Notes under the pieces: model-generated
The model's input: only the letters and a program-made list of their open reading frames with translations
Told to the model about the DNA's origin: nothing
Databases searched by the model: none
In this document: piece after piece, positions 1 to 64,000 of the stretch
Numbering within the stretch: position 1 is the stretch's first letter
Layout: every line of letters begins with the position of its first letter
NCBI GenBank assembly: GCA_963402885.1
Contig: OY727096.1
Coordinates: 4,898,001-4,962,000, forward strand
Reading direction: 5' to 3'
Length of the DNA stretch: 64,000 nt
From: Antedon bifida
Taxonomy: Eukaryota > Echinodermata > Crinoidea > Comatulida > Antedonidae
Program-made: the position numbers and the translations under genes

Positions 1-445
1 CCATTCAAAGACTTTTAAAATATATTTTCAGTGATCATGAAATGAAAGTTACCACATGAGGCGTCTAGACGTAACGTCATAATTCTTATATTATTGTTGT
101 CAATCTTTGGAATTTCCTATTGGGCCCCTGGACGAATCAACTAATTTCATTTTTTCAAAGTTTCTTTGTTTAAGCTTTGAATCACCTGTTGACATGGACG
201 ATCAGGTGACATGAGAAATAAAGTTATGTATCAGATTGGAATTTATGAAATTAAAATACAAATAGACATATTGATCACATTCTAAGAGCCCATTATATCC
301 AAAATACAAAATAAGAATTTGAAAATCATTGGGCTGGAATTTGTGGATTTGTTGGCAACAACTGCCCTGGTTGAGTAGTCACATGACATTATCAGGTGCT
401 CTGGTATTTACAGGAAACAATTTAAAGACGACGGCGAGACGAAAG
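1..445. other. Upstream flank of beta-galactosidase gene
   Basis: No recognisable coding exon or clear TATA box is seen here. The reading frame of the first coding exon is open upstream to a TTG at 329, but the first ATG in that frame is at 446 and is directly followed by a signal-peptide-like sequence, so I treat this stretch as promoter plus 5' UTR. Confidence 0.4.
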
Positions 446-3400
446 ATGTCAAAGAAAACTCTTATAAAATTAGTATTTGCCATAAATTTATTTGCAATAC
501 TTGTGGAATTCGGCAAGGTATAATTGTATTCCATATGCCTTGTTTTATAATAATATTTATAGCTATTTTATGCAATCTAGTCAGCCGCAAAGCTAGGCCT
601 GGCTGTGTTGTTAGTTATTGTAAAAACACGGCACACGAGAGGCCAGTCAAGAAGGCTCTCTATCCCCGTCTGTGTGAATAATGTAGATGCTTAGGCTCAG
701 GTCGATGAAAATATGACATTTTCATTGTCAGACAGTATGAACAATTTGAATCCGGATGATTGCTTTGAAGGCATGTATAATGCCTATTAATTAAATATCA
801 TGATGATGAATACAATGTTAGTATTTTATTTAATTTTTTAATTTTAATTATCCCAATCAAGAAATTAAGTGCAGCATGCATAATATCCACCAGAGAAGGA
901 AAATTAAAAAAAAAAGATAACAAAGATTTAGGCCTAGGTAGTCTAGACATAAGCCCGAAGCCCCAGTGCCACCATGCTCCACTTCCCCATCCCCCACTTC
1001 CACACCCCCCCCCCCTTTCACCATCCCCTCACTTCCCCATTCCCCCACTTCCACATCCCCCACTTCACCATCCCTTCATTTCCCCATCCCACTTCCACAT
1101 TCCCCTACTTCCACATTCCCCACTTCACCATCTCTTCATTTCCCCATCCCACTTCCACATTCCCCCACTTCCACATTCCCCCACTTCCCCATCCCCTATT
1201 TCGTCGTTTCCCCATCCCCCACTTCAACAACCCCTCACTTCCCCATCCCCACTTCACCACCCCCTCACTTTATAATCCCCCATTTCCCAACCCCCACTTC
1301 CCCATCCTATGTGACTTCCCCATCCCATAACAGTAAACACAATATTTTCTTTATTTTAAACAGTGTCAAAAACGTTCTTTTGTTGTCAATTATGATGATG
1401 ATACATTCAGCAAAGATGGTGAACCATTCCGCTATATCTCCGGTAGTATTCACTACTCAAGAGTTCCAAAAGGCTACTGGGATGATCGACTTAAGAAGAT
1501 GTATGCGGCTGGATTAAATGCAATTCAAGTGTAAGTACTGTACAATACCAAGCACATGCTTGTCACAAATTTAAATTTAAAAACAAACATCTCTTGGTTT
1601 TTTTCTTTTGGGTTTCTTTAATTTAAAAATGATCATGGTCAGGAAATCAAGCACATGCTTGTCACAAATTTAAAACTAAAAAAAAACATCTTTTTGTTAT
1701 TTCTTTTGTTTTCTTTAATTTTAAAATGATCGTGGTCAGGAAATGATTTCCTTTTGTTCTAGCACTTACCTACACCCCAAACATCTGCATGTTTATTTTT
1801 ACCACATAGCCTTAACTTCCTTTTCCACTCTCTTTCTTTGTCAAAGTCCTACAGTACTTAGGGGACAACATTATAAAAACTTCAGACTTAGTTGTCTGAT
1901 GTCTCTTAGATAAGTCAAGTGGACAAAACAGATACTGTAGATTTCTTTAAATCAAAACTGAAAACTTTTGTATAGAAGGAAGTGTTTTCATTCATTCATT
2001 TATTTGATCAAAATCACATACAAGTAAAAGGTTCATGAATAAACAGTATTAAAAAACAACATATAAAACAACTTGATAAAACCGTATAAAACTGTTTAAC
2101 ATATGTTCAAAATATTTAAAAACCATTAAAAATTCATAAAAGATATTTAAAAGAGTGAGTAAAAGTGATTTCAATCAGGATCGTCCAAGAAAACAGGTTT
2201 ACAAGCTCTGTCTACACTATCAAACTAGTTTGACAAAAATGTGTGATGTGCCCATATATGGACATGATGATGTCATATCACTACGATATTTGGGCATATC
2301 ACTACCATATTTGGGCACATCACACTTTTTTTGTCAAACTAGTTTGATAGTGTAGACAGGGCTTTACGAAAGTGCTCTTTTTGATTTGTCAAATGAGAAC
2401 AAAATTGAATTTATAGTTATGAAATGTATGTTTTTAGTCAATATGTTTACTTACTCAGTGACATTTGCTTGCGGTTACTGTGGTTTTGAATGTTGTTGAA
2501 TGGTTTCCATCTGGCAAAAATATATTTTATACTACAAAACAAAACTGTCTGAATGTTTTTATTTTTGTCTAAAGATTTAATTTAGATAGCGTGTTATACC
2601 TCCCAAGTTTCCATGACGGCTCTGGAATGTTTCCAGGACTACTTCTTTATCTCCATAAAAATCTGGCATTTCCTGCAGGAAAAATTGTCTAAACTTTCCT
2701 TTCCCATAAATATTCCATTCCCAACTAACATTGATGTAATGGAAATTAAATTCCATTATTCCACAGTGCTAGTTAGTTGTTATACTAGCCGAAATTTATT
2801 TTCTAATTCTAATATTCTATGTTCTAGACAGCAATTAAGCTTAGAATTTGTTTAAAAAAACATGTTTTGGCGCATAAGGGTTGTCATACTGTAGTGTATT
2901 TCGTGCCTAGCTTTACCTGGATAAACTGACAATAGCCCATGCTCTCCAGAGGGAGAGCTTAGATACAATAAGTAAACAATTCATAGAACACCCCTGTACC
3001 ATAATGGACTGTAGTATACTTCTTCTTCTTCTTGAATACTGCTTAACGATCCTTAAGGATCAAAACAAGCAGGGTTTGTGCGCATGCTATTGCATGCATG
3101 CATGATATTTAGTCTCTGATTAATTGCACAGTGGCTGTGTGTGACAGTGGCTATATACTTGACCTGGGATTGGATACATCATTTATCTATTTTGCTCTGC
3201 TTTTTTATCAAGAACTTTTGTTCATGCCCAATTGTTTTCATCAAGTCAAACGCACAGATTATTATCGTATATCCTCTGGTATAATTCCACCCCCTACAGT
3301 AGAACATAAAATTGGGCCGACTTTGGTGGGTGGGACTATATATAAGCATTTCTTGTAAAAACTCATCAGAATCGGCTACAGAAACGCGTACATCCAGATC

Positions 3401-6400
3401 AAAAGTCAATACTGGGATTATACCCGGGGATGTGTCTGTTTGTGAAATCAGACATAAAGTAGGGGGTGGGATTAAACCTGAAGTGGGATTATACAGTACC
3501 TGAGGATATACGGTATATATAAAGACATTATCTATAGTAGAGACTCGGTGGCAGATCCAGGATTTTGAAATAGTGGATCCAAAATTAGTGAAATGAAGTG
3601 CTGAACTTAATTTGATGTTCTATCTTTTGCATTACAGTTTTGTGAAATTTTGAGTGGGACTGGGCCGGCTAGAATCTGCCCCTGAGACTAGTATTGAGCA
3701 TTTATGTCCTAATGTTTTAAATGGCAAACCCACAAGTTGTTTTTTAATAGATTTTTCACAAGCTAGCTTTAACCAAATTTTGTCCTGATTACGAATGAGT
3801 TGACACTTTTAATCTTTTGATTGGATTCTTCTAAGAATCGGATGCACTTTGAGATTAACCGACTACTGCTGTTGAGGGAAGTTTGTGTAATAACATTTCC
3901 TCCCTTAAACATCACATTTTCTATATCAGGCTATAATTATAATTGAAGTGTTTTGAATGACTGGCAAGAAATGTCCTATCTGGCTGGGAGGGTGGGTTCT
4001 TTTATAACTTCCTCTAATAATATATGAGGATGATTCTTTGTAAAAAGGTTAATAAACGACTTAATTTTACAATGTCGTTTTAATGTCTAAATGTTTTTCC
4101 TGCCATAAAATTTGGTTTAGAAATATTATTCAGGTCAGGGCAATGACATGCTTATTTCTTTGCAATAATTATTTTTAGCGTGTTCATGCTCAGCAAAAAC
4201 ATTTTTAGAGCCTTTAACTCTAAAAAATAAAAAAAAAATTTTAAAAAATAGCAAAAATAGTAAACAATTGGACCAAAAAACTTGTGAAAAAGATATTACC
4301 TTTTCACAATGTGAGATACAAAATATAAACTTTGATTTAAGTAGAAATAGAGTATTCATAAGCACATTCGTGGATGACAATATACTTTAGGTCTAAACAA
4401 ACAAACAAACAGAATCAGTAAAGATAGTGCCTTTAACTCTAAAAAAAAAAGGATATAAAGATTAAAAAACAAGGTTGGCTAGCTCTGGATACATCTTGCC
4501 GTTTAATATGCAAAGGGGTACAAACAGAACAACTGATTCAGAAAAACAACAAACAGATTGAATACCTAACTAAAAAGATGTAACTAATGATGATGCCTTT
4601 AGGGCACAAATGGAAACAATAACCTTAAAAATAAGCTCGTAAAATGTTAATTTAGTGCAAAACAAATAGTGAGCAATGCAACTACAGTAGTTACTTTAGT
4701 TAGACACGATTTTGGACAAGATAATATCAATGCCTCCAGCTTCTAGTTCTGGTATTTGAGGTTAAATATTTTGCAGTGTGGCATAATTCCATTATGACCT
4801 ACATTTTAAAATTGTGTAGTTTGAATGAGAAAAAATCATAATTAACGTACACTTTATATTATTATATAAACACTACATTAGAAATATAAATTTAATTTCT
4901 GAATGACTGACTATCCCAGTATTTTTTAGATTTTAAATCTAGGGTACTTAATCATTTGACCTAGTTCCAAATTGACCTACTTTTAAAAGCAATATTTTGA
5001 CCATACGAAATAATTGCTGAAATAATAAAAATATGTATTTCTGAAGTGATTTGTACTACTTTCAAGATATTGCACCTGTCTATCAGTTTTAGTTTTCAAG
5101 TGTTTAAATAATTTGCTGTTATGATATTTGTCTATATGCCTAAAGGCTCCATAGACAGGTGGAAAGTAAGTAGGTGACATATCTAATAGGTTATTTTAAA
5201 TTGAATTTTAAGAAGAGATTTAGGCTATTGGACTCTTGATCTATTTGATGCACATTATGCTAGACACCAAGAAGTGTTTGGATTTCGTAAAAGTATATAA
5301 TCCGTCACTTTGTGATAAAACTAAAGTACTATAAAGAATAAATAAGTCATGAGAGACAAAGAATAGAATAGCCTATAATTGATCATCATTACATAATGCA
5401 AATATTTACTTAGAGCATAGTGAGGAGGAGGAGGAGGGAGTAAATGTCCTAAAATAACATTTACGCTGAAGTTGATAACCTTTATGTTCATGTTGATAAC
5501 TTTATGTTCCTGTTGATAACTTTATGTTCACGTTGATAACTTTATGTTCACGTTAATAACTTTATGTTTATGTTGATAACTTTATGTTCAGGTTGATAAC
5601 TTTATGTTCATGTTGATAACTTTATGTTCATGTTGATAACTTTATGTTCATGTTGATAACTTTATGTTCAGGTTGATAACTTTATGTTCATGTTGATAAC
5701 TTTATGTTCATGTTGATAACTTTATGTTCATGTTGATAACTTTATGTTCATGTTGATAACTTTATGTTCATGTTGATAACTTTATGTTCATGTTGATAAC
5801 TTTATGTTCATGTTGATAACTTTATGTTCATGTTGATAACTTTATGTTCATGTTGATAACTTTATGTTCATGTTGATAACTTTATGTTCATGTTGATAAC
5901 TTTATGTTCATGTTGATAACTTTATGTTCATGTTGATCAATTTAAAAATGTGTTGTCCCCCCAAAAACATGACAAATGTAGATTAATAAAATTAGACTTT
6001 GAATAGGCCATTTTGTAGTTTTATTCAAGTTAATGACTTTCATTTTAAAAATAACGCTAACAAATAATGTTTTCACTTCTAAAAAGACAAACTAAACTGT
6101 TAAATTCAACAAAAAGCCATTGGCATTGGCTGGCAGCCAATTTCACTATTTTTTTTCTTTAAATTACTGTTTTTTTATGTAATAATTTTTTGCCGATCTA
6201 ATTTTTGGTTAAGCTGATATTAAAATGACATATTCAATTTAACAAAATGTTAAAAATTATTTTCTGGGAAGGCAATGTAACTTTAAAGTTTGATAGTTAG
6301 TACAGTATGTGGAGGCAGATTGACCAATTAGTTAGTCCAAGCTATTACCATTCTGTTACACCATAAATTGTAAAAAAGGTTATTTTAGTTGAACAATAAA

Positions 6401-9400
6401 CAGCTAAAACTGTCAAATTGATGAAGATTTACAGTATACAATGGGTCATAATTTACTAGGTTATTGCACCCACTACAAAATGTAGATAAAGATATATTGT
6501 CCCCCTGAAAAAATAATTGTACATAATAGTTATTCACTTTGACCAAAAATTGGATCAAAAAAAAATATTTACCTGACAAAATTGTAAGGTAATTGAAAGC
6601 AAAAAATTGAAAAATTGTTTGTCAGACATTGATTTTAGGTTTAGGCCTAATTTTAAAACCGTTTATTTTGTCTTTCTACAGAAGTGATTAACTTTAATAA
6701 AACTACAAAATGGCCTATTCAAAGTTTGATTTTATTAATCTTCATTTTTAATGTCTTTGGGGGACAATACATCTTTAAGTTTGAGAGAAATTAATTTTGA
6801 TTTTATGTATTAAAAAATACAATTTGCCAAAAAATCAAGTATGGTCTTCATTTAAAATTTACTGGGCCATTATAAAACAAAATTTTTGAATTTGGTACTT
6901 GTTGTAGTGTACTTTTTACTGTACCTTAAGACATCTTAAGATATAGTGGCTATATCTCCATTTTCCATAACAAGGAATATTGCCAAATTACTTGGATTAT
7001 AATAATACAAATGGTCTAAATACTTGGCAAATAAATTTCAGTAAGAATTTGATTGATTTCATAATTATGTATGTATGTATTATGTATTTATAAATAGATA
7101 GGTAACATTTATTTGGCTCATTTTGATATAATGTTAACCAGTGCAGTATGCTCGGATGCCAATTTAAGTTCAGTTTGGTCCCTGTGTGTTCATGTTGGCC
7201 AAAAACTCCCACATCAGCAATGATTTACAATACTGTACATTACAGCAGTTAGTCAATATTTGATACAGCTCATATTGAATTTAATATGCTACTTTAAATA
7301 TTACATCATAAATAAAAATGATACAATAGTACATGTATGATAGGTCAATATGCAATAAGTTTAGTAATGTGGAGCTTGGCCAATCCGGGATGTTAGGCGT
7401 TTGTGAGGGTGGTGGGGCTTGGTGTGATCTCTCAGCCCCCTCCTTTTTTTCCTTTTTCACCTTTCAAGTGGGAGACTGAAGTTGGCTCATGTTCCCTCTA
7501 AATTCACCTTTGGAAAAAGAGAACAAAACAATACAAAATAACTTGACCATGATATGGAAAAACCAATCCTCACGTCAAACGTATGAAAGCAAACTTTATT
7601 GTAAATTGGTCACCAGTTTTGTTGATCACACAAAATGATTAGCTCTTGATAAAACAATGACTTGTATACATGCCAAGTAATAAGAAAACTGCATTATCAA
7701 TATATTCCATTTGATTTGCTTATTTCCAACAATCTCTCCAATCAAGAAAACAACAGACAGTAGCAAGGTTGTTTAAAAATAAACAATAATTTCCATAATT
7801 TCCACATGTGCAGGTAATATAATAAATTTGTTGTCGATCTTTCACTCATAAAAAATACTAGGTAATTTATTTGAAACAATGGTTTGACACAAGCTAAGTT
7901 ACTTTAGGAAAACAATTAATTTTGATTGGCTGATTTTTTATAGCCAAATAAACAAGTTTGTGTGAATGGTTTTGTCAATTGCTTCTCTTAGAAAGGTTAT
8001 AAAAGTTTGTTGGTCGTTCGTACCAATCTCTAAGCTCACTATACTACCAACAATTAGGCATATTAATTGGCCAAATTACAAAAATTCTTAGTTAAGTTAA
8101 ATTCTTCCTGTGATGTTTAGTATTTCTTTGGTACCATATACTGCCTATTACCTTTGTTTTGTGGTATCATCTAAATTCGATGAAGCCGCTGTATTGTATT
8201 GAAACAATGTTCAGCGCATTAGTCATATGTTAAAAAAAGGTATTATCGGACAATAGGTCAATGGTCAACTAATACAATTTCAAATCTATAGATCTACCAG
8301 TACAAACAATTTCTTGGGAATTTCAAAGCATAGCTTTCTTTTCTATGACAATTGTGCTATTTAAAGTGAGGATGAAAATGATTTCTGAATCAGGGAATCA
8401 ACTCTAATGTAATTTGTAGCTCTTGCTTAATAATCATGGAGAGGTTTTGACTATATTGAGACTCTCTCACTTGGTTGCAATTGTGTTCATACTTTATTCA
8501 ATAATCAGTGTATCGCTACAAACAATGTAGACATTGTATTAGGATATCAGGAACAGAGGATAAATGATTCTGTGAATGAGGTGTTTGTCTGTAGATGTGT
8601 ATGTGGATAAGGTAAAACCTCTCCAACATTTAATTGCAGAGTTGTAGAAACATCTTTCTACATAATATGCTTTCTAATACAGAACTTTTTATATTTGTAG
8701 ATATGTGCCATGGAACTTTCATGAAAGAACACCTGGCCGCTATAATTTTGAGGATGACGCCGATCTGGTTGGGTTTCTCCAGAAAGCAAATGATACTGGT
8801 CTTCTGGTCATTCTACGACCTGGGCCATACATTTGTGCTGACTGGGAAATGGTAAGATCATAATTAAAAAGTTAAAAACTTTTACTACTAGTAAATTCTA
8901 AGAGAAATTTATTATTGATGAGAAGATGAGTATAGGAAACCAGAAAGTGGGAATTGAGATGCCGTAATGTAGGAATAATAGGAATAATAATAATAATGTT
9001 AAATTTATATAGTGTAAAATGCAGGGCTAAGCGCTGAACAAACAATAACAAATGAAAAAGCACTAATTAATTAATGTTGAAAAATGCAATTTAAAAGGTG
9101 GGATTTGTTTGAATGTGGCGAGTGATTCGGCATTTCTGATTGTGTTTGGAAGGGCGTTCCAAAGAGCAGCAGCTGACCAGGAAAAGGCGCATTGTCCATA
9201 AAAAATGTTTTGACGGCCGTGTATGAATGAGGTGAAACAAAAAAGCAGGTCTTTATTATAACTGTGAGTCTATTTCTTCACCTTAGTTGAAGAGTTAGTT
9301 TGGAAGAGAGTTAATTGCCAAAAAATAAACTGCAATAAATAAAAAGGAAAAGACTGAACATACCAACATAGTTTGTCAACTCTCCGTTTTTTATTCACTT

Positions 9401-12400
9401 TTGTAAATTTATTTATGACTATTTCTTCACCTTGCAAACCTTAAAATAGTTCAATTTAAAAAAAAATATTATGAAATTGTTTTAATTGCTTTGTTTGTAG
9501 GGGGGATTACCTTCTTGGCTATTGAAAGACGGAACCATAAAACTGAGAACAATGGATACTGGTAAGGTGCCAACAATTACTGATTACAATTTGGCAGCAA
9601 AAATTTACTAAACCAACCTTTGTATTGTATAGTAATGAGGATGGAAAAGAAATAGTGTTATATAGTGAGATTTTATTATGTTATATGCATTATCATGCAT
9701 TATAACCTTATTTTTTTTTGGTAGCTTGATTTTATAGTCAAGATGGAAATCATTAAATTGTGCCAAAATATAAATAATTGCTGAATATAAACAGGAATAT
9801 GTGGAAATGATGTATTTTTTTATGTTCTATTGTAATCAGCTGCCCTTGATCTTTCAGTTATTAATTGCAGTAACTAAACCTGATGTAATTAAAAAAAAAC
9901 ATTTTTTAAAAATATAATAAGTAGGCCTACTACTGTATAAGAAAACCAAACAAAACAGTTATTAATCTAATACCCTTTCTTTGGACACCTCTATTAAGGG
10001 GACACTTTCCTGTGAAACGACCAAGAAGCGATATCACTATTCGGGGGAACCTATTAGAGGGCACACTTTCCTATGAACGAACAACTGAACAATATCACTA
10101 TTCAGGGGACACCTCTATTAAGGGGCACTTTCCTGTAAAACGAACAACTGAACAATATCACTATTCAGGGGACACCTCTATTAAAGGGACACTTTCTTGG
10201 TCCTTGTTTTATCCTCTTAATAGTGGTTCTACTAATACTGAACTAGTTATTTGAAAATAATAAATAATAACATAATAAATAAGATGTTTAAGCAGGAAAG
10301 TGGAAGTGTAGGGACATCTCAAGGGGCAATGGCTGATCCTGGGAAAGAATAAACGCCCTATATATTATGAAGTATTAACAGTCTTTAATACAAAATGTCT
10401 ATACAAAACCTGCTGTAAGATGATAGTAATAGAAAGTCTTATATGAGGAAGCGGAAGGAGGAAATTAAACATTAAAGTGCCTGTCAATAATGCATTATGT
10501 TTACATACAGTGTGGCATTTATAGCATTATGAATCTGTAATTTTTCATTATTCCTTTGTTTTTAACGATAATACTTTACAATTTTAGTTTCTGTAATAAT
10601 ATTCTATACTACACTCAATATCCTTTAATTTAAAGTTTATTTATAATTTTTGTAGTACTTTAGAAAATGAAGAAATAAAAAGTCAGAAAATATAAAAAAA
10701 TGTTCTTAATTTGTAGCATACATACAAGCTGTTGATAGATGGATGGCTGTTCTTTTGCCCAAAATAAAGCCACTTTTATATTCTAATGGAGGACCGATTA
10801 TTAGTGTCCAGGTGTGTATTGATAATCATCTTTATTATCATTAAAATATTAATACCTTCCTCTAAATTACCATCAATATATCAATATTCATTGTCAACAA
10901 CTATTGTCATCGTAAACATTTTTATCATAACCATTATTATCTAAACATTCAGTGAGTGAGTGGCCAAGCAGTTTAAGACAGTGGAACCATAATACCCTGC
11001 CATATTAACACTCGCTCCATGGTTCTGGTGGTAGAACGAGTCTTCTCGGATAAGAACTATAAACCGTAGGTCCAGTGTACACATCTGGCTCATGTCCTCT
11101 TTACAGAACCTAGTACATCTTTCGAGATGAATAGGGGGTTACCTCTGCGGTGTACTAGTTTTCACACAGCCACTGTCGCACTCATACACTTATCATAACT
11201 CATCAAAGGGCCCCTTGATTGTCAGCATACGCTGTTTATGATCACCCTCTATATATACAGGTGAAATAATTCAAAAATATTCACTGTTATCAAGATACAA
11301 TATTCAGTAACAACTTAGTCATAATTTTATCATCTTTATTTTTATCAACTTCTTCATCTTTGTTGTCGTTTGTCACACCATCTTTATCAATATTACCATT
11401 ATTGTCACTATTCATATCTACCTTTCTTGTTATCAACATGTATTCATTACTGCCACCATAAACAACTTTGCCTCAACTTACAGCTCACTTTTTTAATCCA
11501 ATACTGTTTAGGTTGAAAATGAGTATGGTAGCTACGATGCGTGTGATCATGATTACATCAGATACTTAAAGAATCTCTTTGAGAATGCCTGGGGTGCGGA
11601 TGCTGTGGTACTCTTTACAACTGATGGGCCTGGCACCAAGATGCTACAGTGTGGTTCATTACAAGGCCTCTACACAACAGTAGACTTTGGTCCAGGTAGG
11701 CCTTTAGACTTTTTTATGTTAGTCCACCAGTCAGCTTTTTGATTTTTGTCTGAAAATACAGAGTTTACGAGCTCAAGTAGTATACGTGTGAAACGCCATA
11801 TGCGCCAAAATATTTATCTTTTTACTAATATTAAGTCAAAACTCTAGAACCAAGACTAGTAGGCCTTATGAAACAAGTGTTAAATACTTTATTATAAGTG
11901 ATATTAGCATTAGCGATTTGCATTGCGCTTGTTAAACCATGGAGAAATATTTCCTCCATGGTTAACCAATGCCAAATAACGTTTTTGCTAAATTATTTGT
12001 TGATTTTACAGACCTGTAAGACAATTTTTATCATGTGCTACCATTGTCATTGTTAAATTTTTATGTTATTATGTTTACAGTAATGTATTGTATAACACAT
12101 GTTGTAATGTAATAATGTTGTTTGTAGAAATCCAGAAACATTGTATTTCAACAATGGGAAAACTTGGTCATTGCTTTTTCAACAAATATCTTGACTTAGA
12201 GATGAAAAATTTTATTTTAAATTTACAGAAAATACTTTTTGTAATTTATAGGTGGAGATGGTACAAGCCAGTTCAACATGATGAGGAAATTTCAACCTCA
12301 TGGTCCACTGGTAGGTCAAAGGACAACACATTTAGATAAAACTTGTTACTGAAGGTTTAGGAACCTAGCCATGGAATTTTGCTCTTGTATTTGTTGTTCT

Positions 12401-15400
12401 GTGCCACAATTTCAAGCATAAAGCTTGGTTCCCACTATGCCGCAACACAAGGATGTAGAGGAAAAAACGAGTTGACCAATGACAAGCAACAGTTTGAATA
12501 ATCCGCCGTTTGTGATTGGCCAAATTACTCTTGCTCTTTTACGCCCTTGCATTGTATCCTAGTGTAGAGGGTTGAGTTATCCAAAGTTTAGAGACCAGGC
12601 CATGGGTCTTAATGGACCCAATCGTCTGGCTGATAGTTGTTGGTGCTGTTCTGTGCCATAAGCAGGAGAGAGTCAAGTCAGCCAAAGTTCAGGGACCAGT
12701 GGCCGTATTCACCATTCACACTTAAGCTAAGGGAAACACTAACCCTTAAAATTAAAAAACTCTCCTATCTAAGAAAATAATATTAAAGGGAAATATCTCA
12801 TGTGTGATTGGTGAATACAACCACTGGCCACTAAATCGTAAATAAACTTTCCTGATATTTGTTGTCGATGACCTTTTAATAAACCAAACAGTCTGTGCTA
12901 CAAGCACTAGAGGGTCAAATAATATCTATTGGCTATTAATCAGCTACATATAATTAACATCTAGTTTCTAAATATCTATGTTTGTTTGATCTACAGGTGA
13001 ATTCTGAATTCTACCCTGGCTGGTTTGATCATTGGGGAATGAACCACTCAAAGGTTGCTGCAGATAAAGTAACATTCACTCTTGATAAGATGCTGGCAGC
13101 AGGTGCTTCTGTAAACATGTAAGTTATTTACTTCTCTTAACCTATAAAGCTCTCTCGTTCAAATCCCCTTCATATCTCTCTGACCTTCTTCCTCTTCACA
13201 TACCTTCCCGTCGCCTTCGCTCGTCTTCAAAAAATCTTCTTTCCATTCCGACTTTTAACACTAAAACGTATGGCCTAAGCACCTTTACTTCTGCCGCCTC
13301 TCGCTTATAGAATGACCTACCCGCCTCTATTAGATCATGTTCTTCTACTATTGCCTTTAAATCTGCCTTGAAAAATCATCTTTTTCTTTCAAATTGAGCT
13401 CGCTCATACACCGCACCGCGCCTTTGATCACTTACTGCTGGAATTGGCGCATTACAAATTTGTATTATTATTGTCATTATCATTAAGATTTAATTAGCTG
13501 ATTTATTGATTGGTTGGTTTGTAATTTGTGTTGTGGCTTGAGAAGACACTGGGACCTATGTCTATTAAAATTCTGTCATGTGTTTGAAACATGGACATGT
13601 GTACAAAACAGAACTGTACACGATTCATAAAAGTGTAGGATAGTTTTCTGAAGAGTAGTAGTACTGTAGGTGTTGCCCTGTTGATTTCTATGAGCTAGAT
13701 AGAGGGCTTTGGCTGGCAATTTTCATTCAAGCTTAGTTTAAGTCAAGATGCAGTAGTTAAGAAGTGAAAGTTTGAGCGCTTTTTAGGCCATATTAGATAA
13801 ATCTGACCCAGTTCCTCTGTCTGGTGCATGCTTCCTAAAGAACACAATAATATTTTTAATTTTATGCTTTTTTTTTTATGCTAAGGTACATGTTTGAGGG
13901 TGGAACAAATTTTGGTTATTGGAGTGGAGCAAACTCAGGGTTTAACCCACAAACAACCAGCTACGACTATGATGCTCCTCTGACAGAGGCTGGCGACCCA
14001 ACGGATAAGCTTATGGCAATCAGAAATGTAATAAAAAAGGTATAGTATAATTACATTGTGGCTGCTCTGGGCTTGTACAAGGATTAATTCAATTTCCGTT
14101 CAAGTTACACTGGGAACTATTTTTATGCATTTATTTAATTTTAATATTCTTATTTATTTATTTATTCTTTTATTGACAATGGACCGAAACACTGGTATTT
14201 TTGTGCTCCCAAGATATTTTTTTTTACTTTAAAAACTGCAGTCACAGTCGGTATACAACTGTATAAATAATCTATTGCATCCTAATATATTTATCTTTTT
14301 CTTTAGTATGCTAAAATTCCAGATATACCAATGCCATCTGCTACTCAGAAACTTGCTTATGGTCAAACACAACTGACCGCTTATGGCTCACTCTATGATG
14401 TCCTAGATAAGTTAACCCCCTACGGACCAATCAAAACCGATTATCCCATCACTATGGAAGCCATGCAACAGGTCAGTGCAAATAACGTGTTTAAATAAGG
14501 TCATGATAGGCTGTGCTTGAGGCATCCTTGTTTTGGAATTTATCTCAGTGTGGGTGAAATTGGCTATTTGTTACTTTATGTATCAGTTACATAAAATAGG
14601 TTGTGCTGCCGTACATTATGTTATCATTTTGTATAGCTCTACCATTGTGTTATTAGAATTGTATTGTTTTGCAGGAGTTGTCTTTTTATTAAACATACAT
14701 ATTGATGAATTCTGTATGAATGTTTATGCACCATCATATTTGTCATCATTATCATAATTAACATAATACCTAACCTTATCATTAATCACCACTATTATCA
14801 ATGACATCGTTATCATTACAATCATCCAAAATAACATCTACCTCATCAGAATCATAAATAATGAAGTTCTACCTATTCCGATTCTATTTGTATTTCTCAG
14901 AACTTTGGATATATGATGTACCGTACAATGATTGCAATAACTGTCAAAAATGCTACTTTACTGGATATCCCAGGAATAAAAGATCAAGGGTACATCATAA
15001 TCAACAAGGTACAGTATGGATAAACAAGCTTTTTATAGAAAACAAATCATGAATTAATTTTCTTAATGGCTAAACAAACAAAGTTTAACCAAATAATAAT
15101 ATACTATTTTGTGATTATTTGTAACTACCTAGCTTTGCATCAGAGTTGGAGTAACTGCTACTGTGGAGTTGTTACAAACAATTACCCGAGCTTGAATCTA
15201 ACCCCTACCAATGCCGTAGCGAGAGGTTAAAAATAGCTGGGGCAAAGATCCTTTAAATGTAATTAATAATATAAAATATGATGATCTGTGCTGGGGAATT
15301 GGGGTGTGCTGGGGAATTTCAAATGAAGCGAGTGCCTCATCTTCCTCATGCTGGCTACGGCCCTGCCTAGCCATCAATTTAAGCTCAGTGGTCTAGAGAT

Positions 15401-17084
15401 ATGAATGCCAGGCTAGTGATCTGGAGGTCGTGGGTTCGAGTCCCACCCAGGAATTCATTTTTCTGTTCTGAATGTACTTAGTATAAAGTACAAATTACGT
15501 AAAACATCTGACCAATTAATTTGGCTTTAATTTAGCAATTTCTTTTGAGCACTTTGATGTTGATTTTATTTTTCAGGTACCGATGGGGATTGTGAATCGT
15601 AACAAACCAACTGGACTGAATGTGACCGTGTCAAAGGGTGACATCCTGGATATCGTCGTTGGTAATCAAGGAAGGATCAACTATGGATCATTAATTGCAG
15701 ATATGAAGGTAGGAAACAAGAAAATACAACCTCTCATTTTTCCTTTTTTAAAATTTTTTACAAGAACTGGTTTTGTTCGTACAGTCAAAGTACATAACAA
15801 AATCTCCAAACACTCTTCCAATGCACATGGCTATGATAAAGTTTTTCGACAATTATTCTAAAAGTTGAATTATATTGGTTGTTTGAACTACCTGAACTAT
15901 TTAATTTAAACTAAATTTAAAATTTTATATTGACATCAAATGCAATAATTGTCATTTTATGAATGTATCATCATGTTAACATGTATTGATGCTGTGTTAC
16001 TAGTTTTCTCAACTAGTCTCAAAGCAACACCAGTCTATGCCAACCATGCGCAGCAGTGTCTGATCCAGGATTTTGAAATAGTGGGGCCTAGGGCCTAAAA
16101 ATGGAATGAAATGAAGGACTGAGCTTAATTTGATGTCCTATCTTTTCCATACAATTTTTTCTTGGTGCTAACATATAATATAAATAGTCTTTAGATTAAT
16201 TTATGAACTTATTTTAATCTACAGTATATTTATACAGTATATCACAAATTGAATTCATAATTTCACTTTAGCTGTCAAAAGAAATGTGCGCCTCAAGAAA
16301 AATGGTTACTTACGTTTTAAAAATCTCTGTTTCCCATATAGGGAATAATTAGCAATGTAACGTTAGGAGGAACAATTTTAAAAGGATTTGAAATCTACTC
16401 GTTGCAACTTGATGAGTTCGTATCAAATATCAAACCAAAATCTGTTCTGGGATTCGCAAAAACCCGGCCTAGGCATCAGGCACAGTTGAGTGTTCCGACA
16501 CTGTACACGGGAACCATGCCTGACTTACCTCCTGATATCACACAGCCTAGAGACACATTTTTGAAGATGTCAGGCTGGACAAAGGTAAGTATTTTATTTT
16601 CAGTCTATGAATGACCAGTATACATTATATTTACCAGTAGATAGATGTTATATTGACCAGTAGATAGTTGTTATATTGACCAGTAGATAGTTGTTATATT
16701 GACCAGTAGATAGATGTTATATTGACCAGTAGATAGTTGTTATATTGACCAGTAGATAGGTGATTATTTATTTTTGTTTGTGATTGTAGTATAGTATAGT
16801 TGTTTACTTTGAACTCCACAACTACAAAAGCATTTAAACCATTGTTTTTCTCTTTTTGCTTATTTTAGGGCCAGGCATTCATCAACGGGTTTAACCTAGG
16901 AAGATACTGGCCAGCAAGAGGCCCTCAAATTACCTTGTATGTTCCAGCAACCATCCTGAAACCAAAAGACAATGTTATCGTCTTGTTTGAGTTAGAGACC
17001 GCCCCATGCAATACCGCAAGCAGCTGTACAGTAGATTTCATCGATCGAGCTATTTTAAATGCGACAGTTCCGAGTAAACATTAG
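446..17084 (+). CDS. GLB1: Acid beta-galactosidase, GH35 (GLB1-like), complete, 14 exons
   Basis: Coding exons: 446-517, 1364-1530, 8701-8851, 9501-9561, 10717-10811, 11512-11695, 12252-12310, 12997-13118, 13886-14039, 14307-14471, 14901-15008, 15577-15708, 16342-16584, 16869-17084. They join in frame to 642 codons, close to vertebrate GLB1 and GLB1L (about 650-680). The first exon is essentially a signal peptide ([13 protein letters not shown] core). The GH35 barrel follows: [17 protein letters not shown] (about residues 35-55), [39 protein letters not shown] with acid/base Glu186, and [14 protein letters not shown] with nucleophile Glu267; numbering matches human Glu188 and Glu268. The C-terminal jelly-roll part carries [20 protein letters not shown]. 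The expected role is exo-hydrolysis of terminal beta-galactose from glycolipids and glycans in lysosomes or outside the cell. The sequence cannot separate GLB1 from GLB1L orthology. Introns, especially 1531-8700, are rich in repeats. Confidence 0.95.
974..1335. repeat. C-rich minisatellite in intron 1 of the beta-galactosidase gene
   Basis: About 360 bp of degenerate units like CCCCACTTCCACATTCC, almost without G on the + strand. It includes a run of C near 1006-1016. It ends about 28 bases before the splice acceptor at 1363. Long open frames through it encode only Pro/Ser/Thr/His/Phe repeats and are artefacts of the repeat. Confidence 0.9.
1550..1746. repeat. Tandem duplication of about 98 bp
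   Basis: Two adjacent copies (about 1551-1648 and 1649-1745) both start AAGCACATGCTTGTCACAAA and both end near GGTCAGGAAAT. They differ by a few substitutions and small indels. Confidence 0.8.
2203..2365. mobile_element. MITE family A, copy 1
   Basis: A palindromic element of about 160 bp with arms related to CTGTCTACACTATCAAAC and its complement. The centre holds ATATGGACATGATGATGTCA and ATATTTGGGC blocks. It has no coding capacity. Six other copies occur in the window. The family resembles non-autonomous TIR DNA transposons; that assignment is inference. Confidence 0.8.
3540..3695. repeat. Dispersed repeat family E, copy 1
   Basis: GATCCAGGATTTTGAAATAG followed by AATTTGATGT and CTATCTTTT blocks. 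A second copy is at about 16050-16160 in the same orientation. Confidence 0.55.
5470..5937. repeat. 20-bp minisatellite, about 23 units
   Basis: Near-perfect tandem units of TGTTGATAACTTTATGTTCA. The 3' half is almost invariant, while the 5' units carry substitutions (CACG, CAGG, TTAT variants). It directly abuts the family B element that starts at about 5940. Confidence 0.95.
5940..6779. mobile_element. MITE family B, copy 1 (long, composite)
   Basis: About 95-bp imperfect inverted terminal repeats (5941-6040 and 6680-6779) with outer ends like TTAAAGATGTATTGTCCC. The inner arm block GAATAGGCCATTTTGTAG is inverted on the right. An internal terminal-like motif near 6489-6507 suggests a nested or composite copy. 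There is no open frame of note. Confidence 0.75.
8985..9255. repeat. Interspersed repeat candidate
   Basis: It begins with an AATAATAATAATAATG run and then TTTATATAGTG and GGGCTAAGCGCTGA, followed by a GC-richer body with TTGGAAGGGCGTTCCAAAG. The layout resembles interspersed elements common in invertebrate introns. No second copy was found in this window, so the call is weak. Confidence 0.4.
9984..10197. repeat. Minisatellite, about 65-bp unit, about 3 copies
   Basis: Units contain GGACACCTCTATTAAGGGG, ACTTTCCTGT and CAATATCACTATTCAGGGG. They lie in the intron between beta-galactosidase exons 4 and 5. The open frame across them only reflects the repeat. Confidence 0.8.
10950..11265 (+). mobile_element. 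SINE-like element (candidate)
   Basis: It starts with a tRNA-like leader (GTGGCCAAGCAGTTTAAGAC, similar to an A-box), followed by ACCGTAGGTCCAGTGTACA and TTTCGAGATGAATAGGGGG blocks that resemble SINE bodies of marine invertebrates. This rests on recall, and only one copy is in the window. Confidence 0.4.
12421..12570. mobile_element. MITE family C, copy 1
   Basis: A palindromic element with GGTTCCCACT-type ends, GTTGACCAATGAC and GTGATTGGCCAAATT blocks in inverted orientation, and a right end GCATTGTATCCTAGTGTAGA. It lies in the intron after exon 7 of the beta-galactosidase gene. Confidence 0.65.
12697..12830. mobile_element. MITE family D, copy 1
   Basis: About 20-bp inverted ends: CAGTGGCCGTATTCACCA at the left and TGGTGAATACAACCACTGG at the right. 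A second copy of the family is at 60826-60950. Confidence 0.65.
13146..13500 (+). mobile_element. LINE remnant: C-terminus of reverse-transcriptase ORF and 3' tail
   Basis: Translation in one frame gives [20 protein letters not shown], then [18 protein letters not shown], an in-frame TAG where these proteins usually have Trp (SRL-stop-NDLP), and [10 protein letters not shown] before the terminal stop. This is the familiar C-terminus of LINE (CR1/L2-like) ORF2. A TTATTATTGTCATTATCATT tail follows. It is inactive and sits in the intron after beta-galactosidase exon 8. Confidence 0.8.
15380..15453 (+). repeat. tRNA-like sequence (SINE head or tRNA pseudogene)
   Basis: A perfect T arm (GTGGG-TTCGAGT-CCCAC, 15430-15446) is preceded by an anticodon-type stem-loop CCAGG-CTAGTGA-TCTGG and an A-box-like GCTCAGTGGTCTAGAGA. 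The acceptor strands do not pair, so this is not a functional tRNA. The anticodon position would read AGT (Thr-like). Confidence 0.6.
16050..16160. repeat. Dispersed repeat family E, copy 2
   Basis: Contains GATCCAGGATTTTGAAATAG and AATTTGATGTCCTATCTTTT, matching 3540-3695 in the same orientation. It lies in the intron between beta-galactosidase exons 12 and 13. Confidence 0.55.
16612..16762. repeat. 23-bp minisatellite, about 6 units
   Basis: Tandem units of TAGATAGTTGTTATATTGAC-CAG. It starts only about 27 bases after the donor site of beta-galactosidase exon 13. Confidence 0.9.
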
Positions 17085-18312
17085 AGTACTGACTCGGTTA
17101 TAAGTGCATCCAATAGGCTACGTTGAGGCTTATTTATTTACCAGGGTAAAGTTGGCTTCATGGAAAAATTATCACTAATAAGTGGAGGTCCAAGTGCTTG
17201 TTTAGAGTTTTTTTGGTAGCCTACTACACCCTTAGTGTGCTTAGTGTGTAGAGAGGTGGCAATGGGACATGGCACTTGGACCTCCGCTTATAACTTTGGT
17301 GGAAACTTCACCAACATACCTGAATAAATAATTAAGCCTGAATGTGCCCATATATAATTTTATAAAAAACCAAAATTCGATTTTGCCTCATAACTGTCTC
17401 ACACTATATAATTATTCTAAACATTCCTTTTTTTTTAACATTTCTATTTCACAAAATATTTTTTATTTAGTGTATTTTCTATTAGGCCTTGTTAATATTC
17501 TATGAGATAAATGCTTGCGGTTATTATGTTTAAATTAAAAGCAGCTGAGGTGTACACATTTATATATGTTTTTTATGCACCGCAAGCAAAATAAAATTGA
17601 TATATTTAAAAAAGATAGGAAAGTGATGTTCCTTCATATGCATATACCAAGTCTAGGTACAAGGGCGAAGTCAGTTTATGCCAACATTAATTTATTTTTA
17701 TAAAGGCTTTCCTTCTATTCGCGCGTGTGTTGCCAAAATTATGCATTGAGACTGGCGAGTTTCAGTATAAATCAATTGGTGTAATGTAGATGGGAAATGA
17801 GCAATAGGTAGGTTTATAAAAATAAATCTTTAGTATGAAAAACTTATTTCTTCTCCGATGTATATATTGTTGTATTTTTATTCAACAAAAATGAAATGAA
17901 ACATAGTGGTGTTCATTAAAAAAAAAATAGATGTACTACTTTTATTTCCAGATGACATCACACAAAAAAGTGTGATGTACCCAAATATGGTAGTGATATG
18001 CCTAAATATAGTAGTGATATGACATCATCATGTCCATATATAGGCACGTCACATTTTTTTGTCAAATAAAGTTTGATAGTGTAGACAAGGCTTAATATAA
18101 TATAATCGGAATAAAACAAATTGTAAACCACTAAAAAAAAACCAAGATCGACGTTTCGGAATCATCATGGAACTATATGGAACAATAAAATAATTATTAA
18201 TAATAAAAGTAAAAACACCATAGCAATGTAATACTAACATTAATATTGATTAACAATTTGTTACATCATGGAGTAAAGAATAATAATATTATTCTTTACT
18301 CCATGGTTACAT
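17085..18312. other. Convergent 3' intergenic region with hairpin and poly(A) signal
   Basis: The region lies between the beta-galactosidase stop and the dioxygenase stop. AATAAA at 17323-17328 is the first plausible poly(A) signal for the + strand gene. A 19-bp inverted repeat (17179-17197 with 17272-17290, one mismatch) lies in the presumed 3' UTR. A left-truncated family A MITE is at 17958-18094. No gene is seen. Confidence 0.6.
17958..18094. mobile_element. MITE family A, copy 2 (left end truncated)
   Basis: Retains the AAAAAAGTGTGATGTACCCA centre and the right arm TTTGATAGTGTAGACAAGG. The left arm is missing. Confidence 0.7.
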
Positions 18313-21171
18313 TCATTGGTTTTGAATAGGTATTTTCCCGTTTTCGAGTGTCCATACCAGCGGGAACTCCTCACAGATTGCTGCTTGGCCGACTGCTATG
18401 TCTGGCATCATTGGTGGTGAAATCTCCCACTGCCTTTCCGCTATTACCGCGTCGTCGCCAAGCCATCGTGTCGATAGAATTCTTCTTGGTGCGGTAGTTG
18501 ACAGATGCATTGGAGCTCCATGTAGTGTCTTCATGTGGAATATGACTGCATCACCGGGCTAAACAAAATTTAAATTTATGAAAATGATAAGTCATAGCTA
18601 GGCTTCAATTAAATAGATTATCGACCACACTACCAATTATACAAAATGAAATTTTGTTTAAAAAAAAATGTTGATAATTAATGTTTAATAATCGCGTCAA
18701 CATTGCATTTGCCGTCATATGTTCCACTTTCCCTTCCCATGATGAGCACCACGTCTACCTCTATATTCATATTACATTACATGTGTACATATGAAAAAGA
18801 AAACAAAAACGAAAAAAACTGAAAAAAAAGAGGAAAAAAGTCATACCTTTTTTTATAACTTATACAATTTACATAATCAAGCTGTACAAGCGAAAGCTGT
18901 GTCACATAACATTACCACTATAATTGATTTTTTTTTTAATTAAATAATAATGACCAATACAATTCCTCATGAATTTCCCGTTTAATAATACTCCGTTTTA
19001 TAGTAGGCTTAATTTTAACAATTTTTACATTTTTTAAAATAGAACATTTTACTTTTTGTGGCTATTTAAATACTGTTGAACACCATGTTTACCTGAACAT
19101 CCCAACTCATAATCTCATAATCACCACTGTCAATATCTGGCACATTTTCAAACGTTTTCGTAGCATTTGCTTTGCTTATATTATAGTTCAGTGCAGTTGC
19201 AAATTTTCTTGGGTAAAACCACTTTCCCCAGCGATGAGATCCTTTCACAAACTGTAGAGATGAACTGAGAGGAATGTTATCAACTGGCAACCATATCGAA
19301 CAAACCTAAAAATATATAATGAACAGTAATAACATGCCGATAGTAATAATATTAAGGTCTGTCTACACTGTCAAACTAGTTTGACAAAAAAAGTGTGGTA
19401 ATGACATGCTGAAATATGGTAGTGATATGACATCATCATGTCCATATTATATGGGCACACCACATTTTTTTAAAGTTTGATAGTGTAAACAGAGCTTTAG
19501 AGTAAGGGTTGTGGTGAGCTTGAGATAAACTTCAGATAAATTTAGATCAGATCAGATAAGACAGTTATTTATTCAGTAAATATGGCACGGCAATGAAGTT
19601 GAAAAGTGGTAAAGCATCATAACTATGAACTGTCCGATTGTCCAATCAAAGGGGATTTAGTTCCTCTATTGTCCGATCACATTAATTCCTAAAAAAATTG
19701 CATATACGCTTTCACCTTTAATAACTCAGGCACATTAGTTTTCTAGTAATTTTTGTCTGAAATTGGTTAATCTAAGTTAGCTCAAATCTGTTACCTGTTC
19801 CCATTTAAGTTGACTATTAACTATTTATAAACTTTCCCATTATCCAATCACAGAAGATTTAGTTCCTCTAATGTCCAATCACCTTCATCCATAAAAACAT
19901 TTGCATATAAACAAAAAATCGGCTAAATAGTAAATTTGGTACACGAGTTTTCCAGTAACTTGTGTTTGAAATTGATTAATCTAAGTTAGATCTTGTCTTG
20001 TTCCCATTGAAGTTAATAGTCGGTGGAATTTTAAGTAATTAAATCAAGTGTTAGAGATTTGCTTATAATGGAAGCTGAATTATTTTATAGGAGTTGACCA
20101 ACAGTGTGTTTCTTTTTAAAAATACCTACCTTTTCGCCATCTATTGGATAGTATGACTGGTCCATGTGCCATGGAGTAACTTTGTACGTGTCCTGATCTT
20201 TGGTTAGAACATGCTCGTGGTAAAATCCAACTTTCTACATAATCAACATTTGTATTTGAGAAAATTTAGATTATGTATTTTTACTGTTGTATTGATTTTG
20301 TATCTGTTTTTCTATATATTTATTTATGCCAGTGCCACCGTTGTAAAGGTGTAGCTTCAATAAATATTACCTAGCATTGAAAAATAAGTAATTCTTTTAT
20401 GGTCCTAGTAAGTCTTTTTATAGCCGTTATTGAAGGCTATTAGATCTCTTAATCTATGCTACAATAATGTTCTGCGCCGTATACTGAATGTCTCTAGAAG
20501 CAGTAGTGCCAGTATGATGTTTATTGAACATGGGGTGTCCCTTCCTTTAATGAGTATATGCGAAAATCTATCTATGGTTTCATGCAACGTATGTTGAATA
20601 GTTGTAATATTCTTGTTGCTTGTGTTTGCAAACATAACTCAAAAATGTATTGTAGATGGAGAAGTATCCTATATATTTAAGCTTTTGTGAGTTTGCGAAT
20701 TTTCTTTTTTCTTTTTCTGTTTGCACGTTTGTTGATATGGATGAAATTTCCAAAATTGATTGACCGAGTGGTAATACTGGTTAGGGCCCGTTGTATTTGT
20801 TAAGAGTAGGGTCAGCTACGGGTCAGTTCATTCAATAAATGGCATAACTAAGCATGTTATTATTGATATTCATATTCAATATTAACTTACAATACCTTTG
20901 TTTCTAGTAGCTCACCGACGATCTCTGCTGCTGGTGAATACAGTACAAACTCCTCAAATTCCGAGATAGATCTCCAATTACAGTAATCGTTGAAATACTT
21001 CCCACTTCCTTCGCTACCTCGTAGATTTTCTGAATACACGCTAGGATTCTCTTTATTCTTTTGTATTCCTATTTTAATCTTCTCAATCCAGTTTGAGGAA
21101 AATACGTTTCGAAGGCATATGCATCCATTTTGCTTGTATGCTTCTATGTCAGATGATGTTACAGCCGCCAT
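18313..21171 (-). CDS. Phytanoyl-CoA dioxygenase (PhyH) family protein, complete, 4 exons
   Basis: Coding exons on the - strand: 20896-21171, 20130-20234, 19093-19305 and 18313-18558, all phase 0. They give 279 aa from ATG at 21171; an upstream in-frame GTG at 21177 is not needed. The protein belongs to the Fe(II)/2-oxoglutarate oxygenases. PWHMDQSYYP supplies the His115-X-Asp117 iron pair, LHGAP the distal His211, and PRRILS a likely 2-oxoglutarate-binding Arg at about 223. Supporting family motifs are YHEHVLTKD, SSSLQFVKGSHRWGKW and TRWLGDD. There is no signal peptide or C-terminal SKL-type signal, so cytosolic location is inferred. The substrate is unknown: true phytanoyl-CoA hydroxylases are longer and carry targeting signals, and this compact form is closer to the uncharacterised PhyH-like group. 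The first donor was set at 20895, with a cryptic GTAAGT five bases on, because only that keeps the frame. Confidence 0.93.
19354..19499. mobile_element. MITE family A, copy 3
   Basis: Both arms are present: GTCTGTCTACACTGTCAAAC at the left and TTTGATAGTGTAAACAGAG at the right. It sits in the dioxygenase intron between exons 2 and 3. Confidence 0.75.
19620..20030. repeat. Tandem duplication, about 200-bp unit, in dioxygenase intron
   Basis: Two diverged copies (about 19620-19812 and 19819-20030) share, in order, TCCAATCA, GGATTTAGTTCCTCTA-like, GTCCRATCAC, CATAAA-rich, TCCAGTAA-like, GATTAATCTAAGTTAG-like and TTCCCATT blocks. Each carries CCAAT-type words. Confidence 0.65.
20455..20690 (+). 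mobile_element. LINE remnant: reverse-transcriptase ORF C-terminal part
   Basis: One frame reads YNNVLRRILNVSRSSSASMM and FIEHGV. After a frameshift near 20566 it reads KSIYGFMQRMLNS, followed by ILVACVCKHNSKMY. These match the conserved segment after the RT domain in LINE ORF2 proteins. An inverted copy of the same 3' end lies at 37680-37960. It is broken by the frameshift and inactive. Confidence 0.75.
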
Positions 21172-23772
21172 ACTCACCTCCTACAGTATATCACTGTTAT
21201 AATGATATGAATACCTATCGTTGAGACATACCAAACAGATGGTCGATAATCTCATTTACATATCAATTACATAGTTGGAAATGGTAAATCTTTTGGAATT
21301 GTTATTTTTCAGTGAACCATTTTTCTATACTATGCAGGAACTGAACTATGACCTAATTGAATAACTTATTTAATTCACTATATGCTTACATCGTATACGG
21401 TAAAGCCTGTCTATTTAAAATGTTTTTCTTTTTTGTTTGTTTGTATTTTTTTTATAGTTGGTTTATAAGATAAGCGGTCATGAAATTACTGCCGAGAGCT
21501 GAACTAACTACTCAAAAAAAGGTTCCCCATTTTTGTTACAATTTGAACCGACTCATTCAGATACCAAACTTCTGAAAACTGACATGGCCTTACGTCACAA
21601 CATGTTTTACAAAAAAGCTGATCGTGTCTCACCATGCCATTTCTATGAAACTACACCATTATTACCAATAAATAGAGAAATTACAAAATGTGACATTAAA
21701 ATGCAGTATTTTATTTAAATATCACTTTTGTCTTAACAAACATACATCCTCAATATTATTTGGGAATATTATAAATTGTTTATTGTCTTTTAATAGTACA
21801 ATTGTTTCGTAACAATGTTGGAAATTATTTTGTACTACAGTAATGGCAAACGTTTCACGATCTGTTTACGAGCGGATGATTCATTCGTTATTCAAATAAA
21901 TAGTAAAGTATATACGTTTTTCGTTTTAATTAATTTATTAAGCATCTGAAAAATACAGTCAATAATAATAATAATTGTACTAAAAAAAGCATACATAAAC
22001 AATAAAAGCAACTAAAATTGCTAATTTCCAATCCACTTGATCTTAAGTCTTACGAAGTAAGATTTTTTTATAACCGTTATTTTAGTCAGCTTACTAAAGA
22101 TTTAAATGCTAGATTAATTCCATTTTATTATTAACTATCTTGAGAATCTTTAATTATTTAAATATAATAACAGGCCTAATACCTGATACGTACTATAGTA
22201 TTAATTTACCAGCAATTATTTCTGTACAATATCACCTATAGTAGTGTTTCCTATTGGCTATAATCAGCTGCTTATAAAAACAATATAGTTCATTATATTA
22301 ATTTACTAGCCCTATTTCAGTGCGAGGTATATCTGGTTGACTACCATCCATCTGTTTTGCGGCATGTACAATTTTGCCTGGAATAAACTTAGGTCACGTT
22401 TTAAACTATTATTTGTAGTGCCTCGCCAAATGACTGCTTCAATCAATCGTCCGATAGATATATCTTCTATATTTTAAATGTTCTTTAGGAACAGATTCTC
22501 ATACGAAGAAAGAAACTAATTTTGGCTTCTATATAGGACCTACAACTAAGGTGTTATTCGTGTTATATAATAATTTAATTTTTTGATAATAATTTATTAA
22601 CATAATGTAAGCGCGGTGCTGTTATAATTGGTTGGTGCCATCGTGAAAATAAACATGCTGTTACGTAACAATTTCAAAGTAAACTTGTATAATATTATTG
22701 AAAACTAATCTTTTTCACAAAACATAGTACTCCCATAACTACGAACACTTATTCGACACGATGATTGCACGTGACAACTATCGCCTAATCAGCAGCCGTT
22801 TAACCTTTCATATTTACATATTTCGAAAAATCTCCATAGCTGTTTACAATTTACAATAAAGCTTTATACCAATTTCTTAGAAATTCCCGGAAGTACGAAG
22901 ATATTTCTATTGTTAAAAATTATATCATTAGGTTCGACAATACAATATATACAGAAATTCACAAAATTTTAAGTGATTTGGTTTTTTTTTTAAACCAGTA
23001 TATAAATTTATTATCATTTAAGCAGCAACTTTGTAGTTAGCATTTTCTGGACGAATGTACTACCTCTTGTTATACAAATGAAATCACAGAACAGAAGTGT
23101 TTTGCTTCAGTCAATGTATTTTAACCGACAGTTGTGCGGCAGTCTGGAAAATCTTCGCTGACTTCAAAATATCTGGAGAAACAAGCAATATAACATTAAT
23201 TAATGTATATTTTTATGTTGATGAATGGAAAATATTTGATTTAATACATCATGACAGTAATGTTTCTTTTATAAGTTGCATTTTTGGCGTCCTTGTTTTA
23301 AGAAACTATGTATAAATCACTAATCAACACGTTATTTAGCTGGCGAGGACAGAAAGACATCAGCAGGCAGAAATTGTTATTATATACAAGAAATGTGCTT
23401 AGAAAGAAGAAAAAAATCCATCAACTAACATAGACAATTGAACGGAAGAAACCTAGCGGAAAGCAGAGAATCATGTTTATAGAAAGGACTGTAGGCCCTA
23501 CATTGAAATGCTGAAGAGGTTTCAGAGTTGCCGAGGATCGGATGCGGTCAACGTTCTTGTAGGACATGGCACGTGACGAAGAAGAATGACTACACTGTTT
23601 CAAACGTGTTTCCGAAAACCTCACTTGGAAAATGCGCTCGTAATTGAAATTGAAAAGAGTGATATATTAAAAGAATACGCTAACTTAACCCGAGACTTCT
23701 ATTGCGTTATGAATCTCCATAACGAAGTAGCTTCATCTTTTGAATCAATGGTTCCAAAGACTCACCTACAAC
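21172..23772. other. Intergenic region between two - strand genes
   Basis: The 5' flank of the dioxygenase gene is on the left and the 3' flank of ZP gene A on the right. No coding exon with homology was recognised. AATAAA on the - strand at 23007-23012 is a possible poly(A) signal for ZP gene A. The open frames at 23097-23315 and 23421-23624 have no recognisable features. Confidence 0.4.
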
Positions 23773-26700
23773 TTAAAGCTCCAGCGGTAATACCATTTCA
23801 GCAGCGATGTCACTGGCTGCTCGTTTACCTCTGACGTCACTAGAACAACCCTGGCTGCAGCGAGAAAATCGTTCGGTAGGGTCACAGATCAAAACTCGAC
23901 AACTCAAGAATACCTGATGGAAAAGGAATCGAAAGAGAGATTAAATAATGGTATATGGCAGTGTACTGTGAAGATTACAAAAACATATTTAGGTTTAGTG
24001 TTTTCAAACCGTTTTGACAATTGTCTATACAATCTTCTAACTTTGTTGATCCTCTATACGTAATGTTTGTTCATGCTACAACGGAGCATGTCGAGACCTA
24101 AAGCTCTGTCTACACTATTAAACTTTATGTGACAAAAAATGTGATGTGCCTATGTAAGGACATGATGATGTCATATCACTACCATATTGAAGCATGTCAT
24201 TTCCATATTTTGGGCACATCACATACAACTAGGTTGATAGTGTAGACAGAGCTTAAGCACCTACAGATACAGGACACGTGGACAGGTTAACAGTTAGAAC
24301 CTTATGAAGCAACTAGAGAAGTTTCAGAACTTCTGACTTGTGTCACGTTTACCTATTGTAAACTGTGTTTTTTCTTACCTCTCCATGTAGTCCATGGAAC
24401 ATAAACGAGAATGACTCCATAGAGAATCTTTGCTCTGAGATTGATGGTGAATACTCTGCTTTCATCGTGCTGTCAACAAGGCAACTGTGAAAAAAATGTA
24501 TTTTATACGGCTGTAAACTTGGTTTTATGTACGAGAAGAATAAAGAAGTTTGGAATAATGGAAGTACGTGAACGTGAGTAATTGATTGAATCAGTAGACC
24601 TACCCGTCTTTCACGAACTCAAAGAGTTGGTTGGCTCTGCTTCCTGGAACTGAAGTTGGTGTAGCTTTACAGGTTTCAATCAGAATTCTCTTTGAAGGAT
24701 CTCTAGATTTAGCAGAGAAATACATCCTCTGGCGCATGGCTACCTGAGCTGGGTACTCATTCAGGCTTACACGACGAGTGTAATCTGGTGCATCGAACAT
24801 TTGGAAAGTGAAGTTGCTGCGACCTTCGCTCTTTGCTACATACGTCTTCTTGGCCATCTTTGGTAAGAAGTGGCCGTGCGTCAAACCTTCACTCTCCATC
24901 TCGCAGATTACTTTGATTTCAAGATGGCGGACGTCACGTGTGATCTTGCTTGCACCTTTCTCGGATCTTGGGCGGTCACGGATTGTGTTGCGATACATGG
25001 CGATGTTGTCAGATTTAGCCTGAACATTTAAAACAAAAATAGTTAAATAAAATAAATAACATTTTCTTTAATCTCTAAATAAAGCGATTTTTGTTAAAAT
25101 ATAGTGTAATATACGTACTCGGATGACCGTTCCGCATTCATTGTATCCAGTTTGAAGGATGACGTGTGTTTCGTTCAAATCTCTTCCTCGGCAGATGGGG
25201 TCATGCAAATGTAGACGACGTGAACTGACGTCAGCAAGGATACTTCGGTGGATGTAAACAGTCATGTGAGAATCATGGCACTCTACTACTGGTTCACGTG
25301 GGATAAGTGAAGAATCTATAGAGAATGAAAAGGAAAAGGATGTCATAGTTTAATAACTTCAGTATCATAATACGGCGGATACTTCTTCTAGTTGGTTGTA
25401 TTTATCTTCCAAGAGAAAGAAGTTTTCTGTGACCAAACAAATATCTTAAAATCATGTGTCTCTACTCAATTGCATAATAGTATACTCACTGGTACGAAAC
25501 ATCCAACCACTCTGTTGTGTGTCAGTTCTAGCAGCACATGGATCAGGGTTCCTGACTCGCGCAATGCCTGGATCAACTGAGATCATGTGGAGAGCGTTGT
25601 CCTTCAACAACATTCCGGGAGTCTTAAATGACAGAGATGTCTCGTTGAACGTCACTAATTCGGATGCGGCATCAATCCTGAAGATTGGAGGCACGGGTTT
25701 TGTTGGGTTGATAATCTCAATGTAGGTTGGTTCGTTTGGTCTTTTAATCTGTAAATGAAATATTTAGTAAAAACCGCAATAGTTATTTTTTCAGTGGGTC
25801 TAGAGTGGTCAAGTTATGGGAGTCGCAAACCATAGCCATAACATAATATCAATAAGTCTCCCTCGACTATTGTTGAACAAATTGTCTCAGATAAGGACTT
25901 AAAAATCGGAGGCCTACATGGGACTCAAGTGCATATTTTGGCAGCAGATATAGCTGTTACACTGGTATATTAATCCATTAGCCCCTGTCGTTCATCTTGG
26001 TAAGCTCTGCGCTGATGGCTGCCGTGCCGTGGGTCCGAAGAGAACCTGATCTGAAATCGTCGGTCGTCGCAAATCGAACAACTTTCTTACCGGTTTGTCA
26101 AAGCTGATGACCCATTCGTTGTTTTCTGGCACGACATGTTGCAACGGTGATGGGTATGATTTTCTGGGAACAATCTTTGGAGGCTGTGGTGCAATTCTGC
26201 TGGTTGGCGACGCTGTATCAATTAAATTATAATAGTATGGTTGGCAAGTAGTATTTTACAATTGTGTTGAATAGAACTGTTTTTAAAGGAGAACAAGCTT
26301 GCTTTTAATTCAAATGTATATCTCTATGAAGATTTTTATTTCTTTTTCAATTAACTCATTTAGTAACTAATTTGAGTTTGCTGTTTAAACTTACCAGTAA
26401 CGATTAGTCTTAGACATCTCTGGTCACTTGTAACTCTAGAAAAAGATAATTACAAATTAAAATCAAATAATTTAATACTAACAAGTACTCGTCGTTTGTC
26501 TTTGTGAGATAACAGTAATAATGAGTATCTATTTGACTTACCCGTATGTATCTCGTGCGTATAGACAAACAAAGTGAATTCCTGTCTCGCGTGGAATCCA
26601 GCGAAGCGTGATTGCGTAATCGTTCCTTGAGCGCGATACTCTCTTCACTGGTGATTTGGTCATACCGGCTGGCGATACTGTTCCAATCTCAACAATGCTA

Positions 26701-29700
26701 CAATAATGAAACATGTTGTAAATCATTTTAACAAGAACTGCAATCACTCAACATTCCGTTGGTTTGAAAATAGAAATCTGGATTTTGTAGCATTAGTAAT
26801 AGTAGTATACGTACCCAACACCTCGTCTGCCACTTCGCGCCTTAACGTCAATGCTCCACGGTTTGTTAGGCTTCAGATAGAAGCAGGTACCAGGAGGCTC
26901 AAAGATTTCAGGTTGACGACATGGCTCATCTGAAACAGAAGATGAACATTTAAAAGCACTTCATTTAGAACGAAACGGTTGAGGACATTTGTGTATTGAC
27001 CCACATCCGGGCGTAGGTAACATTGTTACACGTGTAGCTGTAATGACAGTGATATATTCCTACTATCCTAGGCCTATATACTTATAGTAACTTCATAAGT
27101 CGAGTTAACCTACCAAGTGGGAAAACCTTTATAAGAAACTGGAGAGGAATAGTGCTGAGAGCTTTCGTTGAAGTTGGAGTTGCAAAATCTTCGATCATCA
27201 TTGAGACTGCATACCAACCGGGTTCGGCAGTTGCTGGGAAAAATATCTCGCATTCGTCCTGTAATAGTTAACATTGAATGACTGGTAATCAGTTTAAGTT
27301 ACATAAGTGTTAATGTTAGTAGTCTGTAAAGTGTAAATACATTTAGAGACACGAACTTACAGAATCAAGTGTGCTTTCCTCTGTAAGGCTACCACACACA
27401 GAATGGTCGAACTGAGTTGGTGGACATTCTTGTCTTTGTTCGCTTGTCCACCTGCATCTTACGGTATCCCTGTCCGGATCCGACACTGTGGAAAGAAGTT
27501 CATATTGTTAATACGTTTACGTTAACAATGTTTTCAAATGTACTGTATGGCTCGGAAATCCTTGTATACAGAGCGCGCCCTCTCTATCGTCACACAATTA
27601 CGGTTGCTTGTGTATTATTAGTGAGCGCGCTTTATTTGAGTGAAACACATGCATCGTGACAACTACGATGATAGCCAATCAGAGTGCTTATGTTGTAAAG
27701 GAATTTTAGCTTTCAGTTTGATATGAGGAATCTAGATAGATAAACAACAATATAATATGCCATTCTGAACTCTTGCCAAAACACAATAGACCTAGTTTAA
27801 TCGCAGTAGTACATCAATAAATACTCACCCGGAATTCTGATTTTACTAGAACAGCCTTGCTGCACCCTGATGATTGGAATGACTGTGGTGTAGGGTGATG
27901 AATTTGGCAGTAGTGTGTCTTGTCGAGGTCGAAGGTCAATTGTTGAAATCATGTTCCAATAGTTGGCATCACCATAGTTTTGTAAATAAATCCAGTAGCT
28001 AGTGGATTCTTCTTCATATCTTTAATGATATAATATTCCACATATTACATTTTGATTATTATTAATTAGCCTTTGTTGTCGCACATCTTTATTAAAAACT
28101 ATTAGGCCTACTATTACTGATTTCGCGTACTGTATATTAACTTGGAATTCTCTCTTTGTGATAATTTACTTTATGGTTCCCTCTTTCCAAGATAAGTATC
28201 TTAGTATTCTATTTTACTGACATAGGTCTTGGAATTATTCCTTTTAAATAAACTGGTCAGTAAACATTGTAACGTTACCTAATTGTAAAGACATCTCTAT
28301 CCGGGGTGTACAAGAAAGATCCGACGCCTGTACTCCAGTCCTCAATATTATGATCGCTAAAATCAGTACAATTGAAATCTAGTTGTCTGTAGATTCGTCG
28401 GCGGCATTCTACGCACAAAATGTCGCCTTCTCCACCCAGATGTTGTCCTGGATACTCGCACCAAAAGTCATTTCGAGGGGCGTACGACCGTCTCCATGAT
28501 ACACGCCATGAAATTTCAATCTAAAAAACAACAATAAATATCGTTCATAGCCTTGTATTCCATACTTTTCCGCAAACCCCTAAACATCTAATTACGACGT
28601 AAATTAGTTTTTGCCTGTGATCAGTCCACAGTCAATGTGTAGGCCTACAGTACCCGCTGACAGAAGTCATACGCGCAATTCTGTGTGGTCGCGTCAGCAG
28701 CAGACGACTTTAAGGTATCATACAAGTAATATCAAAATATTAGGTAGGTTATGATTGACAACATGACCAACTGTAAACACATTCTAAAGGCCAGTCCTGT
28801 AAGCTAAGTAAACAACTTACAGTACGTCAGGTATTGTGAATGATCTGTGTTTGTATATAAATTTTTCTATTTTAAATATGTTTTATTAAAACCCTCGATT
28901 GTTTTCTTAATTAAAATCATCTCATTTGGAAATAAAATGTCTGTACAACCAGGTAAGAAATCAATTTATTTCACTCTTCCCTGGTAAAACCACGTTTAAA
29001 GTTAACTAAAATATAAATATATTCTTTCCCTGTACTGTTTCACATAATTGTAATAACCATTTACAGTAGTATTATTTAATTCATTTTTAAGATTAAATGC
29101 ATATTAAATCATCTTTAATAATTGAATTTTTTTTATTATCGGTGGAACTTTAATGATTTGTGTTTTTCCAAATACAAATCGTTTGCAATAGCTATAGTAT
29201 TTTTTTTTGTATTTTCACATCTTTTATACATACAAAAAAAACACACATTTAAACCAAAGCAAAATTACAATTAAAATAATAAAAAAATAATAATAGCTAT
29301 AGTCTGTAATCTGTAAATGTTACAGTACCAGTAAACACTGTCTAGTTCCCATAGCATGATTCAACAAACACGTATGCAATTGCTTTTCAAACCAGAAATA
29401 GAAAGTTCAGAACGTTTGTTTATTTATAAACCTTTTTAATTAAAAACAATAAACAACAAAAATCTTTCCTAGAAAAGATATAACCACATTGATATCGAAA
29501 CTCAACCGCTGTTGAGTGTTGCGTTTAGTTTTTTGCGCAATGAGCGCGGCATGACAGGAATTCAACATTTTATTAGTTAATACTTTATGAAATAGTTGAT
29601 GGAATGTAAAGTCCCCTTGAAGTGGGGCCTAGGCCACATTCATTTCGAAATTCGATCATGCACCCTACCGCTACCGTCAACAGGCGCCCATAAACCTGAG

Positions 29701-32700
29701 CATGCTATAGGCTACACAATATTTTTCATTTCTAGAGCAACTCTTAAATGTTAACTCTAAAATGGTAAGATGTTCTTATAATTTACATCACTTTTGAATC
29801 ACCTTTTCTTATGCGCCTACATTAACATCAGACATTCTAAACTGAATGTTAATTAATTTGAAACGAGAAAGATAATGATATAATATATAATGTATGTGAA
29901 AAGTAAATTATAAGTTCAATTCCAATTCAATTTTATTTTCATAAGATCATAATGTAATAAACATGGTAGTTTTTTAAAACTAGAATGCACTTATGCTGGA
30001 GAAACTTTGAAAAAGTTCGCTTTCTAAGAACAAGGCCATATACATGGCCAACCGACCAACCGACCGACATAGTGAGCTGTAGAGTCGCGTTTGCACGCAA
30101 ATAAAATACATTGCTTTTCTTCACAACAAAATAGAAAAATGATAGTACACACATTAATAGAAAAAGCTGTTAAGATACAAATGTTTCATTTATCATATTT
30201 CATGATTTTGACTGGATATTTGTATTTTGTACGTTCTGATACGCTTGTGCAAGGACAGAGAATATCATTTCCTTAGATTGGGTTTTTAGTCGTAGAACAT
30301 TTATATGCTAATTCCTTCATGTAGACAGGCGTTTACTTTAATTCTGATTGAAGATAATTTTCTTATTTGAAAAATATATTGGCCTGCCATTGAAACTATG
30401 ATCAGGTAAAAGAAAGCCTGTTTTGCATTGTGTCCTGTCTTAAATACAAAAAAATCTAATAATAAAAAAAAATGTAACATGAAAAAAAAATTAGATTGAT
30501 ATCTAGCTTTGAATGAAGCGGAATATTTATTTTCAACTCAATTTTCATTGAAATGTTTTAACGTGTTTGTGTTGTACACTATACATACTATGTTTACAAG
30601 TGTAGATTCTTTTCTTATTATCTTCAGTCACTTTGAAAATGTTGCCTGAACGAAGTAATTAATTAAATTAGTCAAGGTATCTCTTTACTAATTGTCAGTA
30701 GATTATAATCGTATCTCAGTTAAAGAATAATGATAGATGGCGTGTACCTTTTGAATTAATTTAAATTCAACCAAGAGACCGATGACGTATTTAAAATGAC
30801 GTAAGTTATCAATTGAATAAAGTTTAATTGTGAATAAATAATTTCATTATTTGTATGTAAGTATCGGGATACAAGGTGTTTAAGATTTGATTCACCAACC
30901 ACTGGTTTAAAACCATATGCTCAACAGATAGTTTGTAAAAATAGAGACACGCATTAGAGTCCATACACGAAGTTAACTGTGCTCGAATTTGTAGAAATGT
31001 CCAGATGATTAAAGATAAAGCATCGGTGTTCTTTATTCATAGCGAGTGCTCTAAATTAAATTATTGTATCGACGATTTGTAACGAGAAACGGACAGTGGT
31101 AGTTGGCTTGCTCTGGCATAGTGTGTGAAATTGAATTAGTTCGATTTGCAACGAGAGAATGGACTGCGCGAGTAGCCTCAGTTGTTGATGGAGTTTCTCG
31201 ATGTCGCGGTTTTGGGTCACCCGCTGTTACTCCAGCAACGTAGGGGAGGAAATGCGATATTAAACGTATTCATAATAAAACCTTCAGCTTATTGGTGAAT
31301 TTTAAAATCTATTTTTGCCGTTTGGGAAATTGTTTAGATGTTTCTAAGTTAACTATTTTTCGGAACGTGTTACTTGTGTAATTTAAAAATCATATTTATA
31401 TTATTTATTCCAAATTTCAATAAGTAGTATTTAATCAGACAATATTGGATATTACGTTTGTGTGACATCTGTAATTGTTTTGTTATTTACTTCAGCAGGC
31501 GTCACCTTATCTAATTATTATGTTTACAACGGAATTGAAAAAAACCAACACATTACCTTTTATAACTTAACTGGAAGCTACCATATCTTTCAAAACATCA
31601 CAATAAAATGATATATTATTGGAATTTAACGTATTTATTTAGCTGACCAATTTTCTGCTTTAGAATTCGACTTGACTCATACTAGGCCTACTTAGAGAGA
31701 TATCATGCCTCAAGCCAGATATCAAGAAAAGTTGAAAAAGTACTAAAATAAGGCACCCAAGTGCGTATTTGTCTTCAAATGTATCTTAAATATTTATTAA
31801 GTCTGCTTCTCAGAAAAAAAAGGTATGCTTTAATTTAGGGCGTTTATTCTTGTACTGTATGAATTGTTAAAGTTGTATAATATTAGCAGGCATATATGTT
31901 AGTTATGCATATGACGTCATTTTGGCGCGTTAGAATTAACATGAATATTCATGACAAGGAGTTTGAAACTTTCCACCTGCCAAACAGATACTTAACTATT
32001 CATATGTGGACGATTGCAGACCGTTTCTCGGAGATTGAATCACATAATAGCATTGTAAACTATTAAAAATGAAAGTTGAAAATGAAAAAAATTAATATCA
32101 CAAACATAACATTAATCGAAATACCGCCGAAACTGTATGATATTCGTTAGATCTCCGTTGGACGCAAATTCAACCGTTTTCTAAAACTATAGGTAACGGT
32201 GGAAATAAATGTTTCAATTTCAGATATAATCATTATCCCAGTTATTCCGACAGATACAGTCCGAGGTTTTAATTCAATAATAGATAACATATGTACTTGA
32301 CCTTTTTTGAGACGACGTAACTATCGTCGTGATAGATGTCTGTACAGATATCACTTATTTGGTTTAATGCCTGGTGCCGCCTTATTGAAATGCAACATGT
32401 CTACTTTATTTTCCGAATGTTTTTACATCAATAACTTGTCAAACCTACAGGACCGATGTAACGTAAAAAGAGCAACCGTACAATTGTGTTGTCTGTAAAC
32501 GTGACTAGGCCTACATATACGTTAGTTTCATACAGTCGTTTATTTTGATATTTAACAACCTCAATTTTTTAAGCGGTTTGATAATCGACTACTAGCTGAA
32601 AATGAAAGGTGATAAAATCAATTGCGTTCACACTGGTATTCAAGTTACGGAAATTAGCTCTCCGCATTATTGAATAGGCCTAAGTATAATAATTAAAACC

Positions 32701-33267
32701 CTAATTCCTTCTAAACGCAATAATAACAATCAATGATGATTTCTTTCCGTTCTCTACAGAAGTAAATTGGGTGTCTAGGAAACCAAGATCTAGAAATCTA
32801 AGACCTAAGATCTTAGATTTTATATCTAAAAGAAGAGATAATTCAGGTCTTTTTTTAAAGATCTTTTTGATTTTTAAGATCTTTTCTTTTTAAAACAAAA
32901 CATGTTTTAAAGAAAAATGTTCAATATCCTACGAATACTGTATTTATTACTATTCGATATTCGCATATTATATTACAAAAAATCCATATTTACCCAAAAT
33001 CATGCGGTACTAAAACAATATATATAATATACTGAAACACATACTGTCAAGACAAATATAATGAAACCCAATAATTATGATATTAAATTTCGAATTAACG
33101 CATTGTGTTTTTTTTTTTATTAATTTAAGACAACTTTAATGAGATATTAGTATTACCTGTCCTCTCGTCCTTGATGGACGCCATCTAAAAGTTCCACCTC
33201 TAAAATGAGTTGCCTGAGAAAGACAGACGACAGCTAGAAGAAGTAATGCTGTCCTTAAACCTGCCAT
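23773..33267 (-). CDS. Secreted ZP-domain protein, paralogue A, complete, 14 coding exons
   Basis: Coding exons, - strand: 33157-33267, 28279-28520, 27829-28019, 27361-27485, 27114-27258, 26815-26929, 26542-26697, 26395-26435, 26091-26212, 25490-25748, 25119-25315, 24604-25019, 24379-24484, 23773-23913; they join in frame to 788 aa. A signal peptide (residues 1 to about 19) precedes THFRGGTFRW. Extracellular modules follow: DPDRDTVRCRW, GWYAVSMMIEDF and STIPLQFLIKV (about 182-272), then LRWIPRETGIHFVCLYARD (about 340-360). A beta-rich module spans about 408-502. The ZP domain runs from about 570: VECHDSHMTVYI and YNECGTVIR (ZP-N), MYFSA and GCLVDSTM (ZP-C), and RCSQGC. RGKR at about 770-773 is a furin-type cleavage site, and the chain stops 15 residues later with no transmembrane segment. 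A polymerising extracellular or cuticular matrix component is inferred; the function is unknown. Confidence 0.92.
24101..24255. mobile_element. MITE family A, copy 4
   Basis: Complete arms: AGCTCTGTCTACACTATTAA at the left and GATAGTGTAGACAGAGCTT at the right. It lies in the last intron of ZP gene A. Confidence 0.8.
30020..30100. repeat. Dispersed repeat family G, copy 1
   Basis: ACAAGGCCATATACATGGCC, then CCGACCGACATAGTGAG, then AGAGTCGCGTTTGCACGC. It lies in the 4.6-kb first coding intron of ZP gene A (28521-33156), which otherwise shows no recognisable feature apart from an AGATCT-rich patch at 32775-32890. Confidence 0.65.
32775..32890. repeat. AAGATCTT-rich palindromic patch
   Basis: Repeated AGATCT/AAGATCTT words (for example CCTAAGATCTTAGATTT) form overlapping short palindromes inside an intron of ZP gene A. 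The nature is unknown. Confidence 0.4.
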
Positions 33268-34730
33268 CTTATAACCTAGAAACAAAAAATCAAAAATAGC
33301 ATTGCATTTGAATATATGGAGTATTTGAGAAATGCAGTATTCGATTTTTTGAAATAGTATGTAATAGTTAATATTTTACATCAACATTTAGGACATTGCA
33401 ACATATGTAAACATCTTTAAATAATATATACGTGACTAGGAACAATATTATGTAAGTAATTACGTAATGGAACTAATTTCATTCATTTTCATTTCTTTAT
33501 TTGTTCGACATCATGTCCTGAGACAAACAGAGTCACCATAACATGATATGTTTGGGGTACCAGAAGAACTTAACTACATACAATTATTTATCATTATACA
33601 TATACTGTATTATAAATAAATATTAAAATATATAATGTATTATTAAATTATATCTAAGATTACAATGTTCATTTACATATCTAAGCTTGTTTACTAATTG
33701 CTAAATAATTTAAACGACTTAATCTTCAAATCAAATATATATCAAGATTTCCAATTAGTTGGAAAAACGTTCAACAAAGACAGTCTAGAGTTTGCGCATT
33801 GAATCTCAACAGGGAAGAAAGTACTAAGAAACCAACAACACGTAGAGTCACGATCTTAGTGCATTTCACGGTTTGAAGCAACTATCTTGGTGTGAACATT
33901 TTGATATTTCAGTTCAATAATACATAACATGACAAGCCAATTATCATAAAAAGTGACAAACAATTATTTTCTTGTAGTCCTATAGTTTTTTAACTAAAAA
34001 TAAGATAATTTATAAAAAATGCATTTATGATTTAATGAATATAATATGAAGTAGTAAGCTAGTAATAATTTCATAAATGTATACAAGGTAGAATGGAATA
34101 AAGATACTGGTAGTTTAGAAAGATTAGAGACAATAATACAAAGTGTAAGGAAACATTCTTTAAAAAACCTAATATTGTATATATTTTTTAATTAAAAATA
34201 AAATATAGAAAATGTATTTATGTTTAATGAATATATTATGAAGTATACCAGTAATCATTTTATAAATTTATACAAGGTAAAATAGAATAAAGGTAGTTTA
34301 GTTGGTGAGTTTAGAAAGACTACAATGTGTAAACAAACACACATCAATAGAAATTCTTGATCTTTTGTAAAAAAAAAATAAACAAATTGGTGCACATATT
34401 ATATTAAATTTACTATTTACTTTCATTATTTGAAATTATAAATATGTTTAGTTAACAAATGTCTGTTTGAAATAAAGTATTAACTTCATTCTTTCGATTA
34501 TTGCTGGAAATGGTTCTTTTTCAAAACTTTGATAAAAGTTTAAAAGTGAAAAAAAGTTGATGTACTTACTGATTTATAAATGTAGGTACAGCAGACCCTA
34601 TAATAGCGCAATCCAACTTTCCTCTTTGGTTGCAGAGAAATATAATTCTAAAAGACAAGAAGAAGAAGAAACTGTGTTTTTTATATATTTGCGTTATGTC
34701 CGTGTTCTTCCGTTGTCTTCCAATCAATGT
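33268..34730 (-). other. 5' UTR exon and first intron of ZP gene A
   Basis: The coding exon is preceded by a splice acceptor (TTTCTAG, - strand) so that the exon begins at 33275, eight bases before the ATG. Upstream, a good donor (GTAAGTAC, - strand) at 34569 bounds a likely non-coding first exon from about 34730 to 34570. Its start is set by the TATA box at 34755-34761. The intron between is AT-rich and shows no other feature. Confidence 0.6.
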
Positions 34731-34754
34731 CGAAGTAAAAAATGTAGGAATTTC

Positions 34755-34800
34755 TTATATACTCGCATGGTGTTTATCTATTCGATATTTCGTGACGTAA
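34755..34800 (-). promoter_or_regulatory. Core promoter of ZP gene A: TATA box and CRE-like site
   Basis: On the - strand TATATAA lies at 34755-34761. Thirty-one bases upstream of it is TTACGTCA (34793-34800), the complement of a CRE-like TGACGTAA. Transcription would start near 34730, just before the inferred non-coding exon. ZP gene B has the same pair of motifs at similar spacing. Confidence 0.6.
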
Positions 34801-36424
34801 CAGAGACCTGCTGAGATGGTTGGAATTGGGCGACCGACGCATTGTAAGGTAGCACTTTCACCTAAATGATGCTTTAGTCAGCTCTCTGACACAGTCATTT
34901 CACGGCAGGTGGTGCCTTCTCGCTTATGAATATTTGGAATCTGTACCGTCTGAATTGTCATTTTGTTGTACAGTTGTCTACTCATTATTTCTTATATTTA
35001 TATCATTATGCTTTTCGTTTTTGTAGATTATCTTAAAACCTCTACAATGTACATCTAATATTGTAAGGAAGACTTTTCTTATACACAATATAAAACGAGT
35101 GAACATGCACGTATTTAAATTGGATCGGACGACCTACTACACTTAATGATGTTACCTCCATTTGTATTCCATTTCAATAAATATTACATTACCATGTAGT
35201 GTTTGTTTTAGTTTAAAGCAAGTTCTCTGATACATATTAGGACCGAAATGATATTATATTGTATATTGAATGTTTAGTGTTGTAATTATTAGTTTGTAGG
35301 TTTGTGTATTGAATAATGCAAAATAGTTCAAATCAACAATCTGAAATAAATGGTTAGGTTGCTGATTTTCAAGAAGGAGAAGAGTGTACCGGATGTGTCA
35401 ATCTATATATATATATTTAAAGTCTTAAGCAACATATTTTTACTTCTTATTTTGGTAAGATAGGATAGACAGATGCCTTTTTCACTCGAGCTCATGTGAG
35501 TACTGTTCCGGTGAGCTCTCATATGGGAGCTTGAAAGTACCGGAGAACGGAGTGGTCTGAATGGTTCCTCTGCTTTTCTAATTTTTTTTATCTTTATATC
35601 TATTTTATTGATCATTTTGTGTGTGTATAGCGCTTACAATTATTGTACTAGGCGCTATAATATTAGTAGTACTACTTATTAATGTATTTTTTTCTTTCAA
35701 GGGCTCATTCTTAAAGCATTTACAGGAGATCCTCTGTGATTGGGTTAAGTTTAAAATATCTATATCTGTTCGATATCCATCTGCATTCATTCTTACACCT
35801 TAGTATTCCTGGTCAGCTCATTCTATCATCATTAACCCTTCCTTCCATTCGATATTGATCATCCACAACTAGATTAAACACAATCTTTTAATGGATATTA
35901 AGTCACAATGTTGAATTGCCTGACACCATTTCCTCAGGCTTAACAGAACTAGACATTCCGTATTATACCATCATCACCAGAACCGGATTTTCAATGTATT
36001 AAAATAGGTTCGTTGTTAACTGAGTCAGCGATAAGACTAATGAGTCAAGCCGCGGACGTATAATATTTCAACAAAATACATTGTCACAATTTTTATTACA
36101 AATTTTTAAATTAAATCAATTGTATGCAGTTTAAACAGATCTTGTTAATTTCATTTAGCCATCAACCAAATACAAAACACACAGTGGCAAGGAATGACCA
36201 TAGAACAAAATAAAACTTTGACCCTCAGGCCGGTCACTCTGCCTCAGAAAATGAAATTCAAAATATATAAATAAATATTTGTGTCTGAAAGTCTTCTTGA
36301 GATCTTTGTCTGTTTAAAATAATATCTTGTCAATGAGCTGTCTAACGTACGCGATACCTCTCTGTAATTTATGTAGGCCTATTCATGTGTTCGTTATTAT
36401 AAAGTATAGTATGATCTTTCAACA

Positions 36425-36531
36425 AGGCCAACAGCCATAAGTCGCGTGCTAAGCATAGTGATACCAGACCGACCGACCGACCGACCGACCGACATAGTGA
36501 ACTATAGAGTCGCGTCCACGCGACTAAAAAT
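36425..36531. repeat. Dispersed repeat family G, copy 2
   Basis: AAGGCCAACAGCCATAAGTC, then a (GACC)n microsatellite at about 36468-36492, then CATAGTGAACTATAGAGTCG and CACGCGACT. The outer AGTCGCGTG and CACGCGACT are inverted. Confidence 0.7.
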
Positions 36532-36772
36532 GTCTCACAAAGTCTTTGGTGTATTTTGTAGGGCGGTTTGAACCTACATATTCGAAACGAACCGCGTCAC
36601 CTATAAATATATATAGGCCCTATAAAAAATGTTATGAAAAACGTTAACACTGTCTACAACACAGAGGATGTCAAGTGGAACATTAAAAATGACAATAGAC
36701 TAGCGGGTATATACACAATTAAATAAAAATCTTAATATTTTAAAATTGCGAGAATGCGTATATTGCTGATAA

Positions 36773-36953
36773 ACTGATAGTAACTCCTATTTTAAATCAC
36801 GTACGAACGTAATTTTTGTGACAAATCTTACAATATTATGATAAATCAGTCCAATGGGACAATTTATAATAATAGCATATGGCAACCATATTGGAATCCA
36901 AGATGGCCGCCATTAAAAACGTATACAATGTATGCATTTATGTATTTAATCAT
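36773..36953. repeat. About 180-bp repeat, inverted partner at 51083-51264
   Basis: It contains TCACGTACGAACGTAATTT and CATATGGCAACCATATTGG, which recur as the reverse complement 14 kb away at high identity. Confidence 0.8.
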
Positions 36954-37679
36954 CAAAAATATTACCTTGATTGCTAAGTGAGATAACAATGATATTTGGA
37001 ACATTAGGTTCCCCACTATAGCCTACTTTAGAGAATTATCTGTTCAAACGAGAATGCATAAAGAAAATGTGGTTGTATGAATTGATATACAGTAAATACC
37101 ATGGATTCCTCCATGGTATTGATATAACATATTAGATAAAATATTTTAAGAATAGTATATCCCTGCTATGTATTCTTTGAAGGTATGATAATATAATAAG
37201 ATAAATATAAAAAGATTCCTAACTTCATTCTTGCTCCAAAATATGACTGGAATGCCGTAGGTAAGTTTCTAATACAACCTATGTATTGTTTAAGCGTTGG
37301 CGAATACCATGACGTCACGAATATTCCAGCTTTGAGACGTGACAACCCCGGATGGAATTAAAGGGTCTACCTTCCATTTTCGGGTATTTTCACCCCGGGT
37401 GTTTGAGAACTGAAATGGATGATTAAATACCTGAAATACAGTGTTCGATTGATTCTGAATTTATAGAAATTGTTTTATTACTAAAACTTTTTTTTTTTTT
37501 TAATCTTTTATATTGAGGATTCTATATGTATTGTTTTATTATTATTTTATGTTATCGATTATAATAAGAGTAACTATTTTAGAAACCATTTTTTGTCTCA
37601 TAAAGTTTGATAGTTAGAAAGAGTTTTACACAATCCATTCTGAATCATTTTTTCCAGGAAATTCTTTTACTGCGTCCCT

Positions 37680-37960
37680 TTTTGCAGTTGAATAATTCAA
37701 TTTCAATTCAATTCAATTTCTTTTTATTTCGGAAATATCATCCATATTAATAAACTTATAAACAGAAAGAGAAAGATCGTAAACTCTAAACTTAAGTATA
37801 TAGAATGCTTCTCCATCTACAATACATTTTGGAGTTATGGAGCATATGTTTGCAAACACAAGCAACAAGGATGTTACCACTATTCAACATACGTTGCATG
37901 AAACCATAGGTAGATTTTCGCATGTACTCATTAGTAATAAGGAATAATTTAAATATTTGA
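37680..37960 (-). mobile_element. LINE 3'-end remnant, minus orientation
   Basis: This is the reverse complement of the element at 20455-20690. The segments matching GCATGAAACCATAGGTAGAT and TTGCAAACACAAGCAACAAG lie in the same order on the - strand. It is followed on the + strand left side by an AATTCAATTTCAATTCAATT tail region. Confidence 0.7.
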
Positions 37961-38094
37961 AGAGTTTAGTAACAAACCATATTATTTATTTTTACTAAAA
38001 AGAAAAGTTTGCTTGGTGAAACTTTTTAAAAAATGTTTTTATCTGAAACTATGTTTTTAGAAAAATAATTACTTTAATCGGATGTGTACTTTCA

Positions 38095-38549
38095 TTAAAG
38101 ATGTATTGTCCCTTGAAACACAAAATAAATGAAGGGTAAAATATTCTAAATTTAAATTGGCCATATCAAAGTAATATTAAAGTTATTCACTTTAAGTCGA
38201 AAATTCGAGCCAAAAACAACAAGTTTACGTAATTAACAGGTAAATTAGTTTGATTACATTTCTTCTGGAAAATCGTCGTGAGCGAAAGTAAACAAAGATT
38301 TCAAACCACGAGTACGCATTATGCATATGCTAATTAGGATTGTTTACAACTCATCACGGTTGAGAAGGTATTTTCACACAGATCGTGAGGAAGTTTTATG
38401 ATTATGCATACAGAGTAGCCAAACAAGCGCGTTTCATTATGGGATATGTTTTGATCGAAAACTTTGACTGGAAGTCAAAATTATTTTTTTAACAAATCTT
38501 TTATTTTTTATTTTTTTGGAATTAGTCAAAGGGACAATACATCTTTAAG
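38095..38549. mobile_element. MITE family B, copy 2
   Basis: About 455 bp with inverted ends TTAAAGATGTATTGTCCC at the left and GGGACAATACATCTTTAA at the right. No coding content. Confidence 0.75.
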
Positions 38550-41500
38550 CTGAAATTATTAGAAACTACAGTAAAATATTCCGCAATTGTTTCTTTATTT
38601 CTAAAAAAATTGTTCATAGTTTTTTAATTGTTTACGCAGATGGTTTTTATTTGTGTTATTACATGTACAATTTATAAACCTTATTTGCGCTCTTGTATAA
38701 GAGCTGCAGTAACTGCAGTAAAATAAAAAGTGCAGTTTAGTTCCTTAAAGGTTCGCTTACAATCTAAGTGACCGGTCATTGATACATGCGTACATTAAAT
38801 ACATACGTCACTCATTAAACTGAATTAGTTAAATCTACATAGAAATATGGTTATATCTGCGAAAACCTAGCATGCAGTATTGTAAAGAATTATTTTACTG
38901 ACGTAAGTAACCGAATCATATCTCACAAAGTTAAAAAATTGAATTTTATAAAGCAGTGTTCCTAGCGTGAAGGGCACTTAGGAGGCATTGGTGTGTTCCA
39001 CAAACAACGAAGGCTTTAGTTTGACACGGTAATGATATAACTACCGTGTTGTATATCGAAGTTGAATACGTCGGCCTGGGCTAGCTAAGGTCATGCTGTT
39101 TACTCTACCTCCACCGAGAAAGGCTTTAAGCATTACACTGTGCCGGGAATATTAAGTTTCTAAACCTCATAGCCAGTTCATAGGTATCCATAACTAATGT
39201 CTAAGTTCAGAGAAAGAAAATATGTGACCTGTTCGGTAAAGAACATACCTTCTTTCCGACTCATCATGATGTCGTTTTGTATTTAAACTAAGTCACATTA
39301 CTTGTAAATTGTGTTATCTTTCAGATCATTGTTTCCGGTGACAAGATCTTTCTGATTAATTTATAATTTGTATTTAAAGATACTTTTTTATTACTATGCT
39401 TTTCCTTTTTAAACCTTAATTGAAGATTCAATATTTATAGTTATTATTATTGGTTTGTTTTTCTTAAGCGCATAAAACCGTATTTAATTATTTCTTTGAA
39501 TGTCTCATAAAAATATATAAAATGTTTTGTTAGTTAATAATCATTTACTTTGGCCAATATAGCGGAAAAATGTCAATAATATGCTAAGTCATTACATTAT
39601 TTCAATTTGAATAATGTTACTTATACATCTATTTAGTAGAATAACATTGTTAATTATTTCATAGTATAATCTGTGTTTGTCCAATTCATTTAAAACTCTC
39701 CCTCTATAACATGTATTGGAGATGAAGTCTTCTTATACCTACAGTACAACATTAAGAATGTCATATTTAAGACCAGTACAGAAAATGATAATTCACAACT
39801 TGTAGGCCTATGTTATTTTACAAAAATGTCTACAGTGTACAATAGAAATGGAAGCACTGTAGAAGACTTTCACATACATTTTCTGTAAAATACATTTACT
39901 GAACAACTCAAATTACTGATTTGAAATGTTTGAAATGAAACAAATAATCTAATTGTTGATATTGCTTCTTTTGAACTATCTCCTAGAAGACTGCGTTGAT
40001 TGGCCGTCGTTTTTTATCTTAATTTTTGTGGACAATTGCCAAAAACGTCCTTGGAAAATATCGCAACCAAAAATGGGATAGATTTGATACAAATTGGTTC
40101 GTAATTGTCCATCGCTTTCTATTTTGCCAATGTACTCAGAGTATTCATAAAGCACGGGTAGAGATTTGGATCACACCTGTCGCTTAACCCTTGTTTAGCG
40201 GGAGTTCTACCATTGTGGTCGAAATAATTTGTATTAGTGGTCTACAAGGAGGACGTTCAACCATTGTTCCGACATGTTGGTGCCCCAGCAATTTGTCTTT
40301 TGTATGACTACTGGCTTTTATGCAAACCCAAGTGATTTTAAACAGAAAGTGCAGTCGAAGAGAGCTGCCACAGGGCTAGGCCTACGTTAGCGCAACTAAT
40401 TTGAATGAGGAATGATATCACAGCTAGCAATGACATGATAAAACCTTTATGGAAATGCGAACCCCTAACCACAATAAATGCAAATGTTACGCAATTGTAT
40501 TTATTTAGTAATCGTATTTATATTTCAACAGTTTACAGAATTATGACCAATTATAACGCGATATTTGATCTGCATTCGATACGCTCAGAATCCTGGCGTT
40601 TGGTATATCGCCCACAGTTTACTACGAATATTAGGAACGGTTCTGTGAATCAACGAGTCCATAAGGTACTTATGAAAACAGCAGCTATAACGTCGGTTGA
40701 AGATATTTAACTTATTTGGTGACCATGATGTTTTTAAAGATGGCAGATTGTAATAAAGTAATTTGTGTGCAAAAGTATAGGTCGTTAGTCTTCTTCTTTC
40801 CCTTTTCAGGGAATTTATTCAACTCATGTATATGGGCCATTGACCCTAATACAAAACATAATAGACTATAACTTAGGCCTAAGTTAATTGTTTCTTCTTT
40901 GAAAAGTTAAAGCAAAGTAGACGTATTTTCTTAAATTATAAGTAAAGTTTGTGTTTGAAAGTGATAAACAAGCTTGTTAATAGAAGGATAAATATGTATA
41001 AATCATGGAATAAATTTGTTTCTTAAATCATTATAAAATGTACATGGTAAAATAAAATGAAATTCATCCTCAACAATGTTCTTTTTACATAGTTTACACG
41101 TTCTCTAATATCTTTCTATTCTTTCTTCCCATCTCCCCTTTTCAATTTCAAGCTCTAATATCCCTAAATGTAACTTAGTCAAAAATGAGATTACTAAATG
41201 GCCTACTACTACACTTATCCAAGCTGCATATGATTATGACGTGGCTTTTTTTCACCAAATCTGTAACATGAAATTTCAAAATTATATCATAAACGAGTCA
41301 TTGACATTTGACCTAAGGTCTTTGTCTGGGGCAGGTGTCACATATCCCCAGAGGCCTACCAATAAATTTAATGAGCGCAATGGAGCCGAATTGTTTGGAT
41401 AAAACCCTAATTTGTACATTATAAAATTCAAATTATTTACGTTGCCTAGAATATTAATTAGCTACCTATGGTGCTGTCAAAGTCAATAAGAAATATTATA

Positions 41501-41854
41501 TTACAATTTTAATAATTTTTATATAATTATAATAATTATTAGCGAAGGATTTAGATATTTATGTTGGCATATATTTCTAATTAAGTTGTATGACTAGTGA
41601 TAATTAAAGGCAAATTATACAAATTGAGACCTTGATAGGTAATACGCTGCGTAATGTAGACCTACAACGAATTTAATAAACACATGAAAATACGAACTTA
41701 TGTTTTAATGAACCTAAGTTGTTTATAGAAATGATATAATTTACTATTGAAAACAACATTGTTTTTAAAGAATTATTATTTTTAAACTTTATTTTAGTGA
41801 TTATTAATTTAATTGGGAGAATAAAACAACACCCTGATAGGACGGTGACTTGTA

Positions 41855-42058
41855 CTTTAAAGATGTTGTCCCCTCAACAACATGAAAAACGAACATTAAT
41901 ACAATCATACTTTAAATAGGCTATTTTGCAGTTTTAATAAAGTTATTCAATTCTGTAAAAAAAAGTAAATAAATAACTATTACGTTACATTAAAATGGCA
42001 TATTAAAAAAAAATTTGAAAAAAAACCCAAAATGTTAAGGGACAATATATCTTTAAAG
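41855..42058. mobile_element. MITE family B, copy 3 (short)
   Basis: About 204 bp. The left end is CTTTAAAGATGTTGTCCCC and the right end GGGACAATATATCTTTAAAG. It shares the AAATAGGCTATTTTGCAG block with copy 1. Confidence 0.75.
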
Positions 42059-43029
42059 ACGAAAGTACAATAATAACAAGATTAAATTAAACATATAATA
42101 TCAGCAATAGTATACATTTTTAAAGAAAAAATTAAAGAAATTGTAAATGGAAATATCCTTCTATCCAGGTGCCCCATTTGCGAATTCATTGGTTGATCCT
42201 CCGTGGCTTGTACAATGTAAGTAAAGTACAGTATTCAATTATGGACCGTGCCAATGCTATTCAGTTACATAGAATGTTTTAACTTTAATCAGTGTATAAT
42301 ATACAATGTCACATTCTAGCTACTCGATATTGATCTCTAACATATAAAGTGTCCCAACAGCATAACAATGACATTAAACTCCCTTAACTCACCTGTCGAA
42401 AGAGGCAAGGAACATGCATTGCGTGTTGTCATCAAAAGAGAACGATACGTTGCTGTGACATGTGATTCATGCCCCGAGAAAAATAGCTGTGTCCCAACGC
42501 GGACGCTAACAGTGGTCTAATAATGGAGCCTTTAAACTTCTCTTTCAAGATAATTTGGCCTCATTTTATTTTATGAAGCTCAGAATTAAAACGCGTTTAC
42601 CACTATCATGTGTCAACATGATGTTTCAAGTTATCGTGTTGGACGTGCCTTGTTATTGCATTCGTGTTGTCACTCAAACGCTTCTGACACAGTTACAAGC
42701 AGTAGCATCCCCGAATATATGATATTCTATTTTGTATATTTTCATATCACTAGTTTTTGCATACTTTCGTCCTGTTCAACTCTGGTCCTTTATTTCTATG
42801 TATTTATTCGTTAAAATCTTTGACTTGTTGAGATGTTAAAACGTACTGTTGCGTTTGGTGTTATAGTCGTAGTTACAGCTGTCACTACTGCACTGTATGT
42901 AGACAATGATTCTTGTTTCATTATTTTCAGATCTGACATATAAATGATGTCACTCCTGTATTAAACAATTTTGTTTTGTTCTTTTATGTAGTTTAGATGA
43001 AGACGTTTATAATCAGAATTAGTTGTATT

Positions 43030-43190
43030 AATCTGTCTACACTATCAAACTAGTTCGACAAAAAAAGTGTGATGTGCTCAAATATGTTAGTGATATGCTT
43101 AAATATGGTAGTGATATGATCATCATATCTATATATGGGCACATCATATTTTTTTTGTCACATATAGTTTGATAGTGTAGACAGGGTTTA
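43030..43190. mobile_element. MITE family A, copy 5
   Basis: Both arms are intact: CTGTCTACACTATCAAAC at the left and GATAGTGTAGACAGGG at the right, with the usual ATATGGGCACATCA centre. Confidence 0.8.
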
Positions 43191-45392
43191 GGAAATGTTT
43201 TTACAAATGTGCGGCAAAATAATTTATTGGATTAATATGAAGAGGAGTATTACGCCAATACCTACATAATAGGCCTTTTATTCTTGTTTTTTTTGGTCAA
43301 AATATAAGAAAATAAATTCACAACAATAACAATAAAATAGACATTTAAAATAAGATAAACATAAAAGAAAAAAACAAATTCAGAAAAAAGAATAGAGCAT
43401 TATGAAATACAGGTATACAAATAATAATAGTAAACTTTTTTTGAAAATGTTAAAAGAAAACCATTATAAATTATATAGACAATAAAATATTTAAGTAAAC
43501 ACATATTATAACAAACTTTATTGAAATTACTAGAAAACATATAACATTTTAAACTATTTTCTCCTCTTTGTTTTTCTTTATTGCTTTCCTTTCTTACAAA
43601 TACCACCGCAACATTCCTTCAGACGATGTACTAAAGGAAATAATTTGAAGAGATTAGATGTATCCCTAGGTTAAACATTACACATTAGATGTGAGCCCAG
43701 ATCCTTGCAAAACATTATTTGATGTTAATCGACATCAACGTAGTGGCACAAGTCCAGTTAGACATAGTTCCAAGCATTGGGCCTGAAACAACAAACACTA
43801 GAGTACTGTGTAATAATACTACGAATTTTGCCCGACTACGCCTATTATATTGTTACATTCTAAAAATAAACTTTAAATGGATTTCTACTGATAGACACAC
43901 ATTTTTGGCATCAGATCAACAAAGATATCAATTGTTTATAGAATATATTTATAGGTTTAGCGAATTTAAGCCGTTTTGCCTAAAGGTGCTTGGCATGATG
44001 GGTAATTCCATATGATGGCTGGATGATAGAAAGTCTGGAGCACTTTGGTACAGTATTATTGCATACGCCCGAAGCTTGATAGTGACTTATTGTAACATAT
44101 TGAACTATTCTATCATGTTGAAATAAAATAAAACATTATTTATCGAGGACATTCAAGTTAGTATTAACAATGTATTTTGTTGCAGACTGACAATTTGAAA
44201 TGTGTTTTTAAATACATTTTTAAAAGCTTTATCCAAATTAAGTTAAACAGAAACTTAAACTTAAATTATCTTTCTAATATTTTCATAAATGGACAATAAC
44301 AAATAAATAGCCTTTTTTCTTCTTTAAAATGGTGTAAGAAATTGTATTTTTAATTTATTTTTTGTAAATTGTATTATTATTTCTTTACTAGTCATTTTTT
44401 AACTCGTTAATATGAACTACAATATAACCATATATATAATATAACAAGTTAGCACCTTCATTGTAATAACATTGTATTTTCTAGATTTCAAATCGCAAAA
44501 TAGAAGTAAAATGAAATCTTTGATACAATAGTACGTTGGTCCATACACTATATAATCTAATATATTTTCTTGATAGATAATATAATTATTATTGCCGCAT
44601 ACCAATCAAATAAACTAATTAATATGTTTAGCCGTGAAATCCGTTTCATCAGTGTAACCCGCCTACTACGACATATCCTGTTGTTTCCTCATGTATTTTG
44701 TTATCGAATCTATTTATGCAATGTTATTACTAGTTATAATCTTTAACACAATCAAATTTAGAATATTTCATCTCAGCGCGTTACAGCCCTTCTAAGATAA
44801 CAGATGTGTCCATGTTGAATTATAAAGTGTTCATCTATCGATTCAATACAATTTGCCATTATTAAAGATTGTCAAGTTAGCAGATGGTCTAGGCTATTGT
44901 TCACTCTGTGTCCTTTCGCTGTCGTAGGTGGATCATTGTACCCCTGATTTCCGTTCTTTTCAAGTTCAGGTGTTTCATTTCCAGGGGTCTGGGTACAGCT
45001 GTGAGGAGGTGCTAGCCTGTAGAAACTTACCACCGCCATGCCTTAAACAAATCTTGTGATAATAACAGAACAGTTGCTAGAGAAACGTCTAACACTCACG
45101 AAATGTTGTCGATAATATAATAAGTTGCAAGAGGTTGTATAATAACACTCAACATATAAACCAATCAATATAGTAGTGAATAATATGAATTCAATACAAA
45201 ACAGTTAAAATATTTTCGTCATATGTAATTGCAAGCTCTTAAATTCTTTCTGTGATTTCCTCTTTTCTCATAACTTCTCATCTGCTTCAAACTATACTAC
45301 GAAAAATGCAATAATGTTGTTAAAGAAATACAACGACATTACGTTATGTAATCTATAAGTGAAAGGGCTTATTAATTAGGTACTTTCTTTTT

Positions 45393-45449
45393 GGGGATGA
45401 GGTGGTTGGGGAGGGGGGTATAGGGTGAGGGTGAGATCGGGTGAGGGTG
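45393..45449 (+). other. G-rich tract with G-quadruplex potential
   Basis: GGGGATGAGGTGGTTGGGG, then AGGGGGG, then TAGGGTGAGGGTGAGATC and a further GGGTGAGGG. Four or more G-runs of three or more with short loops fit the usual quadruplex pattern. It stands out in an AT-rich setting. Confidence 0.55.
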
Positions 45450-46220
45450 AGATCAATGTCAAAAGTGAATAATAATATATTCCAAAGACTATAGCATTTG
45501 AACAGATTCGTGTCAGATACGGACCGATGCTCACGAATATTATTTATAGCATTCTGTACCAATTATCACAGTGTACCTAAACTAAAGGACTGAAACATAA
45601 TATACACGCAAGCGACGTCGGGAAGAAGCAAATGGATAACCACGGAACAGACAAAATATTGTTCGAGGTTGGTTATATAACACCGACACGGCATAGAGTT
45701 AAAATTTGTTAAACTAATAATACAATTGGCGTGTTCTATAGCGCCATACAAATATGGAAATATCACGTTTATTGATTATGACAGAAATCTATAGAGTTAT
45801 GATTTTTGTCTGCATTCCAGGTTTGTTTTTAGCCCTTACCCAGGGGTTATATATTTAACGATGTAAATCAAATCATATATATTTTATTTCTGTTTATTGT
45901 TTTTCTAAAAATTGAGATCATTTTTGTATACTTCTGTAGTATAGGACAGTACAGTGGTGTGTTTTAAAATGTTTAATCCATATAACTATTTCGAGATTGT
46001 GGTTAAAAGGACCTCCGGTGCCTCCCATAGTTTTAACCCAAAACTCAAGTACCAAACAAAAAGTATTATTATATTTAAATGTTAAGCTACATTATGATAC
46101 ATAATATACTAATAATAAACCAATATTTAGCATTATGTTTATCTGTTATAAACTTTGTTAACTCTGTTATTATATATTTTTATCACGATTTTTTACTTCC
46201 AAGTCTTAAAAATGAAACAA

Positions 46221-46318
46221 CAAGGCCATATACATGGCTGCAGTCGTCGCGTGCTCAAGTTAGTGTTTACCGACCGACATAGTGAGCTGTAGAGTCGCGT
46301 TTGCACGCGACTAAAAAA
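46221..46318. repeat. Dispersed repeat family G, copy 3
   Basis: ACAAGGCCATATACATGGC, GTCGCGTGCTC, ACCGACCGACATAGTGAG, and AGAGTCGCG with CACGCGACT at the end. Confidence 0.7.
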
Positions 46319-48975
46319 CTACGTTAGAATACATAGCTGTTAATTTTGTTTTAGAAATAATTTGTTTCTAAATTTCTCCGTTACGATTGGATTATTTTCC
46401 ACAGTTTTACTTTCAGTATCAATCATATTGTGTTTCACATAAAAGCCATTTCTTTGTCTTTTTAGAATGTTACCAGTGGTATTCTGTGGTAATTCGTTTC
46501 CCTTGACGTACCCTTAAGCTTATAAAAATGTTGAATGTATTACCTTGTTTTTCTTGCAACATAATTCGCAGTAATGAGGTAAACTTATTGACGGAAGTTG
46601 TTTAAATTCAATAGGGGGCGCCATTCCATTGGGCACCTTATGTGGGCCCCTTAAGTCGTCAAAATATTATTTTAACCTTCGAAATAAATGAAATTATGTT
46701 CAATCCGTTCTCCGAATTTGTATCTTTGACATCATCAACGACCTCCAACTACTAACGTCTGTCGTGATCGACTATTAATAATCATAATTATTGGCTACTT
46801 AATCACATCATAAGTTGACGATCATTTGCCATAGGGGAAGAATTACAATTTGAGAAATAAAATTGTTTTTTCGTTTGTACACGACCTTAGTAATGTCCTA
46901 GGTAAACTTTATAATGCTTTTGTATCATTTTTAAAAACATTTTTTCCTACTAAATAATGCGTTGGGCTAAGAATACGGTAGGACTAAATCTTAGTCCTTG
47001 CAGACTTCACAACTGTTTAAGAAGGTAAGGTCTGTATTGTACGCCTAAACTGGTCTTTTAAATGTATAACGATGTAAATTCATAATTTTACATCTGTATT
47101 GGTGAATGTCAAATCCAGCGAAGTTCATTCCACCTTTACATGATAAAAACCTTAAGGATGACTAGGGTGTCCATGTCCACTTATGTTAATTCATCTTGCT
47201 TCTGAAAATGTTCAACTCAAATTTAATAACCAAAGTTAATAGTTCCAAACTCACATGAGACTAGGCCCAGTAGGCTTTTAGACAGGGTAAAACATCACGG
47301 CGGCGACGCAGGGCCTCAAACCCTCAATTTTGGGCTGATATCTACTTTCCAAGCCATCGTAACTAGCGGCTAAAACGCCGTTGAAGAAACTATCATATGT
47401 CATAACTTTGCACGCGATTTGTATACCACGTGATCGTTTACATAATTATGTTTATCTCGAAAACTAATGGGATACTAATCATAAACTCTCTTAATGTTAG
47501 AGGTATCGTATTAATAATAACGTTGTCGTTACATAAATAATTGATATTCTTTAAAATGACTTTAAAAAATGGGACTTCAAAAATATAGTTCTTCCGGACG
47601 TCTGCAAACAAAACGCGTACTTAAAAAAAGAGCAATTTTTTCAATATACGAGAGAAGAATTCCATTCTCTGATTATAAATGTTCAAATACTAACTTCAAG
47701 TTCGAAAATAATGCTCCATTTTAGTTTATAAAATGTCTGTCAAAATTCGAAATTAAGAGCCATGGCAAGATTTTTTTGTTAAATTGTTTATTTATCAAAT
47801 TATATTACCGTAAATTGTTGATAACAATTGACTATGGGGAGCAGCAAAATTGTTTTGGTAAAATTGCCTATTTCCAAAACGGGCCCCTTAACAGACAGTG
47901 AAATAACGTAGCTTCTAGTTAGCCGCCCTCAATACACGAAACTCGAGTAAACGATTGAAAACATATCTCCTGTGCGGTACTTGTTTTAAATGTGTTAGGA
48001 TGGCGTAGTTTATTTATATCTACTAGATGGTTCTCGAATTATAGTAATTTCAACGTAAAAAAAATGGCGATTTCAAATGTACGTAACGGCAGGACTATAA
48101 AATACATCGTTTACAGGAACGAATAAATAGACACGGTGATTCGTATGTAGTCAACTAAAATTAGCAATTACTTCCGAAAAAAAATACTTGTCAGAAAATG
48201 AATCAAATTTAAACAAAACCCAGTTTTTGTATGTAACATTAGGGTTGATGGATGGGGAAGAGGATGGGTGTAAGAAGGAACAATTTTTAAATATATTCTT
48301 ATCCACTCAGTATTGAAATATTTGTTTTCATGATTTATAAATAATATACCACTAATAAAACATTTACGATTTAATACTTTGTTGAAACTGTCACTGTCAT
48401 AGTCGATTGAAATAGTAAAGTACATATGTCACGATACACCACTACGACGTTTATATTTTTTGTAATTACTAATTAATACAAACGTTGAAACTGTCAGTAA
48501 TAAAGTTTATTTGTATATGTGTTTATATACCCAGACTCACAGTAAGGCATTTGCGCTTCAAATGGCGACCAAAAATGGTTAATATGTATTTACAGTACAG
48601 GAGTACAGTATTGTCAAAAGGGCCCATAAATTAGGTGGTTAAAATCAGTACCGAACGTATGAACCAACTTTATATACCATCGACTAAAATTTCTAAAAGT
48701 AACGATTTACCGAATTTTGCCCTTACGTAAATTTATATAATTATAGATGTCGTTCCAGAGGGCGGTAAACGTCGTTACTAAAACACTAGAGTAGTTATTC
48801 CATAAAACGAGTGATGTGCCAATAATAAATAAAATAATGATAAATAAATAAGTAATAACCCATTTAAAAAAAAGAAATTTGCCTTTGAGATAATAAATAA
48901 ATAAAAATGAAATTTCAACATCACAGTAGGTACTCAGCCTTTTATAAGCCTACAATTTAAGAGCTAAAGCGGATA

Positions 48976-49119
48976 AGCCAATAGGATACAATGCAAGGAC
49001 GTAGACGCAACGCAAGCGAGTTGACCAATGAAAATAATCCGTCGCTTGTGATTGGTCAAAATTGTTTGCGCCGTTGCGCTTACATCCTTTGTGTGGCGTC
49101 CATAGTGGAAACTCAGCTC
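48976..49119. mobile_element. MITE family C, copy 2
   Basis: AATGCAAGGACGTAGACGCA, then GAGTTGACCAATGA; in inverted orientation GTGATTGGTCAAAATTG and GTTGCGCTTACATCCTTTG. Confidence 0.65.
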
Positions 49120-49717
49120 AAGAGACACAATAACACGAAGTAAAACAGCTTGTTGTTACGTGAACATAACCTACACAAACTTAGTGAAAACTGATCAGTA
49201 TAGGCCTACTAGTGACATCTACCGTGTGCTTTTGATCTCATTCAATGGATACAGGACAGTAGTTTTCCCTGTGGAATGCTCATCCTTCGCCGTATTTTGT
49301 TTTCAACTGTCTCCAACATTATCGGACACATCCAATTATTGCTAAATCCTAAACTAATATTTCTTATAAAAGGCTAATATAGGATTTCAAAAATTAGACT
49401 AAATGGCGCTTAATCCACTCTCAGTCTTAAATTGTCGTTAATATATAGTAACATGACATCTACGTATTAAAATGCTGACCCCTCGTGATTTCGGCCTATA
49501 TGACTGTTAATATTAACTTTTTATTGACAACAAACTAAATGATACCACTTAAACATATATTCTAAATTCCATTATGTATGATGATGAGTTTATCACGTGT
49601 GGTAAAGTCGTATTAAATAATTGTCTGATGATTCATTACTGTTAAAACTCATTCACAATGATAGTGATGATATTTCCGTGTATCAACCTTTCATTACATT
49701 ACGTCATACGACGTACG

Positions 49718-49803
49718 ATGGACTATTCGTACTGTCACTTGTGATCGGTCAATTCGCTTGCGTTGCGCTTTCGTCATTGCGTTGCCTCATATTGAGAACC
49801 AAT
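49718..49803. mobile_element. MITE family C, copy 3 (partial)
   Basis: A right half only: CTTGTGATCGGTCAATTCG, then TTGCGTTGCGCTTTCG, and TTGAGAACCAATCC at the end. Confidence 0.5.
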
Positions 49804-49974
49804 CCTCATCACTGATCTTCATTTAAATCATACGAATGTCGCACGACCAGAAAAATGCATGATGGTACTGAATTAGTGTGATCTATGATGCTTTTACAAA
49901 GAATACAAAATGAGTATAATAATTATTATATAACAATAAAGCAAATATACATACTTGTGCTATAACTAACGTAT

Positions 49975-50550
49975 TTATTCGTCCAGAGCGTTTATTGTTC
50001 AGGAGGTGTGGCGTTTATTCGAGAGAGATGTTTATTCGGGGGAGGCGTTTACACTTTTTTGGTGTAATATGGTAACATGGACAAAAATAATTAATATAGG
50101 GATAAAATACAGTAAAAATTGTATCAAAATGCTTGGTAAAAGATGATTTTCTTTACATTTTTTTTATTTTCTTTCTTACTATTGTATTTAAAAATGCAAT
50201 AGTGAGAGAGTTGATAATAATTATTAATATTTATTGAAAGTTAAATAATGTCAGTTGTATTTGCATTATACTATTACATTTATATCAAGTGCAATACATT
50301 GTATATGAACATTTTTTACTGATGAGGAAATAAAAGTTGGTCGAACCTACTTAAGACAGAAAAAAAGGCTTGGTAAATTGTAGATCATATCAATAGATAA
50401 ATTCTAGTACAAATGGAAAGGTGTGTTTAATAGTACAATATCGTTTGTTCGAGGAAATGAATAAACGCCCGGGTCGTTTTCGTTTATTCCAAATGATGTT
50501 CTATGAGGGACGTATATTCAAGAGGGAGTTTATTCAATACGGTATGTGTC
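49975..50550. repeat. Repeat family F: CGTTTATTC-rich blocks in inverted orientation
   Basis: The left block (49975-50050) has CGTTTATTCGAGAGAG and TTTATTCGGGGGAGGCG. The right block (50450-50550) has GAATAAACGCCCGGGTCG and GAGGGACGTATATTCAAG. Single related words also occur near 10350 and 31840. It is probably an old inverted-repeat transposon relic. Confidence 0.45.
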
Positions 50551-51082
50551 AAAGCTATATATGTACAACAGAAATGTTTTTAGAATTCAAATTTAACGGT
50601 AACATTATTCTGGTGCAGGGTGTTTTGACGTGGATCAGATGTGTCGTTTAGCCTAATACCCTCTTTTTCAAGCCACTACCCTTGAAAACATATTACCGTG
50701 TCATGTGATTGTTTTCAGCTAGCTATGATACTCTATAATACTTCCACTACTTTCCAACATGTTTTATGTCTCGTGTTTTATGGAGCCAATATGTTATATC
50801 TCATTTAGTAATTAAGGTAATCTCTTTCTCTCTCAATCATAATCATGTTTTAGTGTAAATGTACTTTACTTTTTTTAATGTACTGTAAGGCACACCAGTT
50901 CATTGAGTCTAATGTGTACTTTTACCAGAATTACCTTTAACATTATGCGAAAAGGTCTAGATCAAACAAACAATCATTTTAATTATTTGGGATTACGAAA
51001 TTATATGTTATGTAATTTGACTTATATATATATAGGCATATATATATATTAATACTTTGATCTCTCAATATTATTTATTTAT

Positions 51083-51264
51083 TTGATTAAATACATAAAT
51101 GCATACATTATATACGTTTTTAATGGCGGCCATCTTGTATTCCAATATGGTTGCCATATGCTATTATTATAAATTGTACCTTTGGACTGATTTATCATAA
51201 TATTGTAAGATTTGTCACACAAATTACGTTCGTACGTGGTTTAAAATAGGAGCTACTATCAGCT
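51083..51264. repeat. Inverted partner of the repeat at 36773-36953
   Basis: It is the reverse complement of the first copy (CCAATATGGTTGCCATATG, AAATTACGTTCGTACGTG). The two copies differ by scattered substitutions. Confidence 0.8.
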
Positions 51265-52686
51265 ACTACCAAAATAGGGTCGGCCCCCAGTTGCAATGAA
51301 TTATACTTGTCCTAAGGATTCCAAAACTGCCAAGAACTCAATTTGAGCATTAAAATCTAACGGAATTACATTAGGTTCCCCACTACAGTATGTTTTCTTG
51401 GGATGACCAATCACCGTGTCAACATTATTCTACTGCAGTTACTTCAGTAAATACATTTTGATTTACGTTTTAGTTTATGCAATAATTAGCAAGCTTTTTG
51501 CTAAAATGATTATTTAAAAAAAATTAATACGCTAAGAAATTAATACGCTAAGTAAATATGTTAAAAACTTAAAGAGATGTACTGTATATGTTAAGTTATG
51601 AATATTATGAAATGAATATATTTTTAGTAATTAAAAAAAAGCTTTTTCTCATTAGTGATGCAGTCAACTTAATCTACATACAAATAAACATTATAAACCA
51701 AACATGTATGTATGTACACTCAACGATACATACATAGACATTAAATACAATAGTAAAACAAAACCAATGCAGTGGCTTTTCTTAACTTTTAACTTTTTAA
51801 ACTTTTTTTTTGCTTTACCAACCTTGTTCGTACTTATAAAATCTTGTTCATGTTCGTGTAGAGAGGCTATAAACTCAGAGGAGGAATGTAAAATATCTTC
51901 CCTTTCCACCAAGACAAAAAGGATGAGATGAAAAAAGAGGAAGGCAAAAGTTTGAAACTAGATAATAAGGATGATAGCATGGAATGATATGTTTAATCAA
52001 AATCGTAAGGTTAGAGTCCATACACTGTGCAAGTCCAAGATGCCATTTTGGCTCTGTGTGTATGTGAGACGCTTCATACCCGATGTCATCTTATTATAAT
52101 ACTACTTCGTATACAATTTGTAATTGAGAAATAAAAAAAAAATATTGCATTTTAGAAAATATGAAAAAGCACTTCATACAAACTATATTCATGCTAGCAA
52201 TTGTAGCAGAGTTTCCTTTTTTGCACCCCATTTACGTTGTGCCTTAAGTTACACATATGTTCATTTTCTATTAGATTTTTAACTTCAGCAGTGAAAAGAA
52301 TCCAGATCTTTTTTTTTTATCATCTTTATATTTTCTTCCAGCATTGGATAATATGTGTACCATGTATATACAGAATAAAAACTATTGTTTAATTATTGTA
52401 ATGTTAAGTTTAACCATATTTACAGCAGAAATATCATCACGAAATACAATGGGTAAAATCATAAAAAAATCGACCATCTGTTAGGATTTAGGCATATATT
52501 AAATTTTAAAACGTCAGCAAAACTGTTCTAGATAAAGTAAGGCAAGCGATTAAAAGTTCATTATCAAATAACTTGTATATTAACTCAATAATGTAAAGTA
52601 TATTTGTGTTATATTAGCCGTATTAATATAATGCAATTTAATGAGAAATCCACATGTATTTTACAAAAATGTGCATCATTAACTGA

Positions 52687-52726
52687 TGACGTAATGAAGT
52701 AAATGACAACCAAAAAGATATATAAA
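52687..52726 (+). promoter_or_regulatory. Core promoter of ZP gene B: CRE-like site and TATA box
   Basis: TGACGTAA at 52687-52694 is followed by TATATAAA at 52719-52726. Transcription would begin near 52745-52755, around TTCAGCATC. The arrangement mirrors that of ZP gene A. Confidence 0.65.
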
Positions 52727-52747
52727 CGCCTCTGTTTGAAAGTTTCA

Positions 52748-52810
52748 GCATCAGATCGGCAGACGTACCATACGTCTGAAGTTTATCTAGCAGAGGAGTT
52801 TAAACACAAG
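52748..52810 (+). other. Inferred non-coding first exon of ZP gene B, with hairpin
   Basis: It spans from the expected start about 30 bases after the TATA box to a donor (AAG|GTAGGA) at 52811. It contains a perfect 8-bp inverted repeat, CAGACGTA-CCA-TACGTCTG, at 52760-52778. The following intron (52811-53680) has no other feature. Confidence 0.55.
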
Positions 52811-53685
52811 GTAGGAATGTTCAACTTGTTTTATATAGTAACGTGTATTACTGTACGAAAAATATAGATAAAGTACCAGTTATAGATTTTTAAATAAAAT
52901 TGTTTGAAAGAACAAACTATTTAATTCTTTAGATAGTAGGCCTAATAGTTGTTTTTAGAAATAGTGATAACATAGCAAGTATTATTTATATAGATGGCTT
53001 TGTAAATTCGTTGACACATTTCGTTGACAATATCAGAATGATATTATATCTATAGGCCTAATTTTTTACAACCTACACTATAGAATTATTAAATGAAAGT
53101 TTGTTACATAAAGTTTCGTATACGCAAAGAAAAGTTCTCCTTGTGTATATTTTACAGTAGTATATTCAGTTGATTAGGATTTTTTACAAATATAAGTTTT
53201 TGGTTTTTTTTCCACGATTTGTATCAGTTCTCTCAAAATGATTGCAGTTACAAATTTGGAAGATTAGCAAGAACAACGACTCATAAAAACACGCTTTCTA
53301 TAGTTCCATAGTTTGAATTTCGATTTTCTAAAAATGATAATGAGAATACTGTGAATACTTTAGTTATTTAACATTATGTTTGATTTAATACCGTATAGAA
53401 TGCAATGTTTAGATAAAAAAGCGTTATTTTTAAAACACGTAGAGCATATCATTAAAAAAATAAACCCCTAATTGGCCTAGCTTTTCAAATAGTAAACGAT
53501 CTTTATTAGTACGGTTTATGCAAAAGGTTTATGTAAAAACATCCAAAGAAGATTGATAAGAATATTATTATTATTGTTATTTTTCAAAGGCAATACAATT
53601 GGTACATTAAGTACTTTTCAAACTTGTTTAGTTATATATATCGTTTTACTATTTTATTAACATGTTTTGTTTCATTTCAGCGAAA

Positions 53686-56600
53686 ATGCAAGGTATTGTA
53701 CTCTTCGCACTGGTGTTTGTTCTGGGGGCAGTAGAGGCCAGCCATTACCGTGGTGGTACCTTCAGCTATGAGAAGTTGGGTAAAAACCAAGTAAGTCTAT
53801 TGTATACATGATTGTCTACAGATGTGCAATGTGAACTAAAAACAATAACCGTTTTATTAGATGAATTAGTACAATCTCTATTAGACATGTTAATACAGTA
53901 TGTTCGTATGTGCCATACACTAGGACGATAAAATATAAAAAGACAGCAAATCATAATGCCCCTAAAAACTAAGAAACTCGAACCATTTTTGTTTCTATTC
54001 AACATTCTTTTCAACATAAATAATAGTACATAACGTATAATTTAACGTAATACATAAGACAATAGCAATTAAGAATTATTCGATATCATCACTTAAATTC
54101 TTTCCTTTGACTAATGTAATATTCTTTTTTATGCTTTTTTCTTTTTCTTTCCCTTTTTTTAACTCGAATCATTTAACCTCTCCTCATCACTTTGTCGTCG
54201 AAAGGTCTGCAATTGCACTTTCACTTTTTTTACTTCATCTAGATTAGAGTAAAGTGGAGGTTGGCTGCCAAGAGATCATGGGGTCTTGAGTATGAATGCA
54301 AGAACATTGGCCAAACTATGACTGGTGAATACAATGGTGTATTGAGATGTATTGACTGCGCCGGAGACAATAAGGTTGCAGGACCTTTAACCTATGATTG
54401 TGTTGGTTATAGTGAAACACAAGACTGGAGTGTTGTCGAAGGATACGCCGAATTTACCGCAGATAGACCACAATTTACACTTTTGTAAGTTCTACAGCTT
54501 TTTAAAGTGATTCAATAGCGTTTATTTTATAATGATGTATGATAACGATTTATCATAAATAAGTTAAGAAAAGAAGACTAACATTTGGTGCTCACTTGGG
54601 CGCAACGCGTGTTGACAAATCATTAGCGACAGTTCCAATGATCTATCGCGTCGTGATTGGTCAAATTACATGCGTTGTGCACGTCCTTGCGCTGCGTCCT
54701 AGTGATAACCAATCTTAATCTAAGATAGTTTGTAGAACAAACAGAAACCTCAGACTCGAAATGAATTCATTTATTACAGTTATCAAGTAGAACCTGAATC
54801 CCAATGTAAAGCTGCCAGTAACTGGATTGACCTGGTAAACGCTGCCGGAAGAAGTTGCTGGAGATTGGTAACCAAAGTAGACCTGGTTAAGAAAAACCAA
54901 CATTCACCCGTTGTCACTATGTTGCCTGTATTCACTGTACGATCTGGCTGCAGAAGTGTTATTCCAATTGAAGGTAACACAACATAAATACTCTAATTTA
55001 CATTCATTATCCTTCTTAATTTGCATTACGTAACATTCTCTTTCATTCTTTCTTTTTCATTTAGCTTCGCTGCTGTTCCGTTCCTTCATTTCACATTTTT
55101 TCCATTCTCATTCCTTTACTCCACTTTCGATCACTCTTTCTTTATTTATTTCGGTTTTCTTTCTATTGCTTGTCCATTTATTTGCTTTCTTAAACCTTAC
55201 CTTTTCTTTCCATGCACATACATAAGTATACCTTCGTTTCTTGTCAAAGTTTTGAACTTACTTTTTATCAGTATATTGTACCAACAACACTTTTAACAAA
55301 TAATTACGTTGACATTTTGTCTTACTGTAGCATCTGACCCAGATGGTGATATTGTACGATGTCGATGGGCCGTCGATGCCAAAAATGAATGTCCACCCAA
55401 ATTCGGAAGTGACCAACATGTATGCGGAATGGCAACCGATTACGCAGTTCTTGATAAGGTAAAAACAATCCTGTAAAATTTCGTTTTTGTTTTTGTTTAT
55501 TTCGGTAACACGATTTTTGTTTAGTTTTGTAGAATCCCACAAGGTTACACTCATTGGAGTGACCCTTTTTGCAACCATATGAATTTCTTTTCATTTTTAC
55601 GTTTATAATAATATACTGTACTGTAGAAAGTGTACGGTAATTCGTTATGTTGGTTACTTTATTTGGATTTTGAACTTAAATTATATTTTTCTCAATAGGA
55701 TCGATGTGAATTGGAATTCCCTAAGATGGGTATTCCTGGTTGGTACGCTGCCTCCATCATGGTTGAAGATTTTAAGAACAAGAAATCAAATGAGCCACTG
55801 AGTACAATTCCATTCCAGTTCCTGTTAAACGTAACAGAACGTAAGTATTAATCAATACCAATCGATTATGATTATCAATCGATAATTAATATCCTGCCTT
55901 TGTCCTTCCCTCGAATATCAAAAACAAGTCTACTTTATACGGTATAGCAATAGTTATATACTTTAAGTAGGTATTACTGTACGTGGTCTAAGGGTTCGGT
56001 TCCACAACCATCAATAATATTAGGCGGTGAAGAATCCTCATTCTTTGCAGAGTTTGTGAACAGAGGCTTATCAAGTAAATGTAGTACAGTTGTATTTTTT
56101 GAAGTCGTAGTGTTGTTTCTAACGTTTAATATACTAAGTTTAATCATACTAAATCATCTACACTTACAGCCGGTAGCTGTGTAGGTCCATTGGTGCAAGG
56201 TCCATCTTGTGATATCATCCGACCTGGTGAGAAATGGACAGGAGTTGTAACAGCAAGAATTCTTCCAGCATCAGACGCCGAAACGTAAGTTTAGAAGTTT
56301 TCAAACACATAATTATTAATTTACCTACTATTGTATTTCTATAGCAATCAATATCATTGATATTTAAAAATGTTCTCAATCGTTTACAGTATCATTGCTA
56401 TGCCAATGAGTCCCCCAGCAGGAATGAAGACCAAGATCACCACTAGCCTTCCAAGAAGCGAGGCATCTATGGAACTTTCTTACACAGCTGGCAGAAAAGA
56501 AGGAGTTGTCGGATTCTGCTACACCGCTCTCGATAACAACTGGTTAGTTTGTTTATCAAGACATAATTATTTTATCTCTATATAGACATTTTCAAATTAT

Positions 56601-59600
56601 TGGTATTAGCATATCTGTAAAATATGTTTTTCATTAAATAATTAGATATGATAATATTGTTATTATTGTTTTTGTTCAGGGTACAAAGTGATCCGGTATG
56701 TGGCCGAATTATGATCTCAAGTACGTATAAATCTTTATTCTTTAAATTCCAAATATTTTGTGTTAATTTAAAAATATAGAAACTTCTTCCTTCTTCCTCT
56801 TCCATTGTAACAACATCTTAAGCTCTGTCTTCACTATTAAACTTTATGTGACAAAAAATGTGATGTGCCCATATATGGACATGATGATGTCATATCACTA
56901 CCATATTTAGGCACATCACACTTTTTTTGTCAAACTAGTTTGATAGTTTAGACAGAGGTTTATTCATAAACTTATTCACGCTGTATATTTTCATTATATT
57001 TCTACAGAGGATCTGCCCAAGGACAAAGAAGAAGCCGAACCCGCTCAGTTACTCATGGCTAAGTCAATTCCTAAACCAGGACAAGTCTATGGTAACAAGA
57101 AAGGAGAAACTCCAATGCCTAAGACATGGAGACTCGCTTTCAACAAGCCAGTAAGCATTATTATTCATCTATGAATGTAACTTAGGCTCGATTCTCTAAA
57201 GTTTTAAATGTACACAACATACAACTGTCCTTACAATTCAGTTGGGTTTATAGTTTAAAACATTGGCTTGTTAATTGTAACAGTAATGTAAAAATAGAGG
57301 CCTATTATTGTCAGGTTGGTAGTAGTGTACTTGTGTGTAATTCTCTCGGTCAGTTAATACCAAACAAGTATACTATGGTAATAGTAATTCATGTTGGTAA
57401 TGTGGGTGTGGAATTGATAATCTATGTGTTTGTGGTTTTTAAATTATTTTTTCATGAAGAATTAAGTTATGGGAAATTGTGGTGTGATAACAAATCTCTT
57501 CATCATCGTTAATTATAACCAAAGACACAAATAATTTCTCTGTTTCTCTGAAATTCAAGGTCACTTGATTAACCAACTTTATATACTTTATATTCATTTT
57601 AATTTTAGGCCTAATAATGTCGAACAATTTTTAATTTATAGGTTGCTCGACCACGCAAACCAGCATACGCTCGACTCAAGTACAGAAAGGGAATGGACTT
57701 CAAAGAATTGGCCAAATTCAACTTTGCCGATCCTAATGAAATTAAATTTGTCGAAGGAGCTGAGAGTTCAATAATTGAGTTCAAACCTCCACTAGACAAA
57801 TTCAAGGATGGTGTGCAATACTTCGTTGAGATTGACTCAGGTACAGCTATTGTCTACAAACCAGACCCCTGTGGTAACGCTCCAGCAGAAAGTCCTAATC
57901 CAGGCTTGATGTACCCCTTCCAAACGGCTGAATGCAAGCCTAAACCACCACCAATGGCCATTCCAGAAGAATCTATTCCCTCACCAGATTTCGAAACCGC
58001 TAAGGAAAAAGTATGGAAAATCAAATTCAACAAAAAGGTAAGTAATACATTGGTTAAAATGGTAGTAATTGAACACGTCGTTGAAATACATTATATTCTT
58101 CATTCATTCTTTATTGTGCATTTGCCTGATAATAATTTATTATCAACCGTCTTTTAGATTGTTCGACCAACCAACACTGCATACATCTCAATTTTGGAAC
58201 TTCCAAGCCAAAAAGTGTTGGCTAAATTTGACGCCTCTAAATCCAGTGATGTAGAATTCCCATCAGATGACCCAACCATCCTTCGATTCAACAAACCATC
58301 AGGCATTGAAGACGGCATGCTGTTTACTCTTCAACTGGACGGTGGCGTCGTAATGGCAGTCAATCCATCACCCTGCAGAAGCGAAATGGGCTCAGCTCTT
58401 TCAGGCGGCGGAGGAGGAGGAAAGGGAGGAAAAGGAAAGGGTGGCAAAGGCGGCGGTGGCGGCGATGATCCAGGAAAGAAACCAAATCCACCAACAACAT
58501 GGGGATTCAAATCACGTACGGTCTTCTTACTTGATTTACTGCATAAACTTTCGTTATGTTTCCATCTTAAGGTATCTATTTCCCTTCTATTATACCATCT
58601 TTGTAATAAGTTCTAAAAACGTTTCTTCTTACAGCACCTCCACCAGAACCATACGTTGATTGTGGTGACTACAGCATGACGTTCCACGTTCCACACAAAT
58701 ACGTCGATGACATGGCACCAGAACTTCTCCACCTTCATGATCCAGAATGTACAGCCAAGAGCCGAAACTCTAAGTGGATGACAGTAACAACGTTCTATGA
58801 CGAATGCGGAACTAAATCCAAAGTAAGTGTTATCATTATTTATTATTCTTTATTGACAACTGGGGATAACAGTGCCCAACATGGCACACAAATAGTAGGC
58901 GATACAAGCATGTAAATAGCAATAACATACTTAGATAATATTTTCACTAACTTTAAAAACAAATTTTGACAGTAATAAAGGTTCAATAGAAAATAAAAAC
59001 ACAAGATTATGGCAATGTATTCAGTAAATGGGCATTCCCATAATGCGTGAAGCTCGGTGTGCACTTCGCCGCATTTACAAAGACGTTCATCGGGTGGCGT
59101 GCGAGACCACCGCCCAGTTTCTATTCTAAAATTAAGATCATTGATCCTGTAATAAATCATTGATTAATAATATTTATAAACAAATTAACTGCTACTACTA
59201 CAACACTGCTATTCACCAATATTTACACTTTTTCTCTACAGCGTCTTAGTCAACAGAAGATGCGATACATCAATACCCTCAGAAGTGATCCAAAACCAAT
59301 CTTCTCTGGTGCTCCCGCTACACGAAAACCCCATAAGGTTGACCTTAAGTTCGTCTGTGACGTTACTGGTACTGGAGTAAACGACAACCAATTCAACTCC
59401 AACAACGGCGTTGACACCAAGAAGTTCACCAATTCTGGAGACATGCGCACCTACTTGTCTATCTACAGCGATAGGTCTTATTCCAGAGTCCTTACCAACA
59501 GATTCCCTAACGTTTCCTTCACAGATGTCTTGTACTTTGCTGGACATGCTGTCAACTCTGCCCACGAGCTTGAGATCGACAGCTGTCGCGCCTTCGCTAA

Positions 59601-60456
59601 AGACAAGACATGCACAAGATATGATGACCCATATGTCTTCATTGAAAATGGGTGAGTTATTTCTTTCAAACAAATTTCTTTTACAATGATAAACTAATTC
59701 CTTTGAAGATAACGGAAATCATATTGTAGAGTATACAGACTTGGTTTTACAGAACTATTTAAACAATGTATGTATATGTAAATGACTACAAGACAGAGAC
59801 TTTGGAGTAAGATAAAAAGTTTTGAATTTTACGGAAAATACGGATATGAGAAAGGTAGTTGTAACTGCATTGGTAGAGTTGCAAATTTACGCTTTATCCC
59901 AATACTCTTTAAGCAATTTCTTGAGGCTTTTTATTGATAACTGATCAGAACAGACAATCCATTTCGTTTACCATTTTTATATTCTGTACCTATACTCATA
60001 TCCATATTTATTTTACAGTTGCCCCGTCGACCCTACCGTAAGAATCAGTGGATCCGGAAACGAGAAACGAATCAGCGTTACGTCATTTGGAATGATCCAG
60101 AAAGGATTGGACCACAATGTAAGTAATACCGATTTACTAGATCCGTATACTTTGAATACTTTTCCAAACTCACCCCAACATACGAGTAATGATTTTTTTT
60201 CTCCATGCAATGCATTCATGGTACTAGATGCATGCTGGTCGTAGCCCATTGTGGATGGTACTACCATCCTACACAATCTTACCACCTGCCAGCGCCATTG
60301 TGATATAAACATTGTATTAAAGAAACTAATACTGTACTATGATTCCTTTGATAGGTAATTGTAAGATGTCGAATGGTCGCCTGTGATTCTAAGAACGCGG
60401 ACGAATGTGCAGCAATCAAGGCCAAGGCCAGGAACTGTCCGTCAAGAAAGGGCTAG
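53686..60456 (+). CDS. Secreted ZP-domain protein, paralogue B, complete, 15 coding exons
   Basis: Coding exons: 53686-53790, 54243-54484, 54780-54973, 55331-55458, 55699-55840, 56170-56284, 56390-56542, 56680-56720, 57008-57150, 57642-58037, 58158-58515, 58635-58822, 59242-59651, 60019-60118, 60355-60456; they join in frame to 938 aa. A signal peptide (residues 1-18) precedes SHYRGGTFSY. The same extracellular modules as in paralogue A follow: SDPDGDIVRCRWA, GWYAASIMVEDF and STIPFQFLLNV (about 181-270). The beta-rich FNKP...RP module ending in NPSPC or KPDPC occurs twice (about 415-510 and 550-637). A Gly/Lys-rich linker (about 640-662) and a PPPEPYVDCG stretch lead to the ZP domain (from about 680: ECGTKSK, DVLYF, GCPVDPTVRI, IVRCRMVACD). 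There is no furin site or transmembrane segment; it ends NCPSRKG. Exons of 242, 115 and 41 nt equal those of paralogue A. A secreted matrix protein is inferred. Confidence 0.93.
54585..54716. mobile_element. MITE family C, copy 4
   Basis: GGTGCTCACTTGGGCGCAAC at the left, then GTGATTGGTCAAATTAC and CTGCGTCCTAGTGATAACCA at the right. It lies in intron 2 of the ZP gene B coding region. Confidence 0.65.
56819..56961. mobile_element. MITE family A, copy 6
   Basis: AAGCTCTGTCTTCACTATTA at the left and TTTGATAGTTTAGACAGAGG at the right. It lies between ZP gene B exons 8 and 9. Confidence 0.8.
58995..59160 (-). mobile_element. LINE remnant in antisense in ZP gene B intron 12
   Basis: The - strand reads LNFRIETGRWSRTPPDERLC, then KCGEVHTELHALWECPFTEY. 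This is the Cys/His-bearing C-terminal motif after the RT domain of LINE ORF2. The frame runs out of homology at about 59000. It is a fragment only. Confidence 0.7.
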
Positions 60457-60825
60457 AAAAGGAGGGCTAGAAAAGGAGAGCAGACAGAGTCGATGTACCA
60501 ACATACTTTTAAAACAAATTGATAGAAATATTATAACTTCATAATTAATAATTAACAATATCGCTATTACTATGTATTAATGATTACATTTACCGAGGAA
60601 AGACTCTGCTGACTTTGACCATGCAATATTTTAAACCGTTTAATGATTGATTTAGAAAAAATATGATCTGATTTTAGACATCGGCCTAAGTTTTTGCTTA
60701 GTTGATAATTTTGAAATCAATAAATTCCGATGATATGCAAATTATAAAGATTGTATATTATTTATTTTATATGCGGTTGTAGTAGATAGTCAACATATGC
60801 TCTTTACAAATATTACGAACCAACC

Positions 60826-60950
60826 CTGTGGACGTATTCACCAATCACATTTAAGGAAGGAAACATCTTTAAATTTAAACAGTCCTCTTATCTAAGTGAA
60901 TATCACTTATCACTTTTTTGACTGATTGATGATTGGAGAATACGACTACT
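60826..60950. mobile_element. MITE family D, copy 2
   Basis: GTGGACGTATTCACCAATCA at the left and GATTGGAGAATACGACTA at the right, with an interior resembling 12697-12830. Confidence 0.55.
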
Positions 60951-60960
60951 TAGACTAATA

Positions 60961-61162
60961 CAAGGCCAACAGCCATAAGTCGCGTGCTCTCAGAAAAAAA
61001 TGAACTTTCAAAAAGTAATGTACTTTAAAACTTTTCTGTACATCAAAACAGTTCAAAAAGTACAGAAAAGCGATAAAACGCATAGTGATACCGGACCGAC
61101 AGACAGACCGACAGACCGACCGACCGACATAGTAAACTATAGAGTCGCGTCCACGCGACTAA
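60961..61162. repeat. Dispersed repeat family G, copy 4 (with internal insertion)
   Basis: ACAAGGCCAACAGCCATAAG and GTCGCGTGCTC at the left; CCGACCGACATAGTAAAC and AGAGTCGCGTCCACGCGAC at the right. About 90 bp in the middle (AACTTTCAAAAAGTA and inverted ACTTTTTGAACTGTT-like arms) is absent from the other copies and forms its own palindrome. Confidence 0.7.
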
Positions 61163-62005
61163 TAACCATCAATCTGCAACTCCTTTTGAACAATCTTTTT
61201 TAACCACTACAATAGAATAATACTAACAAGGCCATGGAGGAAATAATGACAAAACCAATACATTCTCAATATCTAGAAATGTCCCTGTATAGTAATAGAA
61301 CATCCCATAATACGACATCGACGCATCATTTAACCACACTTTTTATTACAATGGTTGATTATCATATTATTTAACTTTGGAAAGAGTGAGATAACTTATT
61401 GATCTAAATGTGACAGTGTTATGCCGTGAATAATGTGAGTTGAATCTTTAACTTTAATGTTTTACTGTTAAAGTGTTAAGCTGTTTTAACAGTTTTCATT
61501 CAGTGTTATCAAACAAGCACCGCAATAGCGCTTAGGCTTTACAATTTGTAAATGTTTTATCTCAGAGAGAGAAAGCGGCATTTGTTCATTCTAGTGCTAC
61601 AAATACATGTAGCTATGCAGCTTGAGTCTTAGGCCTACTTCGTATGCATGGTGTGCAGGTGCTAGAGGAATGGGATATTTGCTTAATCCAGCAAGACCAG
61701 CTGCTAATAGTTGGGTACTGACTAATATCGTCTGTAAATGTGTTAGTGATATTTCACAGCAAACTTTCAGTCAGGATAGAATCCAGATAGGTGCAGTTTG
61801 TCTTATATACTCTTCGAAATCACTGCAATGACCCTACATTCTTAAAATCCCATCCTGTTGGTCAGTATTGTTTTGTCAGTTCTTTTCAACGATTATTGGT
61901 TTATAGACATGCGCAGAAGATATAACCACTTGATTGATTCTTTGAATACAGTTACAGACAGACAGACAGATAAACCAATACTCAATATTGATGCATCAAC
62001 ATTCA

Positions 62006-62487
62006 TTTATTAATTGATTAGAATATGACATTTAATAGTGTAACATTAACATGACACTTTACACTAAGATTCGCCAGGAGTAGACCAAGAAGAACATAAT
62101 CTAAAACAGATCTAGGCTGACATACAAAAGCCTCTTCCCATCCGCCTTTGAAGAAGAGGCTTTTGCATGTCAGGAGAGGTCATACAGTATCCCATATCCA
62201 TAACATGACATTTAATAATTAGGTGGCATTACACGTTACAGTAAGATTCGCCAAGAGAAGAACATAATAACCTAAAACATGTAAATCCAAAGTTTGTTTA
62301 ATCAATATCTAAAGTACAAAGTTTACAGTATTCTATATCCATAAGATGACATCTATAATAATTATGTGTTCGTCAGGAGTAGACCATTAGAACATATAGA
62401 TCTAAAGTTTGTTTCAATCATCTAAAATGATTTTTGTAGGATTCGTTTGTCGATATCTTTTGATTGTTTGATTGGTGGCTTCACAGT
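62006..62487 (-). other. Presumed 3' UTR of ZP gene C
   Basis: It follows the stop codon at 62488-62490 on the - strand and runs to a possible AATAAA at 62006-62011. Blocks such as AAGATTCGCCARGAG, AGAACATA and TCTAAA(GTTTGTTT) recur two to three times (about 62070, 62245, 62370), showing degenerate duplication of about 130-150 bp. Confidence 0.4.
62117..62173 (-). ncRNA. Strong 21-bp hairpin in presumed 3' UTR of ZP gene C (candidate)
   Basis: The arms 62117-62137 and 62153-62173 are complementary over 21 bases, with one A/C mismatch on + that becomes a G-U pair in the - strand transcript. The loop is 15 nt. It could be a structured UTR element, a small hairpin RNA precursor or a short inverted-repeat insertion; the stem is short for a typical microRNA precursor. 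Confidence 0.35.
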
Positions 62488-63957
62488 TTATCCTTTAGCA
62501 GGTCCACATGAGCTTCTGGCTTCCTTGAGTCTGTCACATTCATCTGCGTTTCTTGCATTGCAAGCTACCATCCGACAACGTACAATTACCTAAATAGAAG
62601 AAAGTGTTTCAAACATCATCAGTCATCAGAATCATACTGCATTATTTCAATAACTGACTACTTTAATAACAGAGACGCATTCTTATGATACAGTCACTGA
62701 AAACCTCTGAATACAGTAAAAAGTATAGTAGGCCTAGTATAGTTTACTCCGAGTTTACAGCTGTTTCGAAAATGTTTTGTAACTGTCCATTACATAACTA
62801 CTGTACAGAAGATATGGACAGAAAAAGGTTAACTCAACATTCTCCGTGTGGCAATAGTCATGGCAATCGTAGAGTCTGCAAACCAAATTTTGTTTGTGTA
62901 GACTAGGTTTAACAGACTGTGTTGTAATATTATCAACCTAAGTTTTGCTTTGTAATAACTTTGTTCAACCATCTATACTGAGTTCGATAATCATTTCCCA
63001 ACATTATCAATGTTGAGTATTTCTTTTAAACGTAATATTAAACTACTTACATCATGATCGAGTCCCTTTCCAATGATAGCAAACGCTGAGATACTGAATC
63101 GAAGTTCGGAATCAGTCGAGTCAAGGAACCTCACTGTTGAATCGACTGGACAGCTAAAATATAAAACAAAATACTCTTTAGCAGAAACAACAGTGTAAAA
63201 ATCTCATTATTAAACTTTATGTGATGTGGACGTGCCCATATATAGACATGATTACGTCATATCACTACCATATTTGGGTACATCACACTTTTTGATAGTG
63301 TATACAGAGCTTTAGCTAGTGGTATAGTCAACTTGTCAAAGACTAGGACGTCTACCTATGTCAACTCCAGCGTTGTGGAATTATCAATCGAAATGTGTGC
63401 TACTTTGAAATCTTCAAAGAACCAACAAGCTTTTGCAGTTATCTTAAATGTTGCCATTTTCTGTTTCACGTAAATTATGTAGTACAGCGCATTGAGAGCC
63501 TGCTCATTATAATGCGCTATTATATAAGAATTAACTATTATTATTACCCATTTTCAATGAATACGTAGGGCTCATCGTCATCGGTACACGTTTTATCTTT
63601 AGCCACTGCCCGGCAGCTTTCAATCTCTAAGCCGTTTGTAGAGTCGTCTGCGTTTGCACCAAAGTACAAAACATCACTGAAGCTTACATTAGGGAACTTT
63701 GATTCTGTCTTCTTCGAAAAGGTTTTGTCCGTGTACAATGCTAAGTAGGTTTTCATGTTGGTACTGCCTGAAAACTTTCTTCCTTCCACGCCATTGTTGG
63801 AGTTGTATCGTGGAGTGTTTACTCCAGTACCTTTAACGTCACAGATAAAACGTATATCGACTTTGTGGACTTTTCGTGTGGCTGACGCACCGGCGAAAAC
63901 AGGTTCTGGGGTGCTACGCAAAGTGTTCATGTAACGCATGGAATTCGGTCCCAATCT
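62488..63957 (-). CDS. Secreted ZP-domain protein, paralogue C, 3'-terminal three exons (partial)
   Basis: Exons on the - strand: 63548-63957, 63051-63153 and 62488-62589; the acceptor at 63958-63959 shows that the gene continues beyond the right edge. The 410-nt and 102-nt exons have exactly the lengths of the matching exons in paralogue B; the middle one is 103 versus 100 nt. The protein has MRYMNTLRS, RKVHKVDIRFICDVKGTGVN, SNNGV, FPNVSFSDVLYF, SCRAVAKDKTC, DDEPYVFIENGCPVDSTVR, KGLDHDVIVRCRMVACNARN and a GPAKG terminus. This is the ZP-C half of a protein that is clearly closer to paralogue B than to A. There is no furin site or transmembrane segment. It is convergent with gene B, 2.0 kb apart. 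Confidence 0.9.
63205..63314. mobile_element. MITE family A, copy 7 (degraded)
   Basis: The left arm is worn (CTCATTATTAAACTTTATGT); the centre ATATAGACATGATTACGTCA and the right end GATAGTGTATACAGAGCTTT remain. It lies in an intron of ZP gene C. Confidence 0.65.
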
Positions 63958-64000
63958 CTGAAAGCAACATACAAGTTTGTAACGTTTTAGACGTGAGTAA

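Follow-up and report, generated by a model that had tools for sequence, protein, structure and literature searches.

The window analysed here comprises 64,000 nucleotides of contig C9 of Antedon bifida (C9:4898001-4962000; genome of 315.6 Mb in 27 contigs) and harbours three related, intact genes in alternating orientation, A (-), B (+) and C (-), an arrangement that a sequence-only reading had claimed and that is borne out by our gene models. Gene A extends from position 33267 to 23773 on the minus strand (14 coding exons, 788 amino acids), gene B from 53686 to 60456 on the plus strand (15 coding exons, 938 amino acids) and gene C, in extended coordinates, from 70787 to 62488 on the minus strand (15 coding exons, 909 amino acids). 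All three models are splice-consistent reconstructions known from the DNA alone, and their internal splice sites are all of the AG/GT type. Gene C extends 6.8 kb beyond the right edge of the window, with its start at 70787 corresponding to C9:4968787, and is complete there; its last three coding exons of 410, 103 and 102 nt lie within the window (62488..63957, minus strand) and the other 12 outside. A and B are placed head to head with their start codons 20.4 kb apart, and B and C tail to tail with their stop codons 2.0 kb apart. To the left of A, pieces of a beta-galactosidase-like gene (about 1337-17084, plus strand) and of a PhyH-like gene (18313-21180, minus strand) were encountered. Two pieces of the former, when tested against Pfam, matched GH35 with E values of 2e-13 and 4e-8, and both pieces of the latter stayed under the Pfam cut-off.

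The same order of modules, the same intron phases and several exact exon lengths had been noted for these genes, and the models confirm this and extend it, as the exons of 242, 115 and 41 nt common to A and B are also found in C. Exons of 410 and 102 nt are common to B and C. The start phases of the exons of A are 0,0,2,1,0,1,2,2,1,0,1,0,2,0, and B and C follow the same series with one extra phase-0 exon (phase 0-0). Position by position, exon lengths are equal in 10 of 15 cases between B and C, in 5 between A and C and in 3 between A and B, and homologous exons of the three genes differ in length by multiples of 3. The 242-nt exon 2 of A (28279..28520, minus strand) encodes part of the N-terminal module and is homologous to exon 2 of B (54243..54484, plus strand), also of 242 nt. 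The exon that B has in addition when compared to A is exon 10 (57642..58037, plus strand; 396 nt, phase 0-0), which encodes the first of two repeats with a KP...RP core, whereas the second repeat is encoded by exon 11 (58158..58515, plus strand; 358 nt) and is 29% identical to the first. The end of ZP-N and the start of ZP-C are encoded together by exon 12 of A (24604..25019, minus strand; 416 nt) and by exon 13 of B (59242..59651, plus strand; 410 nt), the latter being 61% identical to the respective exon of C and 20% identical to that of A. Introns of A, B and C that differ from gene to gene (24057-24242, 56821-56948 and 63214-63312) and one intergenic site (43032-43169) carry a short palindromic, MITE-like repeat, which was likely inserted independently each time.

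In all three predicted proteins, a hydrophobic N-terminus is followed by an N-terminal module of about 350 residues, by one (A) or two (B and C) KP/RP repeats, and by ZP-N and ZP-C. In A, exons 1-8 encode the N-terminal module, exons 9-10 the KP/RP repeat, exon 11 and the start of exon 12 ZP-N, and exons 12-14 ZP-C; B also has a Gly/Lys-rich linker. The N-terminal module contains cysteines and begins with THFRGG or SHYRGG, that is, (T/S)H(F/Y)RGG. Matches to ZP-C (PF00100) above the Pfam cut-off were obtained for each protein (A, 2.5e-19; B, 2.6e-11; full-length C, 5e-14) and to ZP-N (PF23344) for A (1.4e-11) and B (4.1e-8). For C, no Pfam match to ZP-N was obtained at E<=1, yet its homologous exon aligns with that of B. 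When the PDB was searched with the ZP region of B, uromodulin was the only match at E<=1 (E 0.0041). ZP modules carry four conserved cysteines in their ZP-N half and at least four in their ZP-C half. Like ZP-domain proteins such as uromodulin, the three proteins have a C-terminal ZP module with four cysteines at ZP-N-type positions (A, 515, 544, 563 and 607; B, 682, 711, 730 and 774; C, 652, 681, 700 and 744) and further ones thereafter, six in A and seven each in B and C, a likeness judged by position. A hydropathy scan, which is not a dedicated signal-peptide prediction, gave a peak at the N-terminus of all three proteins and no membrane-spanning stretch past residue 25, the highest 19-residue mean hydropathy being 1.24 for A, 1.12 for B and 1.21 for C. 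A furin-like site of the RX(K/R)R type is present only in A (RGKR at residue 770, 15 residues before the end of the protein) and absent from B and C. None of the three proteins therefore combines a furin-type site with a C-terminal membrane anchor, as far as hydropathy reveals anchors (GPI signals are outside such a scan), in which they differ from canonical anchored ZP proteins. Paralogy and a secreted, matrix-type architecture, both proposed earlier, fit the data.

The N-terminal module sets these proteins apart from known ZP-domain proteins. No Pfam match above the cut-off was obtained for it in A, B or C, and in B and C there was none at E<=1. Sub-threshold Pfam matches of the module of A (C19orf84, E 0.12; zf-CCCH_2-like_3, E 0.038) and of a related copy on contig C7 (Ig_Pom152, E 0.043) were taken as chance. 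Neither NCBIfam, against which A and B were scanned, nor the PDB yielded a match to the module. The module may resemble proteins of other marine invertebrates and bacterial surface proteins; when prokaryote contigs were searched with two peptide patterns derived from it, 45 stretches matched and none was confirmed as a relative. A text search of the literature for HFRGG returned, judging by titles and the openings of abstracts, only unrelated papers, and among the papers listed in further searches no protein of such an architecture was found described at the level of titles and abstract openings. As for the KP/RP repeats, an AlphaFold model of exon 10 of B was mostly beta, of low confidence (pLDDT 55) and too weak to be used; the best Foldseek match of this low-confidence model had an E of 0.16, and three phmmer matches of the B repeat in the PDB (E 0.79-1) were taken as chance.

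At the protein level, B and C are 53% identical over 936 columns, and the A-B and A-C pairs are 27-33% identical, each in two main blocks, with E values from 3e-75 to 1e-39. Judged by these alignments of predicted proteins, the similarity among A, B and C is far above chance. A search of the genome with coding exons 1 and 2 of A yielded 16 exon-level matches at 15 loci (A accounting for two matches), and these counts are lower bounds. Nine loci, including A, B and C, are on C9, three on C11 and one each on C15, C7 and C1. The 12 other loci are located at 3.37, 5.54, 5.72, 5.75, 14.36 and 24.34 Mb of C9, at C7:30.67 Mb, at C11:21.0 Mb (three), at C15:0.18 Mb and at C1:33.09 Mb, and were read from pieces of about 3.2 kb, not as full gene models. 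Loci outside the window, too, give separate matches of exon size, so that the shared exon plan alone is no evidence of a local origin.

A tree was calculated from exons 2 and 3 of the 15 loci (154 columns), in which the C1 locus is represented by exon 2 only and has a long branch. B and C were sisters (95/91), the C9:14.36 Mb locus came next (93/94), and these three formed a clade with C9:24.34 Mb and C7 (99/98). A fell outside this clade; its own sister is not settled, 6 of 12 inner branches being open. Over the same two exons, A is 55% identical to C9:3.37 Mb, 47% to C9:5.54 Mb, 36% to C and 33% to B, and is thus closer to loci 0.6-1.6 Mb away than to B or C. When a clade of A, B and C, a group set beforehand, was enforced, the log-likelihood was lower by 72.5 and the clade was rejected by the AU test (p-AU 3.4e-8). 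At fourfold-degenerate sites, B and C differ at 62% of 209 sites and comparisons with A gave 63-67% (101 sites each), whereas a difference of about 70% would be expected for unrelated third positions, as calculated from base frequencies. Fourfold sites are therefore near saturation, which indicates that the duplication separating B and C would be old too, and the claim that the family is expanding here is unsupported. Of the three genes, only B and C are each other's closest relatives among the loci known, with the restriction that the 12 others were recruited by exons of A and that B or C may have a nearer relative outside this set; by their predicted coding sequences, the two split long ago.

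A search for inverted repeats of at least 60 nt between 22 and 64 kb of the window returned three, namely a 179-nt pair, the ZP-C exon shared by B and C, and a 66-nt pair. The 179-nt pair (36774-36952 and 51084-51262) is located in the gap between A and B, its arms are 96% complementary and 14 kb apart, and it is probably a mobile element; both it and the 66-nt pair are short repeats outside the A-B homology. No gene-sized homology between A and B was detected in this search, which relied on exact 14-base seeds and is blind to an old duplication, so that its outcome would argue only against a recent A-B duplication.

The sequence-only reading had also anticipated a larger array past the right edge. 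In the sequence extended to the right, the 10.6 kb past C (C9:4968901-4979500) yielded no homologue of any of the three genes at E<=1, which leaves this expectation unsupported over that distance, and the same result was obtained for the gap between A and B (33401-53500) and for positions 1-23000 of the window. The next loci detected to the right on C9 are those at 5.54, 5.72 and 5.75 Mb, the nearest about 0.58 Mb away; between C9:4979501 and 5.54 Mb, coverage is limited to the lower-bound search with exons 1 and 2 of A.

A search of the genome for ZP-C gave 17 matches, 11 on C14 and 6 elsewhere, a lower bound since the search missed B and C at their ZP-C exons. All six matches outside C14 are located 3' of a match to the N-terminal module, on the same strand and 2 to 15 kb away. 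Five of the 12 other loci (C9:5.54, 5.72 and 24.34 Mb, C7 and C1) resemble A, B and C in having such a same-strand ZP-C match on their 3' side, and for the remaining 7 there was no ZP-C match in this search, which also overlooked those exons of B and C. The three loci at C11:21.01-21.06 Mb are 72-84% identical over exons 2 and 3 and make up a local cluster younger than A, B and C; no ZP-C match was found near them in the same lower-bound search.

The copy on C7 (C7:30670125-30673469) is one uninterrupted frame over the stretch read, and aligns to residues 19-619 of A and, in two overlapping pieces, to residues 1-788 of B. It groups with the intron-bearing locus C9:24.34 Mb (100/99), in which the first coding intron is absent and the next two are present. 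The apparently intron-free state of the C7 copy, nested with an intron-bearing relative, suggests retroposition or wholesale intron loss. Directly upstream of the ATG, at a distance of 1 to 8 bases, a pyrimidine-rich AG is found in A (33267), B (53686), C, C9:24.34 Mb and C7, which suggests a conserved candidate intron of the 5' UTR that ends just upstream of the start codon. A spliced leader was considered for the AG before the starts of A, B and C and set aside, a shared 5' UTR intron being simpler; both are candidate readings. At the tentatively placed start codons of two genes of the window that do not belong to the family, no clear pyrimidine tract was seen.

A second group of ZP genes is found on C14, where eight same-strand ZP-C matches are spread over 87 kb (C14:18624374-18711832; 18.62-18.71 Mb). 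Six of the eight copies were compared over ZP-C; five share 84-96% identity with each other, and L008, the sixth, has 68-71% identity to these five. A locus at C14:21.21 Mb (L001) is 87-96% identical to the same five copies, and one at C14:14.25 Mb (L005) is distant (34-43%). The array resembles A in its ZP-C homology, six copies matching A with E values of 3.7e-5 to 5.8e-6. It differs from A, B and C in being much fresher, and also in that no match to the N-terminal module was obtained on C14 in the lower-bound search. Judged by these identities, the fresher ZP expansion seen in the genome appears to be that on C14 and not that in the window.

Three accounts of A, B and C were weighed against these data. 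That successive local inverted duplications gave rise to all three genes and that the array is recently expanding accords with their proximity, their alternating orientation, their identical exon plan and the sister relationship of B and C; we nevertheless regard it as very improbable. For A, it is largely refuted by the rejection of the A+B+C clade, and an origin of A and B by local inverted duplication is rejected on the AU test together with the identities over exons 2 and 3. The near-saturated fourfold sites of B and C and the lack of a detected further copy in the 10.6 kb next to C also speak against it, and the exon plan is uninformative by itself, as other loci match in exon-sized pieces too. 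Of the local inverted duplications that had been proposed, that of B and C is hence compatible with the tree and that of A and B is contradicted. About an even chance is given to an ancestral cluster on C9, of which A, B and C would be what is left after rearrangement carried other members away and retroposition did so for the C7 copy. In its favour are the nine of 15 detected loci on C9, including the same-strand pair at 5.72 and 5.75 Mb (68% identical), and the C7 copy, which lacks introns in the stretch read and groups with a C9 locus; the C9 loci are, however, spread across 21 Mb. This account is compatible with the explanation we prefer, that of an old and dispersed family. A role as egg-coat or receptor-like proteins, rather than as general matrix proteins, appears unlikely. 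In its favour are the egg-coat roles of ZP proteins in other animals mentioned in PMC13361971; a receptor would be at odds with the lack of a membrane-spanning segment by hydropathy.

We consider it probable that A, B and C belong, as intact genes, to an old and dispersed family whose products are secreted extracellular proteins, with an N-terminal module followed by short repeats and then by a ZP module. The three genes look like part of an old, scattered family and not like a fresh local expansion. B and C would most likely stem from an old local duplication, whereas A may represent a separate, older branch that chanced to sit, or stayed, beside them. As their hydrophobic N-termini and ZP anatomy suggest, the proteins would be secreted, their ZP modules may polymerise into filaments of the extracellular matrix, and the N-terminal module would be displayed on the filament; for secretion and polymerisation, we infer this from the anatomy together with general knowledge of ZP proteins, including PMC13361971. 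The RGKR site and the short tail of A may control its assembly, and B and C, which lack such a site, might assemble constitutively or join A. The apparent lack of a membrane anchor is a difference from many ZP proteins, so that any route by which B and C assemble is tentative. A more far-reaching proposal, which we put forward as doubtful, is that the module of about 350 residues would be an undescribed extracellular domain family coupled to the ZP polymerisation module, that matrix filaments formed by A, B and C would carry it, and that B and C would assemble by a route outside that of canonical ZP proteins.

Taken together, three ZP proteins whose N-terminal module is unannotated now have splice-consistent models, and this module, detected at 15 loci, deserves definition as a domain. 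The apparently intron-free copy on C7 would provide a good case of intron loss within an intron-rich family, and the genes of the window illustrate that recent local duplication is not demonstrated by proximity and a common exon structure alone.
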